A stretch of 64,000 nt of DNA from Ulota crispa (Eukaryota; Streptophyta; Bryopsida; Orthotrichales; Orthotrichaceae). Made by a program: the position numbers and the translations under genes. Below, piece by piece: positions 1 to 64,000 of this stretch. The DNA lies in assembly GCA_963920765.1 (NCBI GenBank), contig OY987246.1, positions 25,367,167 through 25,431,166 of the forward strand, written 5' to 3'. Each line of letters begins with the position of its first letter. The first letter of the stretch is position 1. The notes under the pieces were generated by a model. The model saw only the letters and a program-made list of their open reading frames with translations, did not search any database and was not told where the DNA came from.

Positions 1-130
1 TAATGACAAGCCAACTACCTCCTTCTTCCCCTATATCGGTGTGGATATGTGCGTATGTCCATGCACACAAAGCGGACAAGGCCAAAAATCCACCTCATAG
101 GCAAAGACTTAGAAGAGCAAAGAGCAAGCT

Positions 131-334
131 CACTAGTAGAAACTTGTGTTTTTCTTAACGTATTTTTTTGACATCCACTTTTTTTAATGTTATAATTGAT
201 GTTAGAATTAACATCTTAATGTTGTGTTTGATGTCAAAACTAACATCTTTGTGTAATGTTTAATGTCATTGTTAGCACACAAAAAATTGGATGTCCATAA
301 AAATGTGTCAAGAAAAACATAAGTTTCTACTAGT
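131..334. mobile_element. MITE with CACTAGTAGAAA-type ends
   Basis: Left end (131-156) reads CACTAGTAGAAACTTGTG and runs on into a T-rich stretch. The right end (310-333) is its reverse complement with one mismatch over 24 bases. Similarity continues inward, because a TGACATCC block lies inside the left arm and GGATGTCC inside the right. The interior is AT-rich with short GATGTTA/TAACATC repeats and no coding capacity. A CACTAGTAGAAA terminus is typical of plant CACTA (EnSpm) elements, so a non-autonomous CACTA derivative is the best guess. No clear 3 bp duplication was found, and the outermost right base differs from the left. Confidence 0.7.
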
Positions 335-2218
335 TAAGGCTCATGTGATGCATTAGCACAAGTAGCAATGCAGGCACGCAAACAATCCTAGAAAACTATA
401 GTCAACCTGGAACAATAGGAAAAGAGAGTAGAGCCAAAGAGAGAGAAGGGAGGGGAGGGGGTCCACGGCTAATGCTGCTTCTAGAGATGGTAATGAACAA
501 TGAGCAAAATGCAGTGTTGACTATCTCAGCAGTTAAGCTTATTGTAGTTGCCAATGCATGCAGCTCCTCTTCCTCTCTCTCTCTCTTGCTCTTGCTCTCT
601 CTCTCTTGCTATGCCTAGGAAAACTAAGGGCATCTTTCCATTTGAGGGGTGAAGCTTATTGTATCTCACCGATATTTTGTCAGATGGAATTTGAAAATTT
701 GGAATTCTAATTTGACCAATTGTCTATGAGCTACAATGAACTTTGACACCCCCACCCCCTCACAAGGAAGGAAGAACGCCCTAAAGCAAGGCAAGAAGGC
801 ATTATAAAGAATGTTACGGCCAAACAAGGCCACCGCACGTGCAAACTGACCAGAGCTGCGGTGAGAAGGCTGCAATGGCTGTTGCATTTGTGCTGGTGCC
901 CTTGCCTAAATGCGGCTGGTTTTGTGCTAGTTCTGTGCTGCTTTTAGGCGGGCCAAGCCAAGCAAAATTGTGGCAAATCTTGGCTGCCACACCTCCTAGC
1001 ACCGTGCAAGCACCGCCTGCCCTTGCCTTGCCCTGCCCCAAAGCACACTTCATTGCAATCACTTGCACATGTTGGCAACCTCATGAAGTGAGAAAATCAC
1101 CAAATGTCCCTTGTCCAAGTCATCTTCACACTCCACTCTTTGCTCTCCTAGAGGAGGCACCATATTCCATGATGGTAAAACGTATTCTCCACCCTGAATT
1201 TGACCAAAGAATACAAGGAATGCTAAAGAATTGTGTTGTTGCCGCCTATAAAACTCCCTTCTCAATTATGCTCTACTTTTGGAACATCTTGTCATCACTT
1301 TTTGTTTCATTCTTATATTCTTACAATGTAGTACAAGCTTTTATCCAAATTGACTGTATGATAATCCATACCAGAAAAGTTGGCCCTTTGGGCTTGTGAT
1401 TCTTCTCCTTCATGGTCTCTTGAATTCTATCCTTCTAGCTCTCTCCCCTCCTATCTTTGAGAGCTTTTTTTTTGATGAGTTGCACTTGCAAAAGTAGTAT
1501 GGTAATTATTATTTTGAAGAGTATGATAAGGGTGCTTAACTACCTATCCATGATCCTATAACAGTCCTTGAATCCATACCAATGAATGTCATTGTTTTGT
1601 TTAAAAATGCTGCAAAATACTAGGATGTACATACAAAATCTTGAAGAAATTTTTTTATTAGCAATTGAAGAATCATTTGAGAATGTAGAAATTCTTAATT
1701 ATAAGTTTTAAACTTTCTAAATGAAATATTCTATAATACTATTGCATCAATTCAAACTCAATCTTGGAAGGACCGTTGGCTTACATTGATAAAGAATTAT
1801 AAATTTTGCAAATAATGTAGCAAAAAATAAAAGCTTAGATTTCAAATTGGCAATTTTGTGTCAAAAGATGACTGTAAGTAGTGAAAATTTGGATTTGAAG
1901 GTATTGCAAGTGCAAAATCTATATTGGAAGAAAAGAACTAGAAAATTTGGCTGTAAGAGGATTGAAAAGGTGAAAATAGGAGATTGCCATTCTATTCTTA
2001 TGAAAAGAAAAAACTCACCCTACAAATCTTCAAAACTTTCCAAGATATGCTATGTGCAAAAACATTGGGATAGTTCTTTACTATCTTTATTTGTTGTCAA
2101 ATTTGGCCACAACTGAAAATTTAGAGTAGTATATAATTACAACTTAACTACTTATCCAAATTTTTTGTTTGGGAGTTAATGCACAATCTTCAAAGCATTC
2201 ATACAAGAGAATGTTTTT
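335..2218. other. Intergenic, no gene recognised
   Basis: Mixed composition. Simple CTCTCT and GCTCT runs lie around 565-610 and a moderately GC-rich patch lies at 830-1080. Open frames of up to about 185 codons cross that patch (839-1399 plus), but they start at GTG, lack recognisable motifs and have no splice or homology support. No gene is called. Confidence 0.5.
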
Positions 2219-2219
2219 C

Positions 2220-2448
2220 TTGTGAGTGGGGATTTGTGAGCCATGAGCAGTGAGCTAGGATTTTCAGTCAAAATAATTAATTTGACCTACAATTGTGTAC
2301 ATAGGGCCCTATAATTGTGCATTTTAAACTACCATCTCTTGAAAACTTGTTGTTTTTTTAGTTATTTCATTGATTTTGAGTTTAGGGTTTAGTTGTACTC
2401 ACAAAATCTCAAGTCCTTGCTCACAGCTCACCATTTTATGCTCACCAA
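2220..2448. mobile_element. Possible MITE with imperfect GTGAG-rich inverted ends
   Basis: The left end (TTGTGAGTGGGGATTTGTGAGC) and the reverse complement of the right end (TTGGTGAGCATAAAATGGTG) share repeated GTGAGC blocks and an AAGGACTTGAGATTTT-like segment a little further in. The interior is AT-rich and non-coding. The ends are imperfect and no duplication is obvious, so this is tentative. Confidence 0.35.
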
Positions 2449-4611
2449 ATAGCGTCGTCGCATCCATACACAACACATTCACAAATAAAAATTCTTGTCA
2501 TTATAGGATCATTGGAATTGCTTATTTGAACTTGCACAAAGTGGGATAGTTTTTTTAAAAGACTTCACAACCTTGCAATATGTCAAAACCCAAAAGCCTA
2601 GAAAAGGGCTAGGTCTTCAATTCACAATTGGTAGAATTTTGTGCACACAAACTTCTTTCAACAAATCCAAAGTCCCAACTTCTGAACCCTAGTATGATCT
2701 CTCAAGAAACAAAGAAATAATAGCATGGAAAGATAATGATGAATTGTGAGCATCTCAAACTTTATCCAACACAAATAGATTGTCAAACAAAACTTCTTAA
2801 CCCACTAGCTGCTTTCTTAGAATGAATTGGCTTTGAGTCAAAAAGACCTACTTAGCCTTAAACAATACCACAATTATGCTAGTCAAGGTTCACATGACAA
2901 GGATTGTCCTCTTATCAAACTTTGTCTACAGCCTTCTCAAAACTTTGTACTCAATAAATTGGTAGGTTATTGTATCATCGCTCTCAATATTTGAAAGTGT
3001 TCATGTCCTCACACTTGCTTGTCATTACAAAAGAGAACATCATGTAAATGCAACTCCTTAGGGTGATAGTTTAGGCTAGGGATAGGCTTGGGACAACCAC
3101 TCTCTATCATTCTCCCAAGTCAATTCTTGCCTCACTTTTTGTTTGCTTTGTCAAAATATCTAATAGAAGAAGTTCAATTTCCTAATTTTCTTTTTAAAAT
3201 TGTTTTTCACAATATGCAACAATACATAATTACAAGAGAATTTCAAAATTGGTGTCCAACTTTAAACCTCCACACCTCTTATTCTATATCTATCTATCTA
3301 ACAAAATACAATTCACCTTTTGGCAATCCTTTTACTGGGGCTTCTTTTACTTTGCCTATGGGATAAAACATGACAAGTCCACATCACATGCTGCTCTTAT
3401 AATCATCCACGGGCAACGCGCATGGAGTTAGTTGCTCAAGCACAGACGCAGCATGTGCACGCAAGATTTTGCGCACAACGAGTTGCACAATCAAAATTGA
3501 GATGCACGGATTTTGATTATTTGTGATTGGTGGTTTTGTGCTGCACTTTGGGGAATGCAATTGTGTTATTTGGAAGAGGAAAAACCTAATTGCGGGATAG
3601 TATGCTTGGTTGGGTCACTTGGGTGTGGAGCGGTTCTTGCACGTGAGTGTTTGAGGGTCGTGGTGGATGTTGAGTTTGGGAGGGTTTTGTATTGCTTTTG
3701 ATCAGCTCAATTAATCCCATGCAGTGCAAGTTTTGAGATCAGCTTGCAGTAAATGAGTTGCAGCGTATGAGCATTGCCTTGGAGGTAAAACTTTAAACAT
3801 ATGTTTTAGAGAATAGTCTTTAGGGCTTGAGATTTTTACCAGTGTCATCTGTTCATTATTCAATGCTATCTATGGACTCCATTTTGCAGGCCTTTATCTT
3901 AACCTCAATTCTGAAATTCACTCAGAAATTTGCTCAAGTCAATGCCTGCTAAAAGCATATTTAATCTAATTTGTTTGTTTTTTTCCTTAATCATGAAGTT
4001 GCACTTCTTGGATGTGGAAGATGAGTGGTGAAGGTTGTATCATGGAGTGTAAACATGTGCAAGGTTATCAATAGGAAGTCGTGACGTGTGTTGGTTGGAT
4101 TGCAACTTGCAAGTTTAGGATTTAGGGGGGTCTGCATGGTTGCTTGCAACTAGTAAACTCTTAAGGAGCAAGCATAGGTTTTTGCATTCGAGATTGTAAT
4201 TGGCGGGTTATTGTAGCAATATGGAAACAGAGATGAGTTCTTCATTGGAGAATGTGCATGCAAGATTTTAGGTAGGCTTTATTTTCTTCTTCACATAATA
4301 CTCTTTTAATTGTAATGCATTAGAAAAAGCTCCATTTTGAAGATCCTTGCCATGTTATTGTCTCTCACCTTTCAGTTGTTTTGTTTTGCAGACTAATGAA
4401 TGAGCTCGCACGTTTGAATTGTTATTAGTGTACGCCATGAGAAAACTAATTTGCTTGATTTTGGTGCATGAGAAAGTTGAGAAAACTGCTTTGTGTGATG
4501 CTTTTTCTCATGGTCACTATATGTGTGACTTTCTCATGTGCAACTGCTCTAGAAAAAATGCAACAAAATTGTTTTGGTGCTTTTTGGTAGAGAATCAAAT
4601 CCCATTGAAAC
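2449..4611. other. Intergenic, no gene recognised
   Basis: AT-rich sequence with only short chance frames. The stretch from about 3400 to 4300 is somewhat richer in G and has exon-like splice signals, but no frame gives a recognisable protein. I see nothing that supports a gene. Confidence 0.45.
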
Positions 4612-4756
4612 GCAATATTCATTAAAAAGGGGAAAAGTGACATTTTGGGATTTTTGGATTTTATATTTTCTAAAGAGTATTCATTGAACATTCTTTAGAA
4701 AACACAAAATCCAAAAGTTCCAAAATGCCACTTTTTCCCTTTTTAATGAATATTGC
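4612..4756. repeat. Hairpin / small fold-back MITE
   Basis: A 145 bp near-palindrome. The left arm begins GCAATATTCATTAAAAAGG and the right arm ends with the matching TTTTTAATGAATATTGC. Arms of about 65 bases surround a very short loop near 4683. Non-coding; family not recognised. Confidence 0.75.
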
Positions 4757-7044
4757 ATTTTGAGCAATTGATGCGGAATGTTATTTACAACAAAGCGCTT
4801 TGTTAACTCTTGATAATATGTTAGCCTTTTTCTAGATTTGTGAGTGCTTTTGTCCAAAAACAAAATTTACTGCTATAATTGTGAGTTTGTTTTTGTGGCT
4901 TCATATTACTCAAAATTTAGGGTTTCTACTCAATTTGTCTTCCTCCGCTTCCTCCATTTGAATCAAGAAGAGTGCTTTGTTCCAATCAGTGCTAATTAGT
5001 GCTCAAGCACTGCAGCAAGGGTTTGAGTTTTTACAAACAACTTCGTCATGGCCACAGAGCTCAATAAAAGGAGGTGAATTTTCATGCTTGCATGTGCTTT
5101 TTGTGGTGTTAAAGAATGATGTGAATGTGAGATTCTTTTTAAAGAAGCTTGAGTTGGAGAGTAGGCGTTTGTGGAGCTCCAGAGACAAAACCTAGTCTCT
5201 CAGCGTGGCTATCCAGGGGCAAGAAATATCAAGTTTTTATTTCCACAGAAAGCGCTAGAGTCGGGTGTTCACTCATGTATGGTTGTATAGATGTCTGAAA
5301 GCTTGAGAATCAATGAAGAACGAGATTTAAGTTTCCCTCTTCTTCTGCAACTCACCGGATATATGCATACATTTACATTTAACACCCCTTTGTGGGCCCA
5401 ACTGCCAAAGATAAAAGCTAGATTGAAATTCTCATGATGGTTTCTCTCTGATCCCTCCATTTCTCTCTGATCCCTCCATGCCATTTTTGCCATTTTTGCC
5501 ATTTTTGGCTTTGTGAATTGACCACGCAAAGAATGCATTGGTGCGAACCTTTATTGAAACCTTCAGAAATAATTTCTCTAACCCCAAGGGAAACTGGGGT
5601 CGGTAATCGCGCATCGCTGAAGGTGCGGGACACCATTGTTCTCTCGGATTTTGTTGCTAAGATCCTTTGCTTTTATTTTTTCCTCTTTACCTTGCATCGG
5701 AATTTTTTCAAAACTTTACCAATTTCAAAATGCACGCATGATTGGGTTGTCCTTCTTGAAAGGTAATGCTCAAATTCTAAAATCTTTTGCAGTCCTTTAG
5801 CAGTAGAATTGATCATGTTGTAAGTTTTCCAAGCTTTGGTGCATTTGGTATGCCTCATATGTGCATCTTCTAGATAATTCAATGTTAAAGACGTAGAAGT
5901 TTCACCAGAATCAAAGAGAACGCATGAAAATTTGGTGCGTGGTCGTATTCTGCTTTTCTTGGTCTCCTTGTAGGATTTTAGGTCATTTTGTGTGTTGGCA
6001 GATTATCCCTGCAGCTAGATTTCAGGTCATTTTGCAAGTTGACAGTGTCCGGAAGTAGTGTTGACCCGAACGAAGCTAATGAAGGAAATTCTCAATGCAA
6101 GGCTGCCTTACAAAAATTGGAGAGTGCAAGTGAAGACTCTTTTCCAAAACAGTATGCCAGCATTGCGCTTAGGAGATTTTTTGTTTTCAGCTATTTATGT
6201 TTCAAAAAGGTCTTATATCAATGGAACACATGTCGGGATGCACTTCAAATTGTTTTTTCTGTTTGAATGTTCTTAATGCATGGTCTAAAGGTACTGGACA
6301 ATTCTGTTGATAACATTAATACGGGTGCATGGCAAGCGTTAGGAAACGAGTGGAAAGGGAGTGTCAACCTACTGCAAAAGTAAGTTTACAAGCATACGGT
6401 TTTGAAGTTGTAATATAAGTGGAATCTGAACTTATTTATGCACTCTTGGGCTTAATTGGCAAGGTCATTAGTAACAAACTGAAATTACTATTGGGGTTGG
6501 AGAACACCGCCTTAAACCAAGGAGTAGTTCTTCCATCAAATATTCTCTTGGTGGGCATTTGCTGCATCGTCCCAATGCTTTGCAATTTTCAGAGTTCTCT
6601 GTCATTGATTTTGCATTGCAAGGGTTTAAGCTCTCTGGTGAAAGGTTTTATTGCAATGTGATTTGATTGCATTCTTCAATTTCAAGGCTCTATTTTTTGG
6701 AATTTAGAGCAAAGAGTGCTTTCATTAAAAATCCTTGCCTTTAAGAATTATTTTGGCATCATGCGTAGCTTGATATCCAAGACCATACCCAATCATCACG
6801 ACTACAGATTATATCCTACAGAAGGGAAAGACTACAAAAGTAAGCCTGGAGACTATTGTGCAGTTTTGATAAGTTTTAAGTTTCTGTATTTCTGGCAGCA
6901 ATTTTAATAAATAGGAATTTGCACAACCCAAGGGGAACCTGTTGGAACAACAGATAGCTCCACTAGTCCTTCAATAACCTAAATCAGTTGAGAGTTTGAC
7001 ACATATAAATGGATGGATGTGTTTCACAAAAGAAAATTAACTTG
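4757..7044. other. Intergenic with exon-like fragments and short tandem repeats
   Basis: At 5440-5510 there is a twice-repeated CTCTCTGATCCCTCCAT unit followed by three copies of GCCATTTTT. Between 5990 and 6380 two overlapping frames look somewhat protein-like. The block 6291-6379 is bounded by a plausible AG acceptor and a GTAAGT donor. It encodes 29 complete codons plus two bases, with a central TGAWQALGNEW. No family is recognised. It may be a fragment of a decayed gene or chance. Confidence 0.3.
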
Positions 7045-7745
7045 TTCAACCCTTGAACCACAAGGAGGACGTTTTTTGTCCCTTGGATAACAAAAAAAGT
7101 CTTGTATAGGAAAGTAATAGGTAATTTTTTGTTTGGTTTTTATTTAAAAGTGATCATAAACACATGGTTCATCATGGAAGGCAAAAAACAACCTCACCAA
7201 ATGCACTCATATTTTTAGGTAACCCAACTTGGAAAAAAAATTTAGCCTTCTAAGAGCCCCCTCTAAAGTCTCAAAAGGGGTCCCAAAATATGTACTTATA
7301 GCAATAAACAAATCACTAATCCCCTATATTTGCTCACCCTTTTAGTTCAATGCAATCATGAAAGTTTATTGTTATATCATCCCAATTGGACAAAGCCATG
7401 GGTACAAATGTACAAAAGGACTATAAATTCTATATTACTCTGTTGATGAGTGAAGTACTTAGATAATGACTAGTGAGCATATTTACATATTTTATGAAGG
7501 CAATGCTTTTTGTATTGTTTTAAATTGTGCATGTAGCTCAGGTACTTCATACAAGATAGAGATAGATATGAGTGGTGATCATGCTAGCCAAGCTTGGTTT
7601 GTCAAACCTTAGAGGGCTCTTGGAGGGCTCAAATTTTTCCTAATGTTTGTGAGAAGATTCACAAACACAAGGTCCCATACTACCCTCCTACAATTTTCAT
7701 GAGGGCAACATGCATTGACTTCCACAACTTCTATAAATAACAAGA

Positions 7746-8018
7746 AAAATTTCATGGATACCCCTGAAGTTTGCAAAAATTTCATAGATACCCTTGGACC
7801 AAAATTTTCAAGCTTTCTTTTGTTGTGCATGCCTTTTTTCTTCTACTTTGTACGCATGCATGACAAAAAAGTAGTGTGCGCACAAAGGGAGAATGGAAGT
7901 GGCATGCACAACAAAAAAAGCTCTTGAAAATTTTGGTCCAAGGGTATCTATGAAATTTCTGAAAAAGCAAGGGTATCTATGAAATTATTGCAAACTTCAG
8001 GGGTATCCATGAAATTTT
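7746..8018. mobile_element. Fold-back MITE, ~273 bp
   Basis: The terminal arms are complementary: AAAATTTCATGGATACCCC at the left and GGGGTATCCATGAAATTTT at the right. The pairing extends through TTGGACCAAAATTTTCAAG and its complement. A CATGCATG-containing loop lies near 7855. Inserted in the middle of the larger inverted element 7045-9243. Non-coding. Confidence 0.8.
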
Positions 8019-8133
8019 CCCTAAACAATATTGTAATGGGTGGGTACTTGCCACACCACTATAGAGCTACTATACTGTCATAGTGGCTAGCCTTGCATTT
8101 AAAGGATTAAAAAGCTTGGTGTATAGGGTTCAG

Positions 8134-8404
8134 TTTATTGCACATATGCCAATGTGGGGCTAGGGTGCAAAAGCACTGTTTTTCCACTTGCTTAAAAATG
8201 TGAGTTTAGATATATACCATTGAGAGATTGAATTTGAGAATTTCAAGTTCAGATTTGGATTTAAAGAACTTGCTATAGTATGGGAGCTCGGAGGAGGATA
8301 CAATTGAACAACAAAAAACAAGAGGAAAACTATTACTATTACCCTTGTTTGGAAAAAACCTATGTTTTTCTGCCCTTGCCCCACATTGACATGTATGTAA
8401 TAAA
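8134..8404. mobile_element. Small TIR element, ~270 bp
   Basis: The left end (TTTATTGCACATATGCCAATG, then TGGGGC) matches the reverse complement of the right end (TTTATTACATACATGTCAAT, then GTGGGGC). The interior includes GAATTTGAGAATTTCAAG, which is also seen inside the family at 44460, 60565 and 63751, so the two families may be related. Non-coding. Confidence 0.6.
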
Positions 8405-9243
8405 ATGAGTCAGCATCTAGAGGTAATTCCCGTTCCCGTTGAGCTACTCATTGTGATCAACCTTGCTAAAATGTTCTATAGTATTCTATACAATGTTCTA
8501 GGAAGTGCCCAACAATTACAATATTATTTCCTAATGTTGAAGTCAATAATGCATGGTGCCCTTGTGAAAATTGCCACTAGGGCAACTTGGGACCTAACAC
8601 TGTGTTTTTGAATCTTCTCACAATTTAGGTTACCAAAAAATATGAGTGCATCTAATGAGGAAATTTTTTGCCTTTAATGATGAACCATCAACGATGAAAT
8701 TGCACAGTCAACATATACTTTCTCCAACCCATTGGAAATTTGTTACATTCCTCTTTGCAGTACTCACATCCAGGTGCAGTTTCCATCTTCTTTCAAACCT
8801 GTTCATTGGATTTTCAGCTCATCAACAATATCCAAGATATTAGTGTAGGAGCCGAGCTAAATCTCGTTGTGTAGAGATTAACCCTTGAAGGATAGATGGA
8901 TCATTGTGGCTTGCCCTGCCTGTAGCATTCTATAGTGTTTTGCACATGGGTACCAATAGTATTGCTTCAAAAAGTTGGAAAAGTCAACAATACATGGTGC
9001 CCTCATGAAAATTACAAGAAGGGCAGCTCGGGAGCTAACACCATGTTTCTAAATCTTATCACAATTTGGGTTACAAAAAAAAAAGATTGCATCTCAAGAG
9101 ATTTTTTTTTGTAAACATGATGGACCATGTGTTTATGATCACTTCTGAAAAAAATCAGATGAAAAACGACTTATTTCTAAACCACAGAATCTTTTTTCAG
9201 AGCCGGAGGACGTTTTTCGTCCTCCTCGACGTTTAGGGGTTAA

Positions 9244-10055
9244 TAGACACCTCAAATATCCCTTCAACATTTAGCGAAAAGTTCAGAAATATTACTCAGT
9301 TTTCACATCCATGACTCCACGTCGGCAGGTCTTCTCCTCTACCTTCACAGAAATACATGACATTCGTGGTTACAATAAGTAGAAGTTATAAGTGCTCGCA
9401 CCTGAATTTATTAACACTGAGAACTGAGAAAAATTGTACGACCAAACTAGGATTCTCGATCCGCAGCTTTAAAAACTCGGAAGACTGAATGCATTCATTC
9501 GTGCACCTGCACATCATACGAGCTTCACGTAAGCATCATACAGACAACCACGTTAGCACATTGGAAAGGAACTCGTCTAACAAAGCCTGCAAAAAGGAAT
9601 CATTGAGGGTGCAGATAGGTGAAAGAAGCATTATCTTTCCATCTCTGAATTTTCTCTATCATCCACAACAAAACCCTCGCATCCTTTGCATCTAGTTTGA
9701 CCTACCATAATCGGTATTCCGGACCCTAGAAAGCGTTCCTTCCAAAATTCCAGTAGTGTTACACCATTTCAACAATAGCAAACAATAGCCACAATAACAA
9801 GATAAGAGTCCATAAAAACGCCAATTCAGATATGATTTGAAACTGCGCAATATATCGAATAAATGTAGTTGCTCCATTGAATGTAATGGGCTGGACAAGT
9901 AACGCAAATTGAATACACCCAGAAACTCTATTGCACATAGGCACAACCTTTCTCAAAGAGAAGCGCTTCCGCACTCGTGACGGACTAGCACACACAAACA
10001 ATTCAGAATAATAATCAAACCTAACTCAAGTAGCTCTGTTGCTCATAGCTTTTCG
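9244..10055. other. Intergenic or 3' flank of the PSD gene
   Basis: Unique-looking sequence of moderate GC. Short frames on both strands show no recognisable motif. It probably contains the 3' end of the minus-strand transcription unit, but no convincing polyadenylation signal was fixed. Confidence 0.35.
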
Positions 10056-10229
10056 CTAATAATTCTTCAGAAACCCGGCAAAGCACTGCCACTCAGCATC
10101 CTCCCAATAGAAAATTGTTCTTGGCCGCCAGTAGTGCAGGTCCTTGGTCCTTAGCCCAATGTTAACCAAAATCCTGAGTGCTGCATGAACATGGTCGTTG
10201 AAACGATAAAGAAATAAAGAACACCAAAT
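10056..10229 (-). other. Orphan exon-like open frame (57 codons)
   Basis: The minus-strand frame runs from just after a TGA to a TAG at 10056-10058 and encodes a protein-like peptide, including HAALRILVNIGLRTKDL, then HYWRPRTIFYWEDAEW. The Trp, Tyr and Asp-rich composition is unlike noise. There is no initiating ATG and no clean acceptor at its 5' edge. It lies about 230 bp downstream of the PSD stop on the same strand. It could be an alternative last exon, the end of another gene, or a remnant. Family not recognised. Confidence 0.25.
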
Positions 10230-10462
10230 TCACAACTCAAGACCGAAGAAGCAAAATATACACCGCGCATTCAATCTGCAAGGAAAAGGTACAGAGGTGA
10301 CATGAGATATTGTTCGATGATCACCTGCAACCACTCACAGAAGGAGACCGCGCTTAATCCTGATGCTCCTCACCAGCATCCTTTCCATTCGCGGGTAAAA
10401 CAGGGGTCATGGAGGTACCGCCAACTCATCACAGGTGTGCGCATGTGTTCCTCTGAAAAAAG

Positions 10463-12361
10463 TTACCACATTCCTATAGCTTCTCCCATTTTCACACGTT
10501 GTCCTTTTTGTAACAAAAACCTAAACTGATCGTCCTGCAAACTAGAGTGGGCAAAATCAACATCAGCTACTGGGGCCTCAAAGACGAGCACAACTGTGGA
10601 ACCCAAGTTGAACACTGCCACTTCATCGCCAGCCTTGACTCCTACACCTTCTCCATCGATCCCATATTCTTGTGTAGTGACAATAGAAGGTGTCCGCTGA
10701 CTTAACAAGGGTAGGTTCGTTTTGAGCTCTGGCTCTAGTGAGATTTCTATAGATCCTACATTTGTGGCACCAACGGCAGCCATAGCCATCAGACCTTGCG
10801 ACCACTCGCCTTCCAATATAACCCTTTCATTCACAACGTAAAGATTTTTCACCGTCCGAACTGCGCGCTCGTTAACTGGGAACAGTTTTCCGGCAAAATG
10901 ACGGCGTAAGCGGATCTTCCAATCACTGGGGGAATGGATGCGATGGTAGTCACCTGGTCCCAGATAGAGCACACAATAGAACAGACCTGTCAGTGACCTC
11001 TCCAGTGTGGTTGAAATACTCCTTGACCCCTTCAAGATTCGCGAATCCATTGATACAGCTGTCGTCGTCAGGGTCTGATTCCCTCCATCCAAATTCATTG
11101 TCTTTGCACCTGGTAGAAACATCAGCTGTCATTTAGGTTTGCAAACGTGAACAGTGATTTACAGACGAGTCTCATGAGTGACTAGCGTGTGTGTCATGTT
11201 CCCTGGCATTTGAAACAGCACCGCGCTGAAATCTGAAGACAAAAAGCTTCGAAGTGAAGGTACCTGAAAGCTGGGGAGGGGCTCCGAGTAATGCCGACAG
11301 GGAATATGAGAACCCTTTCACCTGTTTCCAAAGTTGATTCATGTGAGCACGAGCAAATCCAAAGTCCCATCCAGTTCAGTCCCACATTTTGAAGAAATAA
11401 ATGAAAGAAAGTACTTTCAAACTACCAAATCTAATGGATATGAGAATCTGGGTGAAAACACGGTTCCAAAGGTCAGCCAGTAGAATTGAAGCAAACTAAA
11501 CGACGCACAGTTCGAACATCAGTAGACCTGAAAACAACAACAGAAAGGTTCGCCACCTGCTCAATCATGGTGCCAGGGCCCTCCACTTGGCCACAGCCAA
11601 TGACAACTCCGTCCACGGGGCTGATCAGATTGGAGGGGCCGAGTTCGAGTGGCCGCGCACCGACCTTCAGCTTCCGCGTGAAAAAAGCACGCAGGGAAGG
11701 GTACTCTTCGATAGGTCTCGACGCTTCTGCCAGGTTCGAGTGAAACGCTCTCGCCCACCCCGAGTAGACGTAAGGCCGTAACCATGGAGGCAATTCAACG
11801 GATGTGATCTCACCCCATCTCCTTGATATGAAACGCAGTGGCATCACCTGCATCGCTCAAAGCACACAGCTAGCTAGCTAGCTTCAGAATGATAGAAAAC
11901 TGATGACGTCAACCGGGCCTTCGGCAGACATCAAGAGACGAAGTGTCTGAAAAATCAAGATAGATACAGAAGAATTCACCAAATGAGACGGACGACCACG
12001 TTCCAGAAGACATCTAGGCGGAATCAACCGCAGGCAGCGGAAGGGAAAGAAAGATGCTGGGGCCCCTGACCTGCAAGAATGTGGCTTTCCAGTCTCCGGA
12101 AAATCGAATGTCGGCGCCCGAGGCGCGAGGCTGTTTGAGTTTGGAGTCGTCGTAGAGGCGGCGGGCGTGCAGAGCGGCGAGCATGAGTAAGGTAGCGAGC
12201 GTGGCGCCGGGGAGAAAGTGGGCAGCGCGAGGGGAGGAGGCATCGGGGTGAGGGACAGAAGAGTGGGCATGGGCAGAGAGAGATCGACGAGGAAACGGGC
12301 GGTAGAGAGCAGGGGAAGCGCGCCGGCAGTGATGCAGGCGGAATCCTCGGAAGAAAGCCAT
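10463..12361 (-). CDS. PSD1: Mitochondrial phosphatidylserine decarboxylase (PSD1 type)
   Basis: Converts phosphatidylserine to phosphatidylethanolamine at the mitochondrial inner membrane. Coding exons, minus strand: 12361-12071, 11847-11557, 11321-11264 and 11109-10463 (stop TAA). Introns are GT-AG and the model gives 428 aa, close to Arabidopsis PSD1. The Arg-rich N-terminus (MAFFRGFRLHHCRR) looks like a mitochondrial presequence. A membrane segment follows at about 49-66 (FLPGATLATLLMLAAL), then ARRLYDD. Catalytic features seen: PVDG with Asp176, YHRIHSP with His269 and His272, HFAGKLFPVNERAVRT, and the self-cleaving LGST at 382-385, where Ser384 would become the pyruvoyl group. The start is the first in-frame ATG; two codons earlier lies a GTG. 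All signature residues are intact, so it should be functional. It stands alone, with no operon-like partner. Confidence 0.96.
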
Positions 12362-12560
12362 CGGCACCGGTGGACCTGCGGGAGCCTGGGAGGGACGAAG
12401 AAAGGGAGGGGAGCAAGGAAGGGCGGGGAGGAAGGAAGGGAGAGGAGTCAGGGGAGGAGAGGGAGGGCGGGGCTACAATGATGCACCATGGTCGGCGGCG
12501 GAGAAGGACGAGAACCACCTCCTGTTGAACTTACACCACAACCTCATTCAACCACATGGC
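12362..12560 (-). promoter_or_regulatory. GC-rich 5' leader and promoter region of the PSD gene
   Basis: Read on the minus strand, this is a pyrimidine-rich C/T stretch (G/A-rich on plus, 12390-12475) just upstream of the PSD start, typical of plant 5' leaders. A plus-strand ATG at 12556 opens a 68-codon frame of low complexity that points away from PSD. A divergent transcript is possible but not supported. No TATA box was fixed. Confidence 0.4.
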
Positions 12561-14569
12561 CGACGCCGAGGCCGCGCCCGCACGCTCCCCCCTTTGGCAT
12601 CATCGCTGCTCCCTGCTTCTTCCCTTCCGCTGCTGCTCCCTTTGCACATCAACTAACTTAACTTATGTTAAGCTTACATCCCCGGATCCCCCCTCCTTTG
12701 CCCTAACTTACCCGACCTTTTTCTTTTTCTGCCCAGGCACTCCAGCATGGTACGTAACTTAAGCGAGCCCCAGCGACAGTTCGAGCCTCACCCTCCCAGG
12801 CAGCCTGGCATTGCAGCACCGCCATCACTTTTCCATCACATGGTCGGCCCAGATTCGCCGTCTCCATTAACTTAGGGTTTTCTGCATCCACTCCGATATT
12901 TCCAAACAACATCACCAACAATAGAATATCTCTCTATCTATCTCTCGAAGGCACGATTCTGTTCATCAAAAACCATCCCCACCACTATTCATTCAGGTTT
13001 TTCTTTATCATCTCAGTTAATTCCCGATCATTCATGTTCTCCTGTACCTATACCTGCACAGTACACCTAACTTAGTCCCGAACATGAACTCCTTCCTGCC
13101 GAAGTGTATACTATTTTAGAATCCTTAGTTGACTTTCATGAGCCACCAGCAAAAAAAATGTCATGGAGTCTAGAATTGAGCTTGTTTCTATCTTCCAACC
13201 AAAGGACTTCACCAACAACTATGTGTGCAACAAGCCTAACAGGAGTGCTCTTCTAGAAAGTCAATGCAAGTAAGTTAATCTGAGATTGCATAATCGTTTA
13301 AGTCCATAATTGCAGCGCACCAAACATAATAAATCGATTTGACGATGTCACGGGTTGTGCAACGTCCTGTCTAAAGTTCTTGTTGTCTCCCTCCCTCAAT
13401 GCTGCTCTAAATTTGGCAATGGTTGATAGACTTGGTACGAATGCACAATTCTAAGTTAACATCCACCACCACAACATTTGGAATTACGGGTGAACGGAGA
13501 CTGCCTAGGGCATCTCTTCTACAAAGTGCAAGAGCAAATTCTAACTAACAAAACTTGACAAAACAACAAAATTGTGTGATCTCAAAGATCTCTTTTGCAA
13601 CATCTCACCTTTTCCTTCCTCCTTCCCCTTCACCCATTTTCTTGCAATACCAACACTAACCTTTGCTGTAGGGGTTCCTTTCAAGATGGAGAGAGAAATT
13701 GACCCTAATGGAGTGTTGATTACTTGTGTTTTGCTATTCATGTTTCAAAGTTAAGTTGATATATTTCAAACCAAAAATAGGAGGTTTTTACAAACTTGGA
13801 AGTTTGGACTCATATAAGCAACTGCTACAAAAGTTTGTTCATTGCAAAAAAAAATGTACAAATTTTCACTAAAGGTTGTTTTGTTCTCAACAATATGTAA
13901 ATTTTCTTAAAAAAATTATGAATGATTTTGAAAATAGTTTTTTTATATTCCTTTTTGAATCAGTATTGGTGAATGTTCCTTCTACTTCTTCAACTTCTAG
14001 TTTCCTTCAAATTCCATTGACTTTTTACAACCTTCAAAAAATTTGCATGACTCTATTCAACATTTTAAACATTTAAACTATAATATTGAGGCACCCGCTT
14101 CAATAATGTGGTAACCTCCAATTTTGTTAACAACAACCCTTTTTTCTAGTTGTACAAAGAATGTAATGTACCACCAACATTATAATTAGAATCTGAAAAA
14201 GCAAGACCAAAACAAACAAAATTGTAATCTTCATTGGCTATGCAATCTTCATTTAGAAATTTATAGAACATTTCCATCTTCCTGTCATTAATTACAACAA
14301 ATTACAAAAAATTGTGCTAAATTATTGAAATTGGATCTCTTGTACTATTGAATTACATTTTTTTAATGAAATGTATTTGAAAATATTGGAGCAAATGTAT
14401 TCTTGAAACAATATTACAGTTTAATATGAGCACACATATGATTTTACTATAAACTTGACAAAGTTATTAACAAAAATCAAATGAACATACTTTCTAATCA
14501 TTCTTATTTTTTACTCCATTTATAATGCTTAACTTGATATGCAACGGCCTAACATGACTATCACTTTCC
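12561..14569. other. Intergenic, no gene recognised
   Basis: The GC content falls from about 50% next to PSD to under 30% by 13.8 kb. Only short chance frames are present. No inverted repeat long enough to name was found. Confidence 0.45.
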
Positions 14570-14799
14570 TTAACCCGTGCAGGGCCCTTGGGCTCCGGAT
14601 CTACGGTACCAAATACAGCTGCAATCAATATTCAAAACTTTGAATTAGCTAGAAATAAAGTGTTCTAACCATATATTGAAGGGTTGTAAGATGGTTGATG
14701 CATAATTTTTTTTGAAAAACCCTCATAGTAGCTCAAATATAGCTGTACACATGATCATACATACGGCCGCAAAGGGCATTCGGGCCCTTTAAGGGTTAA
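14570..14799. mobile_element. TTAA-flanked piggyBac-like MITE, 230 bp
   Basis: Bounded by TTAA on both sides. The left end reads TTAACCCGTGCAGGGCCC and the reverse complement of the right end reads TTAACCCTTAAAGGGCCC. The CCC start after TTAA and the AGGGCCC subterminal block match the family described across the window. The interior is AT-rich and non-coding. Confidence 0.8.
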
Positions 14800-15706
14800 A
14801 GATGATTTGTTGCTATTGCTTCAAGGCTCTATGCATATCTATAGAATATTTGGGAACAATCTAATAAGTATTTAGACTATTTTAATTATGTAAAATATTT
14901 ATAACATTTTGTCACATGTTGCCAAATTTTTAGTGACTTTGTAGGATCAATTAAGGCTAAAAATAGTATCAATAAATATTTTAAAAAATAACTAATGTTT
15001 ATACGTTTTGAAAGATACTATCTTTAAAAGGCAAAGTATGAAATCACTATGTAAGTCAGATGATTGGAAATTGTAAAATATTTTTAGAAAATAATTTGAT
15101 ATTTTTGCAATTGTTGTAAACAAGAAAATTTATTCCTAAAATACTTTATGCTTTTGATATTTTTTCTCAACTCTATCACTATACCTATACAACAAAAATC
15201 GTAATTAAAAAAAACTCACTAATAAGAAATCTTTGGCAAAGGGGTTTGTTTTAATTCGGAACCATGAGTTTAATATAAAATTTACCTATTATAAATGCCT
15301 TCTTACAAAGATGGTATAAACTATCCCTTAAAAATGGCCAACCACCCAACTATGAGAACTTTAACCCTTCAAGGACAGGCCTACAACCATGGATTTTTTA
15401 TGGAATTGCAATTATCTTCTAGGAGTTATTTTGACAATGTAATCAACATCAAAATTCAATATTATAATTTTAGTAGAAGAAGGTATGTGCATACTACACG
15501 TATAAAATTTATTCATAAACTTTGGGTGAAATTTTGAAATTATTGTAATTTTTTGAAGCAAATGCTAAAGGAATTCATATTGATTACAAAATGTATTCAA
15601 TCATGCCATTTTTTTGTCGTGGATGTGAATCACAATGAAGATCATCACGATGGGATTTTTTTCCCATGTTGGTAAAATTAGAAAAAGTAACCATTCCATG
15701 GTAATA
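14800..15706. other. AT-rich intergenic with one solitary TTAA/CCC end
   Basis: Very AT-rich. At 15361 the sequence TTAACCCTTCAAGGACAGG resembles a left end of the piggyBac-like family, but no matching right end was found before the next element, so it is at most a fragment. No gene. Confidence 0.4.
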
Positions 15707-15940
15707 TAGTCAAGCCTCTCTTATTGCATATTCCCTATTTGCATAACTACTTGGAGTTCTTAAATTGCATACTCTTTATGTGCATAAAGTGTGGTCCAAT
15801 AATCATGAATGGAGTTATTTTTGTCAGAGTGGGATCACCAAAGTACAATGTCACCAATAGAAAATTTGCTTGAACCTCTTTGTGTGCATACTACTAAAAA
15901 AACTCCCCACCATTCCCATGCAATAAGAGAGGTTTGACTA
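15707..15940. mobile_element. pogo/Emigrant-like MITE with TA duplication, 234 bp
   Basis: The left end TAGTCAAGCCTCTCTTATTG (preceded by TA) pairs with the right end ATGCAATAAGAGAGGTTTGACTA (followed by TA). About 24 terminal bases match with one difference. A TA duplication with an AGTnAAACCTC terminus resembles pogo-type Tc1/mariner MITEs such as Emigrant. The interior contains TTGCATA and GTGCATA motifs and no coding capacity. Confidence 0.75.
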
Positions 15941-16498
15941 TAGGTATTCAACTTGTGATAGTAATAAAATTTTCAAAACTAATTTTTTTAGAAACTCAAA
16001 GTACAAGGAGAATCTAGATCTAGTAATATTTCTATTGCCAGCTATGCTCAAACCAAAAACAAATCATTTTAGTAACTCACATTAAGTTTTGGTAAAAAGA
16101 TCCTCAAATTTTAAAATACACTACACGGTGGTGCATCTTTACTACTCAATTGGCAAATGGGACCTTTTGTGAACATTATGCATGCAAAAGCTATCTATCT
16201 ACAAGCTCGCATTATTCATATCCCAACAAAATCTTGGATAAAAAACACTATTATTCCACTGTCTAGAGCCTTGTCTAGAGCATTTTTAGTCATCCAAAAG
16301 CCACAAATGGTTGCAACAACGTTTAAGAGTTCAAAAAATCAAACCAAAAGTCAACAAAAGAAACCTTGCCCTATCAATTCCCCACCCTCCCCTCTTGCAG
16401 TTGTCGATAAAAACTAAATGAAGAAAACCACCTCATGCCACAGATTTCAAATATTCTTTATCATTTGCAAGCCAAACTAATGTCACACAAATACAATT

Positions 16499-16637
16499 AA
16501 GGTAACCCTCCCCAAACCTGACCCTTTAACAAGTCATCCCCAATTCCGACCCTTCAGTACTCAAGGTGTACATTTCAGTTTAGAACTTAAATGTACACCT
16601 TGAGTACTAAAGGGTCGGAATTGGGGAGGGTTACCTT
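16499..16637. repeat. Hairpin element, ~139 bp
   Basis: The outer arms AAGGTAACCCTCCCC and GGGGAGGGTTACCTT are perfect complements. A longer inner stem pairs CCCCAATTCCGACCCTT plus AGTACTCAAGGTGTACATT with its complement around a short loop near 16580. A spacer of about 25 bp occurs only on the left side. Non-coding; family unknown. Confidence 0.75.
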
Positions 16638-16844
16638 ATAGGGTGGATTACTAGTTTGAATTTTTTTGAACCAACGAAATAGTGACATGTGTACCCGTTC
16701 AATTTTGGCTAACTGTGTACCCCAATTAATTTATTCATATGTACATGATTCTCATTGATTTCTCCTTTTGCACGTGCTCTCACTATGCTCAAAGAAACCA
16801 AATACAACTTAATAGAGAAGAGTGTTTTCAAGAACCAAGTAGTT

Positions 16845-16925
16845 TTAACCCCTCAACGCCCTGGGTATCATCAAGTACACGGAAAACAGAACCATATTTT
16901 TGCTCTTGGGGCGTTGAGGGGTTAA
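16845..16925. mobile_element. Minimal TTAA-flanked TIR element, 81 bp
   Basis: TTAACCCCTCAACGCCC at the left and GGGCGTTGAGGGGTTAA at the right are a perfect 17-base inverted pair around a 47 bp interior. It carries the same TTAA/CCC signature as the larger family and is the shortest copy in the window. Confidence 0.8.
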
Positions 16926-17611
16926 GTACTCAATACAAGACTCAATAATAATTACAACTATGAAATCTCATGTGTGACAAATTAGCACAATGTTTCTTAA
17001 ATACTAAACAATAAAAGAAATTCATAAAAAACACAAACCTTTGATAAAATTGCAAATTTTCACATTTTTTAATAGTTGAACTACACAAATTCTTTACTTC
17101 AGAGCTTGTTAGAAAATGGTTTGAAACAGAATATGTGATGCCAAGATAATAAAAATATATATTGTAATCAATAAGATTTGAAGTGTTTTATTTTATGTCT
17201 TTCATGCATACCTTCTCCTTTGTTTTGCAACTCTTTTCTACTAAAATTGAAAAAATCACACATACCTTAAAATTATACATACATCTTATAAATAATTCGA
17301 CATACAATTCACTAATACTTATATTTATATAACCTGTTGATCTTAAGAAACAAGGACATGGCCGAGGACATGGCTCACATTGAAATTCTTTTGTAAATTC
17401 TACGTCAAAATCACTAACACACATTGCATCATTAGGAAGAAAGATGTAAGGATTGTAGTTTTTGGCTTGAGATGGAGAAAATCAAAAAACACGTTGTCAT
17501 TGTTATGGTTTATTTTTATTGAAAAAGACTTGTTTTATTATAAGAATGATCACTGGATTAGTCATTAGTGCAGGGATAGTAGAATTGATCATTAGAAGAT
17601 GGATCAAACTC

Positions 17612-17852
17612 TTAACCCCTAAAGGATCAAGCAGCCCTTTGTGACTAATACAATATGGGGTATTTTTTTTGTATTTGGAGTGCATCCACACCTTTATTAT
17701 ATTTGAGATCAACAAAGAAGTTAGAATATAGATTAACTTTGTTCTAGTGAGGTTATCAAGATCCCAAATTAAACCTTTTGTTGATAGCAAATGCCAATTA
17801 TACATCAGTGTACATAGTATGTATTATAGTAACTTGGTCCTTTAAGGGTTAA
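17612..17852. mobile_element. TTAA-flanked piggyBac-like MITE, 241 bp (copy 1 of subfamily with 62717)
   Basis: The ends are TTAACCCCTAAAGGATCAAG and the complement of TCCTTTAAGGGTTAA. The interior (TTTGTATTTGGAGTGCATCC, ATTTGAGATCAACAAAGAAG, GTACATAGTATGTATTATAG) is shared almost throughout with the element at 62717-62956 in the same orientation. Non-coding. Confidence 0.85.
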
Positions 17853-18297
17853 GCACGTATCAAAGCCACACCAAAAAAAACCAAACGATTTTTTGGAATA
17901 AAAACATATTCATTCTCTAAAATACATAAATCTTAAAGCACAAATTAAAGTCGTGAATGCACAAATCTAGTTAAAAGAAACCAAACATGTATGCATACAA
18001 AAAACAATATAAACATGTAGAAAAGCAATTACAAATAAAATTGAAGCATAAGTCTAATATTAAACTAAAAGACACATCTAAGATACTGTATGTTTGCTTG
18101 AATTAGAACTCAGTTTTTATTACATCGCTATTTGCATTTATGATCTCAAATAATAAAAAATGGATGTGCTGTAATGAGAAATTAATTTTTTAGATCTTTT
18201 GAACGTGTCAAAGGCATTTTATCATTTTTTAAGGTTAAGTTTACAATAACAGTGTCAAATTCAATTGTTTTGCTCTTCAAGTAATTGAGGTATTGTA

Positions 18298-18953
18298 TTA
18301 ACCCCTCATCGCCCAAGGGGCCCAAATTGGGCCCTCTGCATTTTATTTAGAGATGTGCAACTTTTTTTTAAGATTTTTTTTAGTGATTATTATTATTATT
18401 TTTCAATTCTTATTGAAGTCTAGGTTTAACATTAGGAGTTTGATTTTGAAAATGAATTAACATGATTTGTCTATTCAAGATTTTGTGCAAGGGTATCCAT
18501 TGCAAATCTTCACTTTCAAGTGTTGAAGGCTCTTGAAAATGAGCCTCAAGTACATTAGAACTTGGAGAAAAAATCATATTAAGAATTCAATTAAAAAATT
18601 TGTAAAATAGATTTTGAGAAGCCGTAAATTGATTGGGGTTATGCATGATATTCTTTATATATTTATATTTTGTTAGTACCCTCAGTTTTAGGTTTGAGAT
18701 GCAAAAAGAAGGTTGAAAGACTTGAAATCAGTTTTGCAATTTTAACACCCTCATGATCAAACATTATAATTTTTCAATCCATAAGTGATATTGTTGTGAT
18801 TTGTTTTCCTATGTGATCTATAACATGTCTACTTTGAATTTGTACGGTTGCGCTTCAGAGAAAATTACTAAGGTTGATCAAAATACTAGCATTTTGTTCA
18901 CTTTCAAGCAAATTTTGAGATACTCAAAAATAGCATGGGCGGTGAGGGGTTAA
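18298..18953. mobile_element. TTAA-flanked piggyBac-like element, 656 bp
   Basis: The left end is TTAACCCCTCATCGCCCAAG and the right end, reversed, is TTAACCCCTCACCGCCCATG. The interior (TTTGATTTTGAAAATGAA, CAAGATTTTGT, GAGCCTCAAGTACATTAGAA, CTTGGAGAAAAA) matches the element at 58467-59121 in the same direction and the one at 46772-47294 in reverse. No open frame for a transposase. Confidence 0.85.
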
Positions 18954-19278
18954 AACCCTTATATCTTAAATTTGATAAAATATCATAAGAAATTAAACGT
19001 TCTTTTAATGGGAGTATTTGATAAGTTACCAATTATACATATTTATAGGTCAAGTCCCCATACCTTCAATCCTTGTTACTGTTTTTGCAAATTTTGCAAC
19101 AAGTTCAAGCAAAATGATATGCAAATCCCAACCCAACCAACCCGAAAGATTTATAATGTTTGAAATACGATAATTTATAATTATTATCATCATCACTTTG
19201 TGGAGGTGGATGTGGTTAAGTTGATTGAAAAAATAGGTGCAAAATTATTCAATTATTTTCTTGCAGTACTGTACTATG

Positions 19279-20158
19279 TACTGTACACAATACAGTGAGG
19301 TACATGGTGCTTACAAACTGCCAATTTCAGCCTCTCTGTTTTTTTGGGTGAAATCTAGTGTAAAATTGGTGTGTTTTTTGACAATTTTTTTTATTGCATC
19401 CTTATGCAATCCCAATCAAGTATACCGAAAATTAATTTCAAAAGACCAAAAGTTTGTTTTTGGTGAATTACTTTATGTAAAATTCATAGTTTTACATGAT
19501 AATTGATTGAAATCTCTTAGTGATGAATTTTTGAGATTTTATTGCATAGGTATGTAGAAAAGATCCATGTGCACATCTTTCATGCTAAAAAGAACCCTCT
19601 TAAGTACAAAAGTTTGAGTAACAAAAGATTTTGTGTGACAAGAAATATGCCCAAATTTTGTAAACCATATTTGTTTATTTATTTGACTAGTTTTTACCAA
19701 GTAAACAATTTATCATGCTTAAAAACACAAAATTAGTTGCAATATTTGAGTTGAAGAGCAAAATTTGATTATCAGACAGAATAGTCTATTTTACAAAGTT
19801 TGGGCATATGACTTGTCACACTCTATCTTTTGTTGCTCAAAATTTTGTACTTAAGGTGGTTCTTTTTAGCATGAAAAATGTGCGCACAGATGTTTCCTAC
19901 ATACACATGCAATAAAATCTCAAAAATTCATCATCAATAGTTTTCAATAAAACTATGAATTTTACATAAAGTAATTTACCAAAAACAAACTTTTGCTCTT
20001 TTGAAGTTTATTTTTGGTACGCTTGATTGGGATTGCATAAGGATGCAATGAATTATTTTTTTGTTAAAAACATACCAATTGTACACCAGATTTTACCCAA
20101 AAAACTGAGAGGCTGAAATTGGCAATTTGTAATCACATTGTACTCCACTGTACAATAA
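19279..20158. repeat. Long hairpin (snap-back) element, ~880 bp
   Basis: Inverted arms of roughly 400 bp each run inward from GTACACAATACAGTGAGGTA at the left and its complement near 20130-20158. Internal landmarks shared with the other long hairpins are TGCAATCCCAATCAAG, TTTTTGGTGAATTACTTTA, GAGATTTTATTGCATAGG and TGCTAAAAAGAACC, each seen once per arm in opposite orientation. The loop lies near 19700-19740. Short frames inside are not coding. Confidence 0.75.
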
Positions 20159-20389
20159 CTCACAAGATATTTTACACTTGACTTGTAGAATTGGAGCACT
20201 TATTAGCAAAAATACATATACGATTTCATTCAAATGATTTTCAAACAACTAATTGTCAAGTATCAGAATGAAAAAAATAATAGAGTACCCTTACATAATT
20301 AATGATACGTACATGCCTATTTTGTCATTCATAATACTTTGCATAATAATATATAGTAAAATTGAGATTTTGTTGTTTTGAATCATAGG

Positions 20390-21150
20390 TATTGATTTTT
20401 ATGCAATCCCAACCAAGCATATCAAATTTTGTTTCCTAAAAATCAAAATCCCATTTTTGGTGAATTATTTTGTACAAAATTTATGATTTTTTATGAAAAT
20501 TGATTGAAGAAAATTGGTGATGAACTTTTGAGATTTGATTGCATGGATATGTAGAAAACATCCATACACACATTTCCCCCTCTAAAAAGAATCCCCTTAA
20601 GTAACAAAATAATGATCGACAAAGAGTTCAATGTGGGGTGGTAAGATCAAAATTTGTACTTGTACATTGTGACTAAGTTTTTACCTTTGAACATGTTGGT
20701 GTTTTTTGGTAAAATGCTAACTAAAAACAAAAATTATTTATTTTACAAAAATTGGACATATTATGTGTCACACTAAACCTTTCAAAGATCAATTTTCTTT
20801 TATTTAAGGGGTTTTTTTTAGCATGGAAGATTTGTGTACGGATGTGCGTACGGATGTTACCTATATACCCATGCAATCAAATCTCCAAAATTCATCATCA
20901 ATGTTTTTCAATCAATTTTCTTGTCAAATCATGTAATCATGATTTGTGACGCAAAAAAATTAATCAAAATTTTGGATTTTGATTTTTTGGGGTTGAATTT
21001 TGGTATGCTTGGTTGGGATTGGGGGTAAAAGTGAAATACAAAAAATGCAAGGAAAAAAAGGCCAATTGACCTCAACTTCATTTTATAACACAACATGACC
21101 TCTACATGGCAAAAGAAGGGCCAACAATCTTTATTGGAGGCCACTATATG
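20390..21150. repeat. Long hairpin element, right side longer than left
   Basis: The left arm starts with TGCAATCCCAACCAAGCATA. The right arm ends with the complement TATGCTTGGTTGGGATTG near 21005-21021. Beyond it, 21040-21150 continues with a segment (GGCCAATTGACCTCAACTTC) that matches the outer right arm of the hairpin at 35434-36317, so the left outer arm has been lost. Non-coding. Confidence 0.6.
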
Positions 21151-21173
21151 TAAATGAAAGATTGTCAGCCATT

Positions 21174-21367
21174 AGGGGGTTTCACATATGCCTGTCAGCA
21201 CCAAAATTGTTCACGTGAATAAGATTTGTGAATAACCCGGCCAAGTCATGGAGTGAACGAGCCATGGCAACCGATCTCCCAGAGGTTGTCATAGTGTATT
21301 CACCGGTGAACAAAAACTTGTTCACAACCATTCATTCATCATTTTTTTGAGATATATGAAACCCCCT
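21174..21367. mobile_element. MITE with AGGGGGTTTCA ends and ATT duplication
   Basis: AGGGGGTTTCACATAT at the left and ATATATGAAACCCCCT at the right are flanked on both sides by ATT. The same architecture occurs at 43468-43794. The interior carries TTCACGTGAATAAG- and GTTCAC-type repeats. Superfamily uncertain. A 3 bp AT-rich target site would fit PIF/Harbinger. Confidence 0.75.
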
Positions 21368-21515
21368 ATTGTATGTAAGTTACAGCATAGCAAAAGGAAG
21401 ATGCAGAGGAAAACTAGAAACGTTAATCCTAGGTAGATGGGTAGGTTTATGAAAACAAGTCAGCTTAACATGCCTAAGAAGCTGATGGAATTGTGCTGTT
21501 GTAGAGTAAGTTTAG

Positions 21516-21834
21516 GGGCGGTTCAAACTACTTCCCATGGGAGTGCAAAATCCCATCTTTTTGGGTTAAAGAAGATGGGAAATGATGGGACTTGGACTAA
21601 AAGATGGATCTGCCAAAATGCTAAACTCAATCTTGGAGTGAAGTTCCACTTTTTTTGGAGCCAAGAATTTGGAAAAGTGCTGCCAATGTAGGCTCCATGT
21701 AAGCAAGTGGGATGTGGGACTTAGGACATAGTCTGAAACTCGAAGTCCCATCTTTTGCCTCACCGCCAATCAAATTCTTAGATTTCATCAAAAATTAGTG
21801 GGACTTGGGACATGGGACATAGTCTGAACCGCCC
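21516..21834. mobile_element. TIR element with GGGCGGTTCA ends, 319 bp
   Basis: The left end GGGCGGTTCAAACTA matches the reverse complement of the right end (TAGTCTGAACCGCCC) with one mismatch. Subterminal blocks CCCATGGGAGTGCAAAATCC and GGGACATGGGACATAG are loosely complementary. The interior repeats the word CCCATCTTTT and its relatives. Non-coding. Confidence 0.65.
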
Positions 21835-21880
21835 AAGTGTCATATTACAAGATGACGAGGATGGAGGAGTGAGAAGTGAG

Positions 21881-22272
21881 GCCCGTTCTCACCACGCAGT
21901 CCGACGTGTTTCGGTGAGAATTTTTTTGTCATCTTCCTTAACGTGAGTCCACAAAAATGCTTGAAGATTCTTTCCTCAAACTTTTGAGAGAATGCCTCAA
22001 TGAAAAATGTTTCCTCTTATGACGCATTCCCCCATTTTCAGCAACCAATGGAATGATGCCACGTGACCCCAAAAAAAAAAAGTAATCAAGTTGAACCTTC
22101 TAAAATGCTTGATTTCTAAAACTTTTTTGTATTTATAATTTTCTTTATACTTTTTTATCCATGCTTATTCCTTTCACCTCTACGACTAGTGAGAATGAAA
22201 TTTCTAAACTCATTTGCAACAATGTTCTCGATGGACAGGTCAGTCCGTCAAAAGTTCCGGTGAGAATAGGGC
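21881..22272. mobile_element. Probable TIR element with GCCCGTTCTCACC ends
   Basis: The left end GCCCGTTCTCACC pairs with the right end GGTGAGAATAGGGC with one extra base. AGTCCG and CGGTGAGAA recur near both ends (21900-21925 and 22233-22267). It lies directly beside the elements ending at 21367 and 21834, forming a cluster upstream of the importin gene. Confidence 0.5.
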
Positions 22273-23392
22273 ATGAGGAGTGAGGACAGCGGACGCCGTC
22301 CCCACAGGCTAGGCTTAGGCTTGGCCACAGCCGGAGTGCCCTCCAACCCTGCAACCGAAGGGAGGGTGGTTACCTCCCGCGCCGGTCGTCGTGGCCACAT
22401 CTAAGTGACCGTGCTTGTGGGCTGCCCTCTTTATGTTCGGCCGCTGTACATTTGAGAAGCGGCTGTCTGCCCCGGCTGCCTTCATCCCTTCCGCCCCTGA
22501 CTGCTGAGCCCGCCCTTCTTCCCACATCTAGGAGAGCCCGACATGTCGCACCCCCGGCACCACAGCAGTCCAGCAGCGCACACAGGGAGGGCGAGGGGGA
22601 GGGCGAGGAGGGGGGGGAGGGGGCAATGGCGATTTAGGGGCACCACCACATGGTGCTTGCAGGGCCGCCTGGGCTGTGTGCGCGCTCGTCCGCCCCACTA
22701 CCGATGTGCTTGCTCCGCCATCGCCTCCCCTGCCTCTTCCTCTGCTCGCACACCTCTCGCCCGACCCGCTTCTTGCGCTTTTCTGTCTCCATTCCTTCCT
22801 CCTCTCCCATTCTTCCCTCCCCTCCCCCTTCCTCCATTTCCTCTCTCTATGCCTCTGCTGCTGCTTGCCCTCCTGTCCCCGGTCGTCTCTTCCGCGATTC
22901 GCTTCCCCGCCTGTAATTGCGCTTGAATTGCATATCAAGCTCTATTTTTGCCACCTCCACCACGCAGCTTCATTTTCTGCTTTTCTCTTCCTTCCATTTT
23001 AGGTCATTGGGTGTATCGGTCGATTTCGACCGTGTTCTCTGCCCGCAGTCTCGTTTGCAATAATCTTCATGCCGCCAGATCTTACACCTCGTTAGCTGGA
23101 CGGGGGTTATCGAGGTTTTTGTCGCGAAACCTTTTTACTGTGCAGCCCAGCCCAGCCCAGCCCAGGCCTCGTGTGAGAATTCTGGCGGAATCGTGCACGA
23201 GGATCCTATGGAATTTAGTCTCTCTTGATCGTTAAGCCGTGTAGGCTCGGATCAGACGTCCGCTCATCTTGTTGTTCTTCTTCTTCATCAAAGACACGAA
23301 TTGGTTATTGTCCTGCTCGCTTGGAGAAAACGTTTTTGATTGCGGTGGCCGAGGTAATCGTAAGTGCCGAGAACTATTGAAGCCCATCTGCC
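22273..23392 (+). promoter_or_regulatory. GC-rich upstream region and 5' leader of the importin-11 gene
   Basis: The composition shifts sharply to GC-rich at about 22.27 kb and remains so to the start codon. The stretch 22580-22900 is purine- or pyrimidine-rich, and open frames there on both strands are low-complexity. A four-copy CAGCC run lies at about 23143-23165. TTCTTCTTCTTC just before 23290 is a common plant 5'-leader feature. No TATA box was fixed. The first importin codon is at 23393 in a CCATGGC context. Confidence 0.5.
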
Positions 23393-26300
23393 ATGGCGCT
23401 TACTTCCGCAGATGACCTTTCTAGGGTTTATACTCTGCTGCAAGACGCTCTGCGACAGGATGAATCTGTGCGCAAACCAGCAGAGGCAACATTGGCAGCG
23501 TGCGAGAGTCGACCTGGCTTTTGTTCTTGTCTTTTGGTGAGAATGTGTTCCATGCACAGCTTTGGATTCGTTTTCAGAAATCTGTTGAGCTTTTCTCTCA
23601 TCGCAGGTTGTTATGTTTTATGAAGACTGCCACATTGTCCTGCTCGCCTTCTGTAGGGTTCTGTCTGATATCCCCTATAAAATTGCTCAAGGACACTCGT
23701 ATTTGTTTGCGTCCTTCAAGTGAAAACCGTATGGAGCATTGCCAATCCTGGTAGATTATGTGTTCAGGGGCTGAGTCGATGTGGATAAATATGTTTCTGA
23801 TGTGACGATACAGTCATATATCTTTGTAGATGATGATCTGTCCCTTAGCAGACGAAGAAAATAAAATTTGATTATAGGGTTTAGGATATCCTTGCCCGCT
23901 TCATGTCTTCGGATTTTCAAGATTTAGGGTTTTATCTGTGATTGCTTGGGATCAGCTTCGTCGATCAACCAGAGGCGTTAGCTTGTGCTGAGGTCTTCAT
24001 TCTATAAATCTTCTTTCTACAGGCCGCACACGGAAGTCTTATACTTTGAATTTCTTTCTTCTACACTTTTTCAGGTCTTGCAGCAGCATTGCCCCATTTT
24101 TCGTCTTTGCATAACGATTATGCCTGCTGTAACTCTGTTATGACACTGCCACTCTTTAATGACATGTATAGGAGATAATCGGTGCCAAGGATCTGGAGCA
24201 GCAAAGCGACGCCCGGTGGCTGGCATCAGTGTATTTCAAAAACAGTATTAATCGGTATTGGAGGACACGTCGAGATTCTCTGTGAGTACTAACTTGGTGA
24301 ATGCCATTCTATTTTTGGAGGTTCGTGAATGTTTTCTCAGCTGCTCCTAAGATACATTTTTGAACGTCCAGTTTTTCCTTGTGAGAACCACATTCTCGTT
24401 GTTGTCTATGCACGCTGTTTTCATGAGAATGTGTGTATACATATTTGTACTTCTGCACGTGTTTTCTATTCGGTCTATCGTGATATCGGACTGGATGTCG
24501 CCCCGGTGCCAAAGATGTGGAGGCTTTGTTCCAATACTTGGCATGATGTGGTTCATGTCACAATTGTATCCTTATCGAGAAAAGGCTTTGACACTTCGTG
24601 GGGGCCACAGGGGCATAAGTGATGCAGAGAAACCTCATTTACGGAACAGGCTGCTTAACTTAATTAGGGAGGAGAACAATCAGGTCTATTTCATCTCGTA
24701 TTACCTCTTTGATGTTTTCCCAGTGCTTGGCTGGCGTTTCCCTTTATATGTCTTGAATCAGGCAGTCTGATTCTAGGTTTTTGTGCTTGGTTTATGTAAC
24801 GTATCTTTCAATGTGGCAGGTGGCTGTCCAACTAGCACTTCTTATTTCGAAAATTGCTCGATTTGATTACCCTCGAGAATGGTACGTGGTGGTCGAAATG
24901 TGTTACCATGATACGGATGATACCTATGAGGGTGGGCAAGGATGTTTTGAACTTGTATTTTGTTTGAGCGTGAATTTGTTCAAGATGAGTTTAACTTCGT
25001 TAATTAAGTGTTGTTCTGTGTAATTCTATTTTGCCACCTTTTAGTTGCCCGATATCCTTGGATTATTCTTGATCTATTTTGAACTCTTTAGCACAATGGA
25101 TTGCAGGCCAGAGCTGTTTTCAACCTTGCTGCAGAAGTTGCAGTCTCCTGACGTACTCACTACTCAACGCGTATATTTGGTGCTGAATCAAACTTTGAAG
25201 GAGTTATCTACCAAACGTTTAGCAGCAGATCAACGCAATTTTGCAGAGGTGTGGTGCTTGAACTATCTTCACCATATTTCTTGGAAGATAATGTGTAATG
25301 GAAGTGTTTTTCTGATGAAGGCATAGAGCCGTGGTACAAAGTTGCAGTTGTCTTCCTTCAAATTTCGGCCATCTTAATGTTCCTTTTTCTCGTTTTGGAC
25401 GACATTTCTGCAGCTTTGCCGTATAGCAGTTCTGGTTTTGTTTTTGTTTCAGGTTATCACGTGTATTGAATATTTCATGCGTCAAGTATTAGTAGTTTGG
25501 AGGTTTTTTTTTTGCGGATTTTGTAGCTGTTTCGCCAGTCAATGGAACTAAAATTTAAATAAGCCGAAAGCATCCATTGTAGGTGGCCGTGAACTGTCTG
25601 TTTTGTATTTATGATTTCCGTGTCGCAGGTTACAGCTCAATATTTTGAGTACACCTGGCATCATTGGTGCACAGATACTCAAGGTATTCTTCAAGGTCTT
25701 CAGGCACTACTTGCAGGCCCTCAAAGTGCAATTCTTGTTGCAGACCAAGATCAAGCACTCCGGTTGACCTGTGAACGTTGGATGCTGTGCCTGAAAGTCC
25801 TTCGTCGGATGTTAGTACATGGCTTTCAGAGCGACGCCAGATCTGTTCAGGTGTGTTTACGAACATGCTCGAGGTTTTCAAAATCATTTGTTACGTTCTG
25901 AATAGATCTCATTGTTTTGTCCTGATTGGACACATAATTTATAAAGGATGTGACGTTTTTTAGAATTGTGTGGATGATTGAGATTTTGAATGGACAATGA
26001 GATTATGACAAGTGTCTCTTCAAGTCTCTTTTTCATCTGCTTAACTTTTTCACCCATTTCAGCTCTTTATAATGGGTGCAGGAAGTAAGTCCAGTGAAAG
26101 ATGTTTGTCCTTCGTTTCTTCAAGCAGTTAAAGAATTACTGCAATATCGTAAGTTTCTTTCCTTTCATGTTGGTACATAATTTTATTCCGCACTTATAGC
26201 AGGGTGTCTTTGGGGCTTATGCAAAAAAAATCGTTTCATTCACTAACGTTGTAGTAAATAAACCAGTTAAATTGGCCATTTTTGTGGTGTCAACGTTCGT

Positions 26301-29300
26301 TCATTGAAGAGGCTCCTTGACTGCATTTTGCCCGTGTACCTTCTTAAGTGAACCTGTTTGTTGTTGGGTCAGTTGCAAAGTGCAGATTATTCTTTTTCCT
26401 CTTTTTTGTTCAAGAACAGCTTTTGCCTTTTTATATATATTTTTAGTTGAGACTATGTTGACGCAACTACTACGATATTGGCTTGATATAGTAGTCATCA
26501 GTCTTTTCTGAAGTAATGTCTTGGAGTATGTCTAATCGGCATGGATGGAGTATATTGAGCAAGCAGTCTTCAAATACGGAGCTTCTCTTGTGGGAAAAAT
26601 GTTCCTCTCTTTTTGAACTCTCAGATTGGATGGGGAAAATGCTTAACAGATTCCTTTATAGCTATTCAATCTTTTTTTTGCAATTTGTTGTCCCTCTAAT
26701 TATTCATGAATATGGGTGCTTGTATTTCAGGTTCTGTATTGAAACATGGGCAGACTTTGCAAGCTTTTCTGGATAAGGCATGCTTGAGATTGATGAAGAT
26801 ATTTATAGAAGTGCAATCTACTCATCCTTACTCATTTAGCAACAGGGTTGTGCTCCCGCCAGTGTTGGAATTCTGCTATATACAGATAACAGAACCTAAG
26901 GAGGAGAGTGAACCTTTTGAAACCTTCTTGATTAAATGTATGATCTTTCTCCAGAGTGTTATTCAATGCGTGGCTTACAGGCCCAACAAGTCTGGGAGGG
27001 TTGTTGGGCAGAGTACTCCTACCCTGGAAGAAGCCAAAAGGAATTTGGCAGGGCAGGCAGAAGAAATAGTCATGTCTCTACTGGACAAGCAGCGCTTGGT
27101 GGTACTCTGCGAAATCTTAGTGCAAAGGTACATAAAAAGCCTTCAACTTTCTGGAGTTAGCAGCTGGAACTCTTTACAAACCGGTAGATTGTGAGTCGTA
27201 ATTTGGTTGTCGATGTTTTTTGAGGAATCGTATAATCGTCGTATCGTAGAGTCGGTGGCGGAGGCAACTTCGTAACTGCATCATTCTGGTGTTCTGTTTT
27301 TATTTGTCTTTTGGGTTTCGGTATATAGCTAATGTAGCGTCCTTTTATATAGATACTTTATGCTCACACCTGCGGATCTGGAGGAATGGGTACAAGACTC
27401 TGAATTATTTCATCATGAGCAAGATCTCGTTCAGTTCAAGGATAAGTTGCGGCCTTGTGCCGAATCCCTATATCTAGCTCTGTTTGAGTCTCATCGGGAG
27501 GTATTCTTTGTTCACATTTTTTCTTGTATATCTGTGTTCCAATGCGTGAGATAATGAATGCACTCATTCTTTCTCACAGGGAATGCATTGATCAAGTCAA
27601 TTATGCATCTCTGTGAGTATCAAAGCGCGAATTTTGGTTCTGATATTTCCCTGGTATTATATTGTGAATGGGACAGCTTCTCATTTAACTTAAGTGGAGT
27701 TTGTATTTCATACAAGCAATTTGGTTCCGAGGGTCTCGTAGTTTTCCTCTAGTGCTGTGGCAATTTGATTTGGTTTTGAAGACATGTTTGCCCATGTTCT
27801 CTTGTATCTATCTCATATTCTTTTTCTCCTATTTGGTTTTTTTGCTTCTAAGTGAAGCGTGCGTATCAACTGCAGCTTCTAGCTCCCGTGGTGGTAACCA
27901 TACTTAAACAAGCGTCAGATGGATGCCCTCCTCCTACTACCGGGGCCGACATACAAATTACACCAGCTCTTTTACTTAAAGAAGCATCATACAATGCAGT
28001 TGGGGCGGCTTATTATGATCTACATGATTATATCGATTTCAAATCTTGGTGGGTTGACCTTAAAGTCGTCATTGATCTTTTATGTTTTTAAGATTTTTTG
28101 CTGTTGAGAAGCATGTTTTGGAACACTTGTTATATCGTGGTTTTTATTTGTTGCCTTGTCGGTTCGTTTATTAATTTGTTGTGCATAGTTATTCAAATGC
28201 TTTAGTAGCACTTGATGGTATGCTTTTGCATGATTGGATTTACGGTCAGTCAACTTCTCCATGATTTCTGGAAACGAGTAAATAATTCGCTTAGGTATTT
28301 CAATGTGGAACTATTTTCTTCTCAAACACATTCCTCCACAATCTACTTGTACTTAGACATTCCACTTCTGCTTCAGGTGGGAAGGAGCTCTTGTTCATGA
28401 AATGAGTAATCTTCATCCAAATGGCCGAATCCTTCGACGAAGAGTTGCTTGGCTTCTGGGAAAATGGGTGAACAAGGTCTGCTGTCTCGTGAGAATAGAC
28501 TTCCAAGTTTTACAAATCTACTTGAGCTATACAATTCTACATTAAGTCCAGTTCGATTACCAGCCGCTTAGTTGTCTTTTCTAAGAGTCGGGACTCAAGA
28601 TTTGGTCATGTCTGCCTGTTGTAGTAGGTCCATGGCTTTACATGTCACGTCGCGTTTAGTGAGCTAACAACGTCATTTTTAGCTGATTTTAGAAATGCTG
28701 TTATGTTTGTACCAGATTAAAGATGAGTTGAGGAAGCCTGTTTACAGTTCTTTAATGAGACTTCTTGGGGATGGCGACCTAGCAGTACAAGTGAGGATTT
28801 CGTCTTTCTTATACACACAATTAACGGCCAATTGATTTTGATGTAACAATCGTTTGCTCACTTCTTGTTCTTATATTTAAAATTAAGATGTTGGCCTTCC
28901 GGAATCTGACAACGGTTTTGTTGGTGCAGCTGGCAGTCTGTCACTCATTGCAAAGCTTGATAGATGACGTTCATTTCTATGAAGAGGAGTTTGTAGAGTA
29001 TGTGCCAACTTGTTTGGGGCTTTTGATCCAGTTCATGCAGAGTGCACAAGAGTTCGATTCTAAGGTATGAACTGTCAATTCTTGCATCACTACTTGTTCA
29101 ACTTGAACTCCTGCGCTTTTCAATGATGTGGATTATAAAGCTCAATGAGTGTGCAGTTCTGACCACATTGTTCAGCAAAAAGTGTTTGTAAAGCTCAAAT
29201 CTGATTATTTCTAAAATCTGTCATCCTCTTGCAGCTTCAAATTTTCAACCTTGTGTCGCTTATTATTGATCGCCTTGGTGAGAAGATTGTTCCATGTGTC

Positions 29301-32300
29301 GAGAAAATTCTGGCATTTCTACCTCGGGTAAGGCAACATGATCTGCGGCTGATTTTGTATTTGCTCTAGTTTGTGGTAATTTAGGCGTATAAAGCAATGT
29401 ATACGAAAGTCACTTGTTAGAATCTCATATATTAACATTTCATCTAAGTTTGTGTTCTCCATTCTTATTGTAGTTTGATACTGGGTTAATTTTTGGCGTT
29501 AATTAAATCACTCAGGAGCGAGTGCTAGTAGCGTTGTTCCTCGTTCTCTTCTGTACGTTGTTTTGTTCGATTATGGTTGTTTGTCATCGGGCTTTTTTTA
29601 TTATATTCATGTATCTATTTATGCTTCTCAGATTGATGGTCAAGATGTTGATGTTCTGTCATATTCTGTGAAGGTTTGGCAAGACTCAGAAGGACAAAGC
29701 TTATTGCAGATTCAAGTGATGCTTGCACTTCAGCGTCTTTTGATTGCAGTTGGACCACGCTCTCCAATATGTTATGAGATCCTTTTTCCGATTTTGCAGT
29801 ATAGTACAGATGTGAACCAGCCTGATGAACTTAATATGTTGGAGGATGGTATGCAGGTATATAAACTTTTGCTTGCCTTATTATTGGATGTGCTGGGCTG
29901 ATTGGTTGGTCTTGTTCCTGATTATTATTTTAACATCTAGTTCCTTGTGCGCTGTCATTTAACTTGTGCCCGATGCGTATTGTCAGAGCGTAGTTGCTAA
30001 TGTTAATATATTTTTGTATTATAGACCATGTTAGCTAGCTTCACAGGCTTCGTGGATAAGTTGAGCTCTTTTTATGCTTTTGGAAGAGTCTGCATTCTGC
30101 AGGAGTGCTCCATCTGCTTGTAACGGGATATTCCTATGTGCAGAAGGAAGTTGCATTTATTACTTTTTTTAGAAACTGAATTCTGTTCCATGGAACTGCA
30201 GTTATGGCAAACGACGTTGAGAACAGCTCCTGTTATGGTACCACCGTTAATGAACCTTTTTCCTCACCTTGTACCCGTTATGGAGCTTAATTTCGACCAT
30301 CTCCAGGTGATCTGCTGCACTGATATAATATTTCTTCCTTTCATACTCTCTATCTAAGTTTTTCTTTCTGAGCCTATATAGAATAAGGGATCATATTAAA
30401 GATTTTTAATTGCGTCAACAGGCTTATAATTGTTGTAGAAGCAAATTCAGGGCATTTTTTTTGCAATATTTTGACAAAATAGCTTCTTTGAAGGTGTTCG
30501 TTATTCTAAGCACGCGTAAGAACTTGTCACTTGTTGCTTGAAGCAGCCGTCGGAAGGTACATGCCACTTAATGATGTGTCTGATCGTAACATAATGTGGT
30601 TGGACCTGCAGGCTGCCATGTGCATCATTGAGAGTTACATTCTCCTTGGAGGAGCTGATTTTTTGCGGTTGCATGCAAATGGTGTGGTGAAAATCTTCGA
30701 GATTGTTGTTGGAAATGTTAAGGAGAGGGGAATGTTGTGTACCCTGCCTGTTATGGACTCCCTTATTCAGGTGCAATATTGAACGATTTCTTTTTCAATT
30801 GATACTGTTTAATATCAGAAGACTGAGACTTGTTTTTTGTGCTGACTAATAAATGGTCGTAAAAACATCCGCTTATGGTTTACGTACTGCCGTCCTCTGT
30901 GTTTTCGTAAGTTGTTGAATCGTGAAGGTGTGAAATAGGCGTCTTGTATGTTTGATCCTATTGTACCCTTCCCTAAAATATCGTTTGTGCTGGCACAGTG
31001 TTTTCCTGTGGATGCGCCTGCTCTTTTGGAGGGAGTCTTGCAGGTAGATTTTTTTTCCGTGGTCTGAACTGTGTTTAGATGATATCAGGAGGTTTTGGAA
31101 TCGCCACTTTCCACTTCCTGGATACTACTAACAAAACAATCTTCTTTAACTGAAGTCATCTTGCCAGCAAGTGCGACAGTAGTAATGTTACTTTGTTTGT
31201 GATGCTAATGATTTATCATTCGCTTAAGGGAGAACCATGTAAAACTTTTGCTTGTCAAAAATGTTTCGGAGTGCTTGCGTTACAGAGCTCATATCAGGCT
31301 ATTCCGTTGGTGAAGGTTATGGGCTTGCTTTGTTGCCCCAGCATACGTATAACAGACTTGATAAAATGCAGAAACTCTTAGTGTTGGTGGTAAGTGGGCG
31401 AGATGATGGTGACCTCGTGAAGGCATCCGCCGGAGCAGTGCTAGCAAGAGTGTTTGTCCAAAATAGTGCGTTTTTTGCACAGTTTACCTCGCAACCATCT
31501 CTTTCCCTTGCTCTTCAGCAGTCAGGGGTGGCCGTCTCGGACCAGAGTGCACTTTTTCTCTTCTTTGATGCTTGGCTGGACAAGGTAACAACAGTCATGT
31601 GGCGTTACATGTCTCTATTTCTCTTCTACTTGTACTATCAAAGTTTATCTGCAGTGAGTAGTCCTTAGGGCTCTTCCAAATTCATCCTCTTTAACATGTT
31701 TTTGCGTGGTTTCTTATTTTGCATAATTTATACAGCGATTGTTGATGATGAAGCAACTTTGGTTCACAGGTGGATTCTTTGACGAGTATGTTAAAGCGAA
31801 AGCTGTGTGCTCTTGCTCTTTGTATCCTGCTCACGGTGAGCCAGCCACAAGTCTTGGACAGACTCGTACAAATCCTCAGGTATGTCACTCTATCCTTCCA
31901 TAATTGATAGGTTTCGTCTTTTAGGCATGCACTTCCACCAACCATGCCGCACGTATTTCACACGGGTGGTTGTTTCAGACATCTGAGATATTGGATGAAA
32001 ATTCATCTTTAAGTCGGTTGTCTTGTACGATGGCCTAGTGGTGCTGCATAAATAGGTCTCTGGTTCCACAACAGAGGCATAAGAGAACCTGAATAGAGGG
32101 AACGCGTTTGTGGGTGTAGAGCATAGTTAGGTGAGGCCTTGTACTTGTACCACAGGACAGGCTGTAAGGCTTTCGTTGGATTTTTTTTTCTAATGAGTTT
32201 AAATTATTAAATCCTTGTCTGCATATCCCTTAAGGCATTCCTTACCATCGGATCTCTGGTCCAATGTGGTCAGTAGATTATAATTTTGTTCTGACAAATG

Positions 32301-32975
32301 GTTGGCATTGATGCTTTTTTATTTCATGTATATTCAAGTGGTGGACTTGTAATTGACTCAATGCTGTTTTTTATCGACCTTCAGTGTTTGCACTAGCGTC
32401 CTCCATGAGACTGAGGAGGACCAGAATGACGGTGCATCAGGGTTAGATTCTAGACCAATTGATTTGTGAGATATCAATTTTTTGTAAAGTTTGAGAGAAT
32501 GTGTCTCGAATATCTGATTCAAGCTGTTGAAGAGTGCTTGAATGTGGAATCGACCATCATCTGGAGTTCTCATTGGTGGATTTTATGTGCGGCAGTTACG
32601 ATTACGGCTCTGCAGAAGATGGGTCGATGGGACCTATTGTAAGTGAAGACTCCCGGAAAAGACAGGTGAGCCATCGGAAATTTAATAAACCAAGGATTCA
32701 TTTTTCTGTTGTGACTGGTAGATTTCTGTTTATTCAGAGAGATCCTGAAAACGTGATCATCTGATGTAGACTCGCTGGCTCTTAATGACTCAATTGTGAA
32801 TGAAAATGTACAGGTCATTAGTGCAGATCCTATTAGCAAGGTTCCACTGGCTCCGTTTTTGAAAGAGAAACTTCAAACATGTGCTCAACTTCATGGAAAT
32901 GCTGCTTTTACCACAGCAATGGGGCGTCTTCACCCGAAACTTCTTGATCAGCTGCAACAGCTAATGCAGTCATGA
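23393..32975 (+). CDS. IPO11: Importin-11 / KA120 nuclear transport receptor
   Basis: Karyopherin-beta family receptor; binds Ran-GTP and carries cargo through nuclear pores. My model has 23 exons, all in phase, 1014 aa: 23393-23536, 24172-24281, 24611-24683, 24820-24881, 25107-25248, 25629-25850, 26082-26148, 26731-27127, 27353-27500, 27876-28048, 28377-28476, 28716-28790, 28930-29064, 29235-29327, 29674-29856, 30202-30306, 30612-30770, 30999-31043, 31372-31584, 31770-31879, 32385-32441, 32596-32665, 32814-32975. The N-terminus (VRKPAEATL, SRPGFCSCLL, SVYFKNSINRYW) is the importin-beta N-terminal domain, and SKIARFDYPREWPELF and KELSTKRL follow. The rest is HEAT-type helices, ending TAMGRLHPKLLDQLQQLMQS. 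Length and order match Arabidopsis KA120 (about 1010 aa). Intron 14 has a second in-frame acceptor at 29631 that would add 14 residues. No disruption seen. Confidence 0.97.
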
Positions 32976-34570
32976 CTATTACAAAGAGAGTCACTAGATT
33001 CGTACAACCCTATCTCTGGTTTGTCGAAGCTGGTGTATTCATCCTCATTCAGGAGAGGGAAGACAAAAGGGTCTCCTTCGATAACATAGAAAATTATTAC
33101 GGTGAATTTTTTCTACCTGGTGGGAGGAGAGTTCTGTTACTATGACCTACAAGAGCTAGGCCTAAAATGCTAAAAGGCAGCTGGATTCTCCTTCATCAGT
33201 AAGCTCTCATCACCAGTTGCCTTGTTTTATTAGTTTGACTTTTGTTTCATCAATTTGTGGCTGCTGCACCTGGGTCTTCCATTCTAGCAAATATCGGCTG
33301 TGCAATAATATGGAGCTTAACGTTGAGATTTAAGATATCTGAGGTGTTGCTAATATGATCTTCTTGCGTGTTGCAGGCGTGTGTACTTCGAGTATTGGTT
33401 ACCTTGAAATTATGTGCTCGCTGGTCAAGGACCGCGTGTGGCCTTCCAGCTCCGTTTTCTTTTTCCATTTTTGCTGAATTAATTAATGATATGGCTACCT
33501 GTAGTGAGCGTCCACCCATCCCGGTGATGCCAATGGGGCTGTCTCTCAAGTTTTCGTCCTGAATTCAGTATGAAGTATACGTGTCCAGGTTCTTCGCTTT
33601 TGTTCGAAGTGGAAGATTTACTGTAACTGCCTTGTCGGTTTAGGTTCATTTGAAGGATAAAAGAGTCCATATGGCTGTCGACGAGGAAGTTCTCGCAGAT
33701 ATACAATCCTCAGCCGCATTATGTGACGAGGTTTTAGGGGGAGTTTAAATTCTGGTGGATGATGACATTCTGATTCAACCCAAACGTGCTCATTCTCTGT
33801 CTCGAGCAATGTTGATGTGTATGCATATGACCATTACCTCATTGCTCTCATTTCTTTGATAGGAAGTACCGGATGCAGATGTTTAATCGGAGACCGACTC
33901 TGTGTGCTCCTGCCTTGATACTTCGCCCATAGACAAGCTGGTATGCTGTTGTGGTTAAGGAGGGCAAACCTATTAATACCTTCGTTGAACTCGCAGGAGT
34001 CGCTGGCATGGCCACAAGGATGCTGGTGAGTGGTTTCAGTGCCCTGCGACCTTTCACCCAAATTTCTTTGGATGCGTCTTAAAATCCCTCATCTCATCTC
34101 ATCTCATCTCATCTGCACCTGCAATTGAAATAGACCCTGTAGGGGCGCCCATTCTTCGTTCCGGGAACGGAAGCTTGGGGGTGGTTTACACTAAAGCTTA
34201 AGCCCTGGAGCAATTCCAGTTGGCTCGGTTTACTGAACATACGTGTTTGTTTGTGGGGCGACGGTGGACAAGCTCTGATTCTTCACATGCCAGCAAATGC
34301 AGGAGTGTACAAATTGATCATCGGGAGATTGAATTCGGGAATTGTGGTTTCACATTTGGACTCGGAGACCCTGATTTGGTCTTAAACCACCGAAAAGGAC
34401 AAAGCTGACCAACGAAAGCTGGGTTGTCACATCCGGGTCCCACGAACACATATGTGCAGGAATAGTGGACCGAGCCCTTCCCGTAAGTGTTAGGATGAGT
34501 GTTAGCTACATGAAACTTCAGTAAGTTAGCGACAGAAATGGGGGCTCATCAAAAATGAAAGGGAGTGTGT
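32976..34570. other. 3' flank of importin-11 with unexplained exon-like frames
   Basis: Non-repetitive, about 45-50% GC, unlike the AT-rich spacers. It contains three protein-like plus-strand frames. One lies after an acceptor-like TTGCAG at 33377 (SSIGYLEIMCSLVKDRVW). A second runs 33645-33749 after GTTTAG and ends in TAA (MAVDEEVLADIQSSAALC). A third is near 33940-34026 before GTGAGT (VVVKEGKPINTFVELAG). They do not match any family I know. They may be untranslated sequence of the importin transcript or parts of a decayed gene. An ATCTC repeat lies at about 34089-34113. Confidence 0.35.
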
Positions 34571-37202
34571 TGTACAATACTGTGCCCTCTTGCAACCCCT
34601 TTGTGAAGCCTTGCAAAATTTCTCCTTTATTTCCATTGTAAAAGTGATTCTATCAAACTATCCTATCAAATGTATTTCTTTATAGAACCCTCACCAACGT
34701 ATGCAATTTCAATGTCTAAATATAAAAACTCTATTTATGGTGAATTATTTTATTTTATTTTCTTGGTTTCACACAAAAATTAATTAAAAAATATATGTGA
34801 TGATTTTTAAACATTTGATTGCATGAATATATAGGAAACGTCATTGCTCACATCTTCTGTACTAAAAAGATGCATACTATGTAGGTAGAATTTTTTTCTA
34901 GGTGGCTATAATGTGTTTTCCAATTTTCTTTCATAAAAATTCAAGGCTAAAGAAGTCAAACTCATGTTATAGTAGGCTTCTACATTTCTACAGCTTTCTA
35001 ATGATACCTTATTTGACTACGTTTGTTCAAGTTTTAGCATACTATAACATGAGTTTGACTTCTTTAGCCTTGAATTTTTATGAAAGAAAATTGGAAAACA
35101 CATTATAGCCACATAGAGGAAAATTCTACCTACATAGTGTGCATCTTTGGCAATGATGTTTCCTATACATTCATGCAATCAAATGTTAAAAAATCATCAC
35201 ATATATTTTTTAATTAATTTTTGTGTGAAACCAAGAAAATAAAATAAAATAATTCACCAAAAATAGAGTTTTTTTTTTTAGACATTGAAATTTCATACGT
35301 TGGTGAGGGTTCTATAAAGCAATACATTTGATAGGATAATTTGATAGAATCACTTTTACAATGGAAATAAAGGAGAAAATTTGCAAGGCTTCACAAAGGG
35401 GTTGCAAGACTTTCTTGAGGGCACTATACAATGGCCTCAAATAAAGTTTGTTGCCCTCTAGTTTTTTGCTTACAAGTCATGTCATGTTTTGAAATTGAGG
35501 CCAATTGGGCTTTTTTGATCATGCATTTTTTATATCTCATTCTTGCTTCCAATCCCAACCAAGCATATCAAAATTCAACCTCAAAAAACTAAAATCCAAA
35601 TTTAGACAAATTGCATTGTGTCACAAATCAAGATTTTACATGGTTTCACAAGAAAATTGATTGAAAAACATTGACAATGAATTTTGGAGATTTGATTGTA
35701 TGGATGTATAGGTAAACTCCATATGCACTTCCATATGCACATCTTCCATGCTGAAAAAAAACCCTTTAAGTAAAGAGAAATTGATCTTCATAAAGATTAG
35801 TGTAACATGTGATATGTCCAAATTTTGTAAAATATATGTTTTTTAATTTTTAATTAGCTTATCACCAAATAAACAAAGCAACATGTTCAAAGTTACAAAT
35901 TTAATCAGAGTGTATGAGTGAAATAGCAAAATTTGATTATCATAAGAAAGTATCTATTTTACAAGATTTGGACATATCACATGTCACACTATTTCTTATG
36001 AAGATCAATTTCTCTTTACTTAAGGGTTTTTTTTTAGCATGGAAGATGTGCATATGGATGTGCATATGGGGTATACCTGTACATCCATGCAATCAAATCT
36101 CCAAAATTCATTGTCAATGTTTTTTAATCAATTTTCTTGTGAAATCATGTAAAATCTTGATTTGTAATACAAAGCAATTTGTCAAAATTTGGATTTTAGT
36201 TTTTTGAGGTTATAAAAAATGCATGATCAAAAAAGCCCAATTGACCTTAATTTCAAAACGTAACATGAAATGACATGTAAGCCAAAAATCAAAAGGCAAC
36301 AAACTTTATTTGAGGGTACTGTATAGTACCCTCTAGAAACTCTTGCAACCCCTTTGTGAAGCCTTGCTAATTTTCTCCTTTATTTCCAGTGTAAAACTGG
36401 TTCTAGCAAACTATCCTATCAAATGTATTGCTTTATAGAACCCTCACCAACGTATGAAATTTCAATGTCTAAGTATAAAAACTCTATTTTTGGTGAATTA
36501 TTTTATTTTATTTTCTTGGCTTTACATAAAAATAAATTGAAAATTATATGTGATGATTTTTAACATTTGATTGCACAAATATATAAGAAACGTCATTGCT
36601 CACATCTTTTGTATTACAAAAATGCACACTATGTAGGTAGAATATTCCTCTATGTGGATATAATGTGTTTTCTAATTTTCTTTCATACAAATTTGAGGTT
36701 ATGGAAATCAAACTCATGTTATAGTAGGCTAAAACTTGAACAAACGTAGTCAAATAAGGTATCATTAGAAAGCTGTAGAAATGTAGAAGCCTACTACAAC
36801 TTGAGTTTGACTTCTTTAGCCTTGAATTTTTATGAAAGAAAATTGGAAAACACGTTATAAGCATTATAGCCACCTAGAGGAAAATTCTACCTACATAGTG
36901 TAATACAAAAGATGTGAACAATGACATTTTCTATATATTTGTACAATCAAATCTTAAAAAATCATCTCATATAATTTTCAATTGATTTTTATGTAAAGCC
37001 AAGAAAATAAAATAAAATAATTCACCAAAAATAGAGTTTTTATACTTAGACATTGAATATTCATGTGTTGGTGAAGGTTCTATAAAGCAATACATTTGAT
37101 AGGATAGTTTTGATAGAACCACTTTTATAGTGGAAATAAAGGAGAAAATTTGCAAGGCTTCATAAAGGGGTTGCAAGACTTTCTTGAGGGTACTGTACAA
37201 TG
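34571..37202. repeat. Palindrome of palindromes, ~2.63 kb
   Basis: Three hairpins abut: A (34571-35432), B (35434-36317) and C (36317-37202). A and C share nearly the same sequence, and the loop of A (TTCTAATGATACCTTATTTG) appears in C as its reverse complement. C is therefore A inverted, and B's centre (about 35876) is also the centre of the whole. The junction A-end/B-start (CAATGG then CCTCAAATAAAG) is mirrored at B-end/C-start. Shared words with other long hairpins are TTTTTGGTGAATTATTTTAT and GATTTGATTGCATGGATGTA. No transposase. Short frames inside are chance. Confidence 0.8.
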
Positions 37203-37203
37203 G

Positions 37204-37573
37204 TGCTTGGTTAGTGTCAACACTTTGGGCTTGTAGAAAGTGTTGACCTTGTCCAAGCATTGAACATAATCAAACCCTCCATTTATTGTATGTCACTTTC
37301 CCTAGTTCTAAGGATTGCAACTTTGGCGGTGCTTTCCCACCTATTTTTTGGTACACTAACCAAACGCCTTTCTACCCACCCATGTTTTTGGTACACTAAC
37401 TAAACGCCATTCTAACTAAGGAGTCAAAATGGGAATTGATGAAAAGGAAATGTTGACCACATGCAAGCACTTGACCTTAACCAAGCTCATAATACATGCT
37501 TTTGAGCAAACGGGGAGTGAGGTTGTGATCCTATCCATTTGTTGCTCTTACAAAAGTTGACGCTAACCAAGCA
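37204..37573. mobile_element. TIR element with TGCTTGGTTAG ends, 370 bp
   Basis: The left end TGCTTGGTTAGTGTCAAC and the reverse complement of the right end (GTTGACGCTAACCAAGCA) differ at one base. The interior holds two copies of TTTTTGGTACACTAAC(C/T)AAACGCC about 50 bp apart. It abuts the right end of the 34571-37202 palindrome. Non-coding; superfamily not fixed, and no clear duplication was seen. Confidence 0.65.
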
Positions 37574-37868
37574 CGAATGTATAGCATGTGCCAAGTGGGT
37601 ATGGAGGTCATATGACGGGCAAACACACCCAATCCCAAGCGGTGTGCAAATCTGCACCCACTTTGAGGGTTTCACCATACACGATTGAACCCAAAGCGGA
37701 GCAATGAATTCTACTTGCAAAAGCAAACTCCGCCACATGTAAGCTAGTTTGAGAGAGTTGGCATTAGGACTATCAAATGCCATTATAAAAGCACATCCAA
37801 GCAATTTCAAGGTTAGTCTAGAGTTGCTTATAGGGACCTTATGAGTTGTAATTTTACCCTTTATATAA

Positions 37869-38759
37869 AATACTCTACCGTGCCCTTGTCATTGTTTTCG
37901 TTCACCCTGTTTTATAGATTCAAATCCTTTGGCATTTTATAAAATTAAATCAGCATTTTAGTATCTTGGTCACTAATCTTCAATTTTTATGCAATCTCAA
38001 TCAAGCATACCAGTTTTGAGTTTCAAAAACCCAAAAGCCTATTTTTGGTGAATTATTTTACATGATATTTATGGTTTTACTTTATAATTGGTTAAAAAAA
38101 ACTTATGATAGATTTTTGAGATTTGATTGCATGGATGCATAGGAAACATCCATACACTCATTTTTTTCTTTGAACAAGCATTTCTAAAAAGTTATAAAAT
38201 TCTTTCTATGTAAATTTTAATGTTGAAGTGAACATGATCAAATCTTGTAAAATAGATATGTCTAATTTTTAACCATTTTTTTGACAAAATAACAATACCA
38301 TTATGTTCAATGATTCAAACCTTATCATATTTTATAAGTCAAATAGCAAAATCTAATTATCATAATGAAATATCTCTTTTTCTAAGATTTGGTTGTGGTT
38401 ATCCAACATTAAAATCTATACATAAGGAATTTTATAACTTTTTGGAGATGCTTGTTCAAAGAAAAAAATGAGTGTATGGATGTTTCCTATGCATCCATGC
38501 AATCAAATCTCAAAAATCTATCATAAGTTTTTTTTAATCAATTATCAAGTAAAACCATAAATATCATGTAAAATAATTCACCAAAAATAGGCTTTTGGGT
38601 TTTTGAAACTCAAAACTGGTATGCTTGATTGAGATTGCATAAAAATTGAAGATTAGTGACCAAGATACTAAAATGCTGATTTAATTTTATAAAATGCCAA
38701 AGGATTTGAATCTATAGAACAAAGTGAATGAAAACAATGACAAGGGTGCGGTATAGTAC
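37869..38759. repeat. Near-perfect long palindrome, ~890 bp
   Basis: The left arm runs from TACTCTACCGTGCCCTTGTC through GGCATTTTATAAAATTAAAT and TTTTTATGCAATCTCAATCA. The right arm repeats all of it in reverse complement up to CAAGGGTGCGGTATAGTA. The stem is about 430 bp with only scattered mismatches, and the loop lies near 38290-38330. It shares the GGTGAATTATTTTA and GATTTGATTGCATGGATG words with the other snap-back elements. Non-coding. Confidence 0.85.
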
Positions 38760-38858
38760 TTTTTTCCACAAAAATAAAGCTCCTTGACAACTTGTTGAAA
38801 GGCTAATCCTATGGATTTTTTCCCTGAATTTTTTGAGACCTTGACGTACTCGAAACCC

Positions 38859-39739
38859 TTAATCCCTAAATGCCCAAGGGTGTTTTTCTTATTTTTTGAA
38901 GGTAGTTTTGAAGTTTTTGAATTGTCCTTGTCAGATCATTATTAAACATCAAAACAAAATTGTAACCGTTGAATCTTGAACTTCAAGGTTTCTAGATGGC
39001 ACTACCCAATAAGAATCCAAAATGGCCGCGCGGATTTTAAGATACTTGTGATTGGACAATGATGAGTATGGAATTTTTTGCTTTTTTTTGAGTTGCCCGA
39101 AACTTCTAATGTAAATTGGCAACTTGTAGATACAAAATTGGGAGACAACCACTTAGGATGCTTTAGTGTTTATTGTTGTTACTTCAAAACCAATGGCCCC
39201 TCTTCCAAATCCATGACCACAATTTCACAAATGAACTTGCAACGCAACTATCAAAACGCAATTGTCTATTACAAAGAAATTTTCAACTTCAATTATTAGC
39301 TGAACATCATTATGAATGAAAGAAAGTTCAACGGTGAAAGGATCCTAATTTCTATAACAAAGACATTCCAAGTGAAAGTAATCCAAAAGCACTTTTAGAT
39401 TTTGTTAAATGTCAAAATTTCAGTGAAAAGGCCCTTATTGCCCAAGGGAAATCTTCACCTTTTGCTCAACTTGATGCCCGTTTTTTCAATGTGGCAACTT
39501 CTCATAGGCTCTGTGACACTATTCACAACAAAAAATGTATGCTTGTAGTTAACCTTCCACCAAAAACAAATGAAATAAGATATGAAGGAAGTTGAATTTG
39601 AATGATGAAACTAACTTCAATGCACAACTTTCCCACCAGAAATCTCAAAACAATAAAATCTGTAACTTTTACAGGGTTTCAAAATTTTCTGAAATTTCTT
39701 GTACAGCAGAATCTGGTGCCTTGGGCATTTACGGGTTAA
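38859..39739. mobile_element. TTAA-flanked piggyBac-like element, 881 bp
   Basis: The left end is TTAATCCCTAAATGCCCAAG and the right end, reversed, is TTAACCCGTAAATGCCCAAG. The interior matches the fragment at 62953-63735 in the same orientation (for example GAAGTTTTTGAATTGT versus GAAGTTTCTGAATTGT, and CTTCCACCAAAAA in both). It ends about 280 bp before the HINT start codon. No transposase frame. Confidence 0.8.
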
Positions 39740-40021
39740 ATGCTCGGGTATGGGTAAGGTTACCTTACCATGCCATGATATGGCATGGCATGCATGCAAC
39801 ACCACCGCCACCACCACTCCCAAGAATGAAACCCTAATTCCATCGCCATCCCTCCGGGGTCGCCCTGCTCTTTGCGAGCTCTCCCGCCTGCCCTCGCTCG
39901 CTCGCTCGCTCTTGCTCCCTCGTCTGCACTTGCTCCCTCGGCTGCACTGGCGCGCCGTTTGGGGACCTTGCAGGCGCACCTGACGGGCTCCGGCACCACC
40001 GCTTCGTCGACGTCAGCGTCC
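39740..40021 (+). promoter_or_regulatory. Promoter and leader of the HINT gene
   Basis: Only 282 bp separate the transposon right end from the HINT ATG. A CATGCCATGATATGGCATGGCATGC-like palindromic cluster lies at about 39770-39795. A three-codon upstream frame (ATG AAA CCC TAA) starts at 39826. From 39830 on, the sequence is a GC-rich leader that stays open in the HINT frame without an ATG. Confidence 0.45.
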
Positions 40022-40438
40022 ATGGGGTCGTCGGAGAAAGACGCCGCGCTCGCTGCTGCTGCCGCTCACGCCCCGCAGGCGGCGGACGCCGGGGCACCCA
40101 CGATCTTCGACAAGATTATCGCCAAGCAGATCCCCTCCAAGATCGTCTTCGAGGATGACTCCGTACTCGCCTTCCGGGACATCTCGCCGCAGGGCCCGGT
40201 GCACATCATCCTCATCCCCAAGGTCCGGGACGGCCTCTCGCAGCTCTCCAAGGCTGAGGACCGCCACGAGCAGATCCTGGGCCATCTCTTGTTGACAGCC
40301 GCCAAGGTCGCTCGCCAGGAGCAGCTCGACCAAGGCTTCCGTCTTGTCATCAACGATGGGCCGCATGGCTGTCAGTCCGTTTATCACCTCCATCTCCACC
40401 TCATCGGTGGCCGCCAGATGAACTGGCCTCCTGGCTAA
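40022..40438 (+). CDS. HINT1: HINT-type histidine triad nucleotide-binding protein
   Basis: Member of the HIT superfamily that hydrolyses adenosine phosphoramidates and related acyl-AMP compounds; usually a small dimer. One uninterrupted exon of 138 aa. The family core is complete: PTIFDKIIAKQIPSKIVFED near the N-terminus, VLAFRDISPQGPVHIILIPK, and the catalytic YHLHLHLIGG with the triad His122, His124 and His126, then the usual QMNWPPG end. The chosen ATG sits in a good context (GCGTCCATGG). The frame stays open for at least 50 codons upstream and would give an Ala/Arg/Ser-rich, transit-peptide-like extension, but it has no ATG. GC content is far above that of its surroundings. A probable poly(A) signal, AATAAA, lies at about 40792. 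Confidence 0.95.
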   Translation: MGSSEKDAALAAAAAHAPQAADAGAPTIFDKIIAKQIPSKIVFEDDSVLAFRDISPQGPVHIILIPKVRDGLSQLSKAEDRHEQILGHLLLTAAKVARQEQLDQGFRLVINDGPHGCQSVYHLHLHLIGGRQMNWPPG

Positions 40439-43400
40439 TTCTCGCCTCTTGCCCTTTTTCTTCAACTCAACTCCCTCCAGCCCAGCTCTGCGCGCACTAT
40501 GTTATTATAACCCCAGTGCTGATCTTGAGCTTCCCCGTTCTCCAAGGAGCGAGCGCCAGCTTTGGCCGCTGGTGGTCATCGCGCTTGGCCGCATCCATTC
40601 TGGTCGATTGATTGTCTCTTCTGAAATTTTGCGGAGTTTTCTACTGGGAGTGTTGCTGTGGGGGTTGAGGACCAGACCTAATTTCTAGCAGTTCTGGGCT
40701 CAGAGTAATTTCTAGTGTAGCGCCAGTTGCGCAACGCATGTAAAGAACGTCATGTTACGATTTATGCTCAAATAACCTCGTATTGCGAGAGCAATAAACG
40801 CTTGCAGGCGAGTAACCCTCTCAGTTTGTGCAAGATTTGCGTTCGTGCATCGTTGATGTGACAGTGTAAGTACTTGTCAATTTCGGATGGAGTCTGGAAT
40901 ACTTATATGTCGATGATGTCACAGCTTAGGTTCAACATGTGGATTTGTAATCACTTTCTATGGTTTGTTTGACTCGCTATCATCGATTTTGATTATAATC
41001 CTTGGTTGGTGGAAGGTATATGTGCACTAGTTTTATTCACTTGTGTTTTAGTTACATCCAGAGATATCGGTGGGAAGATCTTTTCACCTCAATTGGTCTT
41101 CAAGGCTATTTCGGATGAAGACTCAGTTCATGTGCATGGGTTTTTGTTTCCTTACTCATAATGTACCTTTGTGTACATATCAATGTGGTCTTGCAAGCAT
41201 TCTTGACTGCAATCCATGCATTTGGGCATTGTCGATTTGGGACAAATAACGCTTAGAGAATGGAAGTCAGCGTTGCCGATTTAAGTCGGTTTCAGCTTGA
41301 GAGAGAGAGAGGGAGGGAGGGAGGGAGGGAGAGGTCTGGTTAAATTTAAGGGGTTCCCGAACTCGTATTTTTCTATCAATTTTGAGAAGCAAAGACGTCG
41401 GTTCTCTTGTTGAGTCTATAGTAGAAGTCTCTGTTTCAGGAGGAGCGCCCAGGATTTTCTCCCAGAAGTTTAGGGTTTGCACTGGCAGGGTTAGGAATTC
41501 ATACAGGAGACCACTCTGAAGCGGCTGAGGGTATAGGCAGTATCCAGGTAAGGGCTGAGGGATCTGTGTTAGAGTAGGGTGTCCTCGAAATAGAGGCTGC
41601 GTTCAATGAGGACGAGTCGTCGGCTGACTACGTTTGTTTTGTTCTGTTGTGTTCTGTTCTGTTGAAAGAAGATGGAGACCTCACTGGCTTCGGATGGAAA
41701 CCATGGGGGAAAAGGACCCCGATGTTTTCATTTGATGACAGGCGTTGCTGCAGCCTAGTTATTGATGGGCGGAGGAACGACGTCGGTCTGCGGTATGTGA
41801 GGGGAGCGTCATGTGATGTGTTGGTTACGGAATTACTGATCCTGTAGTAAGCTTACTCTCTCAAGTTTCAAACCTCGTTTCCTGTAACTTATAACCTCAG
41901 AATCCTTCATATAAGCTTAGAGCACACATCTGATTTGACAACTTCCACGTTTCAAGTTGTGAAAACGCGTGACAGTGAGAAATGAAGCTCATTTATTCTC
42001 CCAGATAGCGTCATTAATTCCCCGAGAGAGCTTCATTGCAGAATGCAGACGGTTGAGTGTTCCTGTACTATTCTGTACATCTTGGTGCTTACATACTGCC
42101 TGGCCTCTTTAACCCAACTGCATGGGCCCAAAATGTTAACTATCGTGTAGCTTGTATGCGTGTATATGTCAGTAAGTTATGATACAGTATAGCAAGTGTG
42201 CAGAGTATTTTTGATTTTTTTTTTTCAAATTCGAATTATAGTATATAGATCTTAGTGTGATAGGAGATGCTTCTCTTTTTTTCCTTCTGTATTCCTATCT
42301 TCTTTTCGTTCTTTCTGTGATAGGGCTGATTGAGAAACATGTTTTTTTTTAATGAAATGGCGTTGTCGCTGCCCTTTACATTTTTTGAACCACGGTGATA
42401 TAGTTAAATTTCATCAGCGAGCCCTTAACAGTTTTGTTAGCTGCTGCTTAGTTGCTGCCTGGCTGGCTGATGGTCTGGGCTGAATCGGTTTTTTTTGGAT
42501 AAAGATGGGAAAGCGGGGGATTTGACAAGGATTGTGATTCCATTACGGCGAGAACTTTCCCCAACCCGTACGGGACTCTCAACTCTTCAATGGACCAAAA
42601 TTGAGATGTGTATTTGAATTTCTTCGATCATTGAACACCACTACTCTTGAGAAGAGAAGAGAAACCAGGTGCTGCCTCCATGGAATCAATTGCAGCTTTG
42701 TTTCACAGATCACCTTCAAAACAAACCATTTATGTACTCTAATATAGACACTGAACATGCCACAATGCGTAGTCTGGAATTGGTTTCCATACTGGGAGCG
42801 AAGTGAAACAAAAGAAATAGAAAAGAAGAAGCTGAAAGAGCAGGTGTGCCTCAGCTCCTTGGAAAAGCTGGGACTGGCACCAAGTAGGATTTCCACGAAG
42901 TTCCTGTAAGTGGACACAAACACGGACAGACGAGGAGGGAATTGTTTGTAGTCAAGCTTGCAAGGCTGTGTAGGGGCCATGATTCCGAAGAAGAAGAGAC
43001 TGAGAGAGAAGCCTGCTTCGATCCCCCCCCCCCCCCTCCGGAGTGATTGAGAGGGACTGTGGAGTGGGACTGTGGAGTGCGGGCGAAGAAGTAAGCTCAT
43101 CACTGAGTCAAGGTTACTAGCAGGCGGAGGAGGTTGGCGTGACTCGAGGGCGAGGCGTACAAGGGCATGCAGTTGTCACAAAGAACACGTACTGTAAGCT
43201 TAGGGTGTGAAGCGGTGCAGGCACAATGCACAGGACATCGAAATAAAGGCGCCAAGGGGGGCTAATGGGGCTAAAGGGGCTAAAGGGGGTTGAAGTGGAG
43301 TTGCGAGCTCAGTTGTACCAGCAAGCAGGCGAGAGTGGCAACCACTTACTAAGCTTAAGCTTAGACCATAAGTTAGGGTGATGAGGTGATCTGATGGGTC

Positions 43401-43467
43401 AGTGCAGTCTTGCAGGCTTGAGTTCTTTCAGGGGCGGGTCTTTGGATGTGGATTCCAGTGAGCCATT
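40439..43467. other. 3' flank of HINT and intergenic region
   Basis: Moderate GC at first, then AT-rich. It includes a GAGA and GGGA simple repeat at about 41299-41332, a run of about 14 C at 43025, and GGGGCTAA/GGGGCTAAA repeats at 43255-43290. The minus-strand frame 42980-42579 starts at an ATG in a good context (ATCATGGCC; MAPTQPCKLDYKQFPPRL), but its second half is low-complexity and no family is recognised. No gene is called. Confidence 0.35.
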
Positions 43468-43794
43468 AGGGGGCTTCAAACATCAACTTTTTTAAGTGAC
43501 TCACGTTATGATTCACCTTTGTGAATTCACTTGTGTATTGCAAGGTGACTCACCTCTAGACTTCACTCCTAATGTGATCCACGTGAGGAGTGAATTTTAG
43601 AAACTCACTTTTGTGGCTTTTTGCGGCTCATTCACTTGCATCTTCAAACCACAAAACTTCTCTTGCAAAAACTTTCGCATATTCACGGATGTCTCAGACT
43701 TTGCGCATGCAAGGGAACAAAAACAATTCACTAGTGAGCGGAGATCCTGTGAGGTGAGAAGATAAAAGACCAGATTTTATGTTTGAAGCCCCCT
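43468..43794. mobile_element. MITE with AGGGGGCTTCA ends and ATT duplication, 327 bp
   Basis: AGGGGGCTTCAAACAT at the left and ATGTTTGAAGCCCCCT at the right are perfect complements, flanked by ATT on both sides. The termini match the element at 21174-21367 except for one base. The interior holds several GTGAATTCAC/GTGACTCAC repeats. Non-coding. Confidence 0.85.
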
Positions 43795-44176
43795 ATTGAG
43801 GGCTCTGCACTGATCATCTACAGCAGTCACCCACTCACCTCAATGCTTTGGGGCCATGTGGGAACAGGGAATAGGGAATAGGGAACGGGGCATCGGGCAC
43901 GGACCTAGTCCCCACAGATGCGATGGGATGAGACTGGATAGTCGTGGGATGAGAGAGACAAACGTTTCAACAAGAAGACTATGAGTGTCGTAGCGACCAT
44001 GACATGCGCTTGCTCCATTGATTACCACTTTCAAATTTGCCCTTGTCCCTGCCACGTCCTCCTCCCGTATGTACACACTATGTCTATGTATGTCTTACTT
44101 GCGCACTTGGGTCAACTGCTCCATCTTGGTCACACGTGTCCTCACTCTTATGCCAGATTCTCATTCCTTTTGATGC
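43795..44176. other. Intergenic, no gene recognised
   Basis: Moderate GC, with a GGGAATA repeat at about 43867-43885. Short frames on both strands lack motifs. Confidence 0.4.
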
Positions 44177-44405
44177 TTAACCTGTAAGCGCCCAAAGTTA
44201 TTTTAAGATTTAGGAGAAAATGGGGGTTTAATGGGCTTGGAAAATTACATTCAAAAAAAGTGACCATAGGATTTGAAAAAGGACTACCTTCTCTGCTAAT
44301 GGGGACTAGCCTCGATTGTTTTCATTGTATCAATTGGGAGAAAAAATGAGATAAAGTTGTGGGCCCCAATGACAGGATCCTGTTGCTGGAGTGCTTAAGG
44401 GTTAA
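44177..44405. mobile_element. TTAA-flanked piggyBac-like MITE, 229 bp
   Basis: The left end is TTAACCTGTAAGCGCCCAAAG and the right end, reversed, is TTAACCCTTAAGCACTCC. The ends are more diverged than in most copies but keep TTAA, the CC start and the GCnC block. Non-coding interior. Confidence 0.65.
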
Positions 44406-44459
44406 GACATCAATATGCTAACTTAAAAGTAATTTAACTACAATTTATGTGAGGGCATC

Positions 44460-44857
44460 GATATGGGTATGACACCCTTTAAACTACTGTACGACACCCT
44501 TGGGGTAAATTTTAGATTTTTACCATCGAAAAGCTAAATTTGAGAATTTTGAATTCAAATTTGGATTTAGAGACCACGATTTAGTCTAAAACCTTAAAAA
44601 ATTTGCAATTTAACAACACCCAATGAAAAAGCTTATATTTTTTTACAAACTCAAGTAAAAGTAATACTTTTCTCCCTAGCTAAACTTTTTCATTGGGTGT
44701 TGTTGCATTGCAGCTTTTTTTATGGTTCTAGAAAAAAATAATGATCTCTAAGTCCAAATCAAAATTCCAAATTCTCAAATTCAACCTTTTGATGGTAGAA
44801 ATCTAAAATTTACCCGGGGGTGTGGTACAGTAGTTCAAAGAGTGTGGTACACATATC
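44460..44857. mobile_element. Fold-back MITE, GATATGnGTA family, copy 1
   Basis: The left end is GATATGGGTATGACACCC and the right end is the complement of GATATGTGTACCACACTC. The inner stem pairs AAGCTAAATTTGAGAATTTTG and CACCCAATGAAAAAG with their complements, giving a hairpin of about 400 bp. It shares interior and ends with copies at 60565 and 63751. Non-coding. Confidence 0.8.
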
Positions 44858-46771
44858 AATTCCCTTTATGTGATGACGTAATAATTTGCAAGGCAACAAC
44901 TATAATTGTGACAATGACTCCAACCCTATTAAACATGTGATTCCCATGTTTTTGTTTTGCATTGTTCAAGTGCATTTTGTAACATAATTTCTTGTACAAA
45001 CAAATGTGATTATTAGAATTTATTTGAAAATTTTGACAGTTATTCTAATTTCTACTTCTAACATCATTTTTGCCTTCAAAGTTGTCATTTGTTTTACTAT
45101 GAATTTTATTTTTCCCCTATGCATGATTATAAGTTCAAGCACAAAGATACAAAATTCCGATGTTGAGTAATAGCAAACTTAAACTATAAATAGTTGGTGA
45201 CGTCTTAGTCACATATTTCACAAACTCCTACTTTCAAAGAATCTATAAATGAATATAGCATAAAGCTCTCTCATCATCAATCTCTGAAGTTGCATTGTCC
45301 CTATAGGAAACAAAATGGATTTTGGGTAGGCTATTATACTCTCAATATTTTTTGTAGTCTTTCGAAACTTTTTATGGAAATAGTAAAATACATTAGCTTT
45401 TTAGGAATATAGTATTTACCTCATCTGGTGCCTATAAAGCAAAAGTTCCAGCACAAAAAGCCCTTACTTTAGTTTAGTTTGTCAAGCAAGAATGACCTTA
45501 CAAAAGTTAAAATAAAAATATTTAAAAAATCAATTCTCTTAGATTGCATTTTTATCTACATGGGGAGTTTTGATTTGTTCCATTTAAATTTGTTATGAAA
45601 AGGTTGTGGAAAATCTTCTTCTTTGGGCAATCAAAGCATTTTTTTGAAAAAATAACTTACAGGACTTATTTTAAACTATAATTTCAGAATTTTTCTAAAA
45701 GAAAAAGTGTGACAAGTTTAAGATTTCTTGCTAAAACATTGAGCGTTGTGCGTTTCAATTCCATCTTAGAGCTATTGATAGTTTTGTTTTTTATTCAATT
45801 TTGAACATAATTTTGTTTAACAAAAAAATTATAAGTGACAGTTAAGTATATATTTTTTAGATTTTTTTTCCCTAGATTCTCAACATAGTTATTCAATATA
45901 AAAAATTAGAATTTTAAAATTGATAGTGCCAAAATTTTCAAGTCATGAAGATTCAAAGTTATAAAGTGTAGTCAAGCAAGGTGCCAAAATTCTTGTTTTC
46001 TTCATTTTAAATACAAATATCTTGCAATCTACACAGTCAAATCTCTTGAAACTTTTTCCATATATTCTTCAACTAGTCTAGTACAAGATTCTAGGGTTTG
46101 ATATGCAAAAAAAACAACATCAAAAAACAACAATATCCTAATTTTTTTTGCTCTTTTCAACAAAAATAACAATTTTGAGTGGTTTTTGATGGAAAAAAGA
46201 CCATGAGACTTTAGAGGTTTAATTTTTTTTAATGAACCATAGTTTAAATTACATATCAAATCAATTAGTTTTGTGAAATTTCTAAAGTTTTCTTCACCGT
46301 TGTTTCCAAAGTTTCAAACTATCAAATTCAGTTTTTATAACCTTCATGAAGAGGAAAAGCAAATTTGGTTATTTGATCTTTAGATGCTAAGGTCTTAAAA
46401 ACTAATTTTATATAGCATCAATTGTTTTTTCTAAGTACAATTGTACAATCATAATCACATGAATTCTCTTAGGAATCCAAAAAACATATTTATCAAAGAG
46501 AGTACATAATACTTTTTAAATCTTCCTTTTTCAATTAAAAGATTATCCTAACACATATTAGCATGGGTTTTCTGGGTACTAAATGGAACACCATTCATTT
46601 TCAAAGTATAAAATCACACAACAATAAAACCTGTTCCTTATTCCTTGAAAGAAACTTTAATTTGTTTGTTGTCTCACATGTCATGTCCAAACACTACTGA
46701 TGAGTTGTTCAAATAGTTCAATTAGACATAATGCTACTGAAATTGATGTTTTTGGGATACTTTCTACTTTG
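44858..46771. other. AT-rich intergenic, nothing recognised
   Basis: About 1.9 kb of very AT-rich DNA. No frame longer than about 75 codons, no long inverted repeat and no RNA gene was found. Confidence 0.5.
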
Positions 46772-47294
46772 TTAACCCCTAAATGCCCAAGGCTTTTTTA
46801 AGCTTCTTAGAATTTCCATGAAAGAGAACAATCAACAAACCTTTTCATAAATTTTATGAATTTTTTCATAATTGTAACCGCACCAATTCAAACTAAACAT
46901 GATAGAGATTACGTGGAAAAAGAAAACTCAACAATATCAATTTGCACGTCTAACTATAATCAATTTACGGTTTTAAAAATTGACACCTATATTTTTTTTA
47001 AATGGATTTTTAATGTGGATTTTTCTCTAAGCTCTAATGTATTTGAGGGTCATTTTCAAGATCTTCCAACACTAGGAAACTCAAGATTGCAATGGACACC
47101 CTTGTACAAAATCTTGAAAAGAAAAATCATCAACATTCATATATAAAATTATATTTTTGATGTTGAAAACAAACTTCAAAACAAATGTGTAATGAAAAAA
47201 AAACAAATCAATAATTGTGATTTGATAAGGTTTTATTCATTTTCAAAATTTTGTTGAGCACCCAAATCTGGTTGCTTAGGCATTTAGGGGTTAA
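46772..47294. mobile_element. TTAA-flanked piggyBac-like element, 523 bp
   Basis: The left end is TTAACCCCTAAATGCCCAAG and the right end, reversed, is TTAACCCCTAAATGCCTAAG. The interior is a shorter, reverse-orientation relative of 18298-18953 and 58467-59121 (TTTTCAAGATCTTCCAACAC, CAAAATCTTGA). Non-coding. Confidence 0.85.
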
Positions 47295-48595
47295 TAGACT
47301 ATAAAGGTAGAACATGTATATATAACATTCACCAAAAGATACAAAGTCAAAAGAAATTGTTATGTTGGTAATTCAAAAATTGGATGAGTTTGAGTGCAAT
47401 TGGATTATGTTAGTTACTTAGGACTAGAAAATGGATAGAGGCTAGTGGAAAGCATGTTTCTCTTAAAATTGGACTTAATGTTTTGTGTTTAACTTTGTAA
47501 GAATGTAAATATTTCTTTTTTATAAGAAATGTAATTGAGTGTAGTTATTTTTTGGTGTTTCTTTAATGTGGAGTTTATTGTCTAAATGAAAAGTCATTCA
47601 CAACCCAAAATTTCATAAAAGGTCAGCAATTGGAAAATTTAGATGCAACTTGGACATTGCAATTGTTGTTTAAATTATTTTTAGAAATAACAAAAATTAC
47701 ATTTCTAATACAAAAGGAATCTCAAGACTAGACTATTGTTTTTTTGTTGGGCCTCATGAGGCCACCTTGTCAAAAATTGAGCCAATGCCCATCCCTCCCT
47801 CTCAGAATTCTCCATTCCTAGGAGGGCACGCGGCATCTATGAGACGAGAAAAAAAAACATTGGACTAGACACCTCCAAATTGCTTGTAAAATATATGGTC
47901 AAATGAGCATCCTTCAAATCCTAAAGAAAATTTTCATAAGCACATTGGCAATGCTTCTATAGCCTAACACCATATTTTCAACTACAAATACCATATAATC
48001 ACATATGATTCTAATTCTAAAATATTTAGTAAAAAAATACACTTGGATCAATCGTTACATTTTTTTTTAATTTAATGCACATCAATCAAGCTTACCATAT
48101 AAAACTTGTCATCTTAAATTATTTTAGTTATTTACATAACACCCAAAATAATGATGTTTGCATTAACAAATACAAAAAGAAATACAAAATTAGATAGCTT
48201 AATCAAGAACATATTTAGACCACTAAGGCAATTTGCCTATTGCTAGCTTTATTAAACCAAAAAAAGGTAGAATGGTGGCTCAATTTATAAACAGTGTTGA
48301 GTGCATGGATGACTTCTAAATCAACTTGCAAAAGGTAATATAACTTGTAGAATATAAGCTTTAAGCTTGAGAGCAAGAAGACTATGCCAAAAATTTAAGG
48401 ACATCTTCAATCAAAAACAATAATGTAGAGATTCCCACCTTGACATGTTAGGTGAAATGATAACTCCAAGTCAATGATACAATATGAGAAGAGTCTCCAA
48501 AGAGAAAGTCTATTGGTAGCCATATATCTTTTGGTGGGTTGTTTAGTTCAATCAAGAAAATTCTGGCACCTACTTTTAGCAATGGCCCCTTTTTA

Positions 48596-48654
<59 letters not shown>

Positions 48655-48935
48655 CACAAATCCTTTTGTCACAACATATGGTATTCTATGCTATGCACCA
48701 ATGATAGCCAAACTCTTCATTGATGAATACTACAAGCTTGAAGACTTGGACATCCATGGAAGTTTTGCCCAATGTCACCAAATGTTACATTTAGTTGGTA
48801 CATGAAAATCATTGATGTGAAGGGTCTCTCAAAATGAGTTTAGAGATGAAGCTAGAAAAAAAAATTACTAAATGTGTTAAGTATATGCATTGCAAACAAG
48901 TTGTGGCTATTTATGAGATAAAACATGTGGCTTAA
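47295..48935. other. AT-rich intergenic with a TA microsatellite
   Basis: Nothing coding was recognised. A pure (TA)n tract of about 45 bp lies at 48605-48650, preceded by TTTATTTATTTATAT. It generates spurious Tyr/Ile frames. Confidence 0.45.
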
Positions 48936-50223
48936 GCCCGCTTTACACCTAGAGGCCGAGCAAGTTCACTATGTCCAAGGCCAAGAATCCTCACTTGTAA
49001 TTGGATAGAAAGTTGAAATCAAACCCAACCCCCTTACACCTAAAGGCATGGCCAATTTGGTGGAATGCATTTTTTATTTAACAAAGACATGATTTAACAT
49101 GGCCCAAGCTCTTTGAATTAGGTGCACCAAAAAATGGGAGATCAATTATTGGCCTTGGGACCAATGTCAAATTTCATTAAAAAAATGTTCTTTTTCATAA
49201 TTTTTTTTTTTCTCAAATCAAATCTATTATACCCATGTTCACGGGGAGGGGGGCACAGGTGGCATAGGGGGCAAGGAGGGGCATGGAAGCACAGGGGCTC
49301 GAGGGACATGGGGGGGCATGGGGGGCACGAGGGGCACTAAGGGCACGCAGAGGCACGGAGTATTTAGCTTGCTAAATGGCTTTACTAACTAGTTCTTATG
49401 TGTATAAAAAACAATAGGCTTGTATATTTTGTACCTATTTGCAGATTATTTTTTCCTTCTATGCTTCTCATAAAGTCTTTATGTAAACCTTGCATATGTT
49501 GATATGTTGATTTCTTTTTCTATCATCTTTTATGCATGATACTCTTGATGATCTATAACTCATAGTATTTATTCTACTAGATACTATCTCTCATACTATC
49601 TGCATAAAACTTGATTTCTCAAACAACTAATGAATGGGCAAAATTATTATAAATGCTTTATGGTTGATAATATGAGAAAATACTGAAGGCCATTGGTATA
49701 ATATACCTTGATAAGGCAAACAAAAACTTAAAAATTTGTTTCAAACAGTGCATATTTAGGATTCATGCACATTTTGGCAACGTCCTCCTCTACCCAACTC
49801 TATTTTTTTGGTGTCTATCATCATGTCATTGTTTCAATTTTAAAAATGAAAAATAAAAAGTTAAAATTTAAGAAATTAATTCATTCAAAAAAAAAGTGTC
49901 CTATTCTCACTTTACATTGCAACAAGAAGACACTATCTCCAAAGACTAGCTTTTTGAAAACAAGCCATGAGGTATAAGAGATTTTTGTCACAATTTCTCA
50001 CCTTTAGGGTAAAGATGGCTTAACGTAAGGAATTGGCCCAACTCCTTAACCTTAAGGCTTTTACATATGAGACAATTGACCCCACTATAATCTTATTTTA
50101 ATTAATAGTTGAGACTAGTCTTAAGCAAAAAGTCGGTTAAAATTTTAAGCAATTGACCTCAACAAGAATTGGCCCAACAAGAATTGGTCCCAAGGAGAAT
50201 TGGCCCGGCCTCTAAAGCGGCCC
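48936..50223. mobile_element. Possible ~1.3 kb TIR element containing a G-rich tandem repeat
   Basis: The left edge (CCCGCTTTACACCTAGAGGC) and the complement of the right edge (GGCCGCTTTAGAGGCCGGG) share CCGCTTTA and AGAGGCCG with a 5-base gap. GGCCAATT words recur near both ends. The interior is AT-rich apart from the G-rich tract at 49241-49360. The boundaries and the identity as one element are weak. Confidence 0.3.
49241..49360. repeat. G-rich degenerate tandem repeat
   Basis: About 120 bases built from variants of GGGGCAC and GGGGGGCAT, with runs of 3-7 G every few bases on the plus strand, set in AT-rich DNA. It fits the G-quadruplex pattern of four or more close G-runs several times over. 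Confidence 0.8.
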
Positions 50224-50566
50224 TTTAGTTGGACATACTAACAAAGCCTTGTAAGGAGAAGTAGTTTGGTATCGCAACTTGTACAAGTTTTAAAATTCAC
50301 TTGATGTTTGAATATTTTTGAAATAAAAACTTGAATATAGCTTCAATCTCAAGTTGATTGCAAGGCGTTACTATAATATCAAGCATAAGACAATGTTAAA
50401 TATTGTGTTTACAAGTTTCCAACCACCAATAAATATAAAAACCCCAATGGATATGGGACACTACCAAATGCTCAAACTGCATCAGCCACGTGGAATCAGA
50501 CTATGAGCGTAGGTGCATTGAAATCATGTAAAATGTTGTACATACTGTAATAGAGTTTTATTTTGG

Positions 50567-51524
50567 TTAACCCCTAAAGGACCAAGTCCTTTTTTCTGTG
50601 AAAATCACTGAAAATTGCCATTTTTTGGGGAATGAGTACAAAGGTAGGAAAAAAAGTTATTTTTGAAAATTTAATTGTAAAATCTTGCCTTAGACTACGG
50701 GAGGTATTTGTAGGAAAAATTTCAGCTCATTTTAGAAGTAGAGGAGTGAGATATTGACATCAGAAGTGACTTTTTTTTTTCCCTCTTGCTGTCCAAAAAT
50801 TTCAAAAGCCTTTGATGGCTCCTATATCAAAGAATTGCTCTATGCAAAGTTGAGGTTAAATTTTCCCATGTAGTAGACCATGTTAGGTAAATGTGGGAGA
50901 ATTTTCAAATGAATTGGAAGTGTGAATCATACTTTGTAAAATCTTGCAATGTTGTAAGGCCATGAAGTTTGCATATACACTAGGCAAAGTTGGAGGATTT
51001 ATGTAAAATTCAGAAATCTAAATTACTTTGATCCAAATGGTAAAATCCAAGGAATCTTAATCTACTACAACTTGGAAAAAAAAAAGTAAAAAAAAAAAAC
51101 ACAAAGAGCTCAAAAAAGTAAAGTAACAAAGTTTACACGGGGCAAAAAGAATGTAGTTTTGGGAGTCCCATACCTAGCCGCAAATTAAAACTTCTCATAA
51201 CTTTCATCTCATAAATCAAAATTGAATAATTCAAAGATTTCCACATATAGAAAAATCTAAAGAACCAATTTCAGATTTTTATTTTTAAAAAATGCAATTT
51301 TGATTATTATTTTTGGCTGCCTGTCCTCCCCTTTTTCAAAAATTCATGCATAACTTCTTCAATAAATGTTAAAATGAAGAAAGAATTAGATACCCACGTA
51401 GATCTTTGAATTACCCATCTTCAATAAAAATTTGAAAAAATCACAAAACGTAGATTAGCTGTAGTAGGTACATGCCTGTAATCCATTTGTCCCCAAGGGG
51501 ACAATTAGTCTTTTTAGGGGTTAA
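50567..51524. mobile_element. TTAA-flanked piggyBac-like element, 958 bp
   Basis: The left end is TTAACCCCTAAAGGACCAAG and the right end, reversed, is TTAACCCCTAAAAAGACTAA. It is the longest simple copy of the family here. Its right part (about 51160-51524) recurs in inverted orientation at 51800-52155. No transposase frame; the longest open frames are under 70 codons. Confidence 0.8.
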
Positions 51525-51799
51525 ACTGGAAGAAGTGTGCGAGATATTTTATAATAAAACCTTATTCCTAGTATAATGTTCACTTTAGTGGAATTATGAA
51601 AATAAATCAATGTGAAAAGTTCGATGAAGTTAACTTTTAGTTCAAATGAGTCTTTGAAAAAGTGAGCATGTAGATGAAGGAAATCTATATTATTTTTAAT
51701 TCCTTTGTAGGCCAATCAATACATTTTAAATATTTCATCAAGTTTCACTTCAATCTTATCAATAATTTATATACACTTGTGTTTTGAAGAATTTTGAAA

Positions 51800-52155
51800 T
51801 TAACCCTTAAAGGCCCAACTGTTCCCTTGGGGATAAATGGGATTTTGGGCATATACATACAATTAAGCTACTTTGTTTGATTTTCTAAATTTTTTTACAA
51901 AAGATATGGAATTCAGAAACCTACATGGGCATCAAAGTGTTTCTTCATTTTGACATTTGTTGAAGAAGTTATGCATGAATTTCCAAAAATCAAGGGAGGG
52001 CATGCAACCCAAAAACTTCTTTAAAAATTATATATTTTTAAAATAAAAATTTGAAATTGATTTTTTAAATTTACATATACTGTATACAGGAAGCTTTGAA
52101 TCATTTAGTTTTGATTAATGAGATGAAAGTTATGAGAAGTTTTAATTTGTAAGGT
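51800..52155. mobile_element. One-ended inverted fragment of the 50567 element
   Basis: It begins TTAACCCTTAAAGGCCCAAC and continues as the reverse complement of the right part of 50567-51524. Landmarks are the Glu/Lys-free stretch with GATGAAAGTTATGAGAAG and the CTTGGGGA block near the end. The other end is missing. Confidence 0.7.
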
Positions 52156-53499
52156 AAGTTTAGACAAGGAAGCGGATAAGATTTAAGTGCATCTTATTGG
52201 CCAATGGGAGGGTTTTGTCTGCTAGAGCTTTCACATTGAAGCGGACGGCCAATAGATGGAAGCGCCATGTTATCACCTTTTCTCGCCAAAACTAGAGAGG
52301 ATCACTTGTAGTAAACAAGATGTGGGGTCACCTTGGGAGGTGATCTCAAATCGTCCATTAGACAAAACACTCCCTCTCACTTCATGTGAGGTAAAGACAA
52401 AATTATGTCAGTTAAGATTAGAAAGAATAAAAATGCACCTCCATTGGACATTTAATGCTTAATGTGAAAGGCTTCTCCGAACAAATAAATCATGCCATGA
52501 TGACATGGCAATTTCTCCTCCAAACTTCACCAGATGAAGCACAGGACAAGAGCTTGAGTTCGCTGGATATGGACGTCGCGATCTGAAGTTCTGAACCTAG
52601 GTCCGAGTCAGCCTAGTGATGGAGTGTTTGTCTTTCCTTCCTTTTAGGAACATTGTTTCCACTGTGAATATGGATTGCCGCTTGGACGCCCGAAACGCTG
52701 AGTAAGATGTGACCCTAAGCCCTAAGGAGTGGAAGGGCTCGTCCATGGAAGGGGGTTATAAAGGCGACCTATCGGTTTGTTCGTTTGCTTGATGATCTTG
52801 ACTCGTGAGGACGGTGACGTGGATGTGAAAGATCCTGCTGATAGTTATTCTCGGATGAATTGCTCTACTGTACAGTACAGTAGGTTAGGTTATCAAGGTA
52901 TGAGTTTTAAATTATGTTGGTGATGCATATGGGTCCGTCGTCGAGCCTATCTGCTCAATGCATCGCTGTGCAGTGCTGTAAGTTATGCAGCCATTTGCAG
53001 CTGTTATTAACTTATGCGCTGCTTGCCTGATTGCTTGCTTGCGTGGGCAGTGAGTGTCTGTGCAACAGTGCAAGAGGGCGGGTCCCGACCTTGCTCGCGA
53101 GGGAGGCAGGCAGGTGAGAAGCTGAAGCTGAACGGAGGCGTGCGGACTGCGGAGCAGCCAGTGATTGTGTATTTTCCACTCCCTCCGTTGACCTTGCCCC
53201 TCCTCTGTCCTCTGACTCCTGTCTGGGCCCAGCGATGGCGCTGATCGGTCGATGATGATGATGATGATGCTGATGATGATGTCTCAATTGTTGCCCATTC
53301 CGGAGGTTCATCCTCTCTAAAACTTATGCCGTTTAGCTTCAGTTGGTTGCCACTTAACTTTGCTTGGTTCCCTCCTGGCCGGACTTTTCATTCTGCTTCC
53401 TCTCTCTCTCTCCCCCCTCTGTCTCTGTCTCTGTCTCTGTCTCTCTCTGTCTCTCTGGTGCTGCTGCTGGTCGGATTGTGGAGCGCTCTGTGTCTCGCA
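52156..53499 (+). promoter_or_regulatory. Upstream region and 5' leader of the CAT9-type gene
   Basis: GC content rises from 52.5 kb. Simple repeats include GATGAT at about 53252-53282 and a TCTCTG run at about 53400-53458 just before the start. An upstream ATG at 53326 is in frame with the CDS and open all the way to it. No TATA box was fixed. Confidence 0.45.
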
Positions 53500-56400
53500 A
53501 TGGCTGCTGCTGCTGTTGCGTCGCAGCGTCGTCGAGCGGGATCGTGGTGGTCTCAATTCTCCTCCTCAGCGCTGCGCGTCAAACATGCGCCCGTTTCGTT
53601 TGCAAACGACAATCTTGCGAAGCGTCTCGGAGGGAATGCCGGGCCTGCTTCAAGCGGTCTGATTCGCAAATTAGGGCTTGTGGATCTCATTCTTCTGGGC
53701 ATTGGTGCATCCATTGGTGCGGGCATTTTTGTTATCACGGGCACCGTCGCTCACGATGCAGGCCCTGGTACGTACGTATCTAGATTTTTTGTACTCGAGT
53801 TTTTCTTTTGTTTTCCATTGTTGTTTGGTTAAGATCATGAGCTGCTGCACCTCTTCATGTGCTGTCAAAGCGACTTGTTGTTGACCTCGTTGCGGATTTT
53901 ATTTTTACTTGTTCTGTTCTGTTCTGTTCTGTTCTGTTCTGTTCTGTTGTTGGTTCAAAATTGAGTTGGTATTCGTTTTTCCTTCCCCTAATCCAATGAT
54001 TGCGATTGGCTAATTTCTGTTCCAAATCAGATTCATCAATGGAAAGTGGTTCTCAACCATTTTATCGTAATTTTATGAGTTTTATTGATTCCTCTTTTTT
54101 ATTCTTATGAAGCTGATGAAGATACACCTCCTCTTTTTGTGTAGCTGTGGTGTTTAGTTTTGCATTGGCGGCAGCTGCGTGCGTGCCGAACGCTCTCAGC
54201 TATGCGGAACTTTCAAACCGGTTCCCAGCTCTTGTTGGAGGCGCTTACCTGTATTCATATTCCACCTTCAATGAGCTCACGGCATTTTTGGTCTTTTGCC
54301 ATCTTATGATCGATTATCATATCGGGGCGGCAAGCATTAGCCGTAGCCTTGCTAGCTATCTCGTAACTACGCTTCAGGTGAGATAATTTTGTTGGATTTT
54401 GACTTTACCTTCAACACACGCATTGCCTCACTCTTATATTTTTAGACTTCTGAAGCTGAGATACAAGGATGAACATGGATTTTGCAGTTGGTCAGAAGTA
54501 GAGATGATTTTCTGGGTTTTGCCAGTTTTACTTACTTAAAAAATATACATAATTCGATCAACATTCTCAAGCTTCACAATTATCATCCCTTCCGAAGAAT
54601 CCCATGACATACAAAGATACTTATTTTGCACATTTTAATTGCCTTTTTGGCTTCTATTAGTTCTCCCCGTTTCTCTTCTAGCCATTCGAATCCTCCATCA
54701 CCCTCTCCACTATTCTCTTCATCATTCGTATGTCTCCAAAGAAAATTACACATGATTTCATCCTTATTATCCGACTGGCTCAAGAACGTTAATGTTTGAC
54801 CTTGGAAATCTTTGAGAATTATTGCATTTCTTTATCATTTTTGACAATGCATCAATTTAGTTTGTTCCGTTGCATGTTTACTGCAATTGCAGTAGAAAAT
54901 CAAAGATTAGTATATAATATATTTCAATATGATCAAACAGGTTTTTCCTGCAGGGAAAGCACTGCCAGAATGGGTTGGGCCAGGGGGGCTAGAGCTGTGT
55001 GACGGAGTGTTTTCCATCAACGTGGTAGCACCGTTGCTACTGGCTGGGATTACCATCATTCTATGTCAAGGTGTCAAAGAATCATCTGTGATTAACGATG
55101 TGATGACTGTATCGAAGGTGCGCTTATTTTCTTGGGGACAGTACAATTTTTTTGAACGAAAAACCATGGTCATTCCGTGTCTGCCAAGTGAGGGACAGAG
55201 TAATTTCCCTTGTGTATTCTGCTCTGTTCTTTCAAATTTCTTTCTGTATTTTATTTTAAAGTTTCTTGTTGTTGCTTGATGATATGGACACAACCATTGC
55301 AGGTTGTTATTGTGCTGATGGTGATTGCGGTGGGGAGTTTCGAAGTTGATACATCCAACTGGACACCATTTGCACCGAATGGTCTAACAACTGTGATTAC
55401 AGGGGCTACTGTTGTTTTTTTCGCTTATGTGGGGTTTGATGCGGTTGCCAATTCTGCCGAGGAGAGTAAAAACCCGCAGGTATGGTTGCACTACAGCATT
55501 GTTCGTTATTTTCTTAAATCATTGGGTTGTGGATGAACTGTATGTTGTTTATCCAAATGACGTGATGGATTGGTGACAAGATCCCCTACCCCTCCAACAA
55601 TTCGTTGGCATTGTGTATGGAGTTTTCTTCTCCCTCACTTTTTCCGCTCTGAAATCCGAACGTGTGCCTGCAGCGGGATTTGCCAATAGGCATACTCGTG
55701 AGCTTGTTTGTGTGTGCAGGTCTATATGTGGCAGTTTGTTTGGTGGTCACTGGTATGGTGCCTTATGCCAACCTTGGTGGAGATGCTCCCCTTGCTAATG
55801 CCTTTACAGAAAAGGGACTGAACGTCATGAGTATCCTCATCAGTGTTGGTGCCATTTGTGGCTTGACTACTACAGTTCTTGTCGGCCTCTATGTCCAGGT
55901 GTTCAATCGGATGCACTTTCTATCTGTATTTTTTTCTCTGTTTTGTAGATATTGTTAAGTATTTCCTTTCCTTGCAATTTATATGTCTTACTGTGATGGA
56001 CTCTTTACGTCCTGATCGTCTATGAAAATTTGCTTGATGTTTATTGTTATCTTGATCTTTGCTTCAACGGTGATAGCGATTTTGCTCAAGTTTTTTTTCG
56101 CTATCATGTGCAGTCCCGGTTGTATTTAGGATTGGGGAGAGACGGTCTACTACCTGCATTTTTTGCAAAGATACATGATAAGTATCGCACACCTGTAGCT
56201 GCTCAAATATGGGTTGGTGCTGTGGCAGCTTGCATGGCTGGGCTTTTTAATGTCAGCCATCTCTCACATATCCTCTCGGTTGGCTGCTTGGTAAGGCTAC
56301 CTCGTAGGGGCGCTCTTGTTATTTTAAAAGAAATTTCTTCATGTTTAGCTCGATGTTGCTGACTGCAGATTTTGTGATATGTGGTATCTATGTGAGCTTG

Positions 56401-57446
56401 CTAAATTGATGCTTAGTGGCTAGCGGGTTTATTGTGAGGATATGGGTTTTTCTTTGCAAGTAATGTTTTGTCCAATGGTTGAGAGAAATCTTTGATTTAT
56501 TGCTTTTTTTGGACTCATGGTGTCGTTGGTGGAGTGGTCAATAGGCGTCATACTCCGTCGTATGTGCGTGCGTTGTTATGCTGCGACTAAATACTGATGA
56601 TCAATGGCACGATCGGGAGAATCATCTTCCACAGAAGGGTCTCACTCGGTGGCAAGAAGCCCTTCTATGCATATTGAGTATGGCTTTATTGGGATTTTTA
56701 GTTGGTTTGTGCTACAGAACTGATGCCCCAGTAGCCTATGCTATAGCTCTGTTGGCGATGATGGGATTGCTGACGATTCCACTGCTTGCTCGCCAGGTTT
56801 GTTGTTCACTCCATTTTGTGGGCGTCAATAGTTTTTTTTTTTTTTTTTTTTTAATTTTCCAGATACCTGAGAAGTTGCCTAAATTCTATTTCTTTTGTGT
56901 CATATTTTATTGCTTTCTTGACTCTGTTGCTTCTTGCGATCATGCAGGAGTACAGGCGACCATCGGGTTTTGCATGCCCTTGGGTTCCTCTATTCCCAGT
57001 GCTGAGCATTGGATTCAATATGTTTCTTTTTGCTCAGGTGATCTCTGGTTCTAATTGTTCTGTCTTTTCGATTGATTATCGCAAGCTTCCCTACTTTGTA
57101 TCTACTATATTGGGTGCCTTGAGTCCATGTATATTTTGCTACATGATTGCAGTACGACGGTGTTTGCTTTGAAAAGAAGGGGTTGATGAAACGTCGCACG
57201 TAATCTCTATATGTGTATTCTGGATTACAAACAAACTCAAGCAATTAATATTTCTATACTTGCTTTTGGCAGCTGCACTGGGAAGCCTGGGTAAGGTTTG
57301 GCGTTGTCACATTAATAGCCATACTGGTGTATGGATTCTATGGCCAGTATAACGCCATCACCGACATGACAATTAGCGAGCACTCGCCCTTGTACTATAG
57401 AGCTCCCGTTGAGGATGAAGATACCCCATTTGAGAACCCAGCATAG
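53500..57446 (+). CDS. CAT9: Cationic amino acid transporter, CAT9 type
   Basis: APC-superfamily amino acid permease with many membrane helices; the plant CAT9 group is linked to vacuolar or vesicular membranes. Nine exons: 53500-53767, 54145-54377, 54941-55117, 55303-55479, 55674-55898, 56114-56290, 56545-56796, 56948-57037, 57273-57446. All are in phase, giving 590 aa (Arabidopsis CAT9 about 570). Signature stretches: GIGASIGAGIFVITGTVA in the first helix, NALSYAELSNRFPALVGGAY, DYHIGAASISRSLASY, GATVVFFAYVGFDAVANSAE then ESKNPQRDLPIGI, and SRLYLGLGRDGLLP. The C-terminal PWVPLFPVLSIGFNMFLFAQ and VYGFYGQYNAI are also family-typical. The N-terminus (WWSQFSSSALRVK) resembles that of CAT9, supporting the ATG at 53500. 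An in-frame ATG at 53326 would add 58 low-complexity residues and is judged leader. Confidence 0.96.
53907..53949 (+). repeat. TTCTG microsatellite in CAT9 intron 1
   Basis: About seven to eight copies of the five-base unit TTCTG in a row within the first intron. Length polymorphism is expected, with no effect on the coding frame. Confidence 0.9.
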
Positions 57447-58466
57447 GTTTGTAGAACGCTGTACTGAAGTAGCCGAATTCGGATGCTATAGGTGGAATTG
57501 TTTATTTCTAATTTACTTTGTTGCTTGTGAAGCGTGTCGAAGTGTATTCTCCTGTACAAAATAGCTTCAAACCTACTTGGATGGTGGGGTGCAGGGGTAT
57601 CCCTTTTGTAAGTCGTATACTGAATAGTGGACTCAGCATTCGTAAAGGACCTGGCTGAACAGTCTACATGCTTTCAAAGGTACTTGCATGTAAGTTGGCG
57701 CCTGGCTAGGTCCATTTTTTACTCCTGAATGTGGATTTTAGGTGATCTGGAGGGTCTCTTAGTAGATGAGTTTTGTGGTGATTCGTCTACGAATCTCTAA
57801 AGAGTAACGAATCTTTCGTTAATCCTGTGAAACATACGGCTGGATTGGCTAGACTTCTGCAATGTAAGCCACTTATTCTTTACAAGTTCAAAGGTGGGAT
57901 GCCTGTATCAAATCACGCTCTCAATTTCAGAGTTTCTATGGATGCTTACACCGATTACTTTGATTATTTCTTTGGAACACGTACAATAGCAGTATCCTTA
58001 CTGAGAGTTTGATTGGTTTAGTTTCTTATTGGCCAAATACATGAAACAAGTTAAAGTGGAGCATGGCTGACTGTTGTAATGCAGGGTTCAAAGCACTGGC
58101 AGTGAGAATATATGCAGTTTCAAAGGACACGAGGTTCCTATGTATGTTGGGGAATTTGGACTACATGCATACTCTTCAAAAGGCTGTTTTCTAATAAATT
58201 ATGGCATTACTGCGACAATTTTAGTCTGGCTCATCCGTTCAAATGCACGAGTATTTTTTATGTATTCATCAATTAGTACTGTTAAGAGTGGTGGTGCCTT
58301 GGTATGAACACAATCATACATGTTCAAGATGAAAGAGTAAAAACTATACCATAGACAAATATAGTAAATTGAAATAATGCAAAAATCAATCAATCAAACA
58401 AAAATTGCCCATATACTTACAAAAGTGAATGGAACTTAACATGCTTAGATCTAAAAAAATGAAACA
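57447..58466. other. 3' flank of CAT9 and intergenic
   Basis: Moderate GC near the stop, falling with distance. A possible poly(A) signal, AATAAA, occurs at about 58193. No further gene was recognised. Confidence 0.4.
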
Positions 58467-59121
58467 TTAACCCCTAAATACCCAAGCGACCAGATTTGGG
58501 TCTCTACAAAACTTTGAAGATGAATGAAACCTTATCAAATCATTATTTTTGGTGTTTTTTTTTTTTCAATATGAGTTTGTTTTGAAGTTTACTTTCAACA
58601 TCAAAAATTTGATTTTGAAAATGAAAGTTGATGATTATTCTACTCAAGATTTTGTACGAGGTGTCCACTCCAATCTTGAGTTTTCTAGTGTTAGAAGATC
58701 TTGAAAGTGAGCCTCAAATACACTAGAGCTTGGAGAAAAATCCACATTAGAAATCCATTTAAAAAAAATATAGGAGTAGATTTTTAAAACAGTAAATTGA
58801 TTAAAGTTAGACATGTAATGACCTTAAACCTCATATTTTTTTGGTGATCAACTTTTTAGATTTGACATGTGAAATGAGGATTAGAAGACTTTAAGTCACT
58901 TTTGCAGTTTTAACACCCTCATGTTCAAACATTATACTTTTTCAAACTATAAGTGATATTGTTGTGTTTTCTTTTTCCATGTAAGCTCTAACATGTCTAG
59001 TTTAAATTTGTACAATTACAATTAAAAAAAACTTGATGAAATTTTTTAAAAGGTTAATTGATTGTTCAGTTTCATGGAAAGTCCAAGAAGCTCAGATAGG
59101 GCTTGGGCATTTAGGGGTTAA
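58467..59121. mobile_element. TTAA-flanked piggyBac-like element, 655 bp
   Basis: The left end is TTAACCCCTAAATACCCAAG and the right end, reversed, is TTAACCCCTAAATGCCCAAG. The interior aligns by eye along its length with 18298-18953, which is almost the same size (656 bp) and in the same orientation. Shared words include GAGCCTCAA, CTTGGAGAAAAA, TTTTAACACCCTCATG and AAGTGATATTGTTGTG. Non-coding. Confidence 0.87.
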
Positions 59122-59465
59122 CAAAGAAACACTCAAACTTTTCACCAATAAACTTCACTATAATGGTCTACCAATTTCATGGCATTATCAACCGTTTAAC
59201 AACAATTTCAATCTATTTAACTACATCGTTCACCAATTTTACATATTGATCAGCCATTTTAGTAGCAAGTTTCAGCTAAGTTCACTAATACTGCTAATCA
59301 AAGTTTTGATTTTGAAATGGAACATATTCCATAAAGTCCGAAATGATAGTAATTATTTTACTTTACTGTAGTTGTGATCTAAAGAGAGAACTAATAAATT
59401 ATGATGAAAAAAACAATATATGATCTTGTATGGATTAGTGGATGGTTATTGTTGATGGTCACTTA

Positions 59466-59911
59466 GAGCATCATCAATGTGTACATTGCGAATGGGACTT
59501 GGAAGTAGCCGGACTTTTGTCACTCTCTACTCCTTAAGTATGTAGTTTCTTTCACTTGCCGGATCCTTCCAATGTTGATGCAATTCTCGTTGCAGATTCA
59601 AGCACGGTAGTAGAAGAACGCAAGTACTTGCAAGTTGTTATTGGGAAATTGCAAGCTATTGCAAGCTATTGTTAGTTATCACAAGCAACGTGTCACCTTG
59701 TTAACAAATGTAGTGCTCATTGGAAAAACTAACTAGGGCACGGGAAAACAAGACAATATGTTGCTCCAATAGGTGGTTTTAACAGAGTCATGTCCAGCAT
59801 TTCCATTCTGGTGGCTACGTTGGAGCCTTAGAAAACCCAAAACTTCTTGCTAAAATGACCCCACCAAGCAAAATGTAGGCCCATCTCCAAGTGTACGCAT
59901 TGATGATGCTC
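59466..59911. mobile_element. Tourist-like (PIF/Harbinger) MITE, 446 bp
   Basis: GAGCATCATCAATG at the left and CATTGATGATGCTC at the right are perfect complements, each flanked by TTA. A TTA duplication and a GAGCATC terminus are typical of Tourist-like elements in plants. Subterminal GTGTACATTGCGAATGGGAC and CCCATCTCCAAGTGTACGC extend the match. Non-coding. Confidence 0.8.
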
Positions 59912-60564
59912 TTAGGTTTTATTACAAGCTTACAAAATTCAATATTTGGTTGCTAAATCAAAAATATCGTTACATCTCAAACAAAACCATTGGTTTCATT
60001 TGATCTTCGTTTTTTGTTTTTATTTGTTTTTGACAGTTTCACAGTAAAAATGTAAATTATAGCAATATTTCTATAAAGGCAATATTGATAACGGGATCTG
60101 GGATTTGACTAAGAAACTGAGCCTTGACCTACTAGAAAACTTTCAAATAACTACTTATCCTACAGTAAAAATACAATAAAAAACATTGTAATGTGTACGA
60201 TTCTGAAAAGCATGGAAGCTTTTTTGGTGGTGGGAGGTACGATGAAGAACTGTGCCCAATGCCCATGACGAGAGTGGTGCGAAGTCTTACGTGGAAACAT
60301 GAATGAAAATATCTATGGGGTGTTTCCATATAAACTTAAGCCATAAATCGACATTTTAGGTCCGAATGAGGGCATCTCAATAATTACACAAAGATTAAGA
60401 GGCCAGACATGGACGTATGACCAATCACAATAAAGACAAAAAAATTCACATGGAAATTTCATTTGAAACTTGGGCAAGAATCAAACAATCAGTTGTAATT
60501 TTTATGCACATTGCATGCAAGTATGAAAGAATTTGGTGTTGCAAATAAATTTCTTATGGGAACT
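59912..60564. other. Intergenic, no gene recognised
   Basis: AT-rich; only chance frames. Confidence 0.45.
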
Positions 60565-60944
60565 GATATGTGTACTACACTCTTTAAACTACTGTACCAC
60601 AGGCAGTAGATTTCTATCATCAAAAAACTGAATTTGAGAATTTAGAATTTAGATTTGAACTTAGAGACCATGATATAGTCTAGAATCATATAAAAAGTTG
60701 CAATTCAACAACTCTCAATGAAAAAGTTTAGTTGAGGATAAAAATGTTATTTTTACTTTTGTTTGTAAAAAAAAATAAGCTTTTTCATTGGGTGTTGAAT
60801 TGCAACTTTTTTTATGGTTCTAGACTAAATCATGGTGTCTTAGTCCAATCTTGAATTCCATATTCTCAAATTCAGCTTTTTGAAGGTAGAAATCTAAAAC
60901 TTACTCCAAGTACAATAGTTCAAAGGGTGTGTGGTACACATATC
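60565..60944. mobile_element. Fold-back MITE, GATATGnGTA family, copy 2
   Basis: The left end GATATGTGTACTACACTC and the complement of the right end GATATGTGTACCACACAC match. The inner pair ACTCAATGAAAAAG and CTTTTTCATTGGGTGTTG forms the hairpin centre. It is clearly related to 44460-44857 and 63751-64000. Non-coding. Confidence 0.8.
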
Positions 60945-62716
60945 AATTCTTGTCTCTTATATGATCCGCATCTAAATGAATTGAAGATCTCACGCCTAAG
61001 TTACCACAACTAAGTGGCATTCTTGCACAATAAAAGAGTGTGTGAACATTTGACCTTCTTGGTTGAGTATGTTGTTTAACCCCTAAGCATCACAAATAAA
61101 ACAGCAAATTTGGGAGAGCCTTGTAAACTAAATGGAATAACTTGGAGTTTAAGCAACAATTCAAAATCCACCGTAGAAATTTGTTGGCAACTTCTTGAAA
61201 AGTGCAAATCTACAATTTGTGTAGAAATCCACCATACAGATATGGAAATTATAAAGTTTGATGATTAAAGTATTCCTAGAATCCGGATCCAAAAAACATC
61301 CTTTCTGACTCTCAGGGGTGAACCCCTAATTGTAAGCATAGTCATTATGTGCCAATTGGGTGACTTCTGAATACTGCTCACTCACAATAATTCAACAATA
61401 TCCATTTAATCCTTGCTTTGGCATTTTCTTGAGTGGCGTTGCTTGAATGGTGTTGAGATTTGCTAAATTGTGATGTATATTAATTTTTATACGAAAACAA
61501 ATCTTTATAAATAGATCACCAAAAAAAAGCCTTTTTTGTGTATTTTTTGGGAATTACTAAAGCCACTCCCAAAACTGTTAATGTCACTCCTTGAGGTGTG
61601 CTTTGAGCATGAGTTATGAGAATTCAATATTCAATTTTTAAGTTTGGATCAAAAAAATTGTTTCATCTTTATCATTCTAACGTTATATTCAAAAAAGATT
61701 GGAGGTGCTTGAATTTGAAACTGAAAAAAAAGGACTTCTAAAATGTTTAAAACAAGAATACATCAAAAAAATAGCAATGGTGCAATAAAAGTTCAACAAA
61801 AAAATTATTAGTTTTTCTTTTTTTCAAGAAGGTGGTAATGCCTTGATTGAATGAATGATGGACTACTTGAATTAAACAAGTAGCTTTCAATTTGCAAAAT
61901 ACATGCTTATGAGGGTGTGGTTTAGCAATTTTGGGTGTGACTTTAGCAGTTCCCTTTTTATATTTGTACTCTTACTCTAAATGTAAAACATAGAAATTAT
62001 ATACATTGAATTTGAGACCAATTAAAAAAACAAAGGTCATAAACTCTACTTTCTATTCCAATTTGAATCTTTGGAAAATCCCTAAAACTAAATATATTAA
62101 GGTATGTACACCCATAAGCGTCAAACTAAGGGTTTTGAACATGATGAGTATCAATAAGCAGCTAGCAAATTATAGGATCTTATTAGGAACAAAAAAATAA
62201 TAAGTTTGCACTTTCAAATGTATTATTTGGATATTGTGAGAATAAGTTGTGAATTTTTAAAGAGCAAATTGCCATTGCACCCATAACCACTTTCAAGATT
62301 TCATGTTCACATGTTATACATCCTTGTCATTACATCTATTCACTTCCACAGATTTTTCAAGATTTTAGAGGTGACTATTATGGGGACACTCACGCTCATA
62401 GGTGTACATACCTTACTGCCACAAGTCCACAACCACGATCTTTCAATCTTTCTAACTATAATATTGTATGAAAATTTGGTTTGTACCATGACGTTCTACA
62501 CTATAAAGTAAACCTACAACGAATTTTCCGAAAGAGAATTAGCTTATTTTAGGTTCACAAAAAGTCAAAATATTTTTAAGATCTATAGAAACACGGTGTT
62601 TGGTTCTTCAAAAAGAAAAAAGAAAACGAACAATCATTCAGAAGTAGTTGCTAAAGGGGAGAATACAGTGTTTAACTAAGTGGTCATAGGTCCCAAATTT
62701 AGGGATAAGGGTTCCC
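60945..62716. other. AT-rich intergenic with one solitary TTAA/CCC end
   Basis: At 61076 TTAACCCCTAAGCATCAC looks like a left end of the piggyBac-like family with no partner found. Otherwise AT-rich with only short frames. Confidence 0.4.
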
Positions 62717-62956
62717 TTAACCCGTAAAGAGCAAAGCAGCCCTTTGCGACCAGTAGAATACGGGGTTTTTTTTTTGTATTTGGAGTGCATCCACATTTAT
62801 TATATTTGAGATCAACAAAGAAGTTAGAATATAGATCAATGTTGTTCTAGTGAGGTAGCCAAGATCCCAAATTAAAACTTTTTATTGGTAGCAAATGCTA
62901 GTTATACATTAGCGTACATAGTATGTATTATAGTAGCTCACTCCTTTAAGGGTTAA
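62717..62956. mobile_element. TTAA-flanked piggyBac-like MITE, 240 bp (copy 2 of subfamily with 17612)
   Basis: The ends are TTAACCCGTAAAGAGCAAAG and the complement of TCCTTTAAGGGTTAA. The interior is nearly the same as 17612-17852 in the same orientation. Its right TTAA is also the left edge of the next element fragment, suggesting insertion at or next to an existing end. Non-coding. Confidence 0.85.
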
Positions 62957-63735
62957 ATTCCCAAGGCTACTTTTCTTGTTTCAAGAAAACATTTTGGAAG
63001 TTTCTGAATTGTAGTTGTAAGATAATTATCAAACATTTAAACAAAATTATAATTGTAAGATCTTGAACTTCAAAGTATCTCAATGGTGCTACTAAATAAA
63101 TTTCAAAAAACACATGCTGATGTTAAGATATTTGTGATTGAATATGGATGAGTAGGGAATTTACTTTTTTTCTTTGCAATTGCTCAAAACTTGTTAAGCC
63201 AAACTGGCACTTGTTGTGTACAAAATTGGAAATAACGACTTATGATGATTTAGTGTTTATTGTTGACTTTGTTATTATTGCAAATCTGATGACTCTCCTT
63301 CCAAATTTGTGAATACAATTTCACAAATGAGCCTGCAATAGAACAGTCAAAGAGCTACAACTTGACACAAGGGGAGATTTTAGCATCCACTTATTAACTA
63401 AAAAGAATACAAAAGTGAGTAAATATTGATTCCTATAAGAGAGATATTCCAAGTGAAATTAGAGCAAAAACACATTTGGATTTTATAAGATGATGATTTT
63501 TTTATACAAGGTCCCTCACTACCTACAAGGGAGATCTTGACTTTATTTTCAACTTATTTCCTATTTTTCCAAAGTGACAACTAGTCATAGGCTTTTCAAT
63601 GACGCTTTTAAACACACTTTTTAGAGTGCAGCAAATATGCTTGCACTTTCACTTCCACCAAAAATAATTGGAATAAGTATGAAAAACATTCAAACTGAAC
63701 ATTGATGCTGACTGTAGACCACAACTTCTTCCAAT
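62953..63735. mobile_element. Fragment of the 38859-type TTAA element
   Basis: It starts TTAAATTCCCAAGGCTACT, an altered left end, and then follows the interior of 38859-39739 in the same orientation to about 63.7 kb. The right end is missing where the fold-back MITE at 63751 begins. Confidence 0.65.
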
Positions 63736-63750
63736 ATATATATGGGAATT

Positions 63751-64000
63751 GATATGTGTACCACACCCTTTGAACTATTGTACTACACCCTTGTGGTAAA
63801 TTTTAGATATCTATCATCAAAAAGCTGAATTTGAGAATTTTGAATTCAGATTTCGACTTAGAGACCACGATTTAGTTTAGAACCATACAAAGTTGCAATT
63901 CAACAACACCCAATGAAAAAGCTTATTTGTTTTTACAAACAAAAGTAAAAGTAAAATTTTTCTCCCTAAAACTTTTTCATTGGGTGTTGTTGCATTGCAA
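63751..64000. mobile_element. Fold-back MITE, GATATGnGTA family, copy 3, cut by window edge
   Basis: It begins GATATGTGTACCACACCC and follows the family through TGAATTTGAGAATTTTG and CACCCAATGAAAAAGC into the start of the second arm, where the window ends. It interrupts the preceding TTAA element fragment. Confidence 0.8.

What the first reader, a model, noticed from the sequence alone, without database searches (positions are those of the whole stretch)
14570..62956. Dense family of TTAA-flanked, CCC-starting TIR elements: piggyBac-like MITEs in a plant genome
Seen directly: about ten elements carry TTAA at both ends followed by a TIR near CCCCTAAATGCCCAAG (14570, 16845, 17612, 18298, 38859, 44177, 46772, 50567, 58467, 62717). 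There are also fragments or single ends (15361, 51800, 61076, 62953) and a composite at 7045-9243. Sizes run from 81 to 958 bp. Known: a TTAA duplication with CCY-starting TIRs is the hallmark of piggyBac, which is described mainly from animals, fungi and some algae. Inference: an active or recently active piggyBac-like transposase exists or existed in this plant lineage.
Basis: partly seen in the sequence, partly recalled or inferred. Interest (0 to 1): 0.8.

Follow-up and report, generated by a model that had tools for sequence, protein, structure and literature searches.

The report
piggyBac transposons flourishing in a moss
A moss genome carries thousands of short jumping-DNA elements, and decayed parent elements in the same genome show that they belong with piggyBac, a cut-and-paste transposon group known mainly from animals, fungi and protists and hardly reported from land plants.

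Summary
The 16-base tip CCCCTAAATGCCCAAG occurs 3244 times in it, 2742 times directly after TTAA; a second tip occurs 3038 times with TTAA. Two paralogous empty sites show a TTAA duplication. The genome holds at least 120 stretches matching DDE_Tnp_1_7, the piggyBac transposase domain. Of 20 such places read, 7 lie in 5.0-5.7 kb elements edged by TTAA (one edge altered in two) and CCC-starting tips. One of these, L024, shares 585 bp of its end (82%) and its other tip with window element 38859-39739. So the window elements are most likely non-autonomous piggyBac elements. 'Recently active' is only partly supported: most transposase stretches carry stops, the closest MITE copies aligned differ by 6-11%, and the most alike long pair by about 10%. 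What is new is the host: the open-access papers searched describe no piggyBac expansion in a land plant, and a 207-genome plant MITE survey mentions neither piggyBac nor TTAA in its main text.

The parts
14570..14799 (.). TTAA-bounded element of a ~230 bp family, weak TIR (11/16)
   Evidence: like copies in L008, L033 and L045 that begin and end within 1-2 bases of the same edges
16845..16925 (.). 81 bp TTAA-bounded element, both tips CCCCTCAACGCCC (13/16)
17612..17852 (.). 241 bp TTAA-bounded MITE, 87% identical to 62717-62956
18298..18953 (.). 656 bp MITE related to the 58467 family (73% over 586 bp), TIR CCCCTCATCGCCCAAG
38859..39739 (.). 881 bp MITE; first 585 bp 82% identical to the end of long element L024, other tip also related; it ends 132 bp before a HIT-domain reading frame
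44177..44405 (.). 229 bp TTAA-bounded element, weak TIR (10/16)
   Evidence: like copy in L008 (82%, 222 of 229 bp)
46772..47294 (.). 523 bp MITE, internally deleted member of the 58467 family, opposite orientation
50567..51524 (.). 958 bp MITE with a CCCCTAAAGGACCAAG tip (3038 exact TTAA-tips of this kind in the genome)
51800..52149 (.). single end, 76% like the right end of 50567-51524 in opposite orientation; together they form the long inverted repeat 51181-52149
58467..59121 (.). 655 bp MITE of the main family (nearest nine copies 91-93% by the tool)
62717..62956 (.). 240 bp MITE between two TTAA
62954..63380 (.). truncated terminus 72-74% like that of long elements L024 and L034
15361..15706 (.). 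single TTAACCC end, 80% like a stretch of L006 over 385 bp

Best explanation
The elements are miniature, non-autonomous members of the piggyBac superfamily in the moss Ulota crispa. Longer elements (5.0-5.7 kb) with the same kind of ends carry a piggyBac transposase gene, now mostly broken. That enzyme most likely bound the CCC-starting inverted ends, cut the elements out and joined them at TTAA, so that TTAA stands on both sides. Shown here: shared ends for the 38859 and 58467 families, TTAA target duplication, transposase homology, and that the long unit moved as one piece. Inferred from known piggyBac biochemistry: the cutting and joining chemistry, seamless excision, and mobilisation in trans.
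For: Tips: 2742 of 3244 exact 16-base tips follow TTAA, reversed-pattern control 0; a second tip 3038 times with TTAA. In the window plus 20 loci TTAA precedes 46 tip-like words, the next commonest 4-mer 3. Empty sites: the L044 element sits in a copy of its own family, and uninserted copies have one TTAA there; the L005 element sits in one arm of an inverted repeat whose other arm is empty with one TTAA, 89% over 204 bp. Transposase: 120 PF13843 stretches, best E 1.3e-73. L021 and L030 are 90.5% identical over 5029 bp and the likeness stops at the TTAA (in L030 one TTCA) edges. L024 is 5738 bp with tips 15/16 alike. L034 has both termini related to L024 and to window element 38859-39739, and 35 bp at 97% to 58467. 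L025 and L039 have matching TTAACCCT edges 5.6 kb apart. Solved relatives: with L021, T. ni piggyBac 6x67 E 1.6e-25 and piggyBat 9c0f E 2.7e-21; with L024, 2.5e-13 and 7.4e-16. The four catalytic aspartates are kept in 18, 13, 18 and 16 of 20 copies; 11 of 20 have all four.
Against: Outer edges could be placed for 7 of 20 long loci only: L021, L024, L025, L026 and L039 with TTAA on both sides, L030 and L034 with one altered; for L025 and L039 the tips agree in just 11 of 16 and BLAST did not report their edges. No transposase was linked to the CCCCTAAAGGACCAAG or the ~230 bp families. Pfam zf-Tnp_2 was not found (its control was silent too, so this says little). Mobilisation in trans is not shown.
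Confidence: 0.95

Rival explanations
1. PIF/Harbinger (3-base TWA duplication) or Tc1/mariner (TA) MITEs whose tips happen to read as TTAA plus CCC.
For: These superfamilies are among the five usual sources of plant MITEs (passage of PMC12550479), and TTAA contains TTA, TAA and TA (duplication lengths recalled).
Against: Two paralogous empty sites have one TTAA where the filled ones have two. Long elements with the same ends match only DDE_Tnp_1_7 above cut-off; one further match, Acetyltransf_2 at E 0.064, is below its cut-off. This genome was not searched for Harbinger or mariner transposases.
Confidence: 0.02
2. The piggyBac transposase genes merely lie inside some other element, and the MITEs derive from that other element.
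For: 13 of the 20 long loci have no placed pair of edges, and other repeats are common around them.
Against: L021 and L030, on chromosomes 3 and 10, are alike over the whole 5029 bp with the domain in the middle. L024 and L034 share both termini and the domain in the same order. No other transposase domain in the 16 reading frames scanned.
Confidence: 0.03
3. Assembly contamination by an animal or fungal genome with piggyBac elements.
For: piggyBac is described mainly from such hosts (passage of PMC12732532).
Against: Transposase stretches lie on all of C1-C11 and scored MITE copies on C1-C10, and the window copies lie among reading frames such as PS_Dcarbxylase and HIT.
Confidence: 0.01

Closest known systems
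piggyBac of Trichoplusia ni (PDB 6x67/6x68)
   Same: DDE_Tnp_1_7 transposase with alignable aspartate motifs; TTAA target and CCC-starting tips (recalled for T. ni)
   Different: Host is a moss; the placed moss elements are 5.0-5.7 kb; low protein identity; thousands of short derivatives
piggyBat (PDB 9c0f; host Myotis lucifugus recalled)
   Same: Closest solved chain to the L024 transposase fragment, E 7.4e-16
   Different: Mammalian; moss copies read here are mostly broken
piggyBac MITEs of insects (recalled; a Helicoverpa MITE paper appeared in the listing and was not read)
   Same: Short TTAA-bounded derivatives of a piggyBac parent (recalled)
   Different: Animal hosts; tips not compared
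Entries labelled PiggyBac in the fern Ceratopteris repeat table (PMC6890710, passage)
   Same: The label in a land plant: 1230 copies, 122 kb
   Different: About 100 bp each; no transposase, tips or target site in the passages seen

Membership tests
piggyBac superfamily | TTAA target site, duplicated on insertion | tested here: met
   (paralogous empty sites)
piggyBac superfamily | terminal inverted repeats starting CCY | tested here: met
   19 of 20 tips of the ten window elements begin CC (the left tip of 38859 begins TCC)
piggyBac superfamily | related long element with a DDE_Tnp_1_7 transposase | tested here: met
   linked for the 38859 and 58467 families, not for the others
piggyBac superfamily | catalytic aspartates (D268, D346, D447, D450 of T. 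ni; numbers recalled) | tested here: met
   all four in 11 of 20 copies, at least one lost in 9; the first two motifs align with solved chains
piggyBac superfamily | C-terminal cysteine-rich domain | tested here: inconclusive
   a Cys-rich tail is visible after the domain in L024 3707-4138, but no Pfam match
piggyBac superfamily | seamless excision leaving TTAA | not testable with these tools
   needs an excision assay or population data
MITE | short, non-coding, high-copy, sharing ends with a longer coding element | tested here: met
PIF/Harbinger MITE | 3-base TWA duplication and Harbinger transposase | tested here: not met
   TTAA duplication; no such domain in the reading frames of L021, L024, L034 scanned

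The most novel reading that the evidence does not exclude
Mosses host an old, diversified piggyBac lineage, with at least eight transposase groups at about 34% median identity in one genome. It has been a major producer of MITEs in this species, and it is a land-plant branch of the superfamily gained by ancient descent or by transfer from another kingdom.
Probability: 0.55. Interest if true: 0.72.

Novelty: new member of a known kind. Interest (0 to 1): 0.6.

Why it matters
A large recent survey sorts plant MITEs into five superfamilies that leave out piggyBac (passages of PMC12550479), so TTAA elements in bryophytes may go unseen or be misfiled. A native land-plant piggyBac would extend the natural host range of a transposase that is used as a tool in plants in an animal-derived form (reference titles and passages). 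It would also let one ask directly whether it came by descent or by horizontal transfer.

Tried and rejected
Seeming partner end of 51800 at 52462: rejected, because likeness to L040 continues beyond it.

Back-to-back tips sharing one TTAA: 6 palindromic sites genome-wide; 2 cases in 39 sequences (window and 38 loci), 0 in the unanchored part of window plus L021-L040. Too few to argue for preferred insertion at element edges.

Viral carriers: one scan of viral contigs with a three-sequence transposase alignment gave 13 pattern matches, none confirmed.

rRNA search for species identity failed twice by machine error; identity came from chromosome lengths.

The listing hit PMC10619864 for piggyBac in a moss was the word 'piggybacking'.

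A 2017 paper on piggyBac evolution (recalled) is not held, so its coverage of plants is unchecked. Supplementary files of the papers were not open to me.

Structure prediction was not run: sequence homology was already strong, and loci from the genome search are not named among the accepted inputs.

Dropped before counts: L045 (lacks the last bases of the match) was left out of the alignments; of L001-L008 only the five that belong to the 58467 family entered the comparison; L009-L020 lie inside L021-L032 and were dropped; one search also dropped L041, which is the window copy.
Full report
What was checked. All ten have TTAA at both ends. The tip CCCCTAAATGCCCAAG with up to 3 mismatches occurs 12 times in the window against 0.44 expected. 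Of 9 left tips next to TTAA, 8 have a facing right tip within 1 kb; none in 100 dinucleotide shuffles. Four of the ten have weak terminal repeats (10-11 of 16); three of these (14570, 44177, 50567) are backed by relatives at other loci covering all or nearly all of them, and 62717 by its 87% relative at 17612 plus partial relatives elsewhere.

Organism. The window is contig 5, 25367167-25431166, of a 274.8 Mb genome in 157 contigs. Contig lengths 41.37, 36.98, 34.06, 25.69, 25.64, 22.91, 22.03, 21.16, 19.14 and 15.79 Mb agree to within 0.01 Mb with the Ulota crispa table in PMC11803377 (passages seen). That paper gives 275.00 Mb in 408 scaffolds, so the copy held lacks small scaffolds. The identification rests on lengths only; it is an inference, but a strong one.

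Copy number. 3244 exact 16-base tips exist in the genome, of which 2742 follow TTAA, and 3038 exact tips of a second type with TTAA. The reversed patterns gave 0. The search with 58467-59121 scored 40 of 3868 candidates; apart from the window copy itself and three partial rows (78-90%), the rows are 90-93% identical and all or nearly full length. Over aligned columns the window copy and eight of the nine closest copies held differ from each other by about 6-11%, while five relatives picked by an exact tip only (L001, L002, L005, L007, L008) are 74-89% identical to the window copy.

Target site. In L044 one element sits inside another copy of its own family. The interrupted copy reads ...ATGATCTTAA[element]TTAAACCTCATA..., and the uninterrupted window copy reads ...ATGACCTTAAACCTCATA... 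(alignment). In L005 an element sits in one arm of an inverted repeat; the other arm is empty with a single TTAA (89% over 204 bp). These are paralogous, not orthologous, empty sites. Of the paired elements given, L005 was the only one with an empty copy in the loci held.

Parent elements. PF13843 (DDE_Tnp_1_7) gives 120 matched stretches, a lower bound since 116 of 528 candidates were scored; 10 of the 120 rows have no stop inside. I fetched 20 of these places with 4 kb on each side. L024 is bounded by TTAA and 15/16 inverted tips, 5738 bp. L021 and L030, on chromosomes 3 and 10, are 90.5% identical over 5029 bp, the likeness beginning and ending at the TTAA edges (one is TTCA in L030). L026 has a pair 5094 bp apart with 12/16 tips. 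L025 and L039, whose transposases group together, have matching TTAACCCT edges 5.6 kb apart, seen by eye; their tips agree in 11 of 16 and BLAST did not report the edges. L034 shares both termini and the transposase with L024, though one TTAA has changed. For the other 13 no credible edges were placed. Window element 38859-39739 is 82% identical to L024 over the first 585 bp, and its other tip is related too (73% over 90 bp to L024, 67% over 291 bp to L034). The L034 left tip is 97% identical to 58467 over 35 bp. This is the link between the short elements and piggyBac; the CCCCTAAAGGACCAAG and ~230 bp families are attached to it only by their like tips and TTAA.

Transposase. L021 and L024 fragments match T. 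ni piggyBac and piggyBat among solved structures. Aspartates at the four catalytic positions are kept in 18, 13, 18 and 16 of 20 copies, and all four in 11. The 20 domains have median identity 34%, and eight groups of two or three have full support in a quick unrooted tree, so the superfamily is diverse here. Six places (seven matched stretches) are 73% or more identical to L024, itself included, among 138 matches with 135 of 492 candidates scored, next to thousands of MITE tips.

Mechanism. Recalled biochemistry of piggyBac: 3' nick, hairpin with the TTAA overhang, joining at a TTAA with 4-base stagger, seamless repair of the donor. What the data show is the insertion half; excision and trans-mobilisation are inferred.

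Activity. The two most alike long copies differ by about 10%, 110 of 120 transposase stretches hold stops, and no copy with placed edges and an uninterrupted domain was seen among the 20 read. A past burst is the better reading; present activity is open, as some stretches elsewhere are uninterrupted.

Literature. Ten searches of the open-access library, nine of them with piggyBac among the terms and one on moss genome notes, did not turn up a described piggyBac expansion in a land plant; one search listed 5 of 1991 papers and 15 of 176, so these two were seen in part only. PMC12732532 (passages) speaks of animals, fungi, protists and occasional plant genomes such as red algae. PMC12550479 (passages) classes MITEs of 207 plant genomes, four bryophytes among them, into five superfamilies plus one special group; the words piggyBac and TTAA do not occur in its main text. 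PMC6890710 (passages) lists 1230 short fern fragments under PiggyBac. Subscription papers, supplements and Repbase were not available, so prior description cannot be excluded.

Noticed in passing
L008:569-2608: Chain of MITEs set edge to edge: 569-1504, 1501-2149 and about 2146-2376 share a TTAA at each junction, and a ~230 bp element at about 2378-2608 follows directly.
   Followed up: partly
window 62714-62970: The 62717 element appears to sit at a TTAA inside the decayed tip of an older L024-like terminus (the flanks read together as CCCTTAAATTCCCAAGG), a possible third nested insertion.
   Followed up: partly
G000 C2:36765112-36765849 and C2:36779829-36780566: Two equally scoring, uninterrupted transposase stretches in opposite orientation about 14 kb apart, 82% identical to L024: probably a duplicated segment.
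   Followed up: no
L024:5560-6810 (minus strand): 416-codon acidic, glutamine-rich open frame upstream of the transposase on the same strand, no Pfam match; possibly an N-terminal exon.
   Followed up: partly
window 7045-9243: Composite of several inverted repeats with relatives in many loci; not resolved.
   Followed up: partly
L024 element positions 1015-1419 and L034 element positions 4063-4446: Both long elements contain a near-palindrome of about 400 bp at corresponding places.
   Followed up: no
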